NCBI RefSeq assembly: GCF_003095655.1
Contig: NZ_CP029151.1
Span: forward strand, 1,859,001 to 1,923,000
From: Dokdonia sp. Dokd-P16
Lineage (GTDB): Bacteria > Bacteroidota > Bacteroidia > Flavobacteriales > Flavobacteriaceae
Direction of reading: 5' to 3'
Length of the DNA: 64,000 nt
Below are positions 1 to 64,000 of this stretch, piece after piece. Made by a program: the position numbers and the translations under genes. Under the pieces are notes generated by a model that did not search any database, was not told the DNA's origin, and saw only the letters and a list, made by a program, of their open reading frames with translations. How positions within the stretch are numbered: the first letter of the stretch is position 1; each line of letters opens with the position of its first letter.

Positions 1-840
1 ACTTTTAAGGTCATCTAGTCTACTCAAAATCGAGTATTTAGGAGTTGTGAGTCCTGGTAATAGAACATTGAACTCACTGGCTTGGGTGTCATTTAGCCAA
101 TATCCTCCTGCAATATTATGATTAAAGACAAGAGTCCAGCCCCCACCGTCATTTGTCATATCACAGTAACAGTCGTATGGTGCCAGAGGCCCAGCGCCAT
201 CTGTATCAATAGTGTAAATTCCATCAGCTGTTTCCCCTGCATTCAGATATTCTAAGCAATTCTTAAGTATGGAATCTGTAGTGACGTCTACAGTACATAA
301 ATTGGAATTTCCAGCGAGGGATATTGTAAAAGTATCTGTTTGAGTAATAAGCGGTATGCCAACACCAGTTAGCGTAACACTTGTTAAACCTGCATTTGTA
401 AATACTCCTGCTCCCGTAAAACTATAACCATTTACGGTATTTGTTGTAATCAAATAAGGGCCTACTACATTTACTAGGACATCTATGGTGATAGTGCCAT
501 TACCAGCAAGAGGAACTCCTGTGGCAAAAGTTCCATTTGCTATTGGAGAAGTACAATCTAAGGAAGTGGTAGGGGCTTCGGCAAGGCAATCAGACCATCC
601 AGTTGCTTTATAAAATTGAAAGCAAGTACTATCTGTATTATAAATAAATAATCCTTCTGCAGGTGAAACAATAGCATCCCTCTCTACGGCTGTCATTCTA
701 GGTAGTAATAATCCACGATTAGAAGATGATATATCAAGAGCCGATGATGGATCTGGGTTTGTAGTATTTATACCAACTTGCGCATTAGAATAAGAGATAG
801 ATAATGCAAAAAGGAATAAAAAAAAGAAATTTTTAAACAT
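1..840 (-). CDS. secreted fibrinogen-like surface protein, 3' part outside window
   Basis: The frame is open from an ATG at 840 to the window edge (280 codons), so the C-terminus is missing. It begins with a signal peptide (hydrophobic FFFLFLFALSI, cleavage near SNAQ). Next comes a module common on Bacteroidota surface proteins: QVGINT, then ALDISS and RGLLLPRMT, then a short region with FYKATGW. Residues about 210-260 look like the start of a fibrinogen-like C-terminal domain: NCLEYLNAGE, GIYTIDTDG, DCYCDM and GGGWTLV. Function is unknown; adhesion or carbohydrate binding is an inference. The N-terminal module is shared with the protein at 60440-61261. Confidence 0.75.
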   Translation of the reverse strand, partial: MFKNFFFLFLFALSISYSNAQVGINTTNPDPSSALDISSSNRGLLLPRMTAVERDAIVSPAEGLFIYNTDSTCFQFYKATGWSDCLAEAPTTSLDCTSPIANGTFATGVPLAGNGTITIDVLVNVVGPYLITTNTVNGYSFTGAGVFTNAGLTSVTLTGVGIPLITQTDTFTISLAGNSNLCTVDVTTDSILKNCLEYLNAGETADGIYTIDTDGAGPLAPYDCYCDMTNDGGGWTLVFNHNIAGGYWLNDTQASEFNVLLPGLTTPKYSILSRLDDLKS

Positions 841-869
841 TTAATGAAGTTGAGGGATTTTTCTTTTAT

Positions 870-877
870 CAAAAATA
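870..877 (-). promoter_or_regulatory. candidate -7 element of the surface-protein gene
   Basis: On the minus strand the sequence reads TATTTTTG, matching the Bacteroidota TAnnTTTG element, 30 nt upstream of the start at 840. No TTG is seen at the usual upstream spacing. The rest of 841-1095 is AT-rich intergenic sequence without a recognisable gene. Confidence 0.35.
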
Positions 878-1095
878 AAGGTTCTTTATGTACTTGTAAT
901 AAATAAGTTAGGGGAATTTTGTAAAATTTTTTCGGTGTGAATAGTGTATGATTTTTCGGTGTCGTTAAACATTTTAAAGCTCACGATGAGATAGAATTAT
1001 TTTAGAATTAATATTCAATACGTGTATGCCGGTATTTTTTAATTATAAATTATCCCTATTTCTAAGTAGAGTTTTTTAGTACTTTCGTTTTAGAT

Positions 1096-1521
1096 ATGCT
1101 TTCGCGAAAAACTAAATACGGCATTAAAGCCCTAACGTACATTGCCCGTGAACAACGGGAAGATGCTTTGGTGCAAATAGGCACCATTGCTGAAAGTGAA
1201 AATATCTCTCAAAAATTCCTTGAAAGCATTATGCTTACGCTTAAAAAAGCGGGCTTCGTATCCAGCCGAAAAGGTAAAGGTGGTGGATACCAACTGCGTC
1301 GTGAGCCTAAGGATATCAAAATGGTTGAGGTCATGAGAGTACTTGAAGGACCCGTTGCCATGCTGCCATGTGTATCTCTCAATTATTATGAACGTTGTGC
1401 AGATTGTAAAGATGAGGATGCATGTTCTGTTCATAGTTTAATGATACAAATAAGAGATAACACACTTCTTGTGTTAGAGAAGAATACGCTTGCAGACCTT
1501 GTAGCGGCTGCTAGTTCGTAG
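1096..1521 (+). CDS. Rrf2-family transcriptional regulator
   Basis: A 141-residue Rrf2/IscR/CymR-type repressor. The N-terminus LSRKTKYGIKALTYIA and the winged helix (ISQKFLESIMLTLKKAGFV, SSRKGKGGGYQL) are typical. Cysteines at about 92, 101, 104 and 110 (CVSLNYYERCADCKDEDAC) sit where Rrf2 members bind an Fe-S cluster, so iron-sulfur or redox sensing is plausible. It lies just upstream of, and codirectional with, the sulfate-assimilation operon, so control of sulfur assimilation is the natural inference. TACTTTCG, one mismatch from a -7 box, is 9 nt before the ATG, so the transcript may have almost no leader. A TTTCGCGAAA copy at 1100-1109 encodes the LSRK of the N-terminus. Confidence 0.88.
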   Translation: MLSRKTKYGIKALTYIAREQREDALVQIGTIAESENISQKFLESIMLTLKKAGFVSSRKGKGGGYQLRREPKDIKMVEVMRVLEGPVAMLPCVSLNYYERCADCKDEDACSVHSLMIQIRDNTLLVLEKNTLADLVAAASS

Positions 1522-1561
1522 TACTATTCACTCGCTTTTTTCTTTAAAACAACAATTATTC

Positions 1562-1592
1562 TTGTTAACCTAAGTTAATAATTTTACATTTG
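1562..1592 (+). promoter_or_regulatory. promoter of the sulfate-assimilation operon
   Basis: TTG (1562-1564), 20 nt, then TACATTTG (1585-1592) is a near-ideal Bacteroidota sigma-A promoter (TTG, about 20 nt, TAnnTTTG). Its position makes the in-frame TTG at 1590 part of the promoter and not a start codon for the next gene. Confidence 0.7.
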
Positions 1593-1634
1593 CCGATTAA
1601 CCCTAGTAATCCGATAGGAATAAATAATTCTGAA

Positions 1635-1898
1635 ATGATTATCGATTCGCTTGTTTTAAAACAATCAAAAAATACTTCTAAAGAGAAAACTCCTGCTTCG
1701 GCAGAAAAACCTATGCGCAGTATTGTGAAGTCCATAAGCTGGAGAGCAATAGGGACACTTGATACAATCGCTATTTCGTGGTTTGTAACTGGTACGCTAG
1801 CCTTAGCGTTGAGTATAGGGGCAGTAGAATTAGTATCAAAAATGGCGCTCTACTTTTTCCATGAGCGTGTTTGGAATTTAATAAAATGGGGAAAATAA
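1635..1898 (+). CDS. DUF2061 small membrane protein
   Basis: An 87-residue protein with the DUF2061 signature: RSIVKSISWRAIGTLDTIAISWFVTG, a second hydrophobic stretch (LALALSIGAVELVSKMALYFF) and a terminal HERVWNLIKWG. It should have two short membrane helices. I start it at the ATG 1635 because the upstream in-frame TTG at 1590 lies in the promoter. Its stop overlaps the cysH start (TAATG), so the two are probably translationally coupled. DUF2061 proteins commonly accompany cysH in Bacteroidota; their role is unknown, and helping sulfate assimilation at the membrane is only a guess from context. Confidence 0.85.
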   Translation: MIIDSLVLKQSKNTSKEKTPASAEKPMRSIVKSISWRAIGTLDTIAISWFVTGTLALALSIGAVELVSKMALYFFHERVWNLIKWGK

Positions 1899-2521
1899 TG
1901 AAGTTTACTCAAGAGCAAATAACACAATTTAATAGTGATTTAAAATCACAAAGCCCGTCAGATATTGTAAAATGGGCATTAGAACATGCTGAAAAACCTG
2001 TAATAACAACAAATTTCAGGCCTTATGAGGCAGCCATCTTACACGTGGTTTCTCAAGAGTTCGATAAGATTAATGTAGTATGGTGTGATACAGGTTACAA
2101 TACTCCAGAAACCTATAAACATGCAGAAGAGGTTATTAATCAACTAGCACTTTCTATTGACTTATATGTACCACAACAAACCCGTGCTCATCGTGATGTA
2201 GTGATGGGTAATCCTTCGGTTGCAGATGAAAGTCATAAAGAATTTACAGAACAGGTGAAATTAGAGCCTTTCCGTAGAGCTATGGAAGTACATAAGCCAG
2301 ATGTGTGGTTTACTAATTTAAGACAAGGGCAAACGGCACATAGAGATAACCTAGATATTTTAAGTTTAAGTAAAGATGGCGTTCTTAAAGTAAGCCCTTT
2401 TTATTATTGGTCAGATAGTGAGTTAGACAAGTACTTAATAGATCATAAGTTGCCTAATGAACATAGTTATAATGACCCAACAAAAGTATTAGAACATAGA
2501 GAATGTGGTTTACATCTCTAA
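1898..2521 (+). CDS. cysH: phosphoadenylyl-sulfate (PAPS) reductase
   Basis: Reduces activated sulfate to sulfite using thioredoxin-type electrons in the cytoplasm. The 207-residue protein has the PAPS-reductase fold: ITTNFRPYEAAILHVV, VVWCDTGYNTPETY, WFTNLRQGQTAHRDN, and the C-terminal catalytic ECGLH. Only two cysteines are visible (WCDTG and ECGLH). The paired CC motifs that bind a [4Fe-4S] cluster in APS reductases are absent, so PAPS is the predicted substrate. No APS kinase (cysC) gene is present beside it. The start is the ATG overlapping the DUF2061 stop; a nine-residue longer form from an upstream ATG would run into that gene. Confidence 0.88.
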   Translation: MKFTQEQITQFNSDLKSQSPSDIVKWALEHAEKPVITTNFRPYEAAILHVVSQEFDKINVVWCDTGYNTPETYKHAEEVINQLALSIDLYVPQQTRAHRDVVMGNPSVADESHKEFTEQVKLEPFRRAMEVHKPDVWFTNLRQGQTAHRDNLDILSLSKDGVLKVSPFYYWSDSELDKYLIDHKLPNEHSYNDPTKVLEHRECGLHL

Positions 2522-2533
2522 GCAGAGAGATAT

Positions 2534-3433
2534 ATGAAAGAGATATTAAAGACTAATGCACTCGAGAGTGAGTCCATTTATATATTTAGAGAGGTAGTTG
2601 CTCAGTTTGAAAATCCAGTGTTGTTATTTTCTGGAGGAAAAGATAGTATCACCTTGGTGAGGCTTGCTCAAAAAGCATTTTACCCAGCTGCGATTCCTTT
2701 TCCATTATTACATGTGGATACGGGTCACAACTTTCCAGAGACCATCAAATTTCGAGATGATCTAGTAAAGGAACTTGGACTCAATTTAATTGTACGCAAT
2801 GTGCAAGACGCAATTGATCAAGGGAAAGTGACAGAAGAAACTGGTAAATATGCTAGTAGAAATAGTCTACAAACAACTACATTACTTGATGCTATTGAGG
2901 AGTTTAAGTTTGATGCATGTATTGGTGGCGCTCGTCGCGATGAGGAAAAGGCACGAGCAAAAGAGCGTATTTTTTCCGTACGAGATGATTTTGGACAGTG
3001 GGATGAAAAAAATCAGCGACCAGAATTATTTGACTTGCTCAACGGTAATATAGAATTGGGACAAAACGTGCGCGTTTTTCCTATCTCAAACTGGACAGAA
3101 CTTGACGTGTGGAGCTACATACAACAAGAACAAATTGAAATTCCAAGTATTTACTTTTCACACACAAGAAAAACGTTTGAGCGTGATGGGATGATATGGA
3201 GTGCTTCAGATTGTGTGTATAGAGATGACAATGAAGAGGTAGAAGATCGTGTAGTGCGTTTTAGAACCGTAGGTGATATGACATGTACTGCCGCTGTAGC
3301 TTCTGAGGCAATTACCATCCAACAGATAGTAAACGAAATTAAAGTAAGCCGTATTTCAGAACGTGGAGCTCGTATAGATGATAAACGAAGTGAGGCAGCA
3401 ATGGAAAAACGTAAACAACAAGGTTATTTTTAG
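2534..3433 (+). CDS. cysD: sulfate adenylyltransferase subunit 2
   Basis: Catalytic subunit of ATP sulfurylase: sulfate plus ATP gives APS and PPi. At 299 residues it has normal length. It shows the PP-loop SGGKDSITLVRLA, HVDTGHNFPET, the GGARRDEEKARAKER segment, and the C-terminal RTVGDMTCTAAV region and KRKQQGYF end typical of CysD. It sits 12 nt after cysH and 3 nt before cysN and would form a complex with CysN. Confidence 0.95.
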   Translation: MKEILKTNALESESIYIFREVVAQFENPVLLFSGGKDSITLVRLAQKAFYPAAIPFPLLHVDTGHNFPETIKFRDDLVKELGLNLIVRNVQDAIDQGKVTEETGKYASRNSLQTTTLLDAIEEFKFDACIGGARRDEEKARAKERIFSVRDDFGQWDEKNQRPELFDLLNGNIELGQNVRVFPISNWTELDVWSYIQQEQIEIPSIYFSHTRKTFERDGMIWSASDCVYRDDNEEVEDRVVRFRTVGDMTCTAAVASEAITIQQIVNEIKVSRISERGARIDDKRSEAAMEKRKQQGYF

Positions 3434-3436
3434 ATT

Positions 3437-4681
3437 ATGGAAGTATTGAAACTGGCAACTGCTGGAAGTGTAGATGATGGAAAGAGTACTTTAATAGGTA
3501 GGTTGTTATACGACACGCAATCACTTACTGATGATAAACTTGAGGCTATAGAAAAAAGCAGTAAAAAGTTAGGGTATGATTACCTAGACTTTTCACTCGC
3601 GACAGATGGATTAGTGGCAGAGCGTGAGCAAGGAATCACGATTGATGTAGCACACATTTATTTTTCGACACCTACTAAAAGTTATATTATAGCAGACAGC
3701 CCTGGGCATGTAGAGTATACTCGTAATATGATTACAGGAGCGTCAAATGCTGCTGTTTCTATTATTCTTATAGATGCTAGAAAAGGCGTTATCGAGCAAA
3801 CATTTAGGCATTTCTTTATTAATGCGCTTTTACAAGTTAAGCACGTGGTAATTGCAGTAAATAAAATGGACTTGGTAGATTATGATCAGTCTGTTTTTGA
3901 TAGTATTAAAAATGACATTGATGCACTTCGAGCAAAGAGTGGTTATAAAGATCAAGAGATAACGTTTATTCCTATAAGTGCACTTACAGGTGATAATGTG
4001 GCTTCCGCTTCCGCGAAAATGGGCTGGTATGAAGGACCATCTATTTTAGGGTATTTAGAAAACGTAACACCAGAAGCAGCTAGCGATACGCCTATGCGTT
4101 TTCCAGTACAATCGGTAATACGACCAAAAACCAATGCATTTCATGATTTTAGAGGGTATGCGGGTAAGGTGTATGGAAGTTCAATAGCAGTAGGAGACGA
4201 GATAACGGTACTGCCTAGTTTGAAATCTTCAAAGGTTCAAGACATATTCAGCTACAAAGATTCTTATAAAGAAGCCCAAGCGGGTAATTCTATAACACTC
4301 ACGCTAGAAGACGATATTAATGTCACTAGAGGTGATGTCATTGTGAAGTCTACCGAGGTGCCTCAACAAACCAAAGAGCTTACAGCAACCGTATGCTGGA
4401 TGGATGACATGGTGCTTACGGCGGGTAAAAAGTACGAGCTACAGCACACAACGCAGCGCATACTTGCAAAGGTGTCTCAAATACAAGAAATCATCCCTAC
4501 AGATTTTTCTACACCAGAAGCTGGCGCAAGTGAAGTAACAATTAATGAAATTGCAACGGTACATTTTAAACTTGCCAAATCACTTTTTTATGATCGTTAT
4601 ACAGATCATAAACAAGGAGGTTCATTTATTATCATAGACCCTATTACAAATACAACAGCTGGAGTAGGGTTTATACAGTAA
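3437..4681 (+). CDS. cysN: sulfate adenylyltransferase subunit 1 (GTPase)
   Basis: Regulatory GTPase of ATP sulfurylase, an EF-Tu relative that couples GTP hydrolysis to APS synthesis. Motifs: P-loop GSVDDGKST, DSPGH (G3), NKMD (G4), then two beta-barrel domains. At 414 residues it lacks the C-terminal APS-kinase domain of CysNC fusions. The segment at 4004-4018 (ASASAK) is encoded by a degenerate copy of the window's TTTCGCGAAA palindrome. A strong hairpin terminator follows, ending the operon. Confidence 0.94.
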   Translation: MEVLKLATAGSVDDGKSTLIGRLLYDTQSLTDDKLEAIEKSSKKLGYDYLDFSLATDGLVAEREQGITIDVAHIYFSTPTKSYIIADSPGHVEYTRNMITGASNAAVSIILIDARKGVIEQTFRHFFINALLQVKHVVIAVNKMDLVDYDQSVFDSIKNDIDALRAKSGYKDQEITFIPISALTGDNVASASAKMGWYEGPSILGYLENVTPEAASDTPMRFPVQSVIRPKTNAFHDFRGYAGKVYGSSIAVGDEITVLPSLKSSKVQDIFSYKDSYKEAQAGNSITLTLEDDINVTRGDVIVKSTEVPQQTKELTATVCWMDDMVLTAGKKYELQHTTQRILAKVSQIQEIIPTDFSTPEAGASEVTINEIATVHFKLAKSLFYDRYTDHKQGGSFIIIDPITNTTAGVGFIQ

Positions 4682-4705
4682 ACCAATCATCATAGTATGT
4701 AAAAA

Positions 4706-4738
4706 ATAAAGCCCATTCTTTTAAAGAATGGGCTTTAT
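4706..4738. terminator. bidirectional terminator between cysN and the P5C dehydrogenase gene
   Basis: A 16-bp perfect inverted repeat (ATAAAGCCCATTCTTT and its complement, one base between arms), A-rich before and T-rich after, lies between convergent genes and can serve both. Confidence 0.85.
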
Positions 4739-4760
4739 CATTAATAATGGTCTTAGTCTA

Positions 4761-6392
4761 TTACTTCTTTGCTAAGAAAGGGTATCTGTAATCTGTAGGA
4801 GTTACAAATGTTTCCTTAATCATACGTGGGCTTACCCATCGTAATAAGTTAAGCATAGAACCAGCCTTGTCATTAGTTCCGGATGCACGAGCTCCACCAA
4901 AAGGTTGTTGCCCTACAACTGCTCCAGTAGGCTTGTCATTAATATAGAAGTTACCTGCGGCGTTTTTAAGAGCCTTTGTAGCTTCTTGTACAGCATAACG
5001 ATCTGTAGAAAGTATTGCTCCAGTAAGTGCGTACTCGCTAGTCTCATCTACTAGTGTAAGCATCTCACTCCAATCTTTATCTTCATATACGTAGATAGTC
5101 ATCACTGGGCCAAAAAGCTCTGTGTGCATCGTTGTATACTTAGGATCTGTTGTTACAATAACAGTAGGTTCAATAAAGTAACCTTTCTTCTTGTCGTGTC
5201 CACCACCTACGATGATCTCTGCATTTGCATCTTCTTTCGCTTGATCAATGTATTTTGCAAGCTTGTCAAAAGATCCTTCGTGTATTACCGCAGTAATGAA
5301 GTTAGTCATATCCTCTGGAGAACCCATTTTAAAAGACTTTACATCTTCTATAACGTACTCTTTTACTTCTTCCCAGATAGAAGCAGGGATGTAACCGCGA
5401 CTTGCCGCACTACATTTCTGTCCTTGGAATTCAAAAGCACCACGCGAGATAGCTGTTGCAACTTGCTTGGGAGGAGCACTAGGGTGAGCAACGATAAAAT
5501 CTTTACCACCAGTTTCACCTACGATACGTGGGTATGTTTTGTAATTGTGAATATTCTCACCTATTTTTTTCCAGATATTCTTAAATACGTGTGTAGATCC
5601 TGTAAAGTGTAGTCCAGAAAAATCTGGGCTTGCAAGTACTGTATCTGTGATCATGATAGGATCTCCATGTACAACTTGGATTACACCATCTGGTACTCCA
5701 GCTTCACGGAAGATGTCAAGAATAATCTTAGCAGAAAGCATCTGGCTATCAGAAGGCTTCCATACTACTACATTCCCCATAAGTGCACAGGCAGCAGGAA
5801 GGTTTGCAGCAATTGCAGTAAAGTTAAAAGGAGTAATCGCGTAGATAAATCCTTCTAGTGGACGGTATTCTAATCTATTCCAAGCTCCAGAAGTAGACTC
5901 TGGCTGCTCGTTATAGATGTCTGTCATAAACTGCACGTTAAAACGTAAGAAGTCTATAAGCTCACAAGCAGCATCAATCTCTGCTTGGTAGATTGTCTTA
6001 GACTGGTTGATCATCGTTGCAGCATTAATCTTTGCGCGGTATGGTCCTGCAATAAGCTCTGCAGCTTTAAGAAAGATACCTGCACGTTGCTCCCATGGAA
6101 GCTCTGCCCACTCTGTACGAGCTTCTAGTGCTCCAGCAATCGCTTGATCAATGTGTGTTTTTTCTGCAAGATGATACTCACCTACCACTTTCTTGTGATC
6201 GTGTGGTGGAGTGATCGTGCGTGTATTTTTTGTGCGCACCTCTTTACCGTTGATGTACATCGGTACTTCTGTATGTGCATTAAATAATTCTTTATAAGCT
6301 GCTGCTACTGCCTCGCGTTCTGGAGAGCCTGGAGCATACGATTTTACCTCTTCGTTTACAGCAACTGGAACTTGAAAAAATCCTTTTCCCAT
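4761..6392 (-). CDS. pruA: L-glutamate gamma-semialdehyde (1-pyrroline-5-carboxylate) dehydrogenase
   Basis: Oxidises glutamate semialdehyde (from proline) to glutamate with NAD+. The 543-residue protein has normal length for the stand-alone P5C dehydrogenase family. It shows ITPFNFTAIAANLPA, VVWKPSD, the general-base glutamate in VGETGGKDF, the catalytic cysteine in FQGQKCSAASR, and ELFGPVMTIYVY. There is no proline dehydrogenase domain, so PutA activity must come from another locus. It is transcribed alone, convergent with cysN and with a -7 box 40 nt upstream. Confidence 0.94.
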   Translation of the reverse strand: MGKGFFQVPVAVNEEVKSYAPGSPEREAVAAAYKELFNAHTEVPMYINGKEVRTKNTRTITPPHDHKKVVGEYHLAEKTHIDQAIAGALEARTEWAELPWEQRAGIFLKAAELIAGPYRAKINAATMINQSKTIYQAEIDAACELIDFLRFNVQFMTDIYNEQPESTSGAWNRLEYRPLEGFIYAITPFNFTAIAANLPAACALMGNVVVWKPSDSQMLSAKIILDIFREAGVPDGVIQVVHGDPIMITDTVLASPDFSGLHFTGSTHVFKNIWKKIGENIHNYKTYPRIVGETGGKDFIVAHPSAPPKQVATAISRGAFEFQGQKCSAASRGYIPASIWEEVKEYVIEDVKSFKMGSPEDMTNFITAVIHEGSFDKLAKYIDQAKEDANAEIIVGGGHDKKKGYFIEPTVIVTTDPKYTTMHTELFGPVMTIYVYEDKDWSEMLTLVDETSEYALTGAILSTDRYAVQEATKALKNAAGNFYINDKPTGAVVGQQPFGGARASGTNDKAGSMLNLLRWVSPRMIKETFVTPTDYRYPFLAKK

Positions 6393-6431
6393 GATGTTTT
6401 TTTATTTTGTTTTTTACGAGTTGTAAAGTTA

Positions 6432-6439
6432 CAAATTTA
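6432..6439 (-). promoter_or_regulatory. candidate -7 element of the P5C dehydrogenase gene
   Basis: The minus strand reads TAAATTTG (TAnnTTTG), 40 nt before the start codon. No clear TTG at the standard spacing. Confidence 0.45.
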
Positions 6440-6486
6440 AGATAGGATGATACAGGTCTTTGGGAAGAGTGTAACAAGTGGGATTT

Positions 6487-6508
6487 TTACGCTTTCGCGA
6501 AAGCGTAA
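6487..6508. repeat. TTTCGCGAAA palindrome, full 22-bp form
   Basis: The core (6493-6502) is extended to a perfect 22-bp inverted repeat ending in TTA/TAA. It lies between the divergent P5C dehydrogenase and NRDE genes. Confidence 0.9.
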
Positions 6509-6584
6509 CTTAGAAACAAACCTTAGGAAACCTTACTATTCTTTTTTTCGTAATTTCACCCATTAAACTGCGACTTATCCCTCA

Positions 6585-7301
6585 ATGTGTACTGTAACCT
6601 ATATTCCGAAAAAAAATAACACGTTCATTCTTACGTCTAATCGTGATGAAGCGGTGGGTAGAATCACGCTCGCTCCAGACTTTTATGATGTGGATGGAAC
6701 AAAAATGCTATTTCCAAAAGATGCCGTCGCTGGTGGAACGTGGATAGGTGTTTCTGAAAAAAGTAGGATGATATGCTTGCTTAACGGTGGTTTTGAAATA
6801 CACGTGAGAAAAGAAAGTTACAGAATGAGCCGAGGTATCATTGTAAAGGAACTTCTCAAAGCAGCCGATTTATCTGAGGCTATCGATACGTTCAATTATG
6901 AGGGTATTGAGCCTTTTACGATTGTAGCTATAGACTGGAGTGGTGATCTTAAGGCGACAGAATTAGTTTGGGACGGTGGTAAAGCACATATAACAGTACT
7001 GGATAATGAGCCAAAAATATGGTCCTCATCTACATTATATGATGCTACTATGAAAGAAAAACGTCGTACGTGGTTTGCTGCATTTAAAGAAACTACAGAT
7101 TGGAGTAGAGAGAGTTTATTTGACTTTCATACTAAGGCTGGGGAAGGTGATGCACATGTAGACCTACAGATTAATCGCGGACTGTTAAAAACAGTAAGTG
7201 TTACTCAAGTAGAAAAAATAGATGACACTTGCGTGATGACCTATAATGATCTTCAAAAGGATGAGGTTTACACTAAGCAATTTGAAATGATACCTGCGTG
7301 A
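6585..7301 (+). CDS. NRDE-family protein (TANGO2-like)
   Basis: A 238-residue protein of the NRDE (DUF833, TANGO2) family. It begins MCTVTYIP, with the invariant Cys2, and has the name-giving SNRDE motif at residues 19-23, followed by GGTWIGVSEKSRMICLLNGG. Members resemble N-terminal-nucleophile hydrolases with the exposed cysteine as a candidate nucleophile; eukaryotic TANGO2 is linked to heme and lipid handling, but no bacterial activity is established. The stop overlaps the start of the next gene (GTGA), indicating coupling to the 7298-8308 product. Confidence 0.85.
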   Translation: MCTVTYIPKKNNTFILTSNRDEAVGRITLAPDFYDVDGTKMLFPKDAVAGGTWIGVSEKSRMICLLNGGFEIHVRKESYRMSRGIIVKELLKAADLSEAIDTFNYEGIEPFTIVAIDWSGDLKATELVWDGGKAHITVLDNEPKIWSSSTLYDATMKEKRRTWFAAFKETTDWSRESLFDFHTKAGEGDAHVDLQINRGLLKTVSVTQVEKIDDTCVMTYNDLQKDEVYTKQFEMIPA

Positions 7302-8308
7302 TTTATAACGGGAAGATTATAGTACTCGCGTTTCCAGATACGTTTGTAAAAATGTCTGATGAGCTCATGTGTAAAATTTTACCATTGATGGGGCTTGGTA
7401 CACGTACTCATATTAAAGCGGGTCATGCGGCACTTGTGCTTATAGAAAATAAGACTGGTAAAGCACAATATTTTGATTTTGGCAGATATATTACTCCCAA
7501 AGGAAAAGGGCGTGTGCGAGGAGCTAATACAGATGTAGAACTTGAAGTACCTGTAAAGGCAATTGTAAATAATGGAACGCTTGAAAATCTAGATGAGCTT
7601 TTGCTTTGGCTTGATGCACATCCAGAAAAAACGCATGGGTCTGGAAGACTTGTAGCTTCGCTTTGCTCGAACATTAATTATGAGAAAGCACTTGCTTACA
7701 TTCACTCACTGCAAAATCAAGGAAGCGTTCCTTATAAAGCCTTTGGAAAAATAGGAAGTAATTGCGCTCGCTTTGTTACAGAAACGATACTAGCTAGCAC
7801 AGAAGATAAGGCTATTATTAAATACCTAAAGCGTAACAAGAAATTTACGCCAAGTACCATTGGTAATGTAGAGAAAAGCGCATCCCAAGAAGGGGTTTAT
7901 CAGATTTTTAATGGTGTGATTGCACCTTATAATTCTACTGCGCTACGCGAGAATCTCACAAACTACTTTGATAGAAGAGTTCCTGCGGCACATGAACTAG
8001 AAGTGGAAATGAACTTGCCAGAAAATGTTCACTTTCTAGAGGGCACAGGCAGTAGTGCTTACTTTCACCTTGAGATTCTCTCTGAGATAAAAGGCATTGT
8101 TAGGAGGTTTACTGAGTTTGGCGAGCAGGACTTTGAAGGTGTCGCAGCATTTCCAGACGGTTTCTCTGCCGTGAGTGATTATCGTTTTGTGTATGATAGT
8201 AACTGTGCATATTGCATGCTTGAGCAGGGAGATTCACTTTTTCGCCTTGAGCTTACTTCTCAAAAATTCTCGGCTATTAGTTTAAAGCAAACGGTGCACT
8301 CAGCTTAA
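7298..8308 (+). CDS. uncharacterised protein, probable DUF6695 family
   Basis: A 336-residue cytoplasmic-looking protein from a GTG that overlaps the NRDE stop. No signal peptide. Two short blocks resemble papain-like (NlpC/LRAT-type) folds: KAGHAALVLIEN near residue 40, with a histidine, and FGKIGSNCARFVTETIL near residue 155, with a cysteine. A Cys-His hydrolase is therefore conceivable but unproven. The last 100 residues (from about VPAAHELEVEMN) form a separate domain. I recall this as the Bacteroidota family DUF6695, with moderate certainty. Its 3' end overlaps the convergent apaG by 32 nt. Confidence 0.65.
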   Translation: MIYNGKIIVLAFPDTFVKMSDELMCKILPLMGLGTRTHIKAGHAALVLIENKTGKAQYFDFGRYITPKGKGRVRGANTDVELEVPVKAIVNNGTLENLDELLLWLDAHPEKTHGSGRLVASLCSNINYEKALAYIHSLQNQGSVPYKAFGKIGSNCARFVTETILASTEDKAIIKYLKRNKKFTPSTIGNVEKSASQEGVYQIFNGVIAPYNSTALRENLTNYFDRRVPAAHELEVEMNLPENVHFLEGTGSSAYFHLEILSEIKGIVRRFTEFGEQDFEGVAAFPDGFSAVSDYRFVYDSNCAYCMLEQGDSLFRLELTSQKFSAISLKQTVHSA

Positions 8309-8663
8309 ATACTGGGATTTTTACTCTAAAATTACGTGTAGTAGTAAAGTTTACCATTTGGTAAAAACCTTGCATTGCCCCAAAGGCAGAGTTGAGCAAG
8401 CATCCAGAACTGTAGGTGTGGCTTTCGCCAGGTTTAAGAACGGGTTTCTTACCTATGACACCTTCTCCTGCAACAGTCTCTGGTGCGCTAAGGGCATCTG
8501 TGATTCTCCAGTGACGAGCCATAAGTTGCACGCTATCTTTACTCTGATTTGCGATCGTTATTTTGTAGCCAAAGGCATAGCGCATTTTATGATTTTTATA
8601 AAATGTGCCCTCAAAGGTAGTCTCTACAGAAATTTTAATTCCTTGTGTAACTTGTTGTACCAT
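8277..8663 (-). CDS. apaG: ApaG (Co2+/Mg2+ efflux-associated) protein
   Basis: A 128-residue ApaG with an immunoglobulin-like beta fold: YAFGYKITIANQSKDSVQLMARHWRITDA, then GEGVIGKKPVLKPGE and the family signature YSSGCLLNSAFGAMQGFYQM. I start it at MVQQVTQG (8663), where ApaG proteins begin; a longer frame upstream reads back into the DUF3667 gene. The molecular role is uncertain (linked to metal resistance and diadenosine tetraphosphate metabolism in enterobacteria). It begins 2 nt after the DUF3667 stop and is likely cotranscribed. Confidence 0.92.
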   Translation of the reverse strand: MVQQVTQGIKISVETTFEGTFYKNHKMRYAFGYKITIANQSKDSVQLMARHWRITDALSAPETVAGEGVIGKKPVLKPGESHTYSSGCLLNSAFGAMQGFYQMVNFTTTRNFRVKIPVFKLSAPFALN

Positions 8664-8665
8664 TC

Positions 8666-9859
8666 TTAAAATAAAAGTGCAGTAATCGTAAAGAATATAA
8701 GTGCAAAAAATAGGGTGCTTATAAAAAATACGATATTTAAAAATACAAATTTTATAAGTGTCCACCGCCTCTTCTGTTTATAAAAATTGCGCAGTGCTTT
8801 GTAAAAGTAGAACGGTCCTACTAGAATTAATAGTATGGCGGCTAGAATATTATCTCCTGGAAGTAATAAATCTGGAAGTAAACAGATAATTAATACCACA
8901 AATATCCAACTGAATATATGGAAGATAAAAACCAAGTGTTCCATGTAGTTAAATTTCTTTTTTGAATAAATAAGCCAAAAGAAAAGGGCTACAAAAGGTG
9001 CCATGAAAAACAGAAAGAATGGGGTTTTAGAAAGTAGATATTTTGAGAATTTCACTGGATTTTCTTGGACACGCTGGAAGTCATTTGTCTTGGTGTATAG
9101 AAATATGTTGGTCTTTGTTTTAGGGTACCTTAAGCTGTCTAGCGCTGTTGCTGGATTTGATATATCTGTGTGTTTATTAAACTTGTAGAAGTATTCTGCT
9201 TTGTGTGCTAGAATATTTAAATAACTGCCTGATCCTTTGTAGGCAGCGGTGAGTGAGTCTTCTGTGATAAATATAAACTCCTTTTTCTCTTCATTCTTGC
9301 GTTGCGCTTTTTTGGTAGTGATAGACACAATACCAGCGTTAATTTTTTCTTCAATCTCGTTGCTTAATGAGTCGGCTTGTTCTTGATTGTAATTTTGCAC
9401 ATTACCAAAATCTATTTCTTCTATGGATTTCTGAATGTTTGCAACGTCCTCCTTTCCACCATTTATAATGGAAGCTTTGTTATCCAGATTAGTCGCTTGA
9501 GGATCTTCAAAGAGGCCAAAAAGCGCAAGTAGAATAAAATAAAAGATAGAAGCACTAAGAAAGAATCGAAAAGGGTTTGCATACTTAAGCCTCTTCCCGT
9601 CTACGTAGTTGCGGGTGATGGTGCCGGGTTTGAAGAGTAAATCTTTTATAGTGAACCTAAATTTAGAGTCGTAGGTGAAAACGCTTAGAATAAATTCGGC
9701 TATAAAATCTTTGAGCGTAAGTCTCTTGGTGGTGTTTATTTGACCACAGTATGCGCAAAAGCGGTCAGAGAGTTCTAGAGGGTGCTTGCAGTTTAAGCAT
9801 TCTACTCCTCTATATCGCATCGCCTTTCGGCTAGTTGATTTGATTTCTGTTTCCTTCAC
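8666..9859 (-). CDS. DUF3667 membrane protein with zinc ribbon
   Basis: A 397-residue protein. The N-terminus has a four-cysteine zinc ribbon (CLNCKHPLELSDRFCAYCGQ), then the DUF3667 core: LTLKDFIAEFI, FRFTIKDLLFKPGTITRNYV, GKRLKYANPFRFFLSAS. One membrane helix follows at about 105-120, then a charged region of roughly 170 residues and three or four helices at the C-terminus. Function unknown; the ribbon suggests cytoplasmic metal-stabilised interactions. It leads the apaG transcription unit. Confidence 0.85.
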   Translation of the reverse strand: MKETEIKSTSRKAMRYRGVECLNCKHPLELSDRFCAYCGQINTTKRLTLKDFIAEFILSVFTYDSKFRFTIKDLLFKPGTITRNYVDGKRLKYANPFRFFLSASIFYFILLALFGLFEDPQATNLDNKASIINGGKEDVANIQKSIEEIDFGNVQNYNQEQADSLSNEIEEKINAGIVSITTKKAQRKNEEKKEFIFITEDSLTAAYKGSGSYLNILAHKAEYFYKFNKHTDISNPATALDSLRYPKTKTNIFLYTKTNDFQRVQENPVKFSKYLLSKTPFFLFFMAPFVALFFWLIYSKKKFNYMEHLVFIFHIFSWIFVVLIICLLPDLLLPGDNILAAILLILVGPFYFYKALRNFYKQKRRWTLIKFVFLNIVFFISTLFFALIFFTITALLF

Positions 9860-9886
9860 GATATAAATATAGGATTTTTAGAAGGA

Positions 9887-9907
9887 TACGCTTTCGCGAA
9901 AGCGTAA
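9887..9907. repeat. TTTCGCGAAA palindrome
   Basis: Core 9892-9901, arms extended to TACGC and GCGTAA, in the 77-bp gap between the T9SS plug gene and DUF3667 (both minus strand). Confidence 0.9.
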
Positions 9908-9936
9908 AGAAATAATGCTAACTACATATGTTGTAA

Positions 9937-11190
9937 TTAGTTTGTAATCTGGCTAGAATTTGTAGTGCCATATCCTAGGAGTTCATCAAAACGTCCACCT
10001 GGTCTGCGATAGTACACTAATATTTGATAATCATTTTCTGTCTGCCAGAAATTGCCGTCTATATTGTCTTTTTCTTCTATGCTTCCATCTGCATTCACTA
10101 GTACGTAGCGATAATTGTAAAATCCTTGTTTAAGTAAATAAGGTAATTCATAACGGCGTGAGTCACCATTATAAGTTAGTGCAGTGCTCTTGTCGATTAC
10201 ATAATTATTGAAGTTACCATAAATATGTATAGATTGCCCGTCGCTAACTTCTGGATATTGTAAAGAGAAGTGAATCCACACATACTCTGCTTCTGTAAGT
10301 GGTGTGCGACCTTGCAAAGTGTTGATTAAGAAGTTGCCATTAATGTCTGGATTGTAAGTGTATGGCTCATCATAACGAGCGGGACTTGTGTATAGGTAGT
10401 TGTGGTAAAGACTTTTAAGCTCTATGCTGCGTATGGCAAATGTAGAAGATCGCACATCTTTATTTTCAAAGTTAAAAAACTCATTACCACCCCAGAAAGC
10501 TGTTTCTTGATCATAGCGATACTCAAGTTTGCTCCCTATATTATATTGTGGATTTATGCCTGTAATAGCAGTTTTTAAGTTATTATTCTGGATGAGAACA
10601 GTATGTAAATTGGTTTTTGGATTGATAATGAGGTCATCACCAGAATCTACAAAAAAGCGTAGCACCTGTTTGTTATCTATGTATCTCAAGTCGCGAGACC
10701 TCTTAACCTCTGCTCCCACACTATATTGAGGATTAAAAATCATAAACTTACGGGAGAAAACAAGATTGTCATCTTCATCATAAATACTCAAGAGGTAATT
10801 ACCTGTTTTAGTAAGTCTCTTAGTCATCTGGTTAGGGATGCTCAGGTCGTAATGGGTGTAGAGTTGCAGGGTGGCAACCGAGTTTTCAAACCCGAGGATA
10901 CGCACATTATCCATGCCATCCATAAACTCAGACCGCACGAGATTACTAGGTGTCCAGTCTGCATTATGATGTGTTATTTTATAAAAATAATCGCGCTCAT
11001 CTCCTATAATATCGTCAAAAGAAAGTCGCAAACTGCTCCCCAGTTTTATAATAGGCAGCGAGGTGCCAGTAGTACTGTTTTCATTAAACTGTACAGTTTT
11101 TATAAATGCAGGTTCTGGAAGTTCTTGTACTGCTTGAGCAGCAACAGATAACGAAATTACAATCAATAAAATGGTGAAATATGGTCTCAT
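9937..11190 (-). CDS. type IX secretion system plug protein (DUF5103)
   Basis: A 417-residue exported protein. Signal peptide MRPYFTILLIVISLSVAAQ; I start there because the 20 extra upstream residues (MINAISRHQN) would bury it. DUF5103 members correspond to the Plug protein that closes the periplasmic side of the SprA translocon. Visible blocks: SLRLSFDDIIGDERDYFYKI, HHNADWTPSNL, NQMTKRLTKTGNYLLSIYDEDD, GGNEFFNFENKDVR, HIYGNFNNY. Its presence fits the T9SS-sorted protein at 61399-64000. Confidence 0.85.
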   Translation of the reverse strand: MRPYFTILLIVISLSVAAQAVQELPEPAFIKTVQFNENSTTGTSLPIIKLGSSLRLSFDDIIGDERDYFYKITHHNADWTPSNLVRSEFMDGMDNVRILGFENSVATLQLYTHYDLSIPNQMTKRLTKTGNYLLSIYDEDDNLVFSRKFMIFNPQYSVGAEVKRSRDLRYIDNKQVLRFFVDSGDDLIINPKTNLHTVLIQNNNLKTAITGINPQYNIGSKLEYRYDQETAFWGGNEFFNFENKDVRSSTFAIRSIELKSLYHNYLYTSPARYDEPYTYNPDINGNFLINTLQGRTPLTEAEYVWIHFSLQYPEVSDGQSIHIYGNFNNYVIDKSTALTYNGDSRRYELPYLLKQGFYNYRYVLVNADGSIEEKDNIDGNFWQTENDYQILVYYRRPGGRFDELLGYGTTNSSQITN

Positions 11191-11646
11191 AAAAACATGG
11201 ATGGATACCAAATATAAACAATTTTGATGCCGAGATATTGCGTTAATCAATATGGTGTGGCAAATGATGATGTTTGATAATTACGCTTGCGCGAAAATGT
11301 GATAGCGAGAAGTGAATCTCAAAAATGGAGCATAACTTGAGATTGCGAGGTTTTTGCATTCCTTTTTAAGAATTGTGTCCCTCAATGTGATGTTACTTAA
11401 AAATTAATTTTGTGTAGCCCTAGGCAAATACGCTTAACAAGAATCTTAAAAAGAGATATTTTTTACGGTGAAAACGTTTGAAATATAGTGTTTTGAGAAG
11501 CTTTGTTTAATGAGTCGTGTAAAACATTATTTAGAAGTGTTATAAATAATACTTTCACTTAGTCACACTCGGAAATACGGACGGTATTATGTAAATTTGC
11601 AAACCTCAATTTAAGAGGATTTTAGATAACATAAATCTACTGACAT
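11191..11646. other. intergenic region upstream of nqrA
   Basis: 456 bp with no gene found. It holds a degenerate palindrome copy (CGCTTGCGCGAAAA, 11284-11297), an 8-bp perfect hairpin AATCTCAA/TTGAGATT (11315-11344) followed by a T run at 11351-11355, which could be a weak attenuator, a TAATTTTG box at 11405-11412, and the probable nqr promoter box at 11593. Confidence 0.5.
11593..11600 (+). promoter_or_regulatory. candidate -7 element of the nqr operon
   Basis: TAAATTTG matches TAnnTTTG, 46 nt upstream of the nqrA ATG, which would give a leader of about 40 nt. The -33 TTG is not evident. Confidence 0.5.
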
Positions 11647-12993
11647 ATGTCAAAAGACATCAGAATCAAAAAAGGTCTTGATATCCGATTAGTAGGCGAA
11701 GCAGAAAAAACAATTTCTGAAGCGCCTAGATCGCGTACCATAACTATTAGACCTTCAGATTTTCATCTCATTACCCCTAAAATGGTCGTAAAAGAAGGAG
11801 CGACCCTACAGGCTGGAGATGTAATATTTTACTCAAAGTCTCAAGAAGAAATCAAATTTGTATCTCCAGTTGCTGGAACAATTACAGAAATCAAGCGCGG
11901 CGCACGTCGTGTTATTACTGATATTGTGATTGAAGCAGATTATGCTGGTGCTACTCGTGATCTAGGAGCTTTAGGTGCATCTGCAAGTGCAGAGGCAGTA
12001 AAAGCGAGATTGCTAGAAGGAGGAGTTTGGCCATTTATAAAGCAACGTCCTTATGATGTTGTTGCAAATCCAACAGTAACTCCAAAGGCGATTTTTATCT
12101 CTGGATTAAACACAGGGCCACTTGCTGCAGATCTTGACTTTGTTCTTGCAGGGAAGGAGGCGCACTTACAAGCAGCAGTTTCTGCACTAGCAACGCTTAC
12201 TTCTGGAGGTGTTCACGTATCTATAGGAGCAAGCTCTTCTATATTTTCTGGACTTAAAGATGTTGTGACTCATACAGTAAAAGGACCGCACCCAGCTGGG
12301 AACGTTGGAACTTTAATTAATAAAACAAGCCCAATTAATAAAGGAGAAACTGCGTGGACGATTGCTGCACAGGATCTAGCTATTATTGGAGAGTTGTTGC
12401 TTACGGGTAAGTTTAATGCACAACGTGTAATATCTGTATCTGGATCATCTATCAAAGCGCCTAAGTATTACAAGACAATGATAGGAGCAGAGGTTTCTAC
12501 ATTTGCTTATGCTGCAGGAGTAGAGGGAGATAATAATCGTTTTATTTCTGGTAATGTACTTACTGGTAGTAAAGTGAGTCCAGAAGGAGCTCTAGGTTTT
12601 TATGCAACAGAGTTTGTAGCTATCCCAGAAGGAGATGATTATGAATTCTTCGGTTGGAATAAGCCAGTTTTTGATAAGATATCACCATCTAGAGCACTTA
12701 CGTTCTCATGGATGCAGCCTAATAAAAAGTATGATCTTGATACTAATACAAATGGTGAGCACCGTGCGTTTGTAGTAACAGGAAACTATGAGGAGGTTTT
12801 TCCTTTAGATATCTACCCTATGCAAATCCTTAAGGCTTGTATGGTAGAAGATCTAGATGAGATGGAAGCACTTGGAATGTATGAAGTTGCTCCAGAAGAT
12901 TTTGCACTTACTGAATTCATGTGTGTGTCTAAACAGCCACATCAAGAAATTATCAGAAAGGGATTAGATGTTATGTATAAAGAAATAGGATAA
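11647..12993 (+). CDS. nqrA: Na+-translocating NADH:quinone reductase subunit A
   Basis: Peripheral cytoplasmic subunit of the sodium pump Na+-NQR, which oxidises NADH, reduces quinone (menaquinone in this group) and exports Na+. The 448 residues match the family length. It starts DIRIKKGLDIRLVGEAE and has FHLITPKMVVKEGATLQAGD, FVSPVAGTITEIKRGARR and GGVWPFIKQRPYD; the C-terminus LTEFMCVSKQPHQEIIRKGLDVM is characteristic. First gene of the six-gene nqr operon, 3 nt before nqrB. Confidence 0.95.
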   Translation: MSKDIRIKKGLDIRLVGEAEKTISEAPRSRTITIRPSDFHLITPKMVVKEGATLQAGDVIFYSKSQEEIKFVSPVAGTITEIKRGARRVITDIVIEADYAGATRDLGALGASASAEAVKARLLEGGVWPFIKQRPYDVVANPTVTPKAIFISGLNTGPLAADLDFVLAGKEAHLQAAVSALATLTSGGVHVSIGASSSIFSGLKDVVTHTVKGPHPAGNVGTLINKTSPINKGETAWTIAAQDLAIIGELLLTGKFNAQRVISVSGSSIKAPKYYKTMIGAEVSTFAYAAGVEGDNNRFISGNVLTGSKVSPEGALGFYATEFVAIPEGDDYEFFGWNKPVFDKISPSRALTFSWMQPNKKYDLDTNTNGEHRAFVVTGNYEEVFPLDIYPMQILKACMVEDLDEMEALGMYEVAPEDFALTEFMCVSKQPHQEIIRKGLDVMYKEIG

Positions 12994-12996
12994 GTT

Positions 12997-14220
12997 ATGG
13001 GAATGAAAGAAAGTTTACATAAGCTTAAAATGAAGTATGAAGGGAAGAAGATGGCTCCGGCTTTCAACGCACTTCACACTTTTTTATACGCTCCTAACGA
13101 GACTACACACAGTGGTGGTCACATAAGAGCGGTAGATGATTTAAAGCGAACAATGAATACGGTAATCATCGCATTGATTCCTTGTTTATTATTTGGAATA
13201 TTTAATGCTGGATACCAGCATTACTACGCAGTTGCAGAAGTAGCTGGAACAGCAGCAGAGTATAAGGCTGTAGGTTTCTTTGATGCAAATTTCTGGAACT
13301 GGGATAACTTTGCAATGGGGGCTTGGACAGTATTACCACTTGTTGTGGTTTCTTACGGTGTAGGTCTTTTAGTAGAATTTATTTTTGCAGTTATAAAAGG
13401 GCACGAAGTAGAAGAAGGTTACCTAGTAACGGGAATGCTTGTGCCACTTATTGTTCCTATTGATATTCCATTATGGATGCTTGCGGTAGCAGTAATCTTT
13501 GGTGTGGTAATAGGTAAAGAAGTATTTGGAGGAACAGGGATGAACATCCTTAACCCTGCACTTACTATCCGTGCTTTCTTATTCTTTGCATATCCTACTT
13601 GGATGTCAGGAGATAAAGTATGGGTACACCAAGCAGTTGATATGGCTGGACAGCCAGATGCAATCTCTGGAGAAACCATTTTAGGTAGTTATGCACAAAA
13701 TAGTACTGTTGCTTATGACTACTGGGACATGTTTGCTGGTTTTATACCAGGTTCTGTAGGAGAGACATCAAAGCTTTTAATCATTTTTGGAGCGGCATTT
13801 TTGATCTTTTCAAAGATAGCAAGCTGGAGAATCATACTTTCTGCAGTAGCAGGAGCGCTAGTAATGGGGCTTATCTTTAATGGTGTAGTTGACGCAGGAT
13901 GGATTGATAGCTCAAGTAAGTTTTACGGATTAATGAGTGTTCCTTTCTGGCAACACCTTATTATAGGTAGTATTTTATTTGGTGCTGTGTTTATGGCAAC
14001 AGATCCAGTTACAGGATCACAAACTAATAAAGGAAAATACATCTACGGATTCTTAATAGGATTTATCTCTATCATGATTCGTGTATTTAACCCAGCATAC
14101 CCAGAAGGAGTATTCCTTGCGATCTTATTAATGAACGTATTTGCTCCTACTATTGATCACTACGTGGTTCAAGGTAATGTGAAGAAGAGAATGAAACGTC
14201 TTAAACTTAAAACAGCATAA
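12997..14220 (+). CDS. nqrB: Na+-translocating NADH:quinone reductase subunit B
   Basis: Main membrane subunit (about ten helices), carrying covalent FMN and riboflavin and much of the Na+ path. 407 residues. It shows VTGMLVPLIVPIDIPLWMLAVAVIFGVVIGKEVFGGTG (split here over two helices), NPALTIRAFLFFAYP and FMATDPVTGSQTNKGKYIYG. The FMN-attachment region reads DAISGET at residues 211-217: the acceptor threonine is kept, but the Ala of the usual SGAT is Glu. ApbE, which attaches the FMN, is encoded downstream at 18205. Confidence 0.95.
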   Translation: MGMKESLHKLKMKYEGKKMAPAFNALHTFLYAPNETTHSGGHIRAVDDLKRTMNTVIIALIPCLLFGIFNAGYQHYYAVAEVAGTAAEYKAVGFFDANFWNWDNFAMGAWTVLPLVVVSYGVGLLVEFIFAVIKGHEVEEGYLVTGMLVPLIVPIDIPLWMLAVAVIFGVVIGKEVFGGTGMNILNPALTIRAFLFFAYPTWMSGDKVWVHQAVDMAGQPDAISGETILGSYAQNSTVAYDYWDMFAGFIPGSVGETSKLLIIFGAAFLIFSKIASWRIILSAVAGALVMGLIFNGVVDAGWIDSSSKFYGLMSVPFWQHLIIGSILFGAVFMATDPVTGSQTNKGKYIYGFLIGFISIMIRVFNPAYPEGVFLAILLMNVFAPTIDHYVVQGNVKKRMKRLKLKTA

Positions 14221-14222
14221 CG

Positions 14223-14969
14223 ATGGCAAAGACAGACGGAAACGGATATACGATTCTATTTGCAACTATTATGGTAGTTGTAGTAGGTGGAGTGCTTGCA
14301 GGGCTTGCAACAGGTCTTAAGCCAGCAATTAAAGAAAATGAGCGCTTTGAAAAGCAACAGAATATTCTGTATGCAATGGGTGTGAATGAAAATGTTGAAG
14401 GTGAAGGTGGTGTTAACTTTATCCCTACTGATAAGGTAGAGGCAGAGTATGACAAATACATCAAGGAAGCTTACATTATACAGAGTGGTAAAATCACACA
14501 GAGTGATGAGGCTTTTACTGTAGATATGAAGAAGCAAAGTAAATTACCTAAAAATGAGCGTAAGATGCCTTTATTTGTAGGTGAGAAAGATGGTCAGAAG
14601 TTCTATGTTGTACCTATGTACGGTAAAGGACTTTGGGATGCTATCTGGGGTTACGTAGCTTTGGATGATAACTTAGTAGTACAAGGTGTATACTTTGATC
14701 ACAAAGGAGAAACTCCGGGACTTGGTGCAAACATTAAGGAGCGTTACTTTATGGATGACTTTACAGGAGAGCAGATAATGTCTAAGACACAATATTCTGG
14801 AATCACTGTAGCAAAGGGTAATAACGATCCAAAAAACGAACGTAAAGAAGATAATAAAGTAGATGCTCTTGCAGGAGCTACTATCACAGGTGATGGTGTA
14901 AGTGCGATGATTAAGAGCACACTTAAGAATTACGTTCCATTTATTCAAGATTTTAAAACCAAAGCATAA
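14223..14969 (+). CDS. nqrC: Na+-translocating NADH:quinone reductase subunit C
   Basis: A 248-residue subunit with one N-terminal helix (ILFATIMVVVVGGVLAGLA) and a large periplasmic FMN-binding domain. The FMN is attached covalently to the threonine of the DALAGATITGDGV motif (Thr220). Other family blocks: PMYGKGLWDAIWGYVALD, FDHKGETPGLGANI. The stop overlaps the nqrD start (TAATG). Confidence 0.95.
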   Translation: MAKTDGNGYTILFATIMVVVVGGVLAGLATGLKPAIKENERFEKQQNILYAMGVNENVEGEGGVNFIPTDKVEAEYDKYIKEAYIIQSGKITQSDEAFTVDMKKQSKLPKNERKMPLFVGEKDGQKFYVVPMYGKGLWDAIWGYVALDDNLVVQGVYFDHKGETPGLGANIKERYFMDDFTGEQIMSKTQYSGITVAKGNNDPKNERKEDNKVDALAGATITGDGVSAMIKSTLKNYVPFIQDFKTKA

Positions 14970-15616
14970 TGGCGATACTATCAAAAAAAGATCAAAGACT
15001 TATACTTGATCCGCTTGCAGATGATAACCCAATTACTATTCAAGTATTAGGTATTTGTTCTGCACTTGCAATTACAGCGCAATTAAAAGCATCTATTGTA
15101 ATGGCAATTTCTGTACTTTTTGTACTCGGGATTGGTAACGTTGTAATATCGCTTTTACGTAATGTGATTCCTTCAAAAATTCGAATCATTGTGCAACTTA
15201 TCGTTGTAGCAACGCTAGTAATTGTGGTAGATCAAACGCTTAAGGCATTTGCTTATGAGCTGAGTAAAGAGCTATCTGTCTTTGTAGGACTGATTATTAC
15301 AAACTGTATTATCATGGGGCGTTTTGAAGCATTTGCTTTAGGAAACGGACCTTACAGATCATTCTTAGATGGGATTGGTAATGCACTTGGTTATGGTGTG
15401 ATACTTATTATGGTAGGTTTCTTTAGAGAGCTTCTAGGTTCAGGAACACTTCTTGGATTTAAAGTACTTGGAGATCCTATTGAAAAAACAGGACTGTACA
15501 GTATAGGATACGAGAACAACGGATTTATGTTGCTATCACCTATGGCACTTATTGTAGTAGGTTTGATTATCTGGGTACAGAGATCAAGAAATCCTGCTTT
15601 AGTAGAAGAGAACTAA
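14969..15616 (+). CDS. nqrD: Na+-translocating NADH:quinone reductase subunit D
   Basis: A 215-residue integral membrane subunit of the NqrD/RnfE family with six helices. It has the conserved NPITIQVLGICSALAIT with its membrane cysteine, and LIITNCIIMGRFEAFALGN, whose cysteine helps ligate the intramembrane iron centre shared with NqrE. GPYRSFLDGIGNALGYG and FFRELLGSGTLLGFKV complete the signature. Confidence 0.95.
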   Translation: MAILSKKDQRLILDPLADDNPITIQVLGICSALAITAQLKASIVMAISVLFVLGIGNVVISLLRNVIPSKIRIIVQLIVVATLVIVVDQTLKAFAYELSKELSVFVGLIITNCIIMGRFEAFALGNGPYRSFLDGIGNALGYGVILIMVGFFRELLGSGTLLGFKVLGDPIEKTGLYSIGYENNGFMLLSPMALIVVGLIIWVQRSRNPALVEEN

Positions 15617-15626
15617 GAATCAATTT

Positions 15627-15648
15627 TCACGCTTTCGCGAAAGCGTAA
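15627..15648. repeat. TTTCGCGAAA palindrome inside the nqr operon
   Basis: Core 15633-15642, arms extended to TCACGC and GCGTAA, filling much of the 50-bp nqrD-nqrE gap. This is the only sizeable gap inside the operon; the other nqr junctions are 3 nt or less. Confidence 0.9.
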
Positions 15649-15666
15649 ACCTATAAAATCAAAGAT

Positions 15667-16398
15667 ATGTTAGAGCATATTGAATTATTTTTTAAATCCA
15701 TTTTCATCGATAACATGGTATTTGCAACATTCTTAGGAATGTGTTCATACCTTGCGGTGTCAAAAAAAGTTACCACTGCCGTAGGACTTGGAGCTGCAGT
15801 AATATTTGTACTTGCGGTAACTGTACCTATTAACTGGTTACTTGATCAGTACATATTACGTGACGGTGCTTTAGCATGGTTAGGTCCTGAGTATGCAGAT
15901 TATGACTTAAGTTTCTTATCGTTTATATTATTTATTGCAACTATTGCAACAATGGTACAACTAGTGGAAATTGTAGTAGAGAAATTCTCGCCATCACTGT
16001 ATAACTCACTTGGTATTTTTTTACCACTTATTGCAGTAAACTGTGCCATCTTAGGAGGGTCATTGTTTATGCAATCTAGAGATATCCAAACGTTAGGTCT
16101 TGCCTTCAACTACGGTATATCTTCTGGTATAGGTTGGTTCTTAGCAATTCTTGCAATTGCAGCCATTCGTGAGAAAATACGTTACTCGAATGTTCCTGCA
16201 CCTTTAAGAGGATTGGGAATTACTTTTATCATCACAGGATTGATGGCAATAGGATTTATGAGTTTTGGAGGAATGCTTACTGGAGGTGATGAAGAAGAAG
16301 CTCCAGCAGTAGAAGCTGCACAGATAGAAGTAAAAGAAGAAGGTCAACCGGTAGCTATGATCACTGTTGACAAAATTGCTAACGAAAAAGAAAACTAA
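15667..16398 (+). CDS. nqrE: Na+-translocating NADH:quinone reductase subunit E, C-terminally extended
   Basis: Membrane subunit of the NqrE/RnfA family, antiparallel partner of NqrD. Blocks: FIDNMVFATFLGMCSYLAVSK, VPINWLLDQYILR, LPLIAVNCAILGGSLFM, AAIREKIRYSNVPAPLRGLGITFIITGLMAIGF (in two parts). Both iron-ligating cysteines are present. The protein is 243 residues, about 40 more than the roughly 200 typical of proteobacterial NqrE. The excess is an acidic tail after GGMLTGGDEEEAPAVEAAQ, which should hang in solution beyond the last helix. Confidence 0.95.
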   Translation: MLEHIELFFKSIFIDNMVFATFLGMCSYLAVSKKVTTAVGLGAAVIFVLAVTVPINWLLDQYILRDGALAWLGPEYADYDLSFLSFILFIATIATMVQLVEIVVEKFSPSLYNSLGIFLPLIAVNCAILGGSLFMQSRDIQTLGLAFNYGISSGIGWFLAILAIAAIREKIRYSNVPAPLRGLGITFIITGLMAIGFMSFGGMLTGGDEEEAPAVEAAQIEVKEEGQPVAMITVDKIANEKEN

Positions 16399-16400
16399 TT

Positions 16401-17708
16401 ATGATACTAGCCGCATCAATGTCCGGCGTTGTCATCGCGACAATCGCTGCCTTTTTAGTACTTACGTTACTGCTCGTGGGATTATTGCTTTTTACAAAAC
16501 AAAAGCTATCTCCATCGGGGCCTGTAACAATTACAATAAACGGAGAGAAACAAGTAGAGGTTGCCTCAGGAAGTACATTACTTTCTACATTAGGTAACAA
16601 CAAGATATTCTTACCATCTGCCTGTGGAGGTGGAGGTACTTGTATACAGTGTGAGTGTCACGTTCTTGAAGGAGGTGGAGAAGCATTACCTACAGAAACG
16701 CCACACTTTTCTCGTAAAGAACTTGCTCATGGAGCGCGTCTTGCTTGTCAGGTAAAAGTAAAGCAAGATATGAATATCACTATCCCAGAAGAAGTATTTG
16801 GGATTAAGAAGTGGGATGCAACCGTAGTACGTAACTATAACGTAGCATCATTCATTAAGGAGTTTGTAGTAGAGATTCCTGAGGATATGGGCTACAAAGC
16901 TGGAGGTTATATTCAGATTGAAATCCCTGAATGTACAATCAATTATAAAGATATTGATATCACGGCTCACCCAGAGGAGCATGAAACTCCAGATAAGTTT
17001 CAAGCAGAATGGGATAAGTTTGGTTTATGGCCACTTACCATGAAAAATAATGAGACCGTAGAACGTGCATACTCTATGGCTTCCTTCCCAGCCGAAGGTC
17101 GTGAGATTATGTTGAATGTACGTATTGCTACCCCACCATGGGATAGAGCAAAAAACCAATGGATGGATGTTAACCCTGGGGTTGCTTCATCTTATATATT
17201 TGCACAAAAGCCTGGTGATAAAGTAGTGATTTCTGGTCCTTATGGAGAGTTCTTCATAAACGAGTCTGAGTCTGAGATGCTTTACGTAGGTGGTGGAGCA
17301 GGAATGGCGCCTATGCGTTCTCACCTGTATCACTTATTCAAAACTCTTAAAACAGGACGTACGGTTACTTATTGGTATGGAGGACGTTCTAAGCGTGAGT
17401 TGTTCTACTTAGAGCACTTCCGTGAGTTAGAAAGAGAATTTCCTAACTTTAAGTTCTACCTAGCGCTTTCTGAGCCTATGGAAGAGGACAATTGGAAAGT
17501 AAAAGATTCTACAGATGGAGAAGGAGACGGTTTTGTTGGTTTCATTCACCAAGTAGTAATTGATCAATACTTAAGTAAACATGAGGCTCCAGAAGATATC
17601 GAGCTTTATTTCTGTGGTCCTCCACTTATGAACAACGCTGTTCAAAAGATGGGAGAAGATTATGGAATTCCTGATGAGAACATCCGTTTTGATGACTTTG
17701 GAGGATAG
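16401..17708 (+). CDS. nqrF: Na+-translocating NADH:quinone reductase subunit F
   Basis: NADH-oxidising entry subunit: N-terminal helix (VVIATIAAFLVLTLLLVGLLL), a plant-type [2Fe-2S] domain with cysteines in ACGGGGTCIQCEC and LACQV, an FAD-binding barrel (RAYSMASFP) and an NADH domain (GGGAGMAPMRSHL, CGPPLMNNA). 435 residues is slightly above the usual 405-410, through inserts such as MEEDNWKVKDSTDGEG. Last gene of the operon; a hairpin terminator follows 30 nt after the stop. Confidence 0.95.
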   Translation: MILAASMSGVVIATIAAFLVLTLLLVGLLLFTKQKLSPSGPVTITINGEKQVEVASGSTLLSTLGNNKIFLPSACGGGGTCIQCECHVLEGGGEALPTETPHFSRKELAHGARLACQVKVKQDMNITIPEEVFGIKKWDATVVRNYNVASFIKEFVVEIPEDMGYKAGGYIQIEIPECTINYKDIDITAHPEEHETPDKFQAEWDKFGLWPLTMKNNETVERAYSMASFPAEGREIMLNVRIATPPWDRAKNQWMDVNPGVASSYIFAQKPGDKVVISGPYGEFFINESESEMLYVGGGAGMAPMRSHLYHLFKTLKTGRTVTYWYGGRSKRELFYLEHFRELEREFPNFKFYLALSEPMEEDNWKVKDSTDGEGDGFVGFIHQVVIDQYLSKHEAPEDIELYFCGPPLMNNAVQKMGEDYGIPDENIRFDDFGG

Positions 17709-17738
17709 TATATAATTTCGCCTTCGCGAAAACTAGAG

Positions 17739-17764
17739 AACCCGATACAGCAATGTATCGGGTT
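17739..17764 (+). terminator. nqr operon terminator
   Basis: An 11-bp perfect stem (AACCCGATACA/TGTATCGGGTT) with a 4-nt loop, running into TTTTGTGTTTCT. A degenerate palindrome copy (CTTCGCGAAAA) precedes it at 17722-17732. Confidence 0.85.
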
Positions 17765-17830
17765 TTGTGTTTCTATCCTCCTGAGGCTTTCAAAAGTAGC
17801 GGGTGGTTAGGTAGAAATAAACGTGGATAT

Positions 17831-17838
17831 TATCTTTG
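17831..17838 (+). promoter_or_regulatory. candidate -7 element before the nqr-linked small gene
   Basis: TATCTTTG matches TAnnTTTG and ends 4 nt before the ATG at 17843, so a transcript from it would be leaderless or nearly so. The terminator just upstream makes a separate promoter for this gene and apbE likely. Confidence 0.35.
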
Positions 17839-17842
17839 TAAT

Positions 17843-18205
17843 ATGGCAGAACTCCTCACAGAACAAGAGCTTCATAACCTTGCGATGAATATCGTGGGAG
17901 ATGATCTTACTAGTCAAGGCTACGAATTTATGGCAGTAAATTCTAAGCTTAAAAAGGATCCGCAGTTTGTGGCTCTCAAGGATAAAAAATTACATTTCGT
18001 TATCGTAAGAGCTCGTACATTTCCAGAAGATGCAAATGTGTATGACGAGGCGCAAATGATAAGAATGCGTGATCATGCTATAAAGTTTGAAGCCCGCACT
18101 TTTTATGCTGGAGTAGGGTTAGGACATGGAGATAATTATCAATTACCAGTAGAGAAGGATAAGCCTTATCGAGAGATATACAACGGACTTCAAGAAATAA
18201 CCTAA
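17843..18205 (+). CDS. small nqr-linked protein of unknown function
   Basis: A 120-residue soluble protein, MAELLTEQELHNLAMNIVG..., with KLKKDPQFVALKDKKLHFVIVRAR in the middle and a C-terminal RTFYAGVGLGHGD. I chose ATG 17843; a longer frame upstream reads through the terminator hairpin. No signal peptide, helix in the membrane or cofactor motif is visible. It sits between nqrF and apbE and overlaps the apbE start (TAATG). From memory, close homologues in Flavobacteriia occupy the same position and some are labelled NqrF, a label the sequence does not support. Assembly or maturation of Na+-NQR is a plausible inference. Confidence 0.8.
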   Translation: MAELLTEQELHNLAMNIVGDDLTSQGYEFMAVNSKLKKDPQFVALKDKKLHFVIVRARTFPEDANVYDEAQMIRMRDHAIKFEARTFYAGVGLGHGDNYQLPVEKDKPYREIYNGLQEIT

Positions 18206-19200
18206 TGAGATTACTTTTACTTTTTCTAGCCATTACTATTCTTTCTTGTAAACAAGATCATGTAGCAGATGAGATTACCATCCAAGGAGATGCATTTGGG
18301 ACTACGTATGCCGTAAAATATTTTGGGTCAGAGCAAGACGCAATTCGTATCAAAAAAGGAATTGATTCTGTTATTTATGCAGTTAATAAATCAATGAGCA
18401 CTTATTTACCCGATAGTGATATCTCTAAGATTAATAGAGGAGATAGTACTATTGTAATAGATGATATGTTTAAGGATGTGTATACGCTTTCGCGAAAGGT
18501 TAATAAAGCCACATCAGGCTATTTTGACCCTACAGTAGGAACATTGCGTAATGCATATGGATTTGGAGACACAGAGGCACTTAAAGTGATTGATAGTACT
18601 GCTCTTGATTCATTAATGAAGTATGTAGGCTGGGATAAGGTAACTCTAAGTGAAGATGATAAAATCCAAAAGATCTATCCAGAGATATATTTCGATTTTA
18701 ATGCCGTGGCAAAAGGTTATGGTGTAGATAGAGTAGCAATTTTTATGAATGAAGAGGGATACCGCAATTTTCTTGTAGATATAGGAGGGGAGATTGTGGC
18801 TTCTGGAATTAATGAAAGAAAACAAGAGTCTTGGATAGTTGGAATAGAAAATCTTGACTCGCCTTTAGAAAAACGTACACATAGCGCATTGGTAGGTCTA
18901 AGAGACAAGGCAATGGCTGGATCTGGTAATTATAGGAAGAATCGTATTGATGAAACTACAGGCGAGCAATACGTTCATACTTTAAATCCACTTACGGGTT
19001 CTGCAGAGCGCAGTGATGTCCTTAGTGCAACCATTATTGCAGTAGATTGCGCTACGGCAGATGCGTGGGCTACTTCGTGTATGGCGATGGGATTAGAACG
19101 CGCTAAGGAAGCTTTAAAAGGTCAAGACGTAGAAGCTTATTTAGTTTATGACGGTGGAGTTTATATGACGGAGGGATTTAATAAGTATATTAAGGATTAA
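18205..19200 (+). CDS. apbE: FAD:protein FMN transferase (lipoprotein)
   Basis: Transfers FMN from FAD to threonines of NqrB and NqrC on the periplasmic side. The 331-residue protein starts with a lipoprotein signal, LLLFLAITILSC (Cys15). ApbE motifs: GTTYAVKYF, MSTYLPDSDISKIN, GYFDPTVGTL, FDFNAVAKGYGVDRVA, DIGGEIVASG, HTLNPLTG and the metal-binding TADAWATSCMAMG. Coupled by TAATG overlap to the upstream small gene. A TTTCGCGAAA copy (18488-18497) encodes the LSRK in VYTLSRKV. Confidence 0.95.
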   Translation: MRLLLLFLAITILSCKQDHVADEITIQGDAFGTTYAVKYFGSEQDAIRIKKGIDSVIYAVNKSMSTYLPDSDISKINRGDSTIVIDDMFKDVYTLSRKVNKATSGYFDPTVGTLRNAYGFGDTEALKVIDSTALDSLMKYVGWDKVTLSEDDKIQKIYPEIYFDFNAVAKGYGVDRVAIFMNEEGYRNFLVDIGGEIVASGINERKQESWIVGIENLDSPLEKRTHSALVGLRDKAMAGSGNYRKNRIDETTGEQYVHTLNPLTGSAERSDVLSATIIAVDCATADAWATSCMAMGLERAKEALKGQDVEAYLVYDGGVYMTEGFNKYIKD

Positions 19201-19211
19201 AACCTCGTAGA

Positions 19212-19976
19212 TTACTTATAACAAACTGGTAATATCTCACCTTGAGCTAGTCTAAATCTATTTACTTCTTCTTGAGATAGGGTGTTTGTGTAATCAACTT
19301 CATCTACTTTAAACCCTACGCTTCTTAGTTTGTCAAAATAGTCGCGGCCGTAGACACGAACGTGATCATATTGTCCAAAAATCTTAGCTCTTTCATCACG
19401 ATCTGTGATGGTGTCGTCTTCAAAAGTTGTGGCTCTATCTAGTTCTTGAGGAATTTGTAAAATTGCCATCCCACCTGGTTTTAAGACACGATACAATTCT
19501 TGCATCGCTTTAGTGTCATCTGGGATATGCTCTAATACATGATTGCAGAATATGACATCATAACTGTTTTCGCCAAAAGGCAAATCACATATATCTGCTT
19601 TTACATCTGCTAGCGGAGAGTTTAAATCTGTAGTGGTGTAATCTAGGTGTGCGCTTTCGCGAAAGCGTTTATAAAAAGCTTGCTCTGGAGCAAAATGTAG
19701 CACTCTTCTATGTGAAGTAAAGAAATCTGTTTCCCGCTGTAACCATATCCACAAGAGTCTATGACGTTCGAGTGAGAGCGTAGATGGAGATAGTACATTC
19801 TCTCTTGGCGTACCATAACCGTACGGTAAAAATTTCTTAAATGTTTTTCCGTCAATAGGATCCTCGTAACGGTCACCTTTTAAAAAGGTAGCCATAATAG
19901 GTCTCACCACATAACTAGCCCTTATTAATAAAGGCCGCGGAATAGCATTTAAGAAAAATTTAAAAAGCTTTTTCAC
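19212..19976 (-). CDS. class I SAM-dependent methyltransferase
   Basis: A 254-residue methyltransferase of the Methyltransf_11 type. It shows RVLHFAPEQ (motif I region), DYTTTDLNSPLADVKADICDLPF, and NSYDVIFCNHVLEHIPDD, with ELYRVLKPGGMAILQIP. The substrate cannot be read from sequence. The N-terminal 60 residues contain PRPLLIRASYVVRPIM, possibly membrane-associating. A TTTCGCGAAA copy (19655-19664) encodes FRES within YKRFRESAH. It follows map by 3 nt and ends the hydrolase-map-methyltransferase unit. Confidence 0.85.
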   Translation of the reverse strand: MKKLFKFFLNAIPRPLLIRASYVVRPIMATFLKGDRYEDPIDGKTFKKFLPYGYGTPRENVLSPSTLSLERHRLLWIWLQRETDFFTSHRRVLHFAPEQAFYKRFRESAHLDYTTTDLNSPLADVKADICDLPFGENSYDVIFCNHVLEHIPDDTKAMQELYRVLKPGGMAILQIPQELDRATTFEDDTITDRDERAKIFGQYDHVRVYGRDYFDKLRSVGFKVDEVDYTNTLSQEEVNRFRLAQGEILPVCYK

Positions 19977-19979
19977 TTG

Positions 19980-20801
19980 TTAAAGCACTAAAGCTTGCTG
20001 GCGAAAAGGAGTTTCCTCATCGCTTTCAATTCCTAACGCTTTATAGATGTAAGCAAAAGTAGATAGTAGCTCCGGCTTTCCATCAACTATAGCGACGTCA
20101 TGTTCAAAATGAGCACTTGGTTTATTATCGCGCGTAGTAATCGTCCAGCCATCATTGTGCTGTGTGATATTGCGAGTTCCCATATTAGTCATAGGTTCGA
20201 TGGCTACTACCATCCCTTCTATAAACTTTTTTCCACGTCCACGTTTACCGTAATTAGGCATTTCTGGATCTTCGTGCATGGTAGCTCCTAGACCGTGACC
20301 TACAAGTTCGCGTACTACACCATAGCCATGATCTTCTGTAAATTTTTGAATGGCGTAGCCTACATCACCTGTGCGGTTACCTATTTTGAGTTGTTCTATT
20401 CCCACGTAAAGAGATTGCTTAGTAATTTCAAGTAATTTCTTTACTTCTGGTGCTACTTCGCCTACTTCAAAAGTATAGGCGTGATCGCCATAGAAGCCAT
20501 TCTTTATAGCTCCACAATCTATAGAGATAATATCTCCTTCTACAAGAGGTTTGTTGTTAGGGATACCGTGAACGACTTGGTCGTTTGGACTCATGCAAAG
20601 TGTGTTCGGAAAATCGTATAAACCCAAGAAACCCGGAATCGCATCTTGTGAACGTATATAGTCTTCTGCTATCTTATCGAGATATAGTGTGGTTACTCCT
20701 GGTTTTACCTCTCCAGCAAGTATGCCTAAGGTACGAGATACTACTAGCGCACTCTCACGCATTAACTCTATCTCTTCTCTAGTTTTCTGTATAATTGCCA
20801 T
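19980..20801 (-). CDS. map: methionine aminopeptidase type I
   Basis: Removes the initiator methionine from nascent proteins. 273 residues. The five metal ligands are in place: SIDCGAI, GDHAYTF, GHGLGATMHEDP, IEPMTN and HFEHDVAI. There is no N-terminal zinc-finger extension. The start overlaps the stop of the upstream hydrolase gene (TAATG). Confidence 0.95.
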   Translation of the reverse strand: MAIIQKTREEIELMRESALVVSRTLGILAGEVKPGVTTLYLDKIAEDYIRSQDAIPGFLGLYDFPNTLCMSPNDQVVHGIPNNKPLVEGDIISIDCGAIKNGFYGDHAYTFEVGEVAPEVKKLLEITKQSLYVGIEQLKIGNRTGDVGYAIQKFTEDHGYGVVRELVGHGLGATMHEDPEMPNYGKRGRGKKFIEGMVVAIEPMTNMGTRNITQHNDGWTITTRDNKPSAHFEHDVAIVDGKPELLSTFAYIYKALGIESDEETPFRQQALVL

Positions 20802-21250
20802 TATGCGTTTTCGTCTTTAAAAAGCTCCTCTATGCGGGACATAAAGCTCTTTTTTGTTTTATTTCTAGCAGGTTTACTGCGTTTCTGTTTAAGCTTGGGT
20901 GATGTCTCGGCACTGTTACCTAATATTTGATAGATTTCTCCCCAGCCCATCATACCACGTACATCACGATCATCAATAAAAATATCTGCATTGATCTTGC
21001 GGCTTATATCTTCACTTAAAACTTCCTCTGGATAGCTTTTATTTATGGCATAAAATGTAATGCCATTATCGTTACAGAACTGAACGGCTTCATCTAAACG
21101 AGCACCACTTCTATAGGTCCATAGAATAAGACGGTTTCCTTCTTGCTGTAATTTTTTAAGAGTATCAAAAGCAAATAACATAGGCTTACCAATCCCTGGG
21201 TACGCATTTTCTACAATGGTACCGTCAAAATCTACCGCTATGGTTTTAAT
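20801..21250 (-). CDS. HAD-like hydrolase, apparently starting at ATT
   Basis: Translated from 21250 the protein is about 149 residues and begins (M)KTIAVDFDGTIVENAYPGIG, with the nucleophile/acid-base pair DFDGT. It continues LILWTYRSGARLDEAVQFC and ADIFIDDRDVRG, all as in the small BT0820-type HAD-like hydrolases of Bacteroidota. The frame has no ATG, GTG or TTG between the stop at 21281-21283 and the internal ATG at 21181, and starting there would delete the catalytic aspartates. ATT at 21250 sits exactly where homologues start. The C-terminus is a basic tail (KLKQKRSKPARNKTKK). Cotranscribed with map. Confidence 0.75.
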   Translation of the reverse strand: MKTIAVDFDGTIVENAYPGIGKPMLFAFDTLKKLQQEGNRLILWTYRSGARLDEAVQFCNDNGITFYAINKSYPEEVLSEDISRKINADIFIDDRDVRGMMGWGEIYQILGNSAETSPKLKQKRSKPARNKTKKSFMSRIEELFKDENA

Positions 21251-21275
21251 TGTTTCGATTGCTTTAAAGTTTATG

Positions 21276-21283
21276 CAAAATTA
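21276..21283 (-). promoter_or_regulatory. candidate -7 element of the hydrolase-map unit
   Basis: The minus strand reads TAATTTTG (TAnnTTTG), 25 nt upstream of the proposed ATT start at 21250. This leaves room for a short leader and supports a start near 21250, not 21181. Confidence 0.5.
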
Positions 21284-21312
21284 CAAAAAGATCAACGGTT
21301 AGTTATACATAA

Positions 21313-21353
21313 TAATAAAGGGCTTCTAATGAATTATTAGAAGCCCTTTATTA
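21313..21353 (-). terminator. terminator after the DUF805 gene
   Basis: An 18-bp perfect stem (TAATAAAGGGCTTCTAAT and complement) with a 5-nt loop, 15 nt past the DUF805 stop on the minus strand. Its symmetry would let it act in both directions. Confidence 0.8.
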
Positions 21354-21368
21354 TAAGTTGAATAGTTG

Positions 21369-21755
21369 TTATTGTATCAAGTCACCTTTTGGGTCTGGAC
21401 CGTATTGATTAGGGCCGTGAGTTCCTTCTGTAGCCATAAGTATCAATAACCAAATACCGCCTATAAACGGCACGAATCCTATGAAATACCAAGTGCCGCT
21501 TTTACCCTGGTCATGAAGCCTGCGCACTACTACCGCAATACTAGGTATGAATAGAGCGACTATGTACAGAAAAAGTAATAGACCTCCTATCATCATTAGT
21601 GCTTCACTCTCCATAACTGCTCCAACAATAAATGGGATGTAAGAAAGCATTACAAAAATAACATTAAAAAGCGCAAACATCCAATACTCTTCCCTACGTG
21701 CTCTTCCTTCAAAGTTTGCATAATTGTCTCTTACTACTTTTAAATACCACTTCAT
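21369..21755 (-). CDS. DUF805 membrane protein
   Basis: A 128-residue inner-membrane protein of the DUF805 family. It has the N-terminal NYANFEGRARREEYWMFALFN block, two or three helices (IFVMLSYIPFIVGAV, GGLLLFLYIVALFIPSIAVVVRRLHDQGKSG) and the C-terminal GPNQYGPDP. Function unknown. Transcribed alone, with a terminator behind it. Confidence 0.88.
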   Translation of the reverse strand: MKWYLKVVRDNYANFEGRARREEYWMFALFNVIFVMLSYIPFIVGAVMESEALMMIGGLLLFLYIVALFIPSIAVVVRRLHDQGKSGTWYFIGFVPFIGGIWLLILMATEGTHGPNQYGPDPKGDLIQ

Positions 21756-21833
21756 AAATTGATTGTGTTTTGATTAATGTTTAAGACGCTAAACTAATAA
21801 AATTAATAGCTCCTTGAAAAAATTGATCAAAAT

Positions 21834-21859
21834 AAAACCCTCATGAAGATGAGGGTTTT
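21834..21859 (-). terminator. terminator of the thioredoxin-like lipoprotein pair
   Basis: AAAACCCTCAT/ATGAGGGTTTT stem of 11 bp with a 4-nt loop, 23 nt after the 21883 stop on the minus strand. Confidence 0.8.
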
Positions 21860-21882
21860 AAGATTAAATATTAATTGTCTAT

Positions 21883-22455
21883 TTACTCAGCATAAGCATG
21901 CTTATAGTCTGCGCCAGATAGAATCTTAGCCATATCTTTCTCTAAGCTTTCTAGAGGATACTCTACAATACGACCTAGTTCTTTACCATCTTTCATGAAA
22001 ATGAATGTAGGCACATTTGTTATATCTTTTCCTTTTACTAGTTCTTCTGGAACTGTTTTGTCCTCTGAAACAGTGATAAGTTTTACAGTTTCACTTTCAT
22101 AATCTACTTCATCAAGAATTTTAAAAAATGCAGGTACCTCACGCTTACTGTCCTCACACCACGTTCCCATGAATATGGTAATTCTTACGTCTTTGAGACC
22201 TTCTTTTATAGCCGTAAGAGACTCCATGTCTATCGTGTGATTCTTATAGCTATTCATAAACCATTTGTTATATGGTTCAGACTCTAGGGTTTCTCTTTCT
22301 TGTGCGCCTAAAAGGATGGCAATCCCATTGTCGTCCACATTTTCATCTACAACTTCTACCTCTTCTACTACCACAACTTCTTCGGTAGTGGTTTTTTCTT
22401 TACAAGAGAAAGTGAGTGCTGTAATAACTACTAAGGCAATAATATTAGTTTTCAT
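21883..22455 (-). CDS. thioredoxin-like lipoprotein, monothiol, copy 2
   Basis: A 190-residue exported lipoprotein: signal MKTNIIALVVITALTFSC (lipobox cysteine at 18), an acidic linker rich in Glu/Val, then a thioredoxin fold with ITIFMGTWCEDSKREVPAFF and VPTFIFMKDGKE. The active site is C-E-D-S: one cysteine, with serine where thioredoxins have the resolving Cys. I start at the ATG that begins the signal peptide; it lies inside the end of the upstream paralogue (11-nt overlap). It is a tandem duplicate of the 22445-23056 product. A periplasmic reductase or chaperone role is inferred. Confidence 0.85.
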   Translation of the reverse strand: MKTNIIALVVITALTFSCKEKTTTEEVVVVEEVEVVDENVDDNGIAILLGAQERETLESEPYNKWFMNSYKNHTIDMESLTAIKEGLKDVRITIFMGTWCEDSKREVPAFFKILDEVDYESETVKLITVSEDKTVPEELVKGKDITNVPTFIFMKDGKELGRIVEYPLESLEKDMAKILSGADYKHAYAE

Positions 22456-23056
22456 AAGAGTGTTTATAAGGTTCTCCATTTAAAATTTTAAGCATGTCTT
22501 CTTCTAAGCTCTCTACTGGACGCTCCACAATACGGCCTATTTCTTTACCGTCTTTTTTAAAGATAAAAGTAGGTACACGTATGATATTATTACCGTCAGT
22601 ATACATTGTAGGTTTCTTCTTAGTACGATCTACTGTGATAAGCTCTAAGTCTTGATTTTTAAAAGAAGCTTCATCAAGTATCTTAAACATCCTAGGGGTC
22701 TCACGTTTACTATCTCCACACCATGTTCCCATAAAAGTAGTGATAGTAATGCCTTCTAGCCCTTTTTCTAGGTCATTTATGTAATCTGTATTTACCACAT
22801 ATTTTGCATAGTTAGGATTGAACCAACTATCAAAAGGAGCTTGTTTTAGCGCACTTCTATCTTCTTTACCTACGAGCATAGTTTTTTGTTTTGGAGCAGG
22901 TTTTACCACTACCGCTGGGAGTGCAGGTTTGGCAGGTTTTTTTGGTTCTACGGTTTCTGCAACTTGAGGAGTAGGAGTGGCTTCTACTGCTTTTTTTGAG
23001 CTATCACAACTTGATATAAGAGCAAGAAGTGCGAGTGTTATATAAAAGTGTTTCAT
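22445..23056 (-). CDS. thioredoxin-like lipoprotein, monothiol, copy 1
   Basis: A 203-residue paralogue of the neighbouring protein, with lipoprotein signal MKHFYITLALLALISSC, a Pro/Ala/Lys-rich linker (about residues 25-58) and the thioredoxin-like domain ITTFMGTWCGDSKRETPRMF, with VPTFIFKKDGKEIGRIVERP. The active site is again a single cysteine, C-G-D-S. The two genes overlap and are surely cotranscribed. They lie downstream of gpmI by 12 nt, so they may share its transcript. Confidence 0.85.
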   Translation of the reverse strand: MKHFYITLALLALISSCDSSKKAVEATPTPQVAETVEPKKPAKPALPAVVVKPAPKQKTMLVGKEDRSALKQAPFDSWFNPNYAKYVVNTDYINDLEKGLEGITITTFMGTWCGDSKRETPRMFKILDEASFKNQDLELITVDRTKKKPTMYTDGNNIIRVPTFIFKKDGKEIGRIVERPVESLEEDMLKILNGEPYKHSYEN

Positions 23057-23068
23057 TGTCTTTGTAAT

Positions 23069-24583
23069 TTATATTAGTGGTGTACAATCCATAACCGCTG
23101 GTTGATCTACGCCTAGTAGTTTTAAAACTGTAGGTGCAACATCAGATAGAATACCATTGTTGATTTTTTTGATATCCTTATCCACTAGAATTACGGGTAC
23201 TGGGTTCGTTGTGTGAGCCGTATTTGGAGAGCCATCTGGGTTAATCATTACCTCGGCATTTCCATGGTCGGCAATGATAATTACGGTGTAATTGTTTTCT
23301 TCGGCGGTAGTTACGATGTCTTTGACACAGCTGTCTACCGTCTCACAAGCTTTAATCGCTGCCTCCATAACACCTGTATGACCAACCATGTCTGGATTTG
23401 CAAAGTTAAGACAAACAAAATCTACCTCTCCTTTATTTATTTCTGGAACAATTTTATCACGTATCTCAAAGGCGCTCATTTCTGGCTGTAAGTCGTAGGT
23501 GGCAACCTTAGGCGAGGGTGCTAGTAATCTAGACTCTCCGTCAAAAGGTTCTTCTCGACCTCCAGAAAAGAAAAAAGTTACGTGCGGGTACTTCTCAGTC
23601 TCGGCGATACGTATTTGCTTTTTTCCAGCATTAGCAAGTACCTCTCCTAGGGTATTTACTAAGTTATCCTTATCATAGATGACTTTCATTCCTGTGAACG
23701 TATCATCATAATTTGTCATGGTAACGTAGTACAAGTCTAGCTTTTGAGTGTTTTGTTCAGGAAAATCTTTTTGAGATAACATTTCTGTTAGTTCGCGACC
23801 ACGATCTGTTCTAAAGTTAAAGAAGATTACCACATCACCTTCTTGAACGGTTGATATACTCTCGTTATCTTGTGTTACAAAAAGCGGATCAATAAACTCA
23901 TCTGTCTTACCTTCATCGTAGCTATCTTGAATAGACTGTACAACATCTTTAGTAGGTGTTCCAGCACCTTTGGTAATTAGATTGTATGCAAGAGCAACAC
24001 GCTCCCATCGTTTGTCTCTATCCATCGCATAGTAGCGACCTATTACAGATGCTAGTTGTGCGTTGTGCGCTTTCGCGAAAGCAGAAATATCTCCTATAAG
24101 TTCTTTTCCAGATTTTGGATCTACATCACGACCATCTGTAAATGCGTGAATGTAAGATTGAGGAACTCCAGCATTTTCGGCAGCCAGAATAAGTCCTTTT
24201 AAGTGATTGATATGTGAGTGTACACCTCCATCAGAAACGAGACCGAGAAAGTGAACAGATTTATTGCTTTCTTTCGCGAAAGCGAAAGCATCTTTTAAAA
24301 CTTGCTCATCCTTAAGCGTATCATCTTTGAGTGCCTTATTGATTTTAGCAAAATCTTGATACACAATGCGACCAGCACCTAGGTTCATGTGGCCTACTTC
24401 GCTATTACCCATTTGACCTTCTGGGAGGCCTACATTCTCACCATGAGTTAGTAATTGGGCATGTGGGTACTTATTGTAAAGGCTATCTATAAATGGCGTT
24501 TGCGCTTGGTCTACAGCAGATACTTTCTTGTCTGGAGCCATTCCCCATCCATCAAGTATCATGAGTATTGTTTTCTTATTCAT
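23069..24583 (-). CDS. gpmI: 2,3-bisphosphoglycerate-independent phosphoglycerate mutase
   Basis: Interconverts 3- and 2-phosphoglycerate in glycolysis and gluconeogenesis. 504 residues. It shows LMILDGWGM (metal-binding Asp), the nucleophilic serine in GQMGNSEVGHMNLGAGR, HSHINHL, FTDGRDVDPKSG, FFNFRTDRGRE and the C-terminal IIADHGNAE, NTAHTTNPVP. Two TTTCGCGAAA copies lie within the gene (24071-24080 and 24272-24281), both encoding Ala-Phe-Ala-Lys, in the alpha-helical linker parts FAKAHNA and DAFAFAKES. Confidence 0.96.
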   Translation of the reverse strand: MNKKTILMILDGWGMAPDKKVSAVDQAQTPFIDSLYNKYPHAQLLTHGENVGLPEGQMGNSEVGHMNLGAGRIVYQDFAKINKALKDDTLKDEQVLKDAFAFAKESNKSVHFLGLVSDGGVHSHINHLKGLILAAENAGVPQSYIHAFTDGRDVDPKSGKELIGDISAFAKAHNAQLASVIGRYYAMDRDKRWERVALAYNLITKGAGTPTKDVVQSIQDSYDEGKTDEFIDPLFVTQDNESISTVQEGDVVIFFNFRTDRGRELTEMLSQKDFPEQNTQKLDLYYVTMTNYDDTFTGMKVIYDKDNLVNTLGEVLANAGKKQIRIAETEKYPHVTFFFSGGREEPFDGESRLLAPSPKVATYDLQPEMSAFEIRDKIVPEINKGEVDFVCLNFANPDMVGHTGVMEAAIKACETVDSCVKDIVTTAEENNYTVIIIADHGNAEVMINPDGSPNTAHTTNPVPVILVDKDIKKINNGILSDVAPTVLKLLGVDQPAVMDCTPLI

Positions 24584-24613
24584 CTTCTTAGGTTATAACG
24601 TAAAGATAAAAAC

Positions 24614-24637
24614 AAAACCTCGCGAGAGCGAGGTTTT
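24614..24637 (-). terminator. hairpin terminator after the M48 protease
   Basis: AAAACCTCGC/GCGAGGTTTT, a 10-bp perfect stem with loop GAGA. It lies 27 nt past the stop of the 24665-25450 gene on the minus strand and 31 nt before the gpmI start. Confidence 0.8.
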
Positions 24638-24664
24638 ATAAGGGTTTTAACGAAAACGGTTGCG

Positions 24665-25450
24665 CTACATTGTCGCAGGTCCCGTGTAACCATATTTCTG
24701 GATACTCTCCTTTATTTGCTCAATACGATTCTCTGGATCTGGGTGTGTGCTAGAGAATTCTGGCTGGCTACTGCCACCACTTGCTGCTTTAAGTATTTTC
24801 ATCACACCTATCATCTGGTATGGGTCATACCCAGCACGTATCATAAAACGTACACCTAGGTCATCACTTTCTAACTCGTCATCACGGCCGTTACCTAGTA
24901 ACACACTCTGACCTATAGAACCAGCAGCACCGCCCATGCCGCCGCCTACCTCTGCACCCATAGAGATGGTAGACCACATGCTAGAGTTTTCGGCGCGCTC
25001 TGCGCTGTGTTTACCTAGAACGTGACCTATTTCATGTCCAAGAACACCTGCCACTTGATCTTCATTTTCAAGTTTTGAAAGTAGGGCATACGTAATAAAT
25101 ATTTGCCCTCCAGGTAATGCAAATGCATTTACCGTTTGTTCATCTCGCAATAAATGGAAGTCATATCTATAAGGTGTCTCACGAGCCATACTTTCTTGTA
25201 CAAGTTTGTTTCCCACTTGGTCTACAAAAGATTGAAGTTGCTGGTCTGGGTGTAAACCGCCATGCTGCTCTGCCATTTGTGGGGCATATTGAATCCCCAT
25301 TGCTATCTCCTCGTCTGGAGACATACTTATTGCCTGTACTTTTCCTGTATATGGATTTTCCTCGCGATTGCTGCAATTTTTAAAAAGTGCAAAAGCAACA
25401 ATAGCAACACCAATAAGTAATCTGATCTTAAGACCACTGCCTCTTTTCAT
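24665..25450 (-). CDS. M48-family metalloprotease (LoiP/YcaL-like)
   Basis: A 261-residue zinc protease. The N-terminal hydrophobic segment is followed by FALFKNCSN, which could be a lipoprotein or membrane anchor. It shows FALPGGQIFITYALLSKLENEDQVAGVLGHEIGHVLGKH (two blocks) with the HExxH motif HEIGH, and the downstream ligand in ELESDDLGVRFMIRAGYDP. The C-terminus STHPDPENRIEQI is typical. A role in outer-membrane or periplasmic protein quality control is inferred from the family. Confidence 0.9.
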   Translation of the reverse strand: MKRGSGLKIRLLIGVAIVAFALFKNCSNREENPYTGKVQAISMSPDEEIAMGIQYAPQMAEQHGGLHPDQQLQSFVDQVGNKLVQESMARETPYRYDFHLLRDEQTVNAFALPGGQIFITYALLSKLENEDQVAGVLGHEIGHVLGKHSAERAENSSMWSTISMGAEVGGGMGGAAGSIGQSVLLGNGRDDELESDDLGVRFMIRAGYDPYQMIGVMKILKAASGGSSQPEFSSTHPDPENRIEQIKESIQKYGYTGPATM

Positions 25451-25543
25451 AATATGATGGTTAATTTATTTGTGGCTCTAAGTTACTTAAAAAGTCTTTA
25501 GTTCGTATTTAAGATACATAAATAGCCTTTATTTATAAGCAAA

Positions 25544-25575
25544 AAGTCCCAAAACCCTTGCGGGATTTGGGACTT
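25544..25575 (-). terminator. ilvE terminator
   Basis: AAGTCCCAAA/TTTGGGACTT, 10-bp outer stem with an inner CCC/GGG pairing, 19 nt past the ilvE stop on the minus strand, followed by T-rich sequence. Confidence 0.75.
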
Positions 25576-25594
25576 GATATAAGTGCACTGTGTG

Positions 25595-26659
25595 TTACTT
25601 TACAGCAACTCTCCAGCCATATTTATCTTCAGAACGGTTGTACTGTATGTCGTTTAAAGCTTTCTTAAACTTCATACCGTAGCTATTTTCTGGTGCGTTT
25701 AGTTTGTGATCTTCACCTTTATAAGCAAAGCTTTTAAAAGGAACTACTACTGCTGCTGTACCTACACCAAAAATCTCTTTAAGCTCTCCAGCCTCAGACG
25801 CGGCAACAATTTCTTTTACAGCTACTGGTCGCACTTCTACATTGATTCCAGCATCTTTAGCTAGTTGAATTACACTCTTACGTGTGATTCCGTCTAGGAT
25901 TGTATCGTTAGTAGGTGCTGTAAGAAGTGTATCTCCCACGCGAAAAAACACATTCATTGTTCCAGCCTCCTCTAAATATTCGTGTGTGTTTGCGTCTGTC
26001 CAGATAATTTGTTGGTATCCTTCTTCCTTAGCAAGGTTTGTAGGGTAAAACTGCGCCGCATAGTTACCTGCTGCTTTTGCAAACCCTACGCCACCGCTTG
26101 CTGCGCGGCTATATTTCTCTGCAAAAACTACACTTACTTCTCCAGAGTAGTAAGACTGTGCAGGAGCAAGTATGATTAAAAATTTATAACGATCTGCAGG
26201 TGATGCAGAAACTCCAGATTGTGTTGCTATGTTAAACGGGCGTATGTATAATGAGTTACCATCACCAGCTTTTATCCAAGCTTCGTCTAGTTTTAAAAGC
26301 TCAGTAAGTCCTTCCATAAAGATATGCTTAGGAAGTTCTGGCATAGCAAGACGGGCAGAAGATTTATTTATACGAGCCCAGTTATCTTCTGGACGGAATA
26401 AAAAGACATCTCCGTTGTCATCTTTAAAGGCTTTCATTCCTTCAAAAACGGCTTGACCGTAATGAAAAACTTTAGCACTTGGCTCCATAGGTATCGGTCC
26501 GTAAGGAACGATTTCTGGTTGTTGCCATGCACCATTTGCATATTCTATAGAGAACATATGATCAGTAAAAACGCTTCCAAAAGCAAGGTTACTGAAGTCC
26601 ACATCGCCTATTTTTGAGGCGTTGCGCTTTTCGATACGAAGTGTAGAGGTTGTTTCCAT
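25595..26659 (-). CDS. ilvE: branched-chain amino acid aminotransferase
   Basis: PLP enzyme of valine, leucine and isoleucine metabolism (class IV aminotransferase, 354 residues). It shows LAFGSVFTDHMF, FHYGQAVFEGMKAF, RPEDNWARINKSSARLAMP, SLYIRPFNIAT, the PLP lysine in GFAKAAGNYAAQFYP, EAGTMNVFFRV and LDGITRKSVIQLA. Single gene between a terminator and its own promoter, divergent from the DUF4920 gene. Confidence 0.95.
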   Translation of the reverse strand: METTSTLRIEKRNASKIGDVDFSNLAFGSVFTDHMFSIEYANGAWQQPEIVPYGPIPMEPSAKVFHYGQAVFEGMKAFKDDNGDVFLFRPEDNWARINKSSARLAMPELPKHIFMEGLTELLKLDEAWIKAGDGNSLYIRPFNIATQSGVSASPADRYKFLIILAPAQSYYSGEVSVVFAEKYSRAASGGVGFAKAAGNYAAQFYPTNLAKEEGYQQIIWTDANTHEYLEEAGTMNVFFRVGDTLLTAPTNDTILDGITRKSVIQLAKDAGINVEVRPVAVKEIVAASEAGELKEIFGVGTAAVVVPFKSFAYKGEDHKLNAPENSYGMKFKKALNDIQYNRSEDKYGWRVAVK

Positions 26660-26664
26660 AACTA

Positions 26665-26672
26665 CAAATTTA
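26665..26672 (-). promoter_or_regulatory. candidate -7 element of ilvE
   Basis: The minus strand reads TAAATTTG, 5 nt before the ilvE start codon, so a transcript from it would be essentially leaderless. Confidence 0.35.
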
Positions 26673-26705
26673 GCGATTTACCGTCCTCAATGGATGATTT
26701 TTGCA

Positions 26706-26713
26706 TAATTTTG
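26706..26713 (+). promoter_or_regulatory. candidate -7 element of the DUF4920 gene
   Basis: TAATTTTG (TAnnTTTG), 27 nt before the ATG at 26741; upstream TTG not evident. Confidence 0.45.
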
Positions 26714-26740
26714 CGATGTACAAACTAAAATGAACTAATT

Positions 26741-27265
26741 ATGAAGATATTAGCAACAATATTCTTAATTGCCTTTACTATAATGAGCTGTAAGGAGCAG
26801 GAAGGTGCAAATGATAACGCTTTCGCGAAAGCGGAATCTGTAAATACCACGCTACAAGATGAGTATGTGAGTTATGGAGCTGCAATTTCTTCAGAAAATT
26901 CATTAACAAAAAGCGAGGTAGCAGAAAGATATGCAGCACTTGCCGAAGGTGATACTGCAGTTGTGAAATTTGAAGCACCTATAAACGCAGTATGCGCCTC
27001 AAAAGGATGCTGGATGCGCTTAGATATAGCATATGAAGAGCAAGTATTTGTAAAGTTTAAAGATTACGGATTCTTTGTGCCTACGGACACAAAAGAAGGT
27101 AGCGCAATTGTAGAAGGTAAAGCATATCTAGAAGAAGTATCTGTAGGCGAGTTACGTCATATGGCAGAAGATGCTGGGAAATCCAAGGAGGAGATTGCTG
27201 CAATCACAAAGCCAGAACGCGAGTTACGTTTTATGGCAGATGGGGTGTTACTTAAAGCAGAGTAA
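26741..27265 (+). CDS. DUF4920 lipoprotein
   Basis: A 174-residue exported lipoprotein (signal LATIFLIAFTIMSC, Cys17). The DUF4920 domain shows SYGAAISSENSLTKSEVAERYA, then APINAVCASKGCWMRLDI with two conserved cysteines, and VKFKDYGFFVPTD. The CxxxGCW motif suggests metal or thiol chemistry, but no function is established. A TTTCGCGAAA copy (26821-26830) encodes AFAKA right after the lipobox linker, a position where extra sequence would be tolerated. Confidence 0.88.
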   Translation: MKILATIFLIAFTIMSCKEQEGANDNAFAKAESVNTTLQDEYVSYGAAISSENSLTKSEVAERYAALAEGDTAVVKFEAPINAVCASKGCWMRLDIAYEEQVFVKFKDYGFFVPTDTKEGSAIVEGKAYLEEVSVGELRHMAEDAGKSKEEIAAITKPERELRFMADGVLLKAE

Positions 27266-27288
27266 TTTCTATTTTATAAAATCATTAG

Positions 27289-27319
27289 AAAAGGGTAGGC
27301 GCAGGCTTACCCTTTTTTT
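27289..27319 (+). terminator. terminator after the DUF4920 gene
   Basis: AAAAGGGTA...TACCCTTTT stem with a GC-rich loop and a run of seven T (27313-27319), 24 nt after the stop. Confidence 0.85.
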
Positions 27320-27339
27320 ACTAGTATTACCTAACAGAA

Positions 27340-28023
27340 ATGAAAAGAGAAATTATAACTACAGGAGACGGCTCAAAGACAATACATATTGCAGAGTGGG
27401 ATGAGCAATACCATTCTAAACATGGAGCGATACAAGAAGCGCGTCACGTATTTTTAATGACAGGGGTAGAGCACTACGTGGCTCAACATCAAGATCAAAA
27501 AGAAATTGCGATACTAGAAATGGGTTTTGGAACAGGACTCAATGCGTTGCTTACCTACTTTGAAGCAGATAAATATCAAGTTTCTTTTAATTATGTGGGA
27601 GCAGAAGCTTATCCAGTTTCTCAAGAGGAAGCTGCAGCAATGGATTATGCTAGTCAGCTAGAGGAAGAGGACGCTACAAGCGTTTATAACGACTTACACG
27701 ATGCTGCTTGGGAAAAGCAAATAGTAATAAGTGATCATTTTAAGCTTACAAAGCGTAAGCAGCGTTTTGAAGATATTACTGATAGTGAGGTTTTTGATTT
27801 AATTTATTTTGATGCCTTTGGACCAAGAGTTCAACCTACATTATGGACAGAAGCTATTTTTACTAAGATGTTTGCAGCTTTAAAGCCTAACGGTGTTTTG
27901 ACAACATACTGCGCTCAGGGAGCTGCTCGTAGAGCAATGCAAGCTGTAGGTTTTCTAGTAGAGCGACTCCCAGGACCTCCAGGCAAACGCGAGATGTTGA
28001 GAGCGACTAAGCTTGTTCTCTAA
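27340..28023 (+). CDS. mnmD: tRNA 5-methylaminomethyl-2-thiouridine methyltransferase MnmD
   Basis: The methyltransferase half of MnmC as a stand-alone protein (227 residues), which completes mnm5s2U34 in the wobble position of some tRNAs. Motifs: SAM site ILEMGFGTGLNALLTYFEA, EAYPVS, and the family hallmark YFDAFGPRVQPTLWT, with TYCAQGAARRAMQAVGF and PGPPGKREMLRA. The FAD-dependent oxidase half is absent, as usual in Bacteroidota. Its end overlaps the convergent DUF2809 gene by 17 nt. Confidence 0.9.
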   Translation: MKREIITTGDGSKTIHIAEWDEQYHSKHGAIQEARHVFLMTGVEHYVAQHQDQKEIAILEMGFGTGLNALLTYFEADKYQVSFNYVGAEAYPVSQEEAAAMDYASQLEEEDATSVYNDLHDAAWEKQIVISDHFKLTKRKQRFEDITDSEVFDLIYFDAFGPRVQPTLWTEAIFTKMFAALKPNGVLTTYCAQGAARRAMQAVGFLVERLPGPPGKREMLRATKLVL

Positions 28024-28390
28024 GTTTTTCAAAAACTATTATAAAGAGATATCCACCTACATACGCAAGCATATCCCACCACGAGAACGAGGTACCTAGA
28101 ATAATGCGTGACAATTTATTATCTGCTAGGCCAGTGTAGTTTATAAAGGAAATTGCTTGTAGGCCTTCTACTATAAAAGCAAATAGTAATACCGCCAGCG
28201 CAGTAATGTTTTTGCTTTTAAAACTTCTCGGGATATTAAACAATCCCATAATAAACACATAGATTAATACTACAACGATACTATCGCCTAGGTAGGGTCT
28301 TATGAAGTCGTCGTGTACGTAGAGAGCAATTAATATTTCCGTCGCTAGTAGGACTAAGAATGCGATGATGTATTTAAGTGATAAGCGCAT
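28007..28390 (-). CDS. DUF2809 membrane protein
   Basis: A 127-residue protein with four helices: YIIAFLVLLATEILIALYV, DSIVVVLIYVFIMGL, ALAVLLFAFIVEGLQ, SWWDMLAYVGGYLFI. The block HDDFIRPYLGDSIVVVLIY and the late SRIILGTSFSWWDMLAY match DUF2809. Function unknown. It is the last gene of the membrane-protein operon; its start shares one base with the upstream stop. Confidence 0.8.
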   Translation of the reverse strand: MRLSLKYIIAFLVLLATEILIALYVHDDFIRPYLGDSIVVVLIYVFIMGLFNIPRSFKSKNITALAVLLFAFIVEGLQAISFINYTGLADNKLSRIILGTSFSWWDMLAYVGGYLFIIVFEKLREQA

Positions 28391-29052
28391 TAGTTTTTGT
28401 GTTTAGAATGAGTGAATTGTAGTCCAAAAAAGGAAAGTATCATGATAGCTGCGTAGCCAAATGTGACTATCCAGGTTTTACTATTTATAAATGGATACCT
28501 TATTTGATACCATATATCGTTAGCAAGACTCATAGGGTTTTGAATAATATCCCAGCTATTCCATCTTAAAAATCTACCTAGATAAATTCCAAAGCCACAA
28601 AGTATAAATACGCCTATGATAACATAAGAAATATATTGAGGTCTCAATTTTAAAATGAGAAGCTTTTGCATATCACTTACCGTTAAGTACATTATAAATA
28701 ACGCATACCACACAAAGGCTATAAGCATTAAGATATCGTACCAAATAACATCTGGGGAGCTATGTTGCAAGTGCTGTAGATCACTTATTAAATAAGGTGT
28801 ATTAGGTAAAAACAATAACCATATCATTGCTATAGGAATCCATTTCCAGCTAGATTGCATCCATTGTTCTTTTGATATTAAAAGTAGCGAGCAAGCATAA
28901 GGTATAAAGGCAAGAAATAGGTTCCATATCAAGAAGAGAAAGAAGAAGGATCCTGTCATCTTAATGCGTATCGCAAGTAAAATGAAGCATAGTAAAAGAC
29001 CTCCTATGGGAATATAGAATTCTCTAAGTTTGGGGATGATAATTTTTTCCAT
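28390..29052 (-). CDS. DUF1361 membrane protein
   Basis: A 220-residue protein with six or seven helices. The signature WLLFLPNTPYLISDLQHLQ, followed by WYDILMLIAFVWYALFIMYL, identifies DUF1361. Conserved tryptophans and the NTPY/DL motif are family features; no activity is known. Separated by 2 nt from the upstream 101-residue gene. Confidence 0.82.
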   Translation of the reverse strand: MEKIIIPKLREFYIPIGGLLLCFILLAIRIKMTGSFFFLFLIWNLFLAFIPYACSLLLISKEQWMQSSWKWIPIAMIWLLFLPNTPYLISDLQHLQHSSPDVIWYDILMLIAFVWYALFIMYLTVSDMQKLLILKLRPQYISYVIIGVFILCGFGIYLGRFLRWNSWDIIQNPMSLANDIWYQIRYPFINSKTWIVTFGYAAIMILSFFGLQFTHSKHKN

Positions 29053-29054
29053 GA

Positions 29055-29360
29055 CTATAGAGAATTAAGAACAATTGCGCCACATGCAAAAGCTAGCGGA
29101 ATATTTAATAGCATAATAATTAGTGTCAAAAAATGCTCTGGAAGCTCATTGCGATGAGTCACAGCACTAAAAAGCACGCATACGAGAACAATAAGATGTA
29201 CTGGAAGCGTAGGAATTAAATGATAAATACCTATGATGGCAATTTGGGTGCTTCCTGTTACAAAGAATACAATCACAAATAAGATTCCAAGACAAGCACT
29301 AAATGCTGCCAGTTTAAGTGCAAATCGATTAATAGCGTGTTCTGGTATCGGTAATTTCAT
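29055..29360 (-). CDS. small membrane protein of unknown function
   Basis: A 101-residue protein with three predicted helices (LAAFSACLGILFVIVFFVTG, IYHLIPTLPVHLIVLVCVLFSAV, FLTLIIMLLNIPLAFACGAIVL). I recognise no family. Its start overlaps the end of the DUF4173 gene by 32 nt and there is no later usable start, so translation is probably coupled. Confidence 0.7.
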   Translation of the reverse strand: MKLPIPEHAINRFALKLAAFSACLGILFVIVFFVTGSTQIAIIGIYHLIPTLPVHLIVLVCVLFSAVTHRNELPEHFLTLIIMLLNIPLAFACGAIVLNSL

Positions 29361-30753
29361 AAGTTGACGTGTTTGGATGTAGTAAGCCTAAAAGTGTTTT
29401 GGATTGCCAGGTTTCTCGAGATAATGAAGATTGCCATTGCTCATAGCGATGTTGAATACTTGTACGATTCATAGGTTTTTCTGGGTGCGCTTTCGCGAAA
29501 GCGTATAAAATATCTCCATTGCTACTCCTCATAGAAAGTAAATAGGAAATGTCTGGAGTACCTACTTCGTGCAGATTATACGTAGTAATCGCACGATCCC
29601 AATTAAAACTTGAGATGATAATAAGAAGTATAAAAGCTGCGCGGGTATTTGATTTGAGCATAAATAGAAGATTGTGTTTACGAGCAATTTTTACATAAGT
29701 AGTAACCATTCCAGAAATGCAAAGCGTGAGATAAATAAATACACCTATTCTCTTATAAGTAAGTCCAAAACCACTGCTGTACATATAATTCTTATAAGCA
29801 GTAAGTAATATAATCACGATGTTAAGCGCAATCCATACATAGGTAAAATGCCTTAGTGTCTCACTTTTTTTGTAAAAATTGAGTTCACCTCTAAAGAGAA
29901 TTAATATAGTAGTAATCGCAATAATAATGGAAGTAACAAGTGCACTCACGCCATCGTGTACCGTGGTAGAAAGTGTCGCTGCATCTTCAAGTGGGTCATG
30001 TAATACGTACCAGATGTCTGTAATTATAAACAATACTATAAGCGCATTGAGTGCTCCTAATAGAATGGTGCCGAGTAGCTGTTCTCTATGAAGGCTCGTA
30101 GCTTTAATGTCAGATATAGGTTGTTCAGAGAGGGTAGTAGAAGCATCGCGATCTATAGAAGTAATGATATCTAGCTCTGCTTTTGAGGTTAGATTTAGAA
30201 TTAAATAATATCCCATAGCTGCAGTAAGTATCCAATTAAAATTTACGAAATCAAGATTAATAGCCGCAATCCATTCACCCAGAATAGGATTTGCTTTACC
30301 ATAGAGCGTAGCAAAAACCACCACCAGCGTAGTAACAACAGCTATGGTAAGGATGATAAATTTATAATTGTGATTACTTTTTCCCTTAGGGATGTCTTTA
30401 TTTGGATTCATCATACTATGTAAAGCACCTAGTAAGGATTGATATAGTCCGTTGAGCCACTGTATATATACTGCGTTTTTAATTCCCGAGATACTACCTG
30501 CAAATACAATAAAAGCCAAAATGCAAGTGGTGATCGCTAGCAAACTATTTACTGTAAATACAAATACGGCACTCAATAGATAGAGCCCTGCGGCAAGGAG
30601 AAATGATTTGTTGAACTTGGTTTCCGAACGAATGATAAGAACCGCTACTACAGTAATTATTGCAAATAATAGCATGTTGAGGCCAAGGCTTTGACCGTAG
30701 AATAGAAGACTAAAAAGGATAGCGCCTAGACATCTTATTATTGAAGTTTTCAT
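29329..30753 (-). CDS. DUF4173 membrane protein
   Basis: A 474-residue protein with about twelve helices and a short soluble C-terminus that contains PDISYLLSMRSSNGDILYAF. It fits the DUF4173 family in length and in WIALNIVIILLTAYKNYMY and YKRIGVFIYLTLC blocks. Function unknown. A TTTCGCGAAA copy (29491-29500) encodes AFAKA in YAFAKAHPEK. It overlaps the upstream Coq4-like gene by 4 nt. Confidence 0.7.
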   Translation of the reverse strand: MKTSIIRCLGAILFSLLFYGQSLGLNMLLFAIITVVAVLIIRSETKFNKSFLLAAGLYLLSAVFVFTVNSLLAITTCILAFIVFAGSISGIKNAVYIQWLNGLYQSLLGALHSMMNPNKDIPKGKSNHNYKFIILTIAVVTTLVVVFATLYGKANPILGEWIAAINLDFVNFNWILTAAMGYYLILNLTSKAELDIITSIDRDASTTLSEQPISDIKATSLHREQLLGTILLGALNALIVLFIITDIWYVLHDPLEDAATLSTTVHDGVSALVTSIIIAITTILILFRGELNFYKKSETLRHFTYVWIALNIVIILLTAYKNYMYSSGFGLTYKRIGVFIYLTLCISGMVTTYVKIARKHNLLFMLKSNTRAAFILLIIISSFNWDRAITTYNLHEVGTPDISYLLSMRSSNGDILYAFAKAHPEKPMNRTSIQHRYEQWQSSLSRETWQSKTLLGLLHPNTSTYEITDTRTRY

Positions 30754-31220
30754 AAAGGTTTGATTTTTAAGGTATGTTGTAAATCTGTGAGCGGTAGTGT
30801 GAGTAACTGTAAGTAATTGAGATTGTAAAAGCGATGAGCAGTCTTTCCTTTTTGAAAGGCTTTTATAAAGGACTTATAATGATCTATAAATAATGTTGAA
30901 CCTATGATGAGTGCAATAAAGAGGTATAGAGATCTCTTTGCATTACCAAGTAGTAACCACTGCATGGCGATTTCATCAGGGACAGAGTTATTTGTGTCAG
31001 TAAGTACGTGAAAGACGTCGTGATCTTCTAGTTGAGGTTCTGGTGTAAATTGATGTCTTAATAAAAAACATCCTAAATGGTACCCTAACGTCTGTGGCCT
31101 ATATGCTAGTAATTCTCTTACAGAAATATTCCAAGCAGCTTCTTTTTTAAAAAGCAATCTATACGGGATTTTACTCCATTCATATAAGCGTTCTAGTAAT
31201 AAATAGCGAAGTGTTTCCAT
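30750..31220 (-). CDS. Coq4-like protein
   Basis: A 156-residue protein. HDVFHVLTDTNNSVPDEIA contains exactly HDxxH-x11-E, the metal-binding signature of the ubiquinone-biosynthesis protein Coq4, with IAMQWLLLGNAKRS after it. Coq4 decarboxylates and hydroxylates a quinone precursor in ubiquinone makers. Flavobacteriia use menaquinone, so the substrate here must differ. A C-terminal hydrophobic segment (LYLFIALIIGSTLFI) suggests membrane association. An operator palindrome lies 11 nt upstream of the start. Confidence 0.65.
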   Translation of the reverse strand: METLRYLLLERLYEWSKIPYRLLFKKEAAWNISVRELLAYRPQTLGYHLGCFLLRHQFTPEPQLEDHDVFHVLTDTNNSVPDEIAMQWLLLGNAKRSLYLFIALIIGSTLFIDHYKSFIKAFQKGKTAHRFYNLNYLQLLTLPLTDLQHTLKIKPL

Positions 31221-31230
31221 AATTATAAAG

Positions 31231-31249
31231 TACTTTGTATTTCAAAGTA
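31231..31249. promoter_or_regulatory. operator palindrome, copy A
   Basis: TACTTTG-N5-CAAAGTA, upstream of the Coq4-like gene (start 31220) and downstream of the winged-helix gene. On the minus strand it covers a near -7 box, so binding would block transcription. It matches copy B at 32280-32298 in both half-sites and spacing. Confidence 0.65.
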
Positions 31250-31268
31250 AAATGATAAAAAAATATAG

Positions 31269-31562
31269 TTAGTTGTTGCCTAGTAATTTTTCAAGCGCTT
31301 CAATGTGTTTTTTAAATGCATTTTTACCTGCGGTCGTAACACTATAACTCGTGTTAGGCTTGCGGCCTATAAATGATTTTTGGACCACGATATACGCCTC
31401 TTTTTCTAATGCTTTTGCGTGACTAGCAAGGTTACCATCTGTAGCTCCTAAAAGCTCTTTTAGTTCTTTAAAATCTGCCTTTTCATTCACCATAAGCACG
31501 CTCATAATCCCTAGGCGGATACGATGATCAAAAGCTTTGTTTATGTTGTTTATGATGGACAT
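31269..31562 (-). CDS. winged-helix transcriptional regulator (HTH_34 type)
   Basis: A 97-residue DNA-binding protein. It shows FDHRIRLGIMSVLMVNEKADFKELKELLGATDGNLASHAKALEKEAYI and SFIGRKPNTSYSVTTAGKNAF, the short MarR/ArsR-like fold of the winged-helix PF13601 group. No ligand domain is present. It lies between the membrane protein at 31622 and the Coq4-like gene, and the two operator palindromes flank its transcription unit, so autoregulation of the whole operon is the natural inference. Confidence 0.85.
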   Translation of the reverse strand: MSIINNINKAFDHRIRLGIMSVLMVNEKADFKELKELLGATDGNLASHAKALEKEAYIVVQKSFIGRKPNTSYSVTTAGKNAFKKHIEALEKLLGNN

Positions 31563-31602
31563 TCTTGATTTTTTGAAAAGGCTATTTATTGTGATGTGTA
31601 GT

Positions 31603-31618
31603 TTACGCTTTCGCGAAA
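31603..31618. repeat. TTTCGCGAAA palindrome, half extended
   Basis: Core 31609-31618 with a left arm TTACGC but no right arm (continues AAT), in the 59-bp gap between the 31622 gene and the regulator. Confidence 0.85.
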
Positions 31619-31621
31619 ATA

Positions 31622-32272
31622 CTAGTGACTTCTATCATATTTATTATACATGATTACTCCATAGATGATATGAAATACTCCAAAGCCTAATGCCCAAAAA
31701 TACAATCCGTATCCTATAAATTGAGTAGCAATAAGGCCAATAATAATATTTGCAAGTCCTAGGTATTTGATATCTCCTAGTGTGTATTTACTTGCGTTTA
31801 CTAAGGCAAGCCCGTAAAATATAAGTGTTGCTGGAGCAATAAGACCTATTATACCATATTGTATAAGTACGATAGAGAAGACTCCTCCCGTAACTAATGG
31901 AATGGCAAAATTTGCAATAAGTCGTTTTGACGAAGTGTCCCAAATGGACTCTTTGTTTCTAGCTGCTTTCTTGTAAGTTAAAATAATACCAGTTCCTATA
32001 GCAAGAAGTAGTGTGACTAGAAATAGTATAATTAAGTTTCCTGCAAGCTCTGCTGTTGCAAAAATTCTTAAAATGAGATTTAAAAAATCTTCTCTACTTG
32101 AAGCAAATAATTGAATATGCCCTTGAATTAAATAATGTGCAACAACGGCAGCTATAAGAGCATACACTCCAGCAAGTATACCAGATAATCCACTTAATGA
32201 CATAAAACGTGAAGATTTGCTCATCATCGTTTTGATGCTTGCAATGTCTTCTAGATATTTTGATGACTCCAT
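31622..32272 (-). CDS. membrane protein, first gene of the regulated operon
   Basis: A 216-residue protein with six predicted helices, beginning SKYLEDIASIKTMMSKSSRFMSLSGLSGILAGVYALIAA (two blocks). This N-terminus and the pairing with a small winged-helix gene recur in Flavobacteriia, from memory, but I know no function. Operator copy B overlaps its probable promoter (TAACTTTG on the minus strand). Confidence 0.75.
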   Translation of the reverse strand: MESSKYLEDIASIKTMMSKSSRFMSLSGLSGILAGVYALIAAVVAHYLIQGHIQLFASSREDFLNLILRIFATAELAGNLIILFLVTLLLAIGTGIILTYKKAARNKESIWDTSSKRLIANFAIPLVTGGVFSIVLIQYGIIGLIAPATLIFYGLALVNASKYTLGDIKYLGLANIIIGLIATQFIGYGLYFWALGFGVFHIIYGVIMYNKYDRSH

Positions 32273-32279
32273 AATAAAG

Positions 32280-32298
32280 TACTTTGAAATTCAAAGTT
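32280..32298. promoter_or_regulatory. operator palindrome, copy B, overlapping a promoter
   Basis: TACTTTG-N5-CAAAGTT, 8 nt upstream of the start at 32272. The minus-strand -7 box TAACTTTG (32292-32299) is built into it, the layout expected of a repressor site. Confidence 0.7.
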
Positions 32299-32477
32299 AA
32301 CTTTAATTTTGAATTTATGCAAACATTATAAATTATTTTTCCCTAGGTGCTTGTAAGATATGTGCTTAGTGGTAATCTAGGTAGGTGATGGGTGAGCGTA
32401 GGCTCTTGAATAGAGGTTATTATAAGTTATGCTTAAATAGATAAGAATATACATTAAGAAACAACTGCATGACTCCA

Positions 32478-32549
32478 TAGCCCCGATTGCAATGAAAATC
32501 CCGCAATGGAGCGCTAGCGCAATGAGGAATTGTAATGTAAAGCGGGTAA
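32478..32549 (+). ncRNA. structured intergenic element, possible small RNA
   Basis: Within the otherwise empty stretch 32299-32620. ATAGCCCCGATTGCAATG...GTAATGTAAAGCGGG folds as a long hairpin: CCCG pairs with CGGG, ATTGCAAT with ATTGTAAT (one G-U pair), and GCGCTAGCGC forms the inner stem. From memory, flavobacterial genomes carry many intergenic copies with an AGCCC-GAT start and an AGCGG-AAGCGGGA end; whether that is the Rfam Flavo-1 motif I cannot verify. Confidence 0.4.
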
Positions 32550-32620
32550 CAACGCTCAAAGTATACAATATCCTTCTGCTCAAAAAAGAAAGGATGAATG
32601 TAAAATAGGGTAGAGAATTC

Positions 32621-33538
32621 TTAGAAAACCGTATCCTGTGTCTCGTCTGTAAAGTATTCTAGAAATTTCATGCCACGGTAGGAGTTACCATGTTTATTAA
32701 GTTTAGGGCTCCACACGGCAATGGAGAAGGAATTAGGTAAAATCGCAACCATGCCGCCACCCACGCCACTTTTACCAGGAAGACCCACACGGAAGGCAAA
32801 CTCACCAGCCTCATCATAAAACCCGCAGGTTTGCATAATGGCGTTTATACGTTTTGCCTGAGCAGGTTTTACCACCTTCATGTCTGTTTGAATCTGCTTG
32901 CCTTTATTTGCCAGAAACCCAAAAGTAAAAGCTAGTTGCTCACACGTCATCTCTATAGAGCAAAGATGAAAGTATAGGTCTGTAACTTGATTGCATGTGT
33001 TTTTAATATTGTCAAATGACTTTATGAAATTTGCTAGCGCATAATTACGATAGCCCGTAGCTTGTTCTGATGTTGCGATAGCAGTGGAGTAGGTAAGATC
33101 TTTAATGCCAGAAACCTCTCTCACATAATCCAGCAGCGCCGCTTTAGGATCATCAAACAGGTCACAAATAATATCGCACATCACAATCGCACCAGCATTG
33201 ATGAGCGGATTTCTAGGGATTCCGTTCTCACTCTCCAGTTGTACTAGCGAGTTAAAGGCAGTTCCAGAAGGTTCAAAATCCATGCGATCCCAGAGCTTAT
33301 CGCCTATTTTTGATAGCACCAGGCTCAGGGATAATACCTTAGCAATACTTTGTATAGAAAACTTTACCGTGGCATCACCACAAGTAAACTGTTCTCCGTT
33401 TTTTGTAATGAGACAAACGCCAAATTGATCAGGATTCACTGTCGATAGCTCAGGTATATAGCTGGCAACGGCCCCTTTATTTTCCATTTTCAACACCTTT
33501 TGATAAGTGCTGTCTAGTATGTTTTGGCAATCTATCAT
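32621..33538 (-). CDS. glsA: glutaminase
   Basis: Serine-type glutaminase (beta-lactamase-like fold, 305 residues) hydrolysing glutamine to glutamate and ammonia. The SxxK catalytic pair is in KFSIQSIAKVLSLSL; it also has GTAFNSLVQLE, NPLINAGAIV and the C-terminal GLPGKSGVGGGMVAILPN. It follows the secreted protein gene by 3 nt and ends a unit headed by a Na+/solute symporter, which suggests uptake and deamidation together. Confidence 0.95.
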   Translation of the reverse strand: MIDCQNILDSTYQKVLKMENKGAVASYIPELSTVNPDQFGVCLITKNGEQFTCGDATVKFSIQSIAKVLSLSLVLSKIGDKLWDRMDFEPSGTAFNSLVQLESENGIPRNPLINAGAIVMCDIICDLFDDPKAALLDYVREVSGIKDLTYSTAIATSEQATGYRNYALANFIKSFDNIKNTCNQVTDLYFHLCSIEMTCEQLAFTFGFLANKGKQIQTDMKVVKPAQAKRINAIMQTCGFYDEAGEFAFRVGLPGKSGVGGGMVAILPNSFSIAVWSPKLNKHGNSYRGMKFLEYFTDETQDTVF

Positions 33539-33541
33539 GCG

Positions 33542-34027
33542 CTAGTTATTCTGTAGCGTTAGTGTTTCAACAAGTCGAACGCCTGTTGCTGTTTTTTCAA
33601 ATAGAAACGATGTACTTCCTCCTTGATAAAATGTAGGATACTTTGCGGTACGTTTACGCTTTCGCGAAAGCATTTCTATCACAAACATATCATTCTCGGT
33701 CTCTGAGACATAAAGCTGGTAGCGAGATCTTCTCTTTTCTCGCACTTTTTTGAAAGCTGGAATCTCAATAGGCTGATATAAATCACCATAAAAATTCTCA
33801 AAATCCTTGTCTGCAAAACGTGTGTCCATACCATCTAGCCAGAAGGCATAAGCTTGGTTTGTAAAACTCACTGTTTGCTTAGAAGCTGCAATTGTAGTGG
33901 CTCCCGTTTGTTTAAACTCTGGAGTCTTTTTAATTAATGCTACTGCTTTTTGATATATCTCTGTAGTTTCTTGCGCTTGTAGTCCTAAGCTCAAACACAA
34001 AATGGTGATGAATATTGATAGTCTCAT
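33542..34027 (-). CDS. secreted protein of unknown function
   Basis: A 161-residue protein with a clear signal peptide (MRLSIFITILCLSLGLQAQ); I start there, not at the longer frame that reads into the symporter gene. The mature part contains YAFWLDGMDTRF and REKRRSRYQLYVSETENDMFVIEMLSRKRKR. A TTTCGCGAAA copy (33660-33669) encodes LSRK in this last block. No family recognised. Start overlaps the symporter stop (TAATG). Confidence 0.75.
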   Translation of the reverse strand: MRLSIFITILCLSLGLQAQETTEIYQKAVALIKKTPEFKQTGATTIAASKQTVSFTNQAYAFWLDGMDTRFADKDFENFYGDLYQPIEIPAFKKVREKRRSRYQLYVSETENDMFVIEMLSRKRKRTAKYPTFYQGGSTSFLFEKTATGVRLVETLTLQNN

Positions 34028-35838
34028 TATAGTACTTTTCCTTTTATTTTTTTCCAAACATTGAGTAGTAATCCTCCAGATACAACGCAAATGCTCAATC
34101 CAATAAGTGCATTAGTTATTTGCCCATAAATAAAATAGCCTGTGGTAAATAACGTTCCATAAATTAATACACATCCTAGCAACATTGCGACGATACCCAT
34201 AGGGACATTCCACTTTTCTGTAGTTTTTATGATGTTTACTTGTTCTTGGTCTGCTTGGAGTATAATTTTCTTCCATCCTGGGCCTCCAGGTTGTGTTTTT
34301 TTATAGAACGCATAAAGTGTTTCTTTAGTTTCTGGTTGTGTGAGATAAGTGACAACAACCCAAATAAGCGTCGAGCTAAATACCACAAAAGGGAACTTGG
34401 CATATGCTGGTAACATCCCGTTAGCTCCAAAGAGTGTTTCACCAAATGGGGTAAATTCTATGAGAATAGAAATGATACCAGAGGCAAGCATGGCGCTTAT
34501 CTCTGTCCACGCGTTAATGCGCCACCAGAACCATCTCAAAATAAAAATGAGTCCTGTACCTGCGCCAAACATTAGTATGATATTGAAGAGTTGTAGTGCA
34601 TTTGTAAGTGCCAGGGCAATGAGTGCGCTTATCACCATTAGAATTACCGTGGTGATACGACCTACAGCAACGAGCTCTTTTTCTGTTGCATCTGGTTTAA
34701 TTTGTTGTGCATACACATCATTAACCACGTAAGATGCTCCCCAGTTGAGGTGCGTACTTATGGTACTCATATATGCGGCAGAGAGTGATGCGAGCACGAG
34801 ACCTAACAAACCGCTAGGTAGCATCGTGAGCATTGCAGAGTAAGCAAGATCTTGGCCTAGTTTATCTTCTGATATATTTGGGAAAGCCTCCTGTATACTT
34901 GCGAGGTCTGGGAAGATTATAAGAGAAGCAAGTGCAACTAGAATCCACGGCCATGGACGTAATGCGTAGTGCATGATATTATAGAAAAAGGTTGCTCCTA
35001 TGGCGTGGTTTTCATCCTTGGCGGCAAGCATACGTTGCGCCACATATCCACCACCGCCAGGCTCAGAACCTGGATACCAAGAACTCCACCATTGTACCGC
35101 TAGCGGAATAATGAGCAACGTGATAAGCATTTCTGTATTATTAAAATCTGGAAGGAGATTGATTTTATCTTTTACATTCTCATGAGAAATCAATGCTTCT
35201 AGACCGCCTATTTCTGGCATACCTACGATGTAATATGCAGCTCCAAAAGCTCCTGCCATTGCCACGAAGAATAATATAAAATCTGTGTAAACCACTCCTT
35301 TAAATCCGCCTATGGCACTAAAAACAACGGTGATTACTCCAGCTACAACTACTGTTGTAACAGGATCTAGCCCAAGCATGACTTCGCCTATTTTTATTGC
35401 GGCAAGTGTCACGCCAGCCATAGCAAGTACGTTAAATACAATACCAAGATAGATAGCTCTGAATCCTCTTAAAAAACGAGCAGGAGCACCACCGTAGCGA
35501 AGCTCGTAAAACTCAATATCTGTTTTTACCTCAGACTTACGCCATAACTTTGCATACACAAATACTGTAAGTAATCCAGTAACGAGGAATGCCCACCACA
35601 CCCAGTTACCTGATACACCGTTAGTACGCACAATATCTGTTACCAGATTAGGAGTATCTGTGGAAAAAGTAGTCGCCACCATAGAAAGCCCCAAAAGCCA
35701 CCACGGCATATTACGACCCGATAGAAAGTATTGTGTGGTATTTTTTCCTGCGCTTTTGCCTACGTAAAAACCTACGCCTAAAATGATTACAAAAAGAGCA
35801 ATGATAATGGCAATGTCTAAGCCAGATAAGTCAATCAT
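34027..35838 (-). CDS. sodium:solute symporter family protein
   Basis: A 603-residue secondary transporter of the SSS family with about 14 helices. It starts with LDIAIIIALFVIILGVGFYVG, then TTQYFLSGRNMPWWLLGLSMVATTFSTDTPN, the typical loop/helix 1-2 region with Na+-site serines and threonines. Also AYMSTISTHLNWGASYVVNDVY in helix 8-9. Substrate cannot be told from sequence. Coupled to a secreted protein and a glutaminase, it may import glutamine or a related amino compound with Na+, consistent with the Na+ gradient from Na+-NQR. Confidence 0.9.
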   Translation of the reverse strand: MIDLSGLDIAIIIALFVIILGVGFYVGKSAGKNTTQYFLSGRNMPWWLLGLSMVATTFSTDTPNLVTDIVRTNGVSGNWVWWAFLVTGLLTVFVYAKLWRKSEVKTDIEFYELRYGGAPARFLRGFRAIYLGIVFNVLAMAGVTLAAIKIGEVMLGLDPVTTVVVAGVITVVFSAIGGFKGVVYTDFILFFVAMAGAFGAAYYIVGMPEIGGLEALISHENVKDKINLLPDFNNTEMLITLLIIPLAVQWWSSWYPGSEPGGGGYVAQRMLAAKDENHAIGATFFYNIMHYALRPWPWILVALASLIIFPDLASIQEAFPNISEDKLGQDLAYSAMLTMLPSGLLGLVLASLSAAYMSTISTHLNWGASYVVNDVYAQQIKPDATEKELVAVGRITTVILMVISALIALALTNALQLFNIILMFGAGTGLIFILRWFWWRINAWTEISAMLASGIISILIEFTPFGETLFGANGMLPAYAKFPFVVFSSTLIWVVVTYLTQPETKETLYAFYKKTQPGGPGWKKIILQADQEQVNIIKTTEKWNVPMGIVAMLLGCVLIYGTLFTTGYFIYGQITNALIGLSICVVSGGLLLNVWKKIKGKVL

Positions 35839-35983
35839 AAAGAATCAGGTGTTTTGTCTTAAATTGAAGTGAGATTACTAGGCGAAAGATAAGCATTCAT
35901 CACAATAGTTTTTTTGAATGGGTGCAATCAATGTCACATCACAATGTCATTTTATCAAGATGGTAATGTCGTAGGAGTTGTTT

Positions 35984-36003
35984 TGCTTTTGCGAAAGCGT
36001 AAA
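35984..36003. repeat. degenerate TTTCGCGAAA palindrome
   Basis: GCTTTTGCGAAAGCGTAA: one core mismatch (T for C) with a full right arm, upstream of the DUF1801 gene. Confidence 0.6.
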
Positions 36004-36034
36004 AAGTTATAGATTACAGAGATAAAACAAAACA

Positions 36035-36378
36035 ATGAACCCGGCCGAAGAATACATCCTCGCTAAGCCAGAGCCTTGGCGTTCTATGCTTATGGAGTTG
36101 CAAGCAGTGATTAAGCGTACCGTTCCTGAAGTAGAGGAGGGTTATAAATGGCATTTACCATTTTATAGCTTAAAGGGTAAAATGTTCTGCTTTTTAAATT
36201 TCAGAAAAACATTTGTAGATGTCGTTTTTCCTAAGGGGATACTTGTACAGGGATTGATGATGTTTTAATAGCTGGAGAAGGCCGCAAGCAATTGCGCTCG
36301 CTTAGATATCATTCACAAGAGGAGATTGATGCGCGTAAGCTAGAGGAAGTACTTAAAGCAATGGCTAGATTAACGTAA
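36035..36378 (+). pseudogene. DUF1801 protein with a single frameshift
   Basis: The frame from ATG 36035 reads as DUF1801 (YdhG-like): PAEEYILAKPEPWRSMLMEL, EVEEGYKWHLPFYSLKGKMF, FVDVVFPKGILVQGL, then stops early at 36268. One base short, the other frame continues the family exactly: DDVLIAGEGRKQLRSLRYH, then EEIDARKLEEVLKAMARLT, stop at 36378. A one-base deletion near 36255 therefore splits a normal gene of about 113 codons. It may be a real pseudogene or a sequencing error; both halves look otherwise undamaged. Confidence 0.8.
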
Positions 36379-36395
36379 CCTATGTTAGTACCTTA

Positions 36396-37025
36396 TTAGG
36401 GTCTAAATAGCCCATTTTTAAGGGCATAAATCACTAAGCCTGTCCTGTTTTTTAAGTTGAGTTTTGAGAATACGCTATCACGATAGCCTTGCACAGTTTT
36501 TGGACTCAAAAACATAACATCTGCAATCTCATTATAAGTCATCTCTGTACAGGCATGTTTTATAAATTCAACCTCTCGATCTCGCAATGCATCTTTGTTG
36601 TTGCCATTTAGGCTTTTTACAAGTAGTTGGCTCACCGTATTGGTGTGATAATAACCATTTAATGCAAGTTCGTTCAGAGCATTTTCAAGTGTCTTTTTTT
36701 CTGTATCCTTAAGTAAATACCCTTTTGCACCTGCGCGTATCATTTGTAAGATAGTGTGGTCATCCTCTTCTACAGAGAGTGCTAGTATGAGAATCGTAGG
36801 GTAGAGCTCTTTTACTTGTGCGGTAGCTTCTATACCATCCATAATAGGCATGTTTACATCCATCAAGATGATGTCTGGGCGCTTATTTTCAAAACGAAGA
36901 TTATCTAGAAGTTCTTGACCATTTTTACAAGTGTAGAGTACTTCAAAATTATCAAAAGAATTTACAAGTCCGCTTATAGCTTGGCTTAATAAGGTATGAT
37001 CATCTACAATAACGATAGTTTTCAT
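36396..37025 (-). CDS. LuxR/NarL-type response regulator
   Basis: A 209-residue response regulator. Receiver domain: TIVIVDDHTLL (acidic pair), phospho-acceptor Asp in DIILMDVNMPIMDG, ILALSVEEDD and the lysine in GYLLKDTEKK. LuxR-type HTH at the C-terminus: LRDREVEFIKHACTEMTYNEIADVMFLSPKTVQGYRDSVFSKLNLKNR (two blocks). Overlaps the kinase stop-start by 4 nt, so the two form a cognate pair. Likely targets include the adjacent seven-helix/lipoprotein genes. Confidence 0.93.
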   Translation of the reverse strand: MKTIVIVDDHTLLSQAISGLVNSFDNFEVLYTCKNGQELLDNLRFENKRPDIILMDVNMPIMDGIEATAQVKELYPTILILALSVEEDDHTILQMIRAGAKGYLLKDTEKKTLENALNELALNGYYHTNTVSQLLVKSLNGNNKDALRDREVEFIKHACTEMTYNEIADVMFLSPKTVQGYRDSVFSKLNLKNRTGLVIYALKNGLFRP

Positions 37026-37807
37026 GGTTGTTTTGGTTTGTATGTAAGTGATAGTGTTGTGCCCTCGCCTACGTTTGATTTGTAGTCTACAAGAGCTCCT
37101 ATTAGATTTGCTCTTGTCTCGATGTTAGTAAGCCCGATGCCGTTTTTTGCTCTTGCTTCTTTATAATTAAAGCCTACGCCATTATCTTTTATAGTAACAT
37201 TAAGTGTGTCCATTTTATAGTTTAGGTACACATCAATGTTGGTTGCTTTGGAGTGTTTTATTGTGTTTGTAAAAAACTCTTGTAAGATTCTAAAGATGAT
37301 GGTCTCTATCTTTTTATCTATAGTAATAGGGCTTCCTGTAATTTTGAGAGATGGTTTTAGATACGCCATTCTGTTAAAGCGTTCTAGCTCTAGGTTTAAA
37401 GCTTCCGGTAGCGACATATTTTTGAGAGCCTCTGGATTTATGAGCTTAGAGAGCGCTCTTATTTCTGTAAGTCCTTTGCCTATAGTAGCTGCTGCCTCGT
37501 CAAGATCTTGCTGGCTGCCACCACAATTTTGGGTTTGGATTTTGGCAAGGGTAAGTAATTGGCCTATGTTATCATGGAGCTCCCAACTTATATTGCGTAG
37601 CGTTTCTTCTCGTATTTCTATCTGCGTCTCTGCGATTTCTTTTTCAAACTTTTTCTTTGTGTGCTCTTGTTCTAAGAGTAAGGTGTTCTTACGTTTCATA
37701 AATACAGAGAAGAGCACCACTACAACAACGAGGAGCAATAGTAATATGGTAATAGCCACAAGGACTATAAACAGAGTGCCATTATCTTGATTTTGGATAA
37801 GAAGCAT
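37022..37807 (-). CDS. sensor histidine kinase (HisKA_3)
   Basis: A 261-residue NarX/DegS-type kinase with one N-terminal helix (LFIVLVAITILLLLLVVVVVLFS), a coiled coil, and the HisKA_3 phospho-site ISWELHDNIGQLLTLAKIQ. The ATPase domain has IFRILQEFFTNTIKHSKA (N box), VTIKDNGVGFN (G1) and GIGLTNIETRANLIGA (G2). It has almost no extracellular sensor domain (about 8 residues), so it probably reads its signal through a partner; the neighbouring seven-helix proteins are candidates. Confidence 0.92.
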   Translation of the reverse strand: MLLIQNQDNGTLFIVLVAITILLLLLVVVVVLFSVFMKRKNTLLLEQEHTKKKFEKEIAETQIEIREETLRNISWELHDNIGQLLTLAKIQTQNCGGSQQDLDEAAATIGKGLTEIRALSKLINPEALKNMSLPEALNLELERFNRMAYLKPSLKITGSPITIDKKIETIIFRILQEFFTNTIKHSKATNIDVYLNYKMDTLNVTIKDNGVGFNYKEARAKNGIGLTNIETRANLIGALVDYKSNVGEGTTLSLTYKPKQP

Positions 37808-37864
37808 AGATTGGATTGGAGTAATTATAGTGAATGTTGAAGGTACTTATTTTGATATTGATTA

Positions 37865-37883
37865 CCCATAGGGCATTTACCCC
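37865..37883. promoter_or_regulatory. shared motif upstream of the kinase gene
   Basis: The minus strand reads GGGGTAAATGCCCTATGGG, 58 nt upstream of the kinase start. It matches the motif at 40974-40995 (GGGGTAAATG, CCC, TATGGG), which carries three extra bases. Candidate binding site for the response regulator. Confidence 0.5.
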
Positions 37884-37910
37884 AAAGTCAATGTGTAATG
37901 GTTTTAGAAA

Positions 37911-37930
37911 TACGCTTTCGCGAAAGCGTA
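37911..37930. repeat. TTTCGCGAAA palindrome
   Basis: Perfect 20-bp TACGCTTTCGCGAAAGCGTA, 11 bp past the stop of the 37941 gene (minus strand) in the gap before the kinase. Confidence 0.9.
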
Positions 37931-37940
37931 CTATAAACAA

Positions 37941-38594
37941 CTACATTTCGTAAGCACTTACTTTCTTAGGGTCTGTCCATATAAACCCAAACACTAAAAT
38001 GATATTAGTTACTACAAGAGAAAATGTCTGGATTGCTCGTAAGGTGTTTAATAATTCTTTTGAATACTGAAAATCCATCTGGCCTACCATAAATGGAGCT
38101 AATGGTATAAAGGTGATACCAAATAATAAGTATCCAGCAAAAATAAAAAGTTCGAGTTGGTTTTTAAGTCTAAGCGGAGCATCGCTCTTAAGACGGTCTA
38201 TGGCATAATACATAAGTAAAACGACCAATAAGATCATGGCAATATTATAGATAATACTCATGTAGTGTGTGACCACATGCACTGTAAAGGCTCTAATAAT
38301 AATCGCTATAATCATCACTGTAGATAACCACTTTACGATACGTTTTCTAGTCGTGTTTTCTATATGATCATATACCATTTTATAAAACAAAATGTAAAAC
38401 AAGAATGCATAAAGATTATATGCCCAGTGATTATTGTGGTAATAGTGTGAGTATATTTTAGCCATACTTTCTGTAATGACCGCCACCCAAAGAATATACA
38501 GTATGGTTTTTATAGGGAGGTGTTTATACTTAGAAAAGTAGATAGTTGCCACAAGTGCCACTATAATTTCTGAGATATACATTAGAGTACTCAA
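37941..38594 (-). CDS. seven-helix membrane protein, paralogue 1
   Basis: A 217-residue protein with seven predicted helices and almost no soluble part. It is the most divergent of four paralogues. Shared features: KYKHLPIK after helix 1, W-x5-E in helix 2 (WVAVITE), NLY at the start of helix 3 (AYNLY), a G-x-L-L-F block in helix 6 and FGF in helix 7 (ILVFGFIW). No Schiff-base lysine in helix 7, so not a rhodopsin. It lies next to the kinase gene. Function unknown; receptor or transport roles are open. Confidence 0.75.
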   Translation of the reverse strand: MSTLMYISEIIVALVATIYFSKYKHLPIKTILYILWVAVITESMAKIYSHYYHNNHWAYNLYAFLFYILFYKMVYDHIENTTRKRIVKWLSTVMIIAIIIRAFTVHVVTHYMSIIYNIAMILLVVLLMYYAIDRLKSDAPLRLKNQLELFIFAGYLLFGITFIPLAPFMVGQMDFQYSKELLNTLRAIQTFSLVVTNIILVFGFIWTDPKKVSAYEM

Positions 38595-38677
38595 GTAGGG
38601 GTTTCTTTAAGTTAGTGTCGAAAGGTAATAAATTATAAGGACGGAATTTGTAAGATTTTTACTCGTGGTGCGCTGTG

Positions 38678-38698
38678 TTACGCTTTCGCGAAAGCGTA
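38678..38698. repeat. TTTCGCGAAA palindrome
   Basis: Core 38684-38693, left arm TTACGC, right arm GCGTAC, in the gap between the 37941 gene and the 43-residue gene. Confidence 0.9.
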
Positions 38699-38740
38699 CT
38701 CAACACTAAAATTTCATATCAAAATAAGAAAAAACTGTAT

Positions 38741-38872
38741 TTACGGCAATCTTGGCTTATTGTCAAAACGATAATACAGCGCAATGGCACAAAACAAAGT
38801 CGCTACTAAAAACAGTAGAAACAAAATGGTCACGCAGACCAGCCATATGACAAGAACTTCCTCCTTAATCAT
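38741..38872 (-). CDS. 43-residue single-helix membrane protein
   Basis: A small gene easily missed: ATG at 38872, stop at 38741. The product starts MIKEEVLVIWLVCVTILF, has one long hydrophobic helix with two cysteines (about residues 6-33), then YYRFDNKPRLP. The ATG overlaps the stop of the seven-helix gene at 38869 (ATGA), the classic sign of coupled translation. A negative start and a positive end suggest the C-terminus faces the cytoplasm. It may be an accessory subunit of the adjacent seven-helix protein. No family known to me. Confidence 0.6.
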   Translation of the reverse strand: MIKEEVLVIWLVCVTILFLLFLVATLFCAIALYYRFDNKPRLP

Positions 38873-39525
38873 AAGGTGCGCCTTATTGAAGTTGCTGAAT
38901 GTACTCCTCTATAAAAACCAAATGCAATCGTGCCATAACACGCAATTACTGCAATGAATTGAATAAGAAAAATCGCCTCATATAGAAAAACACTATCCGT
39001 AACAAGGAAGTATCGCGAAAACATTATAACGGGATATGAGATATGGAATATCAAAAAACCAATACTCACCCACAAAAAGATATCTCTGCTATATGCTCCA
39101 ATTTTATTACTTCTTAATTGCTCTACTAAGTAAAGCGTAAGTGCTATAATGATTAATATGGTAGATAACGTAAATGAGTATACAGGCCAGTCTTTAAAAG
39201 GGTCTTGAGTAATCGCAGTAATGGTAAATGCAATAGCGCTTATTACGATTAATACATTTGCTATAGCGATGCGTATATGATGTGATAAATGCAATCTTGT
39301 TATTATCAATAAACCCAGGCAGACAATAACCTCATAAAAATTATAAAGTATCTCAAATCTATAGGGTGCCAGTAGTATGTGACAAGCAAACTCATTAATA
39401 GCGATATACCATAAAAGCGGTAGTATCCATTTTAATGGTGTTGCCTTGTATTTTTTATAATATACAGTGGCAGAGATTGCGGCAGCAAACTCAAATAATA
39501 GCACTATGTATATTAGGTAGTCCAC
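38869..39525 (-). CDS. seven-helix membrane protein, paralogue 2
   Basis: A 218-residue protein with seven helices. It shows VYYKKYKATPLKWILPLLWYIAINEF (helix 2, W-x5-E), ILYNFYEVIV (N-F-Y), DIFLWVSIGFLIFHISYPVIMFSR (helix 6) and IAFGFYRG (helix 7). It resembles paralogue 3 most closely and lies 35 nt downstream of it. The 43-residue gene is coupled to its end. Function unknown; see the cluster finding. Confidence 0.78.
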   Translation of the reverse strand: MDYLIYIVLLFEFAAAISATVYYKKYKATPLKWILPLLWYIAINEFACHILLAPYRFEILYNFYEVIVCLGLLIITRLHLSHHIRIAIANVLIVISAIAFTITAITQDPFKDWPVYSFTLSTILIIIALTLYLVEQLRSNKIGAYSRDIFLWVSIGFLIFHISYPVIMFSRYFLVTDSVFLYEAIFLIQFIAVIACYGTIAFGFYRGVHSATSIRRTL

Positions 39526-39560
39526 AGGGTGTACAGTATGTTGTTTTAATTGTTAAAGTT

Positions 39561-40208
39561 TTATTTGTCCATTTCTATTTTATTTCCATAATAGAAGCCA
39601 AAGGCAATCGTGAGGTATGATAAAATGGCCACTGTAAATTGAATATAATTTAACGACCTGTGGATTTTATCTCCGTCACTTACAAACTCTCTTGCGAGTA
39701 AGATTACAGGGAATGAAATAAAAAATATTAGAAAACCGAGAGCAATCCATAGAAATAAATTTTTACTCATATTTAATACTTTGTCAGATTTTAATAACTC
39801 TATGAAATAGATTAATAATGAAATTAATACAGCAATTGTAAATATGGTGAAAGTAGTTTTCGAGAATTCTTTAAGCGGATTTGAAAAATAGATACTTATC
39901 AAAAAAGTGAGAAAACAAAAAGCAGAAAGTGCGAATACAATTTTCTTTCTCAATGAATCTGAAATTTGTGTGCTAATCAGATATACAAAACTTGCAGGTA
40001 CTATAATGCGATATAAATTGTAAAGTAGGTATCCAGTTTCTGTTCTTGCAAATAAGTACTGACCTAATACCTCATTAATAGGTATGTACCACATTATAAT
40101 TAGTAGCAATTTGAGTTTTGTGTTTTGATACTTGTAGAAGTATATAGAAGCAAACATTGCCGCAATAAACTCAGATGCAATACCTGCTATTTTGAATTTT
40201 TCATACAT
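39561..40208 (-). CDS. seven-helix membrane protein, paralogue 3
   Basis: A 215-residue protein with the same plan: IYFYKYQNTKLKLLLIIMWYIPINEV (W-x5-E), LLYNLYRIIV (N-L-Y), LFLWIALGFLIFFISFPVILLAR and IAFGFYYG. It follows the lipoprotein gene at 40225 by 16 nt, so lipoprotein, paralogue 3, paralogue 2 and the 43-residue gene read as one unit. This spacing parallels the other module (41708 then 41042). Confidence 0.78.
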   Translation of the reverse strand: MYEKFKIAGIASEFIAAMFASIYFYKYQNTKLKLLLIIMWYIPINEVLGQYLFARTETGYLLYNLYRIIVPASFVYLISTQISDSLRKKIVFALSAFCFLTFLISIYFSNPLKEFSKTTFTIFTIAVLISLLIYFIELLKSDKVLNMSKNLFLWIALGFLIFFISFPVILLAREFVSDGDKIHRSLNYIQFTVAILSYLTIAFGFYYGNKIEMDK

Positions 40209-40224
40209 TTAAAACGACTTAGTT

Positions 40225-40881
40225 TTATTGAAAATCATCTGGATCATTTTTTGGTGGTGGATTCCAAGGGAAACTATTTCCTGCTAAACTCTGTACGCCA
40301 TTCTGTATAGGCATTGTTAAGTCTGCTCTATTAGATTTCTCAGATGGAATTTTGATAAGTTTTCCTACAGGTACAGCTGTACTTTTATTACCATCTGTTT
40401 TAATTGCAAAAGCGACATCATCTCTTATGTCTCCTTTCTGTCCTGCCTCCATTATTGGGTTTAAAAAAACGGTCGCTCTATTGTCATTTTTACCTTTTTC
40501 ATATTGAGAAAAATAAATACGTAGGCCCGAGATATCTGTTTTTGTGGATTTAGCTTGCTGCTCAATAAAAGCCAGATATGCCTTAAGATCTTTATAGTCC
40601 ATAGATAATGCGCGCGTTGCCTGTACATAGCGATCATCTTCTGGTTTAATAGAGTCACCATCTTTATCAATGTTTACTGATTTTTCTATAAGTGGTACTC
40701 TTTGATTCCCAAACCTGTGGTACATATCTTCAGCTTCTTGCAAGGAAATTATGGTGCCAGGAGCAGCCAAAGGTTCTTCATCGTGATCATCGGTATGAGG
40801 CGTGCCCTTGGTGTCACCACCGCAGCTTATTGTTAAGAATCCACCCAATAAAAGGATGGATAGAAATTTACATGTTTTCAT
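40225..40881 (-). CDS. lipoprotein partner of the seven-helix proteins, copy A
   Basis: A 218-residue lipoprotein: signal FLSILLLGGFLTISC (Cys20), an acidic linker with HTDDHDEEP, then the family domain. Conserved with 41708-42229: ISLQEAEDMYHRFGNQRVPLIE, VQATRALSMDYKDLKAYLAF, ISGLRIYFSQYE, RATVFLNP, and the C-terminal IQNGVQSLAG with a Pro-rich DPDDFQ tail. I recognise the GxRIYF...TVFLNP pattern as frequent in Bacteroidota hypothetical proteins, without an assigned function. The shared motif at 40974-40995 lies 93 nt upstream. Confidence 0.75.
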   Translation of the reverse strand: MKTCKFLSILLLGGFLTISCGGDTKGTPHTDDHDEEPLAAPGTIISLQEAEDMYHRFGNQRVPLIEKSVNIDKDGDSIKPEDDRYVQATRALSMDYKDLKAYLAFIEQQAKSTKTDISGLRIYFSQYEKGKNDNRATVFLNPIMEAGQKGDIRDDVAFAIKTDGNKSTAVPVGKLIKIPSEKSNRADLTMPIQNGVQSLAGNSFPWNPPPKNDPDDFQ

Positions 40882-40973
40882 TTGTAGTAGGGTTTTTGGT
40901 TAGTATTAATGTAAATAAAACGTTAACCAAGCTAGGGAAATACAAGTATACTATGCCTACTACTCATGAGGTA

Positions 40974-40995
40974 GGGGTAAATGTCCCTTTATGGG
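40974..40995. promoter_or_regulatory. shared motif upstream of the lipoprotein operon
   Basis: GGGGTAAATG, TCCCTT, TATGGG in the gap between the two modules; counterpart of 37865-37883 in the opposite orientation. A second imperfect palindrome (CCTAC...CTCATGAG...GTAGG) abuts it at 40956-40975. Confidence 0.5.
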
Positions 40996-41041
40996 AAGTG
41001 AGCTAGGGCAAGTGTTGTTAGAGCTTGACCAAGAAACTAAT

Positions 41042-41689
41042 CTACTTCTCTTCTAAGTCAGCTGCCTTTTTAGAATAGATAAAGCCAAAGGAGAAGATGG
41101 TGTACATTAAAAAAACTATGAACCCCATTATGTATGAAAGTTTAATACTCATCTCAATATTATTTATATACATATTTCTTGCTAATAATATTACGGGCGT
41201 TGATATTAAAAACAAGGTAAAACCTAATAAAAAATATGTAAACAATTCCCGAAAGGGGTTGTGTAAGCTATTTGTCTTAAAGAGTCCTATTATATAAAGA
41301 AATAAACTTATTAGAGCTATTAGATAGCCCGTAGTTTTAGAGACAAAAAGAACTTCCTTGAAGCCTTTAAATATTAGTTCTGCAAGAAAAATTAATAGCG
41401 CTATACTAGAAAGTATGAGAGTTGTATTCTTGAATTTTTTAATCTTAATGTATTTGTAACTCATCCATAACACAAAAAATGTAGTGATGAATCCATAGAG
41501 GTTAGTGAGTTGAAATCTTATAATACCTTCTCTAAGTAAGAAATATGCTGCAGCTTCGTGCAATACTACATACCATAAGTACACACAAAAATATTTGAGA
41601 GGTGTTGATTTATATTTCCAAAGAGTAAATAATGAACACAATGCCGCTACTAGCTCTATTGTATGAATCAATATGCGTATCGTGTTCAT
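41042..41689 (-). CDS. seven-helix membrane protein, paralogue 4
   Basis: A 215-residue protein: LWKYKSTPLKYFCVYLWYVVLHEA (W-x5-E), LTNLYGFIT (N-L-Y), FTYFLLGFTLFLISTPVILLAR, FSFGFIYS, ending in a charged tail KKAADLEEK. It follows the soluble partner at 41708 by 18 nt, so each seven-helix/partner pair is a two-gene module. Local base composition is more AT-rich than in the conserved genes nearby. Confidence 0.78.
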   Translation of the reverse strand: MNTIRILIHTIELVAALCSLFTLWKYKSTPLKYFCVYLWYVVLHEAAAYFLLREGIIRFQLTNLYGFITTFFVLWMSYKYIKIKKFKNTTLILSSIALLIFLAELIFKGFKEVLFVSKTTGYLIALISLFLYIIGLFKTNSLHNPFRELFTYFLLGFTLFLISTPVILLARNMYINNIEMSIKLSYIMGFIVFLMYTIFSFGFIYSKKAADLEEK

Positions 41690-41707
41690 TATTTTAATAC
41701 ATTTTTA

Positions 41708-42229
41708 TTAATGATAATCGTTAGGATCATTTTGTCTCGGCGGTGGTGGATATTCCCAGTCATCACCTGCCAAACTCTGTATGACTCCATTACTTAACTT
41801 ACTATCAGAAGGCTTTGGTATTTTACCATCTATCACATCTCCTACCGTGATTGCTTCTTTATTGCCGTTTACATCTGTATGAATTGCATAAGAAATATCT
41901 CCATCAATTCCTTTAAATGAAGCTACTGGATTCAGAAAAACAGTTTCTCTGCCAGGTTTCCCTTTTGCAGGTTTTGTAGCGCCAAAATAGATACGAAGTC
42001 CTTTTGGAGTTACACCAGCTTCTTTGGATTCTTTCTCAATAAAAGCCATATATGCTTTCATCTTTTCATAATCTGCAGTCACAAATCTTGTCGCTTCATA
42101 AGGCTTGTCAAGATCTTCATACAGTTTATTTACTCCACCCTCTATAAAAGGTGCTCTGTTTTGTCCATAAGTTCTGTAAAGGCTATCTGCCTCTTCAACA
42201 GAGATAATGTTATCCGGTACGTCTTCCAT
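41708..42229 (-). CDS. soluble partner of the seven-helix proteins, copy B
   Basis: A 173-residue paralogue of the 40225 lipoprotein, but without signal peptide or lipobox: it starts directly at MEDVPDNIISVEEADSLYRTYG. Shared blocks: NRAPFIEGGVNK, YEATRFVTADYEKMKAYMAFIEKE, GLRIYFG, RETVFLNP, GDISYAIHTD, VIQSLAGDDWEYPPPP and a DPNDYH end. The copies should therefore sit in different compartments (cytoplasm here, outside the inner membrane for copy A), unless an upstream start was lost. No in-frame signal-bearing start is evident upstream. Confidence 0.72.
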   Translation of the reverse strand: MEDVPDNIISVEEADSLYRTYGQNRAPFIEGGVNKLYEDLDKPYEATRFVTADYEKMKAYMAFIEKESKEAGVTPKGLRIYFGATKPAKGKPGRETVFLNPVASFKGIDGDISYAIHTDVNGNKEAITVGDVIDGKIPKPSDSKLSNGVIQSLAGDDWEYPPPPRQNDPNDYH

Positions 42230-42579
42230 TGTTTAATTTGGTTGGTGCATTCTTTTCTAACAGTCTTAAGCCTGTGTTTCACAATCTAATGTCAAGCAAT
42301 ATTTAAAAAGAGAGAACACGCGTTAATAATTTGATTCTAGAAATAGTTTGGATTGTTATTTCATTACCAAAATACAACTTATGATTGTAATTGATACAAT
42401 ATGAAATATATGGAGATGAATAAGCCGATTTTAACTTGAACTTGAACTTGAACTCGAACTAGAAGAAAACAAGCCTCCGTCATTTCGACCTTGTGGAGAA
42501 ATCGCATTCGAGTAAACACGCGCCAATTAAGAAAAGTTGAACTTGAACTTGAGCTTGAACTTGAAGAAAACAAGCCCTC

Positions 42580-42679
42580 GTCATTTCGACCCTGTGGAGA
42601 AATCACATATGAGTAAGCAGGTCTGAGTGAGCAACCTTCCTGAGCTTGTTTCTGAGATCTCTCCTAACGTCGAGATGAC
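42580..42679. repeat. REP-like inverted repeat 1
   Basis: GTCATTTCGACCCTGTGGAG (42580) faces its imperfect complement GATCTCTCC...GTCGAGATGAC (ends 42679), giving a 24-25-bp imperfect stem around a loop of about 50 nt. This resembles the common Bacteroidota REP-type element. Confidence 0.7.
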
Positions 42680-42951
42680 AAAAGCTGAAAACTAAATCTG
42701 TATCAAAGTCCCCTCCTTCGAAGGAGGGCTAGGGAGGATGTTCCACATGAGTAAGCACGTAGGAGTAAGAACAGTTGGATTTGAGAACTTGAAGCTGAAA
42801 TCGAATTTGAACTTAAACTTGAACAAACCCTAGTCATTTCGACCTTGTGGAGAAATCGCATTCGAGTAAACACGCGAGAGTAAACACGCGCCAATTAAGA
42901 AAAGTTGAAGCTGAACTTGAAGTCGAACCAGAGGCTGAAATCGAAACCCTA

Positions 42952-43063
42952 GTCATTTCGACCCTGTGGAGAAATCACATACGAGTAAACACGCAAGAGT
43001 AAGAACTCCAACAAAACAACTTCCCATGTTAGACCATAAGATCTCTCCTAACGTCAAGATGAC
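42952..43063. repeat. REP-like inverted repeat 2
   Basis: Same architecture as the first: forward arm 42952-42976, reverse arm 43039-43063 (GATCTCTCCTAACGTCAAGATGAC), loop of 62 nt. The loops differ between copies, apart from GAGTAA units. Confidence 0.7.
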
Positions 43064-43293
43064 GAAAGTTAAAATTTAAGCTTTACTCAAGTCCCCTCCT
43101 TCGAAGGAGGGCTAGGGAGGATGTTTCACAAGAGTAAGCAGGCAAGAGTAAGCACAGCCCTATTAGAAATCAAAGCTAGGGAGGATGTTCCACAAGAGTA
43201 AGCACACTCGAGTAAGCATACATAATTGAGGATGTTCCAATAAAAAATCCAACATACCTAAGTACATTGGATTTATAATAGTTAATATATTCA

Positions 43294-43309
43294 AATTTTC
43301 GCGAAAGCG
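43294..43309. repeat. TTTCGCGAAA palindrome
   Basis: Core 43297-43306 with flanks AAAT and GCGA, that is, without the usual ACGC left arm; downstream of asnS (minus strand). Confidence 0.85.
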
Positions 43310-43340
43310 AAAAAAAGTATTTAATATTAGCGCATGAGTT

Positions 43341-43355
43341 CCCTCCTTTGGAGGG
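43341..43355 (-). repeat. GGAGGG palindrome at the 3' end of asnS
   Basis: CCCTCCTTTGGAGGG followed by CTAGGGAGGAT, a third copy of the element seen at 42711 and 43094. It ends 10 nt past the asnS stop and could act as its terminator hairpin. Confidence 0.6.
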
Positions 43356-43365
43356 CTAGGGAGGA

Positions 43366-44808
43366 TTAAAACTCCGCGTGACCAGGAAAACGTGGGTAAG
43401 GTATTACGTCACGTATGTTTGTCATTCCCGTTACAAATAGCACAAGGCGCTCAAAACCAAGACCAAAACCACTATGTGTACATGTTCCAAACTTGCGAGT
43501 ATCTAGATACCAAGAAAGCTCTTCCTCAGAGATATCTAATGCAGCCATTTTTTCTTTAAGAACATCTAGACGCTCCTCACGCTGTGATCCTCCTACCATC
43601 TCACCAATTCCAGGAAAAAGTACATCCATCGCGCGTACGGTCTTACCATCTTCGTTAAGACGCATGTAAAATGCCTTGATGTTTGCTGGGTAATCAAATA
43701 AGATTACTGGGCAGTTAAAGTGCTTTTCTACAAGGTAACGCTCATGCTCAGACTGTAAATCTGCTCCCCATTCATTAATTGGGTATTTGAACTTTTTCTT
43801 CTTGTTAGGCTTACTATTACGTAAGATGTCAATCGCCTCCGTGTAGCTTACACGCTTAAAGTTATTGTCTACTATAAAGCTTAGTTTTTCACGCAGTGGC
43901 ATAGGCGCACGATCTGCTTCTGGCTTGCTCTTGTCTTCTTGAATTAATCTATTTTCTAGAAACTCAAGATCATCTTGACAGTTTTCTAGTGCGTAGTTAA
44001 TTACGTATTTGATAAAATCTTCGGCAAGATCCATGTTTCCATCTAGATCACAAAAAGCCATCTCTGGTTCTACCATCCAGAACTCTGCAAGGTGGCGAGA
44101 AGTGTTACTATTTTCTGCTCTAAAGGTTGGTCCAAAGGTATAAATCTTTCCAAGTCCTAACGCATAAGTTTCTCCTTCTAGCTGTCCAGAAACCGTAAGA
44201 TTCGTCTCTTTGCCAAAGAAGTCTTTGCTGTAATCAATCTTTCCATCTTCTGTGCGTGGCGGATTTTCTGGGTCAAGTGCGCTTACGCGAAACATCTCAC
44301 CAGCTCCCTCTGCATCACTACCGGTAATGATAGGCGTATGTGCATGGAAGTAGCCATTTTTATTAAAATACTCATGTATGGCAAACGATAACTTTGAGCG
44401 TAAACGCATTACAGCGCCAAAGGTATTGGTGCGAACTCTTAAGTGTGCCTGCTCACGTAATTTTTCTAGTGAGTGACGCTTAGGAGAGAGTATTGTGTTT
44501 TTTAATTCTTGAGGATCTGCATCTCCCTCAATCTGAATATCTTTTACTTTGATCTCTATGCGTTGCCCTCCACCTTGACTTTCTTCTAAGGTTCCTTTTA
44601 TGGCAACGGCAGCACCTGTCGTGATACGCTTTAAAAGTGCTTCGTCTGTATTTTCAAAATCGACTACACACTGAAGGTTATTAATAGTAGAACCATCATT
44701 AAGTGCGATAAACTGGTTTCCGCGGAAGGATCTTACCCATCCTTTTACCGTAAATTCTTGATGAATTTTGTCACTTTCGAGTAGCGCTATAATAGGCGTA
44801 TGTGTCAT
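43366..44808 (-). CDS. asnS: asparaginyl-tRNA synthetase
   Basis: Class IIb synthetase (480 residues) charging tRNA-Asn. N-terminal OB fold: FTVKGWVRSFRGNQFIALNDGS. Catalytic core: FGAVMRLRSKLSFAIHEYF, motif 2 FGPTFRAENSNTSRHLAEFWMVEPEMAF (two blocks), FDYPANIKAFYMR and motif 3 GFGLGFERLVLFVTGMTNIRDVIPYPRFPG (in two parts). The motif-3 proximal GTCTHSGFGLGFER is as in AsnRS. A -7 box lies 34 nt upstream. Confidence 0.96.
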   Translation of the reverse strand: MTHTPIIALLESDKIHQEFTVKGWVRSFRGNQFIALNDGSTINNLQCVVDFENTDEALLKRITTGAAVAIKGTLEESQGGGQRIEIKVKDIQIEGDADPQELKNTILSPKRHSLEKLREQAHLRVRTNTFGAVMRLRSKLSFAIHEYFNKNGYFHAHTPIITGSDAEGAGEMFRVSALDPENPPRTEDGKIDYSKDFFGKETNLTVSGQLEGETYALGLGKIYTFGPTFRAENSNTSRHLAEFWMVEPEMAFCDLDGNMDLAEDFIKYVINYALENCQDDLEFLENRLIQEDKSKPEADRAPMPLREKLSFIVDNNFKRVSYTEAIDILRNSKPNKKKKFKYPINEWGADLQSEHERYLVEKHFNCPVILFDYPANIKAFYMRLNEDGKTVRAMDVLFPGIGEMVGGSQREERLDVLKEKMAALDISEEELSWYLDTRKFGTCTHSGFGLGFERLVLFVTGMTNIRDVIPYPRFPGHAEF

Positions 44809-44842
44809 TGTATCTTATTTAAATGAATTCTCTAGATAGAGG

Positions 44843-44850
44843 GCAAATAT
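44843..44850 (-). promoter_or_regulatory. candidate -7 element of asnS
   Basis: The minus strand reads TATATTTG (TAnnTTTG), 34 nt before the start codon. Confidence 0.45.
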
Positions 44851-44960
44851 AAAAGATTTTTGTGGTAGGGTAAGGGGTAAATAGACTGAAATATACGCTA
44901 AGGTGCATTACTCTTTATTGAGATTCACAGCAGTGCTCAACATGAGGTATAAAAAATGTT

Positions 44961-44982
44961 TTCACGCTTTCGCGAAAGCGTA
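44961..44982. repeat. TTTCGCGAAA palindrome
   Basis: Core 44968-44977, arms TTCACGC and GCGTA; immediately after the stop of the 44986 gene (minus strand). Confidence 0.9.
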
Positions 44983-44985
44983 TCT

Positions 44986-45531
44986 CTACGGGTTCAAAAA
45001 CTGCCCATTCCATGCACCATCTTCCTGATTAAATGCTACTCTTATATGGTTAGGCCTCTTAAGCTGAAGGAACTCTAAATGTGTAGGTGCAATCTCAATA
45101 ATAGTAAAATAGTGTGTGCTCTCAAGGTAGTCTACCGCATCTGGATTTGAAATCTCTGCGCCAGGAGCATCAGCAGTGGTGTAATCTTTTTTTGATGAAG
45201 GTTGCACGCCGCTGTAGTAGCGTTGCAGCTCTACAGGATCTGTAATGATGGAAGCGTTTCCTGTAACTTTAATCTGCAGCAATTTTTTAGGATGGTAGAA
45301 GAGCAAGCTAGTAACATCATTTTGGAGTAACTGAGCTATTTTATTTGATCTACTGTCAGTATAAATTCTCAGTTTAAAATCCTCTGTAACTTGTCTTAGT
45401 ACTACAGTTCTTAGTGCGGGAACTCCAGAAGCATCTACGGTGCCCATAGTGGTGTACCTAAACGGGTGTCCCTTTTTGTTGACGCCAAGTTGTAACTCTT
45501 CTTGTGCTTCCTTAAAATACTGATCTGTCAT
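44986..45531 (-). CDS. pyridoxamine 5'-phosphate oxidase-like flavoprotein
   Basis: A 181-residue FMN-binding split-barrel protein. It has TTMGTVDASGVPALRTVVLRQV, YTDSRSNKIAQLLQNDVTSLLFYHPKKLLQIKVTGNASI (two blocks), and THLEFLQL near the C-terminus, as in the PNPOx-like (Alr4036) group. It lacks the C-terminal PNPOx dimerisation domain, so it is not clearly PdxH. Substrate unknown. It lies 47 nt after the RND exporter gene. Confidence 0.8.
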   Translation of the reverse strand: MTDQYFKEAQEELQLGVNKKGHPFRYTTMGTVDASGVPALRTVVLRQVTEDFKLRIYTDSRSNKIAQLLQNDVTSLLFYHPKKLLQIKVTGNASIITDPVELQRYYSGVQPSSKKDYTTADAPGAEISNPDAVDYLESTHYFTIIEIAPTHLEFLQLKRPNHIRVAFNQEDGAWNGQFLNP

Positions 45532-45578
45532 ACCTTTTTGTATAAAGATACAAAGGGAGTGCCTAGTTACTCAAGCTC

Positions 45579-47975
45579 TTAATCAGGAGTTTCCTCATCA
45601 CCCTCACGTTCTACAATTTGTAGCGCAGGTTCTTTAAAGGTGTCCTTGTTTGCAATCTCTTTTTCTAGAGATAACAACAGTGACGGTAATAGTAAAAGGT
45701 TGGCTAGCATAGCGAATAGTAAGGTTGCGCTTACAAGGCCACCTAGTGCTACAGTTCCTCCAAAACTACTAATCATGAATACAGAGAAGCCAAAGAAGAG
45801 CACAATTGATGTGTAAAACATACTTACACCTGTCTCACGTAGCGAACCGTAAACAGATTTTTTAATCTTCCATTTGTTAGCTTTTAGTTCTTGACGGTAT
45901 TTTGCCAGAAAGTGAATCGTATCATCTACAGAGATCCCAAAGGCAATACTAAATACAAGTATTGTAGATGGCTTGATAGGGATGCCTATAAAGCCCATCA
46001 TACCTGCCGTAACAAGTAGCGGTAATAAGTTAGGAATGAGAGACACTATAATCATACGTAGCGACTTAAACATCCACGCCATAAATAGCGCGATGAGTAA
46101 GATGGCAAGTGATAAACTTATAACAAGGTTCATTACAAGATAATCTGTTCCTTTCTGAAAAACGAGTGCAGTACCTGTCATGGTAACCTCATATCTATCG
46201 TCTGGAAAAAGCTTGTCTATTTTTAATTGGATATTTTCTTCAGCGCGCTCCATTTTATCAGTACCTACGTCTTTCATGAAGGTAGTAATTCTGGCATACT
46301 GACCTGTGCTATCTACGTAGGCTCCCATGAGATTTTGATCATTGTCAAAACTCTTTGCATACGGCAGTATAAAATTGCGCTCGTTACTTGTAGGTAGTTG
46401 GTAGTATTTAGGATTTCCATTAAAGTAGGCCTGTTTTGCATACTTCACAAGGTTTACAATCGATATAGGAGCAGAGAGTTCTGGTTGCTCCTCTATGGTA
46501 GCGCTTAGCTCTTCCATGCGTTTAAGCGTGGCAAGCTTCATGACTCCTTGTTTCTTCTTGGTGTCAATCAGAATTTCTAATGGCATGATCCCATCAAATT
46601 CTTCCTCAAAAAACTTTATGTCTTTATAGAAGTCGGCTTTTTTAGGCATGTCTTCTATGAGTGAACCAGAAATACGTATTTGATAGATTCCTACAATACT
46701 CAGTGCAAGTAGTAATACACTTGATCCATAAATCGCAGTACGTCTAGTACGTACCATGCGCTCCATCCAGTTCACAAACCCTTCTATCCAAGTTTTACCT
46801 AGGTGTTTAAGGTGCTTCTCCTTAGGAGGCGACATGTAACTGTAAATGATAGGGATGATAAGTAAGCTAAGTAAAAATATAGCGATGATATTAATACTCG
46901 CGACAACACCAAACTCGCTTAGTAGCGAACTCTCAGTAAGAATAAAAGTAGCAAATCCAGATGCCGTGGTAATGTTAGTCATCAAGGTCGCATTACCTAC
47001 TTTGGTAATAACACGCTGTAACGACTTTACTTGGTTACCGTGATTTTTATATTCTTGCTGGTATTTATTAATCAAGAAAATACAGTTAGGAATCCCAATC
47101 ACAATAATAAGCGGAGGGATAATAGCCGTAAGTACTGTAATCTCATATCCCAGTAATCCTAAAAACCCAAAAGCCCACATAACACCTATGATTACCGTAA
47201 TCATGGAGATAAAGGTGGCTCTGTATGATCTAAAGAAAAAGAAGAATATAAAAGAAGTAACTAGCAATGCTGCACCTACAAATATGCCTATCTCATCAAT
47301 AATATTTTGAGCATTGAGCGTTCGTATGTACGGCATTCCACTAGTGCGCACATCGATATCGTAGTCCTTTTCAAAAGTCGCGATAGCGGGCATAAGATCA
47401 TTTACTACAAAGTCTAAACGCGCAGGAGTGTTGATCAAATCTTTCTTAAGATACACGGCAGAGCGCACAGTACCTGTCTCTTTATTGTAAATCAGATTTT
47501 CATAAAATGGTAAATCGTCAAAGAGTAATTTTCTATAACTAGCAGCACTTTCGGCAGTGAGCGTGCTATCTGTCATGAAGGGAACAAGGTCAAACCGCTG
47601 CGGGTTTTCTTGTTTATCTAATATCTTGAGGTCTTTAAGAGAAAGGGATAATGCAACAGCATCTGCCTTTGCAATCTTTGCAGATAAGTCATTCCAAGCA
47701 GTGAGCACCTCAGGAGTAAAGAGACGTTCATCTTGTATTCCTAACACGATGAGGTTTCCTTCTTCTCCAAATTTATCTTTAAAATTCTGGTACTCGAGAT
47801 TAACTTCATGGTCATCAGGAAGTAAGTTTGCCTCTGTATAGGTAAAGCGCATATTGCGCCATTGGAAACCTAAGAAAATGGTGAAACCCACGATAAGAAT
47901 GAGAATCAAAGGACGATTGCGTAGTATTAAACTCGCTACAGACTCCCAAAAACCTTTACTCAGAAATTTTGCCAT
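45579..47975 (-). CDS. RND-superfamily (MMPL-type) exporter
   Basis: A 798-residue inner-membrane protein with two repeats, each one helix, a large periplasmic loop and a five-helix bundle (12 helices in all). The first bundle has LVTSFIFFFFFRSYRATFISMITVIIGVMWAFG (two blocks) and IIPPLIIVIGIPNCIFLINKY. The second has FSIAFGISVDDTIHFLAKYRQEL, with the paired aspartates that relay protons in RND pumps. It is of the MMPL/hopanoid-exporter-like type, without the AcrB docking domain. No adaptor or outer-membrane factor gene is adjacent. Substrate (perhaps lipid) is inferred. Confidence 0.9.
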   Translation of the reverse strand: MAKFLSKGFWESVASLILRNRPLILILIVGFTIFLGFQWRNMRFTYTEANLLPDDHEVNLEYQNFKDKFGEEGNLIVLGIQDERLFTPEVLTAWNDLSAKIAKADAVALSLSLKDLKILDKQENPQRFDLVPFMTDSTLTAESAASYRKLLFDDLPFYENLIYNKETGTVRSAVYLKKDLINTPARLDFVVNDLMPAIATFEKDYDIDVRTSGMPYIRTLNAQNIIDEIGIFVGAALLVTSFIFFFFFRSYRATFISMITVIIGVMWAFGFLGLLGYEITVLTAIIPPLIIVIGIPNCIFLINKYQQEYKNHGNQVKSLQRVITKVGNATLMTNITTASGFATFILTESSLLSEFGVVASINIIAIFLLSLLIIPIIYSYMSPPKEKHLKHLGKTWIEGFVNWMERMVRTRRTAIYGSSVLLLALSIVGIYQIRISGSLIEDMPKKADFYKDIKFFEEEFDGIMPLEILIDTKKKQGVMKLATLKRMEELSATIEEQPELSAPISIVNLVKYAKQAYFNGNPKYYQLPTSNERNFILPYAKSFDNDQNLMGAYVDSTGQYARITTFMKDVGTDKMERAEENIQLKIDKLFPDDRYEVTMTGTALVFQKGTDYLVMNLVISLSLAILLIALFMAWMFKSLRMIIVSLIPNLLPLLVTAGMMGFIGIPIKPSTILVFSIAFGISVDDTIHFLAKYRQELKANKWKIKKSVYGSLRETGVSMFYTSIVLFFGFSVFMISSFGGTVALGGLVSATLLFAMLANLLLLPSLLLSLEKEIANKDTFKEPALQIVEREGDEETPD

Positions 47976-48058
47976 TGACTTGTTTTAGCACCGCAAAGAT
48001 ATTCTTTTGGATGCAGATATGAGGGCAAATTAAAAAAGGCTTGTAGGTGGTAGGGGTT

Positions 48059-48078
48059 GCGCTTTCGCGAAAGCGTAA
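48059..48078. repeat. TTTCGCGAAA palindrome
   Basis: Core 48063-48072, left arm TGCGC, right arm GCGTAA, in the 139-bp gap between the DUF5686 gene and the exporter. Confidence 0.9.
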
Positions 48079-48114
48079 TAAATTAACCTAAGTTCAGTAA
48101 GTTAAATGAGTTTA

Positions 48115-50235
48115 CTACAGTTTGAGATTGAATGTAAACTTAAACGCAATGTTATCTCCCCAGTTAGATAAATGGTAAGCTCCGTAACGGTAGGTGAGAC
48201 TCGTTCCAAAACCAAAAAGCAGCTTGTTAAGTTCAAATCCAGTTTCTGTATATCCTTTACTAAGCGAACCAAACTCGCCAATATCGAGGTGATCTTCTGG
48301 GTTGCTTATATCTCCTATGGCAAAACGGCTTATAAAAACCAATTCTGGTTTAAAACTCTTAGAGATATTAAATGGCGCCAGTCTATGTTTTACCTGAGCA
48401 GTAAGTAGTTTGTCTGAAAAGAATTCACCAAAAAACATAGTCTCAAAACTATTAACCCCAGCCACCGAAAAGCGCTGAAGTATCGTCTCCTTAGTAGGCG
48501 CATTAGGAAATGCGTGAAACAAATGTGTAATAGGTAAATCTCCAAAACCAACATTTCCTTCTACCAGAAACTCCGTAGCAGATTTGTTGAGATTATCTAC
48601 TCTATAAAAAACCTTGGCTGCGAGTTTTGTAAAAGCAAGATCACCTCCTAGGCCATCAATAGCTTGAGATACCTGACCAGAGATTATAGGGTAGCCCTCA
48701 TAAACAGGGACAATATCATTCTCCGTTTTTAAATATTTATTAGAAGGACTCCATCGGAAAGAGGCTGTGGCTTCAGAGATATCATAATTACGTATGATGT
48801 TGCCATTGTTATTATAGCGATAAGGGGTAGTTTGATCTAGTCTTCTATGAGCAATTTGTAACTCAGAAAGTAATTGTGGTGTAAGTCTGTACTCAAGATT
48901 TAAACGAGTAGTGCGGTGTTTGTAAAACTGTGTAATGTTTACAAGGCGTGGCTCAAAGAGTGAATACACACGGCGATCTGTTAAGTATGCATAATTACCT
49001 ACTTCCTCTAGGTCGCTGTTGTAGGTTCCAGAAATCCATGCTCCCTTGTCTGGATCGAGAAGGTAACCAGCACCTATACCATACTTGATATCTTGGTCCT
49101 TGAACCCATAAGCAGCATAGCCTTCTATGCGGAAACGCTTAGAGAAAGACTCATTCGTCACGCCACCAAGTCCAAGTCGCAGTCCCTCATAATTATTGAA
49201 CTTTACAGGGTATGTAAGGTCAAAATCAAAGGCATCAAAACTAAAATAACCAATACTAAAATTATTAGTAGTCCCTAATCTACGTTCTATGTTTTCGGCA
49301 TTTACTATGCGCTCTAGTTCTGAGAAACTGCGTTCATCTTTGCTAGATAATGGTGTCGTGCGATAGTTTTGCCAGAACGATTCTGGTTGCTCGCTAGCGC
49401 CTTCCTTAAAGGTAATCGCATACTTAGAATCTGGAATGGTAACTTCCTTATTCACATTGTGATTGCTCATTCTCGTAGTAGCTACAAGAAACTTACGAGT
49501 GACCATATCTTCCAGCACTTCGTTTTCAATAGTACCTATAGAAATTCGTCCTTTAAAAAAAGAAAGCTTGCGATCTTCACTTCCTTTATCAAGAAATAAT
49601 TCTCGCTGTTGCGGTAAGTATATATTTGCGTCTGCTATATAGGTATACTCTTGATTAAGAATAATGTTAAGTTTATCTGTGATACGCACTTGCACACCTT
49701 TTATAGCGAGTGTGTTTTTATCTAAGGTCATTTTCCCAGTAAGCCCAGGAATTTTCTTAGGTTTTTTAGGGCTAAAACTTACTTGGTAATCGCCATTTAT
49801 ACCACCAGAAGTTATACTGTAGTTATAATTGCGCATTCCTCTTGTTGAGAGAATTCCCGCATATCGATTATTAAAAATTACAAAGTCATCATCATAAAAT
49901 GACCGTGATTGCACGTTTACAGCAAACACCTCGTATCGCGGATTCTTAAAACCAGCAAGCTGATATCCAATAATATTCTCCGAAAACTGGTGATGCTCTG
50001 TAAATTGAAGTTGGCTTACTTTTTCAGAAAAGAAGTTATGCGTACTTCCATTAAGGCTGTCTGTAATTACCGTTTTCTCGTAAACGTCATACGTGTAAGA
50101 AGCGAGTACCTCTCTCGGGTCGTTCTTAACTTTATTTTCAATTGCTTGATTGATAATGCGCTGCACGTCTGGCTCATTCTGAGCTATCGCAGTAAAACTT
50201 AAGCATAAGAGATAGACAATTATAAACTGACGCAT
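48115..50235 (-). CDS. DUF5686 outer-membrane protein
   Basis: A 706-residue protein with signal peptide (FIIVYLLCLSFTAIAQ), a periplasmic part containing ASYTYDVYEKTVITDS, FSEKVSQLQF and VRITDKLNIILNQEYTYI, and a C-terminal beta-barrel of alternating aromatic strands ending FKFTFNLKL. This is the DUF5686 plan. Many members also have an N-terminal CarboxypepD_reg-like domain; this one does not. Role unknown. It starts 27 nt past the frr-side terminator, so it is probably a separate unit. Confidence 0.82.
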   Translation of the reverse strand: MRQFIIVYLLCLSFTAIAQNEPDVQRIINQAIENKVKNDPREVLASYTYDVYEKTVITDSLNGSTHNFFSEKVSQLQFTEHHQFSENIIGYQLAGFKNPRYEVFAVNVQSRSFYDDDFVIFNNRYAGILSTRGMRNYNYSITSGGINGDYQVSFSPKKPKKIPGLTGKMTLDKNTLAIKGVQVRITDKLNIILNQEYTYIADANIYLPQQRELFLDKGSEDRKLSFFKGRISIGTIENEVLEDMVTRKFLVATTRMSNHNVNKEVTIPDSKYAITFKEGASEQPESFWQNYRTTPLSSKDERSFSELERIVNAENIERRLGTTNNFSIGYFSFDAFDFDLTYPVKFNNYEGLRLGLGGVTNESFSKRFRIEGYAAYGFKDQDIKYGIGAGYLLDPDKGAWISGTYNSDLEEVGNYAYLTDRRVYSLFEPRLVNITQFYKHRTTRLNLEYRLTPQLLSELQIAHRRLDQTTPYRYNNNGNIIRNYDISEATASFRWSPSNKYLKTENDIVPVYEGYPIISGQVSQAIDGLGGDLAFTKLAAKVFYRVDNLNKSATEFLVEGNVGFGDLPITHLFHAFPNAPTKETILQRFSVAGVNSFETMFFGEFFSDKLLTAQVKHRLAPFNISKSFKPELVFISRFAIGDISNPEDHLDIGEFGSLSKGYTETGFELNKLLFGFGTSLTYRYGAYHLSNWGDNIAFKFTFNLKL

Positions 50236-50261
50236 AGAGTAGGTTGAAAGGTAAATGTATC

Positions 50262-50289
50262 AAAAAAGCGACCATGTGGTCGCTTTTTT
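50262..50289 (-). terminator. pyrH-frr terminator
   Basis: AAAAAAGCGACC/GGTCGCTTTTTT, a 12-bp stem with a 4-nt loop, 23 nt after the frr stop on the minus strand, with a T tail in that direction. Confidence 0.85.
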
Positions 50290-50312
50290 ATAATTGTTTA
50301 ACTTCTGTACTA

Positions 50313-50870
50313 TTATACAGTCATAATCTCAGCTTCTTTCTTGCTAAGAACGTCTTCTATTTTCTTGATATGAATATCAGTAAGCTTCTGGATATCTACT
50401 TCTGCATTTGCCTTTTCATCATCAGATGCGTCATCTACTTTTTTGATATCATTATTTGCATTTTTGCGATCATTACGCACACCTACTTTTGAGTCTTCTG
50501 CCTCTGCACGCGCTTGTTTTACAAGATCTTTACGTCTTTCCTCTGTAAGTGGCGGCACATTAATGATAATGTTTTCCCCGTTATTCATTGGGTTAAAGCC
50601 TAGGTTTGCATTTATAATAGCTTTTTCAATCTCTTGCATAAGGCTTTTTTCCCATGGTTGTACAGTAATAGTACGACCATCTGGAGTATTTACATTTGCC
50701 ACTTGGCTTAAAGGAGTAGGGCTTCCGTAATAGTTAACCATTAAACCTTGTAGCATTGCCGGGCTTGCTTTTCCAGCACGTATAGTAAGTAATCGTTTTG
50801 CTAAGTGTACAATGGCATCGTCCATTGCTTCTTTGGCAGTATCTATTATAAATTTTAAATCTTCGTTCAT
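50313..50870 (-). CDS. frr: ribosome recycling factor
   Basis: A 185-residue RRF that splits post-termination ribosomes with EF-G. It shows HLAKRLLTIRAGKASPAMLQGLMVNYYGSPTPLSQVANV (two blocks), WEKSLMQEIEKAI, NPMNNGENIIINVPPLTEERRKDLVKQA (in parts) and the final KKIEDVLSKKEAEIMTV. It follows pyrH by 53 nt in the conserved pyrH-frr order. Confidence 0.96.
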   Translation of the reverse strand: MNEDLKFIIDTAKEAMDDAIVHLAKRLLTIRAGKASPAMLQGLMVNYYGSPTPLSQVANVNTPDGRTITVQPWEKSLMQEIEKAIINANLGFNPMNNGENIIINVPPLTEERRKDLVKQARAEAEDSKVGVRNDRKNANNDIKKVDDASDDEKANAEVDIQKLTDIHIKKIEDVLSKKEAEIMTV

Positions 50871-50923
50871 GGTAATTTAATTATGATAGCAAGTTTACAA
50901 AAATTGAGCCAATTCTCTTGGTA

Positions 50924-51628
50924 TTAGTTTACGGTAGTACCTATAGCGTCACCAGAGACCACTTTCATCAAGTTGCCACGAGTATTCATATCAAAAACAA
51001 TAATAGGTAACTCATTTTCTTGACTTAATGTAAAAGCCGTAGTGTCCATCACTTTTAATCCTTTGCGTAACACATCGTCAAAAGAGATATGATCATACTT
51101 AATAGCATCTGTGTTTTTCTCAGGATCCGAGTTGTAGATACCATCTACTCTCGTTCCTTTTAAAATTACATCTGCCTCTATCTCAATTGCTCTCAATACC
51201 GCTGCAGAGTCTGTAGTAAAGTAAGGATTACCTGTTCCTCCGCCAAAAATAACCACACGTCCTTTATTGAGATGTGCCATCGCTTTACGGCGTATAAAAG
51301 GCTCAGCTACTTCATTAATTTTAATAGCTGTTTGCAATCTCGTTTTTACGTTGGCTTGTTCTAGCGCGTCTTGGAGTGCAAGACCGTTTATTACAGTGGC
51401 AAGCATTCCCATGTGATCACTTTGTACGCGATCCATTCCCTTGCTAGCTCCCGCTACACCTCTAAATATATTTCCGCCACCTATAACAATAGCAACTTCA
51501 ATACCTTTTTCTGTTACTGCTTTAATGTCTTCTGCATATTCTGCAAGACGGTTAGGATCTATTCCGTACTGGCGATCTCCCATTAAGGCTTCACCAGAAA
51601 GTTTAAGTAATATTCTTTTATATTTCAT
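50924..51628 (-). CDS. pyrH: uridylate kinase
   Basis: UMP kinase of the amino-acid-kinase fold (234 residues). Motifs: [67 protein letters not shown] and [18 protein letters not shown]. In most bacteria it is read with tsf; here it has its own -7 box and is cut off from tsf by an island of opposite-strand genes. Confidence 0.96.
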
Positions 51629-51644
51629 AGTCTGTGTAGTTATG

Positions 51645-51652
51645 CAAATATA
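51645..51652 (-). promoter_or_regulatory. candidate -7 element of pyrH
   Basis: The minus strand reads TATATTTG (TAnnTTTG), 16 nt before the start. It supports transcription of pyrH-frr independent of tsf. Confidence 0.5.
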
Positions 51653-51692
51653 CTATTTAAACAGAATGATTTAAAAGTGTGTGGCAATGGTT

Positions 51693-51713
51693 TTTCACGC
51701 TTTCGCGAAAGCG
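51693..51713. repeat. TTTCGCGAAA palindrome at the island border
   Basis: Core 51701-51710, left arm TTTCACGC, right arm GCGG; between pyrH and the start of the AT-rich island. Confidence 0.9.
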
Positions 51714-51900
51714 GATTTTTTAAAGAAAATATGCTCATTTTACGGATTTCCTTTTTTATAGACTATAAACTTGTATTAGGTTTGTGATGTGATTGATTTT
51801 TTTTTAAATGAAACTCTTTAATCAGGGAGTCTGAAATATTGTGATTAAGCAGTTTATTTTAATTTCATGATACCCATTAATTAGTCGTAAAATTTTTTAA

Positions 51901-52401
51901 ATGATAAATCAAATTAAGATAGAAAATTTATTGAATTCAAGTATTAGTGAATTAAGTAAGCTTTTAAACTGTAATCTGGGTTTAGACATAACCAAAAGCT
52001 TTTATATCAATACTAATATTATCTGTGGAGATCTGTTAGGTAAAAAATATAGCTCTGTTGCCCTTTTTACGGATGAGAATAATTTAGTCAATTCTATTTC
52101 TATTAGATTTAATTGTGTTTTTGAAGAAATATATTACGAGAAATTAATCGAAGAGTATGGTAATCCTGATAGTATTTTGATCAAACCAAATGAAGATATT
52201 ATCAATAAGACGAAAACTGTGCTTAATGAAAATTTAAGTCATGATTTCTCTCAAAAACTTACGAAGAGTACTTTTAATCTTGTACATGGTACTCTTGATC
52301 AGAATCCATTGCTTGTAATTTGGAACTTATACGATTTTCAAATTAAAATTATTCGTAGATATAATTCAAATATCAATAATATAATATTTAGCAGGAATTA
52401 A
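51901..52401 (+). CDS. orphan protein of the tsf-pyrH island, 166 residues
   Basis: A soluble protein without signal peptide; no family recognised. Visible parts: KIENLLNSSISELSKLLNC, SSVALFTDENNLVNSISIRF, YYEKLIEEYGNPDSI and LLVIWNLYDFQIKIIRRYN. The mix of a YGNP turn, beta strands and a W near the end is reminiscent of immunity-type proteins of polymorphic toxins, but that is only an impression. Codon use is strikingly AT-rich (many AAT, ATA, TTT, TTA) compared with the flanking housekeeping genes. Confidence 0.6.
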   Translation: MINQIKIENLLNSSISELSKLLNCNLGLDITKSFYINTNIICGDLLGKKYSSVALFTDENNLVNSISIRFNCVFEEIYYEKLIEEYGNPDSILIKPNEDIINKTKTVLNENLSHDFSQKLTKSTFNLVHGTLDQNPLLVIWNLYDFQIKIIRRYNSNINNIIFSRN

Positions 52402-52570
52402 TAGTATTTGAGCTAGTTTACAAGATGAAATTCATGGTGAAACTGTTTTAGTTAGCGAGTCCAAGTTCAATAGCTTCAGAATATAACGAAGCCTCCTTTA
52501 CTATTAATCACAATAGGGGAAATACTCATAACTATGAAGTGAGAAGAAATAATATTAATACTACAGAGTT

Positions 52571-53140
52571 ATGCGACTACTTATACTTTTATTTTTAATA
52601 TTAATTCTTTTGAGTTGTAAAGCTTACGAAAGTGATATTTTAGATAATGATGAAAAAGTTGAAATGCTAAAAGTTGCGGCTTCTCATTTAGAAAACGTTT
52701 ATAAAGTTGAAAAAGTAAACTTTGTTTTAAATGTTGATACTAGAGTTGATGAATTAATAGAAATGCTTGATGTGGACAAGCCTTATTATTTGCAACAAAC
52801 AATTTTATTGTCTCAAACAAGTAGTGTTGAACTAAGCAAATCTAAAAGTACAATTAGCAGGCAGCTCCAGGGCTTAAATGCACTTAACTGTGATAATTTA
52901 AAAATCAATAAAAAATTTATCTGTTATAGCAATTTTGAATTGTACCCTCAAAAGAAAAAAGGGGATCCTAGAGAATTAAAAAATCCTTTTATATATCTCT
53001 CCAAGCCATTTTTTACAGTCAGCAAGGATTATGCAATTATTCTCTATTCTATAGGTACTAACAATACTTCTCAGAGTGCTATTATGATTTTAAAATACGA
53101 TGAGAACTCTTGGGTTTTTAAAGAAAGAATGATTTTTTAA
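52571..53140 (+). CDS. orphan lipoprotein of the tsf-pyrH island
   Basis: A 189-residue protein with lipoprotein signal LLILLFLILILLSC (Cys16). The mature part contains KVEMLKVAASHLENVYKV, a central FICYSNFELYPQKKKGDPREL and a C-terminal ITIL-like strand region (AIILYSIGTNNTSQSAIMILKYDENSWVFKE in two parts). It ends with the strand-W-strand pattern of a small beta protein. No family recognised. AT-rich like its neighbours; 169 bp separate it from the previous gene. Confidence 0.65.
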   Translation: MRLLILLFLILILLSCKAYESDILDNDEKVEMLKVAASHLENVYKVEKVNFVLNVDTRVDELIEMLDVDKPYYLQQTILLSQTSSVELSKSKSTISRQLQGLNALNCDNLKINKKFICYSNFELYPQKKKGDPRELKNPFIYLSKPFFTVSKDYAIILYSIGTNNTSQSAIMILKYDENSWVFKERMIF

Positions 53141-53469
53141 TTTAATAATCTTGATTAGCTGTATAACTTCTAAACTTTAGGAACATTTTGTATTGTTAGG
53201 CTATTTAATTTGTATTCATTTTATGGGTGTTTATTAATTTGTGGTGCAATTTAATGATGAGGATGGTCATGTTCCCATTTCAAAGCATAGGGTTTAAAGA
53301 GGGCGTTGTGTGCAACTGATAGGGTGCTTTCAGGAACAGTATGAGTTTTTAGAATATGATGTAAATCGTTGGTTTGAGGATAGACTCAAAAGAGTGTTTA
53401 GAGAGAGAAGTGATGGTGGTAGTGTGGGAAGAGGTAATCTATATAATATTAATGTTAACGAGTATAAAA
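53141..53469 (+). other. gap in the island with possible decayed coding sequence
   Basis: 329 bp without a convincing gene. Short open stretches in two frames (for example one encoding EQYEFLEYDVNRWFEDRLKR near 53340-53400) look coding but are interrupted, so this may be the eroded end of an older gene. No palindrome or terminator was seen. Confidence 0.35.
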
Positions 53470-54099
53470 ATGGATGTATGGATGGGTGCGAATAATTTTG
53501 ATAAACAGAGTTTTCAATATTTTGACGAATTAATAAATAAAGTTTTTATAGACTCAAATAACGGCTTTTTTACACGTAATTTTCAAAAGTGGCAAACCGT
53601 AAGGGAGGATTTTGAACAACCTAGAATACTTAATCCTGAAATATGTGGTGAATTATGTTTAAAAAAGATGGAAACACTATTAGTAGAATATCCGGATTTT
53701 AATACCGTTCAAAATTTTACAGAACCTGCAATGGTTGGCTATTGTCAAAATATTCAAATTATAAATGATAATTATGAAAATAATTATAGTCATTCAATTT
53801 GCGTTAATATAAGTGATATTATACCCTATTTTCATATACACGTTCTTGAATTGAAGAGGAAGAAAAATAATTTCTCTAAATGGGATGGTTTGCCCTTCAG
53901 GAGAAAAGAATTAGAAATTACTGATTATTCTAGTCTATTGCAAAAGATTAAAGTCTTCCTAACTCAAGATTTGAGACTAATGGAATTTCCTGAAGTATTA
54001 GTTAACAAAGTACTTCCAAGTATTAATACTGAAAATATTTATCTAGGGGATTTTACTTATTACAATGCATTTTTTGCAGAAACTTTTAACACGCGATAA
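53470..54099 (+). CDS. orphan protein of the tsf-pyrH island, 209 residues
   Basis: A soluble protein starting MDVWMGANNFDKQSFQYFDE; I use ATG 53470, since the frame upstream of it overlaps what looks like decayed sequence. ATG 53482 is an alternative. Blocks: NSDP-free N-terminal helix FDELINKVFID, ILNPEICGELCLKKMETLL, then VNISDIIPYFHIHVLEL and DYSSLLQKIKVFL, with YYNAFFAETFN at the end. No family recognised; the size and orphan setting resemble immunity proteins. AT-rich. The next gene follows after 6 nt. Confidence 0.6.
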   Translation: MDVWMGANNFDKQSFQYFDELINKVFIDSNNGFFTRNFQKWQTVREDFEQPRILNPEICGELCLKKMETLLVEYPDFNTVQNFTEPAMVGYCQNIQIINDNYENNYSHSICVNISDIIPYFHIHVLELKRKKNNFSKWDGLPFRRKELEITDYSSLLQKIKVFLTQDLRLMEFPEVLVNKVLPSINTENIYLGDFTYYNAFFAETFNTR

Positions 54100-54105
54100 A
54101 TAGTA

Positions 54106-54291
54106 ATGAAAAAATATCTAAAGATTTGGCTATTTAGAAACATCCCAATTTGGATTATATTGGTCATAAATTGGCAAGCCTTGTTTTATTACAATATTGA
54201 CGATACTTATTATGCACTTAGCTATATCTACTTTATACTGCCGTTTACTGTTTTGAGTCTTCTTTTTCTATTACGAGCTAGATTTGAGTAA
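54106..54291 (+). CDS. small two-helix membrane protein of the island
   Basis: A 61-residue protein with two helices (NIPIWIILVINWQALFYY, ALSYIYFILPFTVLSLLFLL) and a basic start (MKKYLKIWLFR). It lies 6 nt after the 209-residue gene and is probably coexpressed. Function unknown. Confidence 0.55.
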   Translation: MKKYLKIWLFRNIPIWIILVINWQALFYYNIDDTYYALSYIYFILPFTVLSLLFLLRARFE

Positions 54292-54334
54292 TAATTTTGG
54301 GCTCTCTTAAAGTACGCTTTCGCTAAAACAAAAA

Positions 54335-54360
54335 AAAACGCCTCCAGATGGAGGCGTTTT
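54335..54360 (-). terminator. tsf terminator
   Basis: AAAACGCCTCC/GGAGGCGTTTT, an 11-bp stem with a 4-nt loop, 25 nt after the tsf stop. On the minus strand it is followed by a long T run (complement of 54328-54338). A degenerate palindrome copy (CTTTCGCTAAA) lies beside it at 54317-54327. Confidence 0.88.
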
Positions 54361-54385
54361 AAATATCAATAAAGTTTGTATAGCA

Positions 54386-55351
54386 TTATGCTAGAGAAAC
54401 TCTTTTAAAAGCTACTACAGATGCATCACCTTTTGAAGCAACAAACTCTGCTACGTTCTGGCTTTCATCCATAATAAAACGTTGGTCAAGTAACGCTTGC
54501 TCGTGATCAAGAGTCGTGTTGTCTGCAACAAAACGAGCTACTTTACCAGGTACAATGTTATCCCAGATTTTTTCTGGCTTTCCTTCTGCTTTTAATTGCT
54601 CTTTAATATCTGCTTCTGCCTGTGCCATTACTTCTTCAGTAAGTTGTGACATAGAGATGTATTGAGGTACGTTCTTAAGTGTCTTCCCAAGACGACCTAG
54701 TTCAATATTGTCTTTTTCGATAGCAGCAATACGTGCATCAGTTTCTGATGCTACAAATGCAGCGTCAAAATCTTTGTAAGAAAGCGTGTTTGCTCCCATA
54801 GATGCAACTTGCATAGATACACTCTTTGCAACCTCCTCAGCATTATCTGTAGCAGCGCTAAGACCTACTAGGGCACCTATTTTGTTACCGTGTACATAAG
54901 AACCTACAAAAGGAGCTTCTAATGTCTCATAACCTCCTATTTCGATTTTCTCACCTATGACACCAGTTTGCTCGATAAGCTTTTCTGTAACCGTCATTCC
55001 GTCAAAATCTGCAGCAAGCATTTCTTCTTTAGAGTTTACGCTTAATGCGATATCTCCCATTTTTGTAGCTAGCTCGATAAAAGAATCGTTCTTTGTTACA
55101 AAGTCAGTCTCACAGTTAAGTGATACAACAACTCCGCGTGTGTTATCTGCATTGATTTTTGCAATAACTACACCTTCAGAAGAATCTCTATCTGCTCTTT
55201 TTTCTGCAACTTTTTGTCCTTTTTTACGAAGTACAGTGATTGCGTCATCAAAGTTACCTTCTGCTTCAACTAGGGCTTTTTTACAGTCCATCATTCCAGC
55301 TCCAGTAGCTTCTCTTAATTTCTTTACGTCTGCGGCGGTAATGTTTGCCAT
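54386..55351 (-). CDS. tsf: translation elongation factor Ts
   Basis: Nucleotide-exchange factor of EF-Tu, 321 residues. N-terminal UBA-like ADVKKLREATGAGMMDCKKALVEAEGNFDDAI (in parts), SSEGVVIAKI, the core VVSLNCETDFVTKNDSFIELA, and VAKSVSMQVASMGANTL. The C-terminal copy of the core domain contains DFDAAFVASE and YISMSQLTEEVM, which makes it longer than the 283-residue E. coli protein. It ends with its own terminator and is followed by the opposite-strand island. Confidence 0.96.
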   Translation of the reverse strand: MANITAADVKKLREATGAGMMDCKKALVEAEGNFDDAITVLRKKGQKVAEKRADRDSSEGVVIAKINADNTRGVVVSLNCETDFVTKNDSFIELATKMGDIALSVNSKEEMLAADFDGMTVTEKLIEQTGVIGEKIEIGGYETLEAPFVGSYVHGNKIGALVGLSAATDNAEEVAKSVSMQVASMGANTLSYKDFDAAFVASETDARIAAIEKDNIELGRLGKTLKNVPQYISMSQLTEEVMAQAEADIKEQLKAEGKPEKIWDNIVPGKVARFVADNTTLDHEQALLDQRFIMDESQNVAEFVASKGDASVVAFKRVSLA

Positions 55352-55375
55352 GATATATAAGGTTTTAAAATTGAA

Positions 55376-55423
55376 AAAAGTCGTCTATTCGTTTTCAACA
55401 AAGAAAAGAAGTAGACGACTTTT
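55376..55423 (-). promoter_or_regulatory. long hairpin between rpsB and tsf
   Basis: AAAAGTCGTCTA/TAGACGACTTTT, a perfect 12-bp stem with a 24-nt loop, in the 91-bp rpsB-tsf gap, with T runs on both sides. It may attenuate transcription into tsf or mark an RNA processing site; a partial terminator fits the lower need for EF-Ts relative to S2. Confidence 0.6.
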
Positions 55424-55442
55424 AAGTATTATCAAATAGTTA

Positions 55443-56279
55443 TTATTCTTCTTCTTCGCTAGCCGCTACAGGTGCTTTTGCAGCCTCAGCTTTTGGAGCT
55501 TTTGCTTCTGCCTTTGGAGCATCTGCTTTTTTAGCTTTCTTTTCAGCTTTTGGAGAATCATCACCTTCTTTTGCTGCATCTTTACCAGCTTTGCGATCTG
55601 CAAGTCCAGCACTAACAGCTTCAGAAACAAAACCTACGATTTTATCGATAGATTTAGAAGCATCATCATTTGCAGGGATAAGATAATCTACTTCTCTTGG
55701 ATCAGAGTTAGTATCCACCATTGCAAAAATTGGAATGTTTAATTTTTGAGCTTCTTTAATCGCGATATGCTCACGCTTGATATCTACTACAAACAGTGCT
55801 CCTGGAAGACGTGTCATATCTGCAATAGAACCTAAGTTCTTATCAAGTTTTGCACGTAAACGGTCTGTTTGTAATTTTTCTTTCTTAGAAAGTGTATCAA
55901 ATCGACCATCTTTTTTCATCTGGTCGATTGTTTGCATTTTCTTAATCGCTTTACGGATTGTAACAAAGTTCGTAAGCATTCCACCAGGCCATCTTTCTGT
56001 GATGTAAGGCATGTTTGCGTTACGAGCTTTTTCAGCTACGATATCTTTAGCTTGTTTTTTGGTAGCTACAAAAAGTATTTTTCTACCAGAAGCAGCAATC
56101 TTTTGAAGAGCCTCGCAAGTCTCTTCTATCTTTGCTGCAGTTTTGTAAAGATTGATGATGTGTATCCCATTGCGCTCCATATAGATATACGGTGCCATGT
56201 TAGGATCCCATCTTCTTGTGAGGTGTCCAAAGTGTACACCTGCATCAAGCAATTCTTTTATTTCGATGTTGTTTGCCAT
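55443..56279 (-). CDS. rpsB: 30S ribosomal protein S2
   Basis: A 278-residue S2: LLDAGVHFGHLTRRWDPNMAPYIY, GRKILFVATKKQAKDIV, RWPGGMLTNFVTIRKAI, RLPGALFVVDIKREHIAIKEA and DTNSDPREVDYLIPANDDA. The last 40 residues are a low-complexity Lys/Ala/Glu tail (KAEKKAKKADAPKAEAKAPK) ending EEE, as in many flavobacterial S2 proteins. Downstream of rpsI by 209 bp that contain a candidate leader structure. Confidence 0.96.
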   Translation of the reverse strand: MANNIEIKELLDAGVHFGHLTRRWDPNMAPYIYMERNGIHIINLYKTAAKIEETCEALQKIAASGRKILFVATKKQAKDIVAEKARNANMPYITERWPGGMLTNFVTIRKAIKKMQTIDQMKKDGRFDTLSKKEKLQTDRLRAKLDKNLGSIADMTRLPGALFVVDIKREHIAIKEAQKLNIPIFAMVDTNSDPREVDYLIPANDDASKSIDKIVGFVSEAVSAGLADRKAGKDAAKEGDDSPKAEKKAKKADAPKAEAKAPKAEAAKAPVAASEEEE

Positions 56280-56314
56280 TTTTGTAATAGTTTACGTTCC
56301 GTTGGACATTAAAA

Positions 56315-56349
56315 TTAGCAACTTCGAGTTCACGAAGTTTAGATGCTAA
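56315..56349 (-). promoter_or_regulatory. candidate structured leader of rpsB
   Basis: On the minus strand TTAGCATCTAAACTTCGTGAACTCGAAG...TGCTAA forms a stem (TTAGCA/TGCTAA) enclosing a second one (ACTTCG/CGAAGT). It lies about 40 nt before the rpsB start in a 209-bp gap, a place where S2 autoregulatory leaders occur in other bacteria. No sequence match to a known leader is claimed. Confidence 0.4.
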
Positions 56350-56488
56350 ACTAACCTTACTAAGATTTTGCTCGCGCAAAAACATAATAAGCAACGACAA
56401 CATTTCAATTAATTTTTAAATTTTGATAGTAATCAGTTTCAATTCATACCCATAATAAGCCAAAAGCCTTTGCGAGTATAGCGATATA

Positions 56489-56875
56489 TTAACGCTTAGA
56501 GAATTGGAATTTCTTACGTGCTTTCTTCTGACCAAATTTCTTACGTTCCACCATTCTTGGGTCACGAGTAAGAAGTCCTTCTGGCTTAAGGATAAGACGA
56601 TTTTCTGCGTCTAGTTCACACATTGCTCTAGAAAGAGCAAGTCTGATAGCCTCAGCTTGACCAGTAATACCACCACCGTAAACGTTTACCTTAATATCAA
56701 AGTTACCTTCATTGTTAGTCATAACAAGTGGTTGGTTTACTTTGTACTGAAGTGTTCCTGTAGGGAAGTAGTTGTTCAGTTCTTTTTTGTTAATAGTGAT
56801 GTTTCCTTTTCCTTCAGAAAGGTAAACACGAGCTACTGCGGTCTTACGACGACCGATTTTGTGTAAAGTCTCCAT
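56489..56875 (-). CDS. rpsI: 30S ribosomal protein S9
   Basis: 128 residues: HKIGRRKTAVARVYLSEGKG, NVYGGGITGQAEAIRLALSRAM and the C-terminal DPRMVERKKFGQKKARKKFQFSKR (two parts), whose basic end reaches the ribosomal P site. The start codon directly follows the rplM stop (TAA-ATG). Confidence 0.97.
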   Translation of the reverse strand: METLHKIGRRKTAVARVYLSEGKGNITINKKELNNYFPTGTLQYKVNQPLVMTNNEGNFDIKVNVYGGGITGQAEAIRLALSRAMCELDAENRLILKPEGLLTRDPRMVERKKFGQKKARKKFQFSKR

Positions 56876-57331
56876 TTACTTAATTTCGTTTAGGTTAATG
56901 GCACGAGGCTTCTGCGCTTCCTGATCGTGTTCTGCACCTGCATACACTTTAAGGTTACGGAAGATAGCACTCCCCAATTTGTTTTTTGGTAACATCCCTT
57001 TCACGGCAGCTTCTACTACACGTGTAGGATCTTTATCGTAAAGCTCTCTTGCTGTAAGACTACGTTGCCCACCTGGATAACCTGTGTGACGGATATATGA
57101 TTTTTCCGTCCACTTGTTTCCTGATAATTGCACCTTTGCAGCGTTTATGATAACAACGTTATCTCCACAATCTACGTGAGGTGTAAAACTAGGCTTGTAC
57201 TTACCGCGTAAAAACTTAGCTACGATAGAAGACATACGACCTAGCGTTTGTCCGTCTGCATCTATCAAAACCCACTCCTTGTTTACGGTAGCTTTGTTTG
57301 CAGATACTGTTTTGTAACTTAATGCGTCCAC
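56876..57331 (-). CDS. rplM: 50S ribosomal protein L13
   Basis: 151 residues: KEWVLIDADGQTLGRMSSIVAKFLRGKY, THVDCGDN-type block (PHVDCGDNVVIINAAKVQL), SYIRHTGYPGGQRSLTARELY and VKGMLPKNKLGSAIFRNLKVYAG. The start is GTG at 57331 (VDALSYKTVSANKAT), matching the usual flavobacterial N-terminus MD-LSYKT. First gene of the rplM-rpsI-rpsB-tsf run, with a good promoter upstream. Confidence 0.96.
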   Translation of the reverse strand: MDALSYKTVSANKATVNKEWVLIDADGQTLGRMSSIVAKFLRGKYKPSFTPHVDCGDNVVIINAAKVQLSGNKWTEKSYIRHTGYPGGQRSLTARELYDKDPTRVVEAAVKGMLPKNKLGSAIFRNLKVYAGAEHDQEAQKPRAINLNEIK

Positions 57332-57381
57332 ACTAATTAATTTTAATTAAACATTCCATTTCCCGCCTAAAAACGGGTTTG

Positions 57382-57411
57382 CAAAAGTACATAAATTTAT
57401 TTATCACACAA
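57382..57411 (-). promoter_or_regulatory. promoter of the rplM-rpsI-rpsB-tsf genes
   Basis: On the minus strand TTG (57409-57411), 19 nt, then TACTTTTG (57382-57389), a complete Bacteroidota promoter, 50 nt before the GTG start. The leader between contains a short CCCG/CGGG hairpin. Confidence 0.7.
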
Positions 57412-57501
57412 ACGTCTGTCTGACTATATTTTGTATTGTTCTTTTTATGTGTTGTATAAGTCATAATATATAGGTGTAAATAAGCATTATTAATGTTTGT
57501 T

Positions 57502-57524
57502 TTCACGCTTTCGCGAAAGCGTAA
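57502..57524. repeat. TTTCGCGAAA palindrome
   Basis: Core 57509-57518, arms TTCACGC and GCGTAA, in the divergent gap between rplM and the DUF5916 gene. Confidence 0.9.
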
Positions 57525-57624
57525 CTTTAAAAAAAATGTGTTGATAAAATCTTAAAAGAAGAGAGTTATTGTCACAACCTGAGGTGTTTGAAGTCTTTCT
57601 AGTAAATCAATCAAAACCAAACCA

Positions 57625-60318
57625 ATGTTACTTACTATCAATCAACTCCGAGCAGTAATCGCGCTCCTTTTTCTAAGTTCCCTTAGCGTAGTAGCCCAAA
57701 CTGAAGCTACTGAGCTTAACATCCCCAAGAAAGTCTACAACACAAATGCTGTAAAAGGAGAGGCTCCTGATATAGATGGAGATCTCTCTGATGCGGCGTG
57801 GAATAATGTGGAGTGGTCTACAGATTACTTGCAATTTGAACCAGATGTGGGAACACCACCTACTACGCAGACTAAAATGAAAATCACTTATGATGATAAA
57901 AACTTATACGTGGCTTTCCATTGTCTTGAAAGTGATAAGTCTAAAATAGAAAGGAGGCTAGGGCGTCGAGATGATTTTCCAGGTGATTGGGTAGAGATTA
58001 ATATAGATAGTTATAATGACGACCGTACGGCATTTTCTTTTACAGCTTCTGCCTCGGGAGTAAAAGGCGATGAGTTTGTGTCAAACAATGGCAACTTTGA
58101 TAGTAGCTGGAATCCGATCTGGTATCTAGCCACGGGAGAAGATAGGGAAGGCTGGACAGCAGAAATGCGTATACCTTTGAGTCAGCTACGCTTTAGTGCA
58201 GAAGGGATTCAAACTTGGGGCATACAATCTACAAGGCGCTACTTTGCAAATGAAGAGCGTTCTACCTGGCAGCCACTTCCTGCCAATCCTCCAGGATGGG
58301 TGAGCGAATTTGGAGAACTGCGAGGAATTAAAGGAATTAAGCCACAAAAGCAATTAGAAATACAGCCATTTGTATTAGGTCAGTACGATACATTTGAGGA
58401 AGAAGCAGGTAACCCTTTTAGAGATGGTGACGATTTTGGAGGAAATGTAGGGCTTGATGCTAAGATTGGAATAACAAATGATCTTACTCTTGATCTTACG
58501 GTAAATCCAGATTTTGGACAAGTAGATGCAGATCCGGGCGCTATTGCATTAGACGGGTTTGAAATATTTTTTGAAGAGCGTCGTCCTTTCTTTGTAGAAA
58601 ATAAGAGCGTCTTTGACTTTAGAGTAGGCGGTGGAGCAGATAATGTGTTTTTCCCAAGACGTATAGGGCGCACTCCACAGGGAGGAACCACATTTGATAC
58701 TTCAAAAGGAGAGTATGAAGATTTTCCAACCAATACTACCATATTAGGAGCTGCAAAGTTTAGTGGTAAAACAAAAGATGGCTGGACTATAGGTGTGCTA
58801 GAAAGCGTGACAGGAAAAGAATTTGCCGAGATTGAACTAGATAATCGGGAAGAGGTTACATCGCCTCTCGATCTAGATGGACTTCTAGGAGAGAAGCGTA
58901 AGGAGCTTGTAGAACCACTTACAAATTACTTTGTAGGTCGCGTTCAAAAAGATTTTAATGACCGTAACTCTTTTGTGGGTGGGATATTTACCACAACTCA
59001 TAGAGACATGGAGCGTAGTCTAGATTTTCTCCACACGCAAGCTTATACAGGAGGAATTGATTTTAGACATAACTGGAAAGACCGTAAGTATTATATAGAA
59101 GGGCGTGGTATTATAAGCCGTGTAAACGGAGATCCTCAAGCTATTTTAAATACACAGACATCGCTCACGCATTTATTCCAGCGAGTAGATGCAGAGCATC
59201 TGGAAGTAGATCCAGACGCCACAAGTCTTTCTGGTACTGGTGGTAATCTTGCTATAGGTAGAGGAAGCGGCAAGTGGCGATATGAACTAGGAGGTAACTG
59301 GAGATCTCCAGGATTAGAGCTTAATGATATAGGCTTCTTACGTCGTGCAGATAGAATTGTACAGTTTGCAAGCGTGAGACGCTTCTGGAATAACTCAACT
59401 TCTTGGTATAGACAAGCTAATGTAGGCGTAGAGCAAACAACGCAATATGACTTTGATGGAAATTTCAACCGTATTCAGTATGAAGGTAGGGCAGAAATTA
59501 ACTGGAAAAACAACTGGTTTACAGAAGTAGGAGGCGCTCATAAACCTCGCATATTTATTAACTCCTTCTTACGTGGTGGACCACGCTGGAGATTTAATGA
59601 AGAGAACTTTTACTTTGCAGCTGTAGGGACAGATCAACGTAAGAAATTAAGTGCTATTGCAGTATATGTAAATTCTCAAGCAAAGCAAGATAACTTTTCT
59701 TTAAATAGGTACGAGTTACGTCTCAACTACCAGCCACTTGATGCGTTGAGTTTATCTCTTTCTACAGAATATGAGATGAACCCTAATAAAACACAATACG
59801 TTTCTCAGCAATCGTATGCGCCTGCTACTTTTGGGATGAGATATATAACAGGTGAGATTGAGCAAGAAACCTTGAGCGCAACTTTGCGCGTTAATTATAA
59901 TATCAATCCTAATTTTACCATACAGTATTATGCGCAGCCATTTATAGCTAAAGGGAGTTATTCTAATTTCAATTTTGTAGCAGATAGTGATAATGAAAAC
60001 CTCAATGAGCGAGTAATATTATTTAATCAAAACCAAATAAGTGAGATAGACGGAGGCTATGCAATAGATGAAGATGTGGATGGTACTACAGATTATAGCT
60101 TTGGTAATCCTGATTTTAACTTCGTTCAGTTTCGCTCTAATCTTGTGGCAAGGTGGGAATACATCCCAGGATCAGAAGTGTTTTTAGTGTGGTCACAAGG
60201 AATAGAAGGAGGCGCATCATCAAGAGAAAGCCTTACAAATGCTTTTGATAGTCAAGTACTAGGACAGCAAATTAGAAATACGTTTCTTGTGAAGTGGACG
60301 TACCGTTTTGTGTTGTAG
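57625..60318 (+). CDS. DUF5916 outer-membrane protein with CBM9-like domain
   Basis: An 897-residue exported protein (signal AVIALLFLSSLSVVAQ). Residues about 45-230 form a CBM9-like domain: APDIDGDLSDAAWNNVEW, KITYDDKNLYVAFHC, GDWVEINIDSYNDDRTAF and GWTAEMRIPLSQLRF. The rest is DUF5916: LTLDLTVNPDFGQVDADPG, LDGFEIFFEERRPFFVENK, FFPRRIGRTPQGG, then a long beta-barrel ending FLVKWTYRFVL. Likely an outer-membrane barrel that binds carbohydrate or peptide; the substrate is not known. Transcribed alone. Confidence 0.87.
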   Translation: MLLTINQLRAVIALLFLSSLSVVAQTEATELNIPKKVYNTNAVKGEAPDIDGDLSDAAWNNVEWSTDYLQFEPDVGTPPTTQTKMKITYDDKNLYVAFHCLESDKSKIERRLGRRDDFPGDWVEINIDSYNDDRTAFSFTASASGVKGDEFVSNNGNFDSSWNPIWYLATGEDREGWTAEMRIPLSQLRFSAEGIQTWGIQSTRRYFANEERSTWQPLPANPPGWVSEFGELRGIKGIKPQKQLEIQPFVLGQYDTFEEEAGNPFRDGDDFGGNVGLDAKIGITNDLTLDLTVNPDFGQVDADPGAIALDGFEIFFEERRPFFVENKSVFDFRVGGGADNVFFPRRIGRTPQGGTTFDTSKGEYEDFPTNTTILGAAKFSGKTKDGWTIGVLESVTGKEFAEIELDNREEVTSPLDLDGLLGEKRKELVEPLTNYFVGRVQKDFNDRNSFVGGIFTTTHRDMERSLDFLHTQAYTGGIDFRHNWKDRKYYIEGRGIISRVNGDPQAILNTQTSLTHLFQRVDAEHLEVDPDATSLSGTGGNLAIGRGSGKWRYELGGNWRSPGLELNDIGFLRRADRIVQFASVRRFWNNSTSWYRQANVGVEQTTQYDFDGNFNRIQYEGRAEINWKNNWFTEVGGAHKPRIFINSFLRGGPRWRFNEENFYFAAVGTDQRKKLSAIAVYVNSQAKQDNFSLNRYELRLNYQPLDALSLSLSTEYEMNPNKTQYVSQQSYAPATFGMRYITGEIEQETLSATLRVNYNINPNFTIQYYAQPFIAKGSYSNFNFVADSDNENLNERVILFNQNQISEIDGGYAIDEDVDGTTDYSFGNPDFNFVQFRSNLVARWEYIPGSEVFLVWSQGIEGGASSRESLTNAFDSQVLGQQIRNTFLVKWTYRFVL

Positions 60319-60439
60319 CTGTCTTTTGTCTGCTTGATAATGCTTTACGTCGAGTTCTTGATTTTTTTAAGTTTAAGAATTTCTTAATTAAAATTTTTAT
60401 GAGCTTGTAAACGTATAGATTAGCATGTAAAATATATTC

Positions 60440-61261
60440 ATGAAATATCCCTTTATAGTTTTTTTACTTTTCAGTTTTTTTGCAAAAATCGGCTATTCTC
60501 AGGTAGGAGTTGGAACAGTATCACCTTATGCTGCTCTAGATATAACAAGTAATAATAGTGGTCTTTTGATTCCTCGAGTAGATTTAAGTTCTATATCAGA
60601 TGTTACAACAGTAATAAATCCTAATGGGCCTACTCTTGTAGAGGGTACGATGGTATATAATACAGGAGCTGGGACATTAACTTCAAAAGGATTTTATTAC
60701 TGGCAAGACGGCCAGTGGAATCAAGTAGCCCAAGCTAATCAAAGTCCAGTGCGTTTCGGTAAAATTCTTATAGATGGCCCTGGAACAATTGATGTAACGG
60801 GAATAGGCTTTGAACCTAGCTCTGTTGAGTTTACAGCAATAAATAGAGTCCAAGGTTTTGATGAAGGTACAGCTAGATCTGGTGCAAATAATTCTAACGA
60901 TATTAGAATGGCTGGCGGAATGACTACGGGTTATGCTATAAATGGCGGTTCTGGTGCGATAGATCAACAAGTGATTTCTAATGCCTTTAGTGGAGCAAGT
61001 ATTAATAATATAGGGACATATGCGTCAGAAGATTATTGTATAGCAGCTTATTTTATAAATAATAATGGATCACCACTTTCTGATAATGGTGCAAGCGGTG
61101 GGACAAGCGGCACTAGCCAAGAAGGCTTTATAAGGGCTTCTCTAGGTAGTTTTGATACAGATGGATTTACACTTAATGTAGATCGTTTTCTCAGTGGACC
61201 AACAGGAGAAACAATTGATAGAACTAATCAGATAGTAGTGATTTATAGAGCTTATCGATAA
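60440..61261 (+). CDS. secreted surface protein with QVGVGT module
   Basis: A 273-residue protein with signal peptide (FIVFLLFSFFAKIGYS) and the N-terminal module shared with the 1-840 protein: QVGVGTVSPYAALDITSNNSGLLIPRVD, then FYYWQDGQWNQV (two quoted parts of about residues 20-95). The C-terminal 170 residues (RFGKILIDGPGTIDVTGIGF, ASEDYCIAAYF, SLGSFDTDGFTLNVD, VVIYRAYR) look like a beta sandwich. No C-terminal T9SS signal is visible. Function unknown; ligand binding at the cell surface is a guess. Confidence 0.7.
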   Translation: MKYPFIVFLLFSFFAKIGYSQVGVGTVSPYAALDITSNNSGLLIPRVDLSSISDVTTVINPNGPTLVEGTMVYNTGAGTLTSKGFYYWQDGQWNQVAQANQSPVRFGKILIDGPGTIDVTGIGFEPSSVEFTAINRVQGFDEGTARSGANNSNDIRMAGGMTTGYAINGGSGAIDQQVISNAFSGASINNIGTYASEDYCIAAYFINNNGSPLSDNGASGGTSGTSQEGFIRASLGSFDTDGFTLNVDRFLSGPTGETIDRTNQIVVIYRAYR

Positions 61262-61332
61262 GTCAAAAGTTTTAATATTATTCGATATTTAAGTTTTGAG
61301 AAATTGAAATTTTGAATATCTAATTTAAAATA

Positions 61333-61370
61333 AAAACCCCATTTTCTTAGTAATAAGAATATGGGGTTTT
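61333..61370. terminator. bidirectional terminator between convergent surface-protein genes
   Basis: AAAACCCCAT/ATGGGGTTTT, 10-bp outer stem, continued by TTCTTA/TAAGAA inside; A run before and T run after. Confidence 0.85.
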
Positions 61371-61376
61371 CTCTAT

Positions 61377-61398
61377 TTACGCTTTCGCGAAAGCGTGA
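61377..61398. repeat. TTTCGCGAAA palindrome
   Basis: Core 61383-61392, arms TTACGC and GCGTGA, touching the stop codon of the LRR protein gene at 61399. Confidence 0.9.
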
Positions 61399-64000
61399 TT
61401 ATTTGATGAGTACTTTTCTAGTTACAATAGCATTTTCAGATTGTAGCTTAACAATATAAACTCCACTACTCCATGTTGAGGTAGGCAAGGTTGTAGCTTC
61501 ATTAAATGAAGTGGAAACCACCATTTGACCAACTAAATTATAAACGGTAAGGCTAACTTCACTTTGTAAGTTTGTGTTTGTTTCAATGCTTAGTTGCTTT
61601 TCTTTAGCATTTGATGTAATAGAAATACTATTAGAAAAGTCATTATCATTTACACCTAAAGTTATATCGAGGGTAATAGTATTTCTAGTAAGTGTAAGGT
61701 TAGGTACCTCAATGTTTTTTACTTCACAGGTATATGCTCCAGAATCTTCGACTTCAAGGCTGTCTATTGTAAAATCTGCCTCTGTTGCGCTATCAATGAT
61801 GTTCCCATTTTTAAACCACTCATAAGTGTTTGTAGCGCTTGAAGTTCCAGTTACAGAGAGTGTCACAGCTTCTCCTTCTGTGATTGCTAAAGTCTGCTCG
61901 TCATCTATGTTTGCTTGTCCTATATAATTGAAAATTAAAGGTCCTCCAGATGGATAATAGTCTATTGCAGGTTCTAGGTTTTCAAAAACATACTCATTGT
62001 CATTAAGTGCAAAAAAGCTAAGTCTTGACAGATTTAATAATGGGATATCACCAGATAATTTATTGTTAGCAACATCTAGTGTGCTTATAAGCTCGAGCTC
62101 AGTTAATGATTGTGGGATTACTCCACTTATTTCATTATTACTTATCACCAAGTCTCTTAGAGCATCTAGGTCTGCTAATTCTGAAGGGATGGTACCTACA
62201 AGATTATTATTAGGCAAGTTTATGCGAGTCACTTTGTTTTGATCATCTGTAGTGATTCCAAACCAAGTATCATATCCTTGAGTCAAGTCCCAAGTAGTAC
62301 TCCAGTTTTCTCCATCTGTGGCGTTGTATAGGGCGATGAGAGCTTCTCTGTCTGGTTCTGGTAAAGTACCTCCAGTAAGTGTTATGTTATTACGAGTAAG
62401 TATGAGGTCAGTAATTATTGAGTTACTAACCTCACATGTATAAATCCCCGCATCTAACGAGCTCGGATTTTCTATTGTAAATGAAGGAGATGTAGCGTCC
62501 TCAATAGGGGAGCCGTTTTTTAACCATTGAAATGTATTATTCATATTTGGCACCCCCGTTACAGATAGGGTTATGGGATCATTCATTATTGAGATCTCCT
62601 CTTCTTGATTTAATTTCTTTTGATTGCTGTAGGTTAGAGTTGTAGTTTCATTGTAATAATCTACTCCAGGAATTAAATCATCAAAAACATAATTATTTTC
62701 GCCTAGAGCTAGAAAATTGAAATTTGGACTCGCAATTTGCGGAATCACGCCACTTAAGTTATTCCCACTAAAAACAGCTATTTCTAAATTTGGTAAATCT
62801 TCAATGCTACTTGGTAGAGAACCTTGTAATGAAACTTCTCCTAGCCACAGCGATCTAATAATTTGCAAGTTTGAAAATGCGTCGTCTGGTAAAGAAAAAG
62901 CTTCGAAATCATTGCTTGACATATCGAGTCTGAATAATTGTTCAAATTGAAATATATATTGAGGAAAAACACCAGTAAAATTATTACTTCGCAGTTTCAA
63001 TTGAGTGAGGGCGGTTAAGTTTGATAAGTCAGGAACCACACCCTCTAAGTTATTTCTCTCTAAATCTAAATATTGTAGTGATGTATAATTACCATAATCT
63101 TGAGGTAATGACCCTGTAAGATTATTGAAGCTCAAATCTAAACGAGCTAACTGAGATCCATTTGTTATTGTTTCAGGTAACTCCCCTGTAAAACCACAGC
63201 CTTTTAAACTTATAAATGCTAGATTGGGCATCTCAAACAGGCCTAGAGGTAATTGTTCATTAAAATTTGCTGTATTGTTTAATGATAAGGCAATTAAATT
63301 TTGTAGTTCAAATATAGCCTGTGGAAAAGCTCCTGTAATATTCGAATTTCTACCTAAGTTGAGTTCTGATATAGCGTCAAGTTGTCCTATTTCTTCAGGG
63401 ATTTCGCCAGAGAGATTATTGTTGAAAAGGGCAAGTCTTGTTACTTTATATGTTGTTTGATCATATGATACTCCGTACCATTGTGTGTAAGGAGCATCTA
63501 AATCCCATGTATTTGTCCAGTTAGGTCCATCTAATGCATTATATATTGCAATTAGTGCATCTCGATCTGGCTCTGGTATTACCTCTGTAAATGATATATT
63601 ATCTATATATACTTTAAATGGCTCATCAATAAAATTACCGAGACTTATTTCGAACTGCCAGTCCTCAGTTTCTGTAACTTCTATTTCTACTTCTCTAGTA
63701 TTCCAGTCAAAATTTTGAGGTATACGGCTACTTGAGGTGTATGGAGAAAAGTCTGCTCCTCCGTACTTAGTCCCGATAACCTGTTGTCCAAAATTACTAG
63801 ATCCTGTTTTTACCTTAAAATCATAGCTCAAAGTGTAAGTTTTTCCTGCCTCTACAGGGAAGTTCAATGCGAGAAGCCTGGGAGTAGTGTCGCCATCCAC
63901 AAATAGTGCGCTACTTGTGCCACTAGTGAATTCTGCAAGTTCTTGAGAGATGGATCCCTCTTGACTTTGCCAATTGTCTAGCGAAGTAGAAGACCAATTT
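61399..64000 (-). CDS. T9SS-sorted LRR and Ig-like surface protein, 5' part outside window
   Basis: The frame runs open to the window edge (867 codons present); an in-frame GTG at 63900 is not the true start. Order seen from the N-terminal side: a carbohydrate-binding-like domain (LNFPVEAGKTYTLSYDFKVK, VYIDNISFTEV), DRDALIAIYNALDGPNWTNTW, about a dozen leucine-rich repeats of the LxxNNLSGxIP type, an Ig-like domain (NTFQWLKNGSPIEDA, GIYTCEVSN), a second LRR block and Ig domain (YEWFKNGNIIDSA), and a C-terminal T9SS type A sorting domain with GVYIVKLQSEN and the basic end TRKVLIK. Secreted by the T9SS and probably anchored at the surface. Confidence 0.87.
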   Translation of the reverse strand, partial: NWSSTSLDNWQSQEGSISQELAEFTSGTSSALFVDGDTTPRLLALNFPVEAGKTYTLSYDFKVKTGSSNFGQQVIGTKYGGADFSPYTSSSRIPQNFDWNTREVEIEVTETEDWQFEISLGNFIDEPFKVYIDNISFTEVIPEPDRDALIAIYNALDGPNWTNTWDLDAPYTQWYGVSYDQTTYKVTRLALFNNNLSGEIPEEIGQLDAISELNLGRNSNITGAFPQAIFELQNLIALSLNNTANFNEQLPLGLFEMPNLAFISLKGCGFTGELPETITNGSQLARLDLSFNNLTGSLPQDYGNYTSLQYLDLERNNLEGVVPDLSNLTALTQLKLRSNNFTGVFPQYIFQFEQLFRLDMSSNDFEAFSLPDDAFSNLQIIRSLWLGEVSLQGSLPSSIEDLPNLEIAVFSGNNLSGVIPQIASPNFNFLALGENNYVFDDLIPGVDYYNETTTLTYSNQKKLNQEEEISIMNDPITLSVTGVPNMNNTFQWLKNGSPIEDATSPSFTIENPSSLDAGIYTCEVSNSIITDLILTRNNITLTGGTLPEPDREALIALYNATDGENWSTTWDLTQGYDTWFGITTDDQNKVTRINLPNNNLVGTIPSELADLDALRDLVISNNEISGVIPQSLTELELISTLDVANNKLSGDIPLLNLSRLSFFALNDNEYVFENLEPAIDYYPSGGPLIFNYIGQANIDDEQTLAITEGEAVTLSVTGTSSATNTYEWFKNGNIIDSATEADFTIDSLEVEDSGAYTCEVKNIEVPNLTLTRNTITLDITLGVNDNDFSNSISITSNAKEKQLSIETNTNLQSEVSLTVYNLVGQMVVSTSFNEATTLPTSTWSSGVYIVKLQSENAIVTRKVLIK

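Follow-up and report, generated by a model that had tools for sequence, protein, structure and literature searches.

Why does one short palindrome, TTTCGCGAAA, recur throughout a 64,000-nucleotide stretch of the Dokdonia sp. Dokd-P16 genome (NZ_CP029151.1, positions 1,859,001 to 1,923,000; hereafter the window)? All 20 exact copies listed in a preliminary description of this DNA were found in place, its six one-mismatch copies were confirmed (at 4009, 11287, 17722, 35987, 44283 and 54318), and a scan of the window added two more at 19568 and 39011. Exact and one-mismatch copies together number 28, compared to a mean of 2.36 in shuffled sequence, and none of 100 shuffles reached 28. Across the genome we found 1074 copies of TTTCGCGAAA in 3.62 Mb (approximately 300 per Mb, or one site per 3.4 kb) and 10 of the reversed word; the proposed over-representation therefore survives, as the count is neither near expectation nor raised in the window alone. 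In a partly redundant 784-kb Dokdonia sample, made up of 464 kb of the strain's own genome and 320 kb from the window's locus in four relatives, there are 249 exact copies compared to approximately 0.8 expected under Markov models of order 1–3 and 5.0 under order 4. Among the 137 copies in the own-genome sample, the extended form ACGCTTTCGCGAAAGCGT is exact in 30 and the extended form CGCTTTCGCGAAAGCG in 68. TCGCGA, which lies inside the core, is mildly enriched outside the sites (156 vs approximately 100 expected).

Although the palindrome stands as the over-represented word, it is probably not the unit, because one-way copies that are not palindromic occur often and half-sites on their own show at most a weak enrichment. 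The unit in Dokdonia is probably the oriented 12-mer GCTTNCGCGAAA. Two word counts of non-palindromic one-way copies in this genome gave 109 (those in which the base N is not T) and 230, and three of the one-mismatch copies in the window (4009, 11287 and 44283) are non-palindromic members of GCTT[ACG]CGCGAAA. In the Dokdonia sample, 190 of 249 sites consist of two interleaved opposite copies of GCTTNCGCGAAA, and loss of the second arm accompanies freedom at N: when N is T, 380 copies have the second arm and 59 lack it, and when N is not T, 1 has it and 30 lack it. In the genus g10, the second GC arm is retained in 74 of 117 copies in which N is not T, so the logic of an oriented unit is clear in Dokdonia only. 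Half-sites were rejected as the element; beside the 249 full sites, we found GCGAAAGC alone 18 times (11.0–14.5 expected), TCGCGAAA 6 times (8–11 expected), CGAAAGCG 17 times (7–9 expected) and GCGAAAGCG 7 times (about 2 expected). A GCGAAAGC mini-hairpin, which is very stable, was considered on these grounds and dropped.

The sequence around the core is also constrained. In all three genera that carry the motif, base composition is skewed for approximately 20 bp on each side (the left flank is C-poor and the right flank is G-poor), and the constrained stretch around the sharp core spans approximately 52 bp. When we fitted an oriented mixture to 136 sites with their flanks, the log-likelihood of –13105 beat all 15 shuffles (mean –13127, s.d. 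4), and the asymmetry that emerged was slight and mainly in the GC arms. Flanks are near-symmetric even at one-way copies; this, and the second arm at most g10 copies in which N is not T, we count against an uptake signal. An obligatory hairpin was rejected and is unlikely to be the required form, as one-way copies and copies in which N is not T are kept between species and the flanks add no pairing. The individual copies are listed in Table 1.

Table 1. Copies of the motif in the window (a point under Strand marks a two-way copy or one for which no single direction is given)
Copy	Position	Strand	Place	In relatives
One-way, GCTTTCGCGAAA, then AA	1098..1109	+	Overlaps start of ORF 1096-1521	Identical in G004; one change in G005
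Non-palindromic, GCTTCCGCGAAA	4007..4018	+		Identical word at matching place in L127 (G004) and L131 (G005)
Two-way, GCTTTCGCGAAAGC	6491..6504	.	Divergent gap	
Two-way	9890..9903	.	Tandem gap	L013 and L014 lack it and adjacent bases; degenerate in L011
Non-palindromic, GCTTGCGCGAAA	11285..11296	+		GCTTACGCGAAA in L127 (G004) and L131 (G005), so only N differs
Two-way	15631..15644	.	nqrD-nqrE gap	Conserved in G004, G005, G001 and G007; broken up in L013
Decayed, GCCTTCGCGAAA	17720..17731	+		Intact in G004, G005 and G001
One-way	18486..18497	+	ApbE-family gene	Two-way in G004, G005, G001 and G007
Two-way	19653..19666	.	In gene	Absent, length unchanged, in L013 and L014; one-way in G192
Two-way	24069..24082	.	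Gene with BPG-independent PGAM domain	Shared with G192, of another genus; G007 lacks it
One-way	24272..24283	-	Same PGAM-domain gene as 24069..24082	
Two-way	26819..26832	.	In gene	One change in G007
Two-way	29489..29502	.	In gene	One change in G005
One-way	31607..31618	+	Adjoins 3' end of ORF 31622-32272	Lost with gap in G001
Two-way	33658..33671	.	In gene	
Decayed, GCTTTTGCGAAAGC	35985..35998	.		Intact in G004 and G001
Two-way	37914..37927	.	Gap	Absent from G001
Two-way	38682..38695	.	Gap	
One-way	43297..43308	-	Gap	
Non-palindromic, GCTTACGCGAAA	44281..44292	+		Identical word in L125 (G004), L129 (G005), L133 (G001) and L138 (G007)
Two-way	44966..44979	.	Directly past stop codon of ORF 44986-45531	
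Two-way	48061..48074	.	Gap	
Two-way	51699..51712	.	Divergent gap	
Decayed, GCTTTCGCTAAA	54316..54327	+		
Two-way	57507..57520	.	Divergent gap	
Two-way	61381..61394	.	Convergent gap	

In the own-genome sample, the 137 copies divide into 68 between genes and 69 within them, although 85% of bases are coding; these calls come from a simple purpose-made caller that misplaced some starts, and copy 1098 is counted as intergenic. Copies in genes occupy all three reading frames. Copies in gaps occur whatever the orientation of the genes, as first described (41 tandem, 14 divergent and 7 convergent among the 62 with both neighbours called), and 18 of 55 neighbouring 3' gene ends are at most 20 bp from a copy, compared to a background of 9%. 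The earlier view that the copies are not terminators also holds, since an intrinsic terminator (a hairpin and then a T-run) is made unlikely by the missing T-run 3' of the arms, where TTTT occurs in 7 of 134 cases and AAAA in 31 of 134. Two further checks had been suggested, for even spacing and for an ori/ter bias. Spacing is more even than chance (16 of 198 intervals are shorter than 1 kb vs 48 expected), and if long gaps are counted too, the coefficient of variation falls only mildly below random, at 0.86 and 0.83 (P 0.07 and 0.03); among the copy-free gaps, one is a stretch of 23 kb with low GC and few genes and two others are giant genes. Judged by eye, there is no ori/ter trend in 20 sampled 20-kb stretches, which contain 2–9 copies each. 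We found no leading-strand bias among the 100 copies listed of the 109 in which N is not T (54:46), a count that leaves out the 230-copy set and takes ori and ter as inferred from GC skew.

Copies hold their positions in relatives at 78–80% identity. Across four relatives, the 10-mer persists at 20/20, 18/20, 14/16 and 9/11 of the places that align, compared to baselines of 0.60, 0.40, 0.18 and 0.11 for aligned 10-mers in general. Alignments in gaps may be anchored by the motif itself, a problem that does not affect copies in genes; these persist in the relatives G001 (7 of 7 places), G005 (6 of 7) and G007 (4 of 6). The copies are maintained by strong selection. Where aligned places differ, we found 17 cases of substitution, which come from five places in the window, plus one indel; two of those five places bear on the second reading alone, and in the relatives 87 oriented words lie outside the aligned pieces. 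With respect to the G001 alignment, 4 window copies lie in approximately 14.6 kb of unaligned DNA and 16 in 49.4 kb of aligned DNA. That copies are not scarcer in the unaligned DNA was counted against uptake, as uptake sequences should avoid new DNA.

Enrichment extends beyond this strain to all 18 genomes of the genus that were searched, which have 481–1195 copies each. In a sample of 395 family genomes (this and the phylum sample include only genomes at least 85% complete), both genomes of g1, all three of g10 and the single genome of g176 are enriched, and the remaining 389 have 0–37 copies each; only two genera beyond Dokdonia are enriched in this sample. In a tree of Nqr proteins, g176 groups with Dokdonia and Leeuwenhoekiella, and g10 could not be placed because the Nqr set differs in one of the two g10 genomes included. 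Mu-like phage contigs carry copies as well. A viral scan matched at least 120 stretches, loci L144–L243 were parsed, and 17 contigs were then chosen by low G+C or several matches; in the contig DNA examined, 15 of these 17 have at least two copies, with some contigs being the same phage, and given this selection the counts yield no rate among phages. Searching with a 33-base sequence gave 2 Mycobacterium prophage records from the phage collection and no match among plasmids. For comparison, the 9-base uptake core occurs 17 times in Haemophilus phage HP1 (0.18 expected), and its reversed word 3 times.

Taken together, the positional conservation, even spacing, absence of strand bias and presence in phages best fit an uptake signal, one of the roles first proposed, and at just short of even confidence we read the copies as a self-recognition motif resembling a DNA uptake sequence (DUS or USS). 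For these bacteria, that reading would presuppose competence, a receptor and the uptake bias itself. The oriented 12-bp GCTTNCGCGAAA with approximately 20 bp of biased flank on each side, mostly as two interleaved opposite copies, would be the word recognised on free DNA by a putative DNA receptor at the cell surface, part of a natural-transformation system. Binding would lead to preferential import of same-lineage DNA, and biased uptake together with homologous recombination would let copies arise and persist at permissive places, with maintained copies evenly spaced in either orientation, resident temperate phages included. We know of no competence in any of the three genera, Dokdonia included. 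In Riemerella columbina, placed in Flavobacteriaceae by its authors, natural competence and a preference for its own DNA are described (PMC7965970).

The motif resembles the neisserial DUS (10–12 bp) and the Pasteurellaceae USS in word length, in having approximately a thousand or more copies, equally in both orientations, in even spacing, in intergenic excess together with many coding copies, in positional conservation, in lineage restriction and in its presence in temperate phage (HP1). Passages of PMC1939737 likewise describe known uptake sequences as evenly spaced (citing Karlin), without orientation bias and in excess in non-coding DNA, and for the neisserial DUS a mean identity of 97% is given, compared to approximately 85% for conserved sequence at large (PMC2397512). 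In contrast to DUS and USS, the Dokdonia motif is in a different phylum, is mostly in interleaved inverted pairs, has skewed flanks of approximately 20 bp on both sides and would act through a putative receptor and putative competence. The pairing sits awkwardly with uptake: the same sources describe uptake sequences as not palindromic, with approximately 10% as inverted repeats and uptake unaffected by orientation (PMC1939737), and the DUS as often in close inverted repeats that leave transformation unchanged (PMC2397512), so that, on these passages, uptake leaves the two-way packing unexplained. Also counted against uptake is the description of uptake sequences in PMC1939737 as less even than compaction sites should be. 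A little more tentatively still, we suggest that this may be the first DNA uptake sequence system in Bacteroidota, with an oriented 12-bp word, skewed flanks of approximately 20 bp and interleaved opposite pairs in three Flavobacteriaceae genera and Mu-like phages, and with a sequence-specific receptor whose target would be unlike that of neisserial ComP or of ComN, the candidate receptor of Pasteurellaceae (PMC12616744).

The copies could instead be evenly spaced anchor sites for a lineage-specific chromosome-organising protein, kept by resident phages as chromosomal DNA keeps them, which we consider unlikely. Even spacing, the sharp core in its 52-bp stretch, conserved positions, flanks that are symmetric even at one-way copies and the lack of a visible ori/ter trend in the 20 sampled stretches would all suit such a protein. 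However, one-way copies with a broken palindrome are conserved across species, the tie between loss of the second arm and freedom at N is not what a symmetric dimer site would lead one to expect, and flank skew without fixed bases is in our judgement unusual for a protein that binds duplex DNA. A single ParB_N protein is encoded by every one of 11 enriched genomes, and one or two by each of 20 others; with copy number alike in both groups, a ParB-type binder was rejected.

A Chi-like recombination hotspot for an AddAB-like helicase-nuclease, mostly readable both ways and with a 5' G/T-rich tract for RecA loading, appears less likely again. The motif does share with Chi of RecBCD and AddAB an oriented word at one site per few kb, G/T-rich sequence 5' on each strand and presence in phages, and the genome encodes a pair that we infer to be AddAB-like from PDDEXK_1 matches, size and neighbourhood (two adjacent proteins of approximately 900 and 1060 aa). 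Unlike Chi, it is mostly two-way and has no replication-strand bias in the 54:46 count of the listed copies, and it is long at twelve bases, as Chi sites have 5–8; nor did we see such a flip of skew at E. coli Chi flanks, in a small set of 17 sites from one 50-kb stretch. PDDEXK_1 is present in all 34 genomes tested (at least two in 27), enriched or not, and the RecC family PF04257 in none of the 34. A special AddB-like protein shared among the three genera was rejected for lack of any particular likeness, since by identity values, with no tree, those of g10 and g176 are no closer to Dokdonia (36–40%) than those of other genera (37–44%).

We regard it as improbable that the motif serves an orphan DNA methyltransferase as its target, because the conserved unit of 12–14 bp plus flanks is much longer than methyltransferase sites usually are, even though abundance in coding and non-coding DNA and TCGCGA in the core point that way. 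This role has been proposed for cyanobacterial HIP1, GCGATCGC (PMC4390886), with which the motif had been compared; the likeness holds in kind (an abundant, short, lineage-bound palindrome in coding and non-coding DNA) but not in length, HIP1 being 8 bp, or in density, which for HIP1-type motifs is given as approximately 500–2500 per Mb (PMC4390886) vs 300 here.

A tiny mobile palindrome of REP or RAYT type, another role first proposed, or a terminator hairpin is very improbable: the intergenic excess, the 3' gene ends near copies and the loss of gap copies with adjacent bases (9890 in L013 and L014; 31607 and 37914 in G001) recall REP/BIME elements, which are intergenic palindromes often 3' of genes, but here positions are conserved, copies in genes occupy three frames, a coding copy is absent from L013 and L014 without change of length, differing aligned places are substitutions, one-way copies persist without the full palindrome, no T-run follows the arms, and the unit is probably not a palindrome. 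For copies in genes, gain and loss by insertion was rejected; for some intergenic copies the alignment cannot tell insertion or deletion from substitution.

If the motif is not an uptake sequence, it is still strongly selected at approximately a thousand sites in each genome, and its footprint is defined although no protein is known for it. In either case, it may help to link phages to hosts. We found no description of it in the open-licence literature. Should it prove to be an uptake sequence, self-specific exchange of DNA would take place in these flavobacteria, likewise without a description found there, and the motif could then be used to find the receptor and to transform these bacteria.

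We recounted the 20 copies of the 10-base palindrome TTTCGCGAAA that the preliminary description had listed in the window, and all were exact. Its proposed genome-wide check for enrichment, once run, gave 1074 copies as compared to 10 for the reversed word. A sample of 784 kb, made up of the window, twenty 20-kb stretches from the same genome and 320 kb of four relatives at the same locus, contained 249 copies, against about 0.8 expected under order-1 to order-3 Markov models. By protein comparison, the closest named relatives of the window NqrF are six Dokdonia loci (95–98% identity).

Coordinates of the window and of long gaps between copies
Feature	Location	Stretch	Remark
Window	G000:C1:1859001-1923000		in single-contig genome of 3,623,447 bases
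Giant gene	G001:C1:288426-301590	L303	
Giant gene	G001:C1:305125-320284	L304	
Motif-free stretch	G000:C1:about 90000-113000	L301/L302	gene-poor; G+C 0.33-0.34

To describe the unit, we used the oriented 12-base word GCTTNCGCGAAA, whose fifth base is N. Both strands of the 784-kb sample together give 439 occurrences of GCTTTCGCGAAA, a count that two-way sites enter twice and in which relatives have sites in common, and AAA continues GCTTTCGCG in 439 of 440 occurrences. GC arms are present on both sides at 190 of the 249 sites, on one side at 59 and on neither side at 0. Single substitutions are rare outside the fifth base, where A, C and G occur 13, 11 and 7 times; elsewhere the highest counts are 9 each, at the first and second base. 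When N is not T, the second GC arm is absent in 30 of 31 copies, whereas it is present in 380 of 439 T copies (Fisher p = 6e-23, a statistic that ignores shared ancestry). Across 14 of the 18 Dokdonia genomes, the second arm accompanies 199 of 1374 copies where N is not T. This pattern is what is predicted of two interleaved opposite copies of GCTTNCGCGAAA, in which only the opposite reading requires T at N and the second arm. At place 11285, N is G in the window and A in two relatives, with the other bases of the word unchanged. The whole genome holds 109 copies where N is not T (2 for the control) and 230 one-arm T copies without a following G (1 for the control). In the window itself, 15 sites are two-way, 5 are one-way with T, 3 are non-palindromic members and no fewer than 3 are decayed. 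Half-sites on their own show a weak enrichment at most.

Some observations stand against a strictly oriented unit. Intergenic one-way copies strongly favour T (22 T vs 1 not T), and copies within genes where N is not T are found predominantly on the coding strand (9 same vs 1 opposite), as would be expected of a reading-frame effect. In two further motif-enriched genera of Flavobacteriaceae, g176 and g10, the second arm is retained in 47 of 148 and 74 of 117 copies where N is not T, so some are simply decayed palindromes.

A compositional bias extends beyond the core. On each strand, C falls to 0.04–0.14 per position between about –6 and –21 ahead of the core as compared to 0.17–0.18 further out; this stretch is rich in G and T and the opposite side is its mirror image. 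Moving outwards, the G-over-C skew drops from 0.48 (–14 to –8) to 0.39 (–22 to –14), 0.19 (–28 to –22) and 0.07 (–35 to –28), then 0.01–0.04. It is seen at both coding and intergenic copies, in g10 (0.55 at –14 to –8, p = 1e-17) and more weakly in g176 (0.32, p = 3e-7), and comparable skew was found in 0 of 12 control palindromes. Some 52 bp thus appear to be constrained. The skew borders one-way copies on both sides as well, a feature not expected if the unit is oriented. Separately, among 244 copies of the 784-kb sample, the two flanks can pair with each other less often than expected at distances of 7, 8, 10 and 14 from the core (59, 55, 50 and 51 vs 78, 76, 69 and 73) and more often than expected at 13, 20 and 25.

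All 18 Dokdonia genomes searched carry 481–1195 copies each. Among 395 family genomes, both Dokdonia, three g10 (595, 700 and 648 copies) and one g176 (559) are enriched and the remaining 389 have 0–37 each; in a phylum sample of 392 genomes, all but the Dokd-P16 genome itself have 0–29. Sampled G+C differs between g10 (about 0.35) and g176 (about 0.46), so the motif is not a by-product of base composition. In an Nqr protein tree, g176 groups with Dokdonia and Leeuwenhoekiella, and g10 has no safe placement.

Of the 137 copies sampled in this genome, 69 are genic and 68 intergenic, with genes accounting for 85% of the sequence. Genic copies occur in all three reading frames (peptides AFAK, LSRK and RFRE). 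Intergenic copies are enriched just 3' of stop codons (18 of 55 within 20 bp, background 9%); 3 of 69 lie before starts (background 8%). Intervals shorter than 1 kb number 16 of 198 among the first 100 copies listed in each of two genomes, as compared to 48 expected. Owing to a few long gaps, the overall coefficient of variation falls only slightly below random (0.86, P = 0.07; 0.83, P = 0.03). Two of these gaps contain neighbouring giant genes (about 4388 and 5053 codons) with flanking but no internal copies, and a third is possibly acquired DNA.

The core is retained at 20/20, 18/20, 14/16 and 9/11 aligned places in four relatives, where any aligned 10-mer is retained at 60, 40, 18 and 11%, respectively. 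At five places where a relative holds a copy (17 oriented words in total) the window differs by substitution, and at one further place by an indel. Losses of genic copies involve no length change; some intergenic copies are missing along with adjacent bases. Copies lie at the identical place in 2 of 4 aligned cases in g176 (both genic) and 1 of 1 in g10 (intergenic). In one Dokdonia MAG (L013, around 9213), a hairpin-like insert, GAGTTTATCCTGAGCATGCCGAAGGA, splits an otherwise conserved copy in the nqrD-nqrE gap; this word has no second occurrence within that stretch.

Three stretches from the viral collection contain the 18-base form, but some individual viral contigs have several copies of the motif. 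PHROGs matches give clear tail, terminase, portal and protease genes in the phage contigs. Related contigs L268, L270 and L271 (63–84% identity across aligned pieces) have a portal-gene copy in common and two more places shared by 2 of 3; copy-less places differ by substitution. Distant relatives L265, L266, L267 and L272 have no copy within the stretches examined. Flank skew is similar at phage copies (41 distinct sites). Contig 3300039191_000362 is marked out as a Mu-like temperate phage by a CI-like repressor, a Mu-like protease and an AAA protein whose match to MuB falls short of the cut-off. At one of its ends, the Mu-like temperate phage contig of L190, L264 and L270 carries apparent host genes (SpoU methylase, histidine kinase); it is related to contigs of G+C 0.45–0.47, close to that of g176.

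We found no published account of the word in the open-licence literature. In the parts consulted, a Riemerella columbina paper describes a preference for own DNA but gives A/T-rich frequent words (PMC7965970); word searches found no Dokdonia, Nonlabens or Bacteroidetes in a motif-discovery paper (PMC5217627) and neither 'palindrom' nor 'competence' in the main text of the Dokdonia PRO95 genome paper (PMC3587595). A cluster of several short repeat families at window positions 42479–43370, for example GGTCGAAATGAC, GAGTAAACACGC, CCCTCCTTCGAA and ATCCTCCCTAGC (4 copies each, both strands together), looks like other REP-type repeats.

Neisserial and Pasteurellaceae DNA uptake sequences are described, in the portions consulted, as orientation-neutral, evenly spaced, positionally conserved, in intergenic excess and lineage-bound (PMC2397512, PMC1939737). 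The motif likewise has no orientation bias, even spacing, strong positional conservation, lineage restriction and an intergenic excess with many genic copies, and it occurs in temperate phage contigs. Phage copies do not argue against uptake, since HP1 carries 17 uptake cores vs 3 for a reversed control. However, uptake does not account for the two-way packing, and copies are no scarcer in window DNA that lacks an alignment to a relative. A nucleoid-protein site ranks next after an uptake sequence, and a Chi-like site third, weakened by the absent strand bias and by PDDEXK_1 proteins being family-wide. As a separate observation, AddB-like and AddA-like genes lie on separate contigs in one g10 genome (G379, C15 and C17; L286 and L287) and adjoin in other fetched genomes having two matches. 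Taken together, the match to the reported uptake-sequence profile suggests that the motif would most likely be a DNA uptake sequence-like signal, a reading to which we give slightly less than an even chance.
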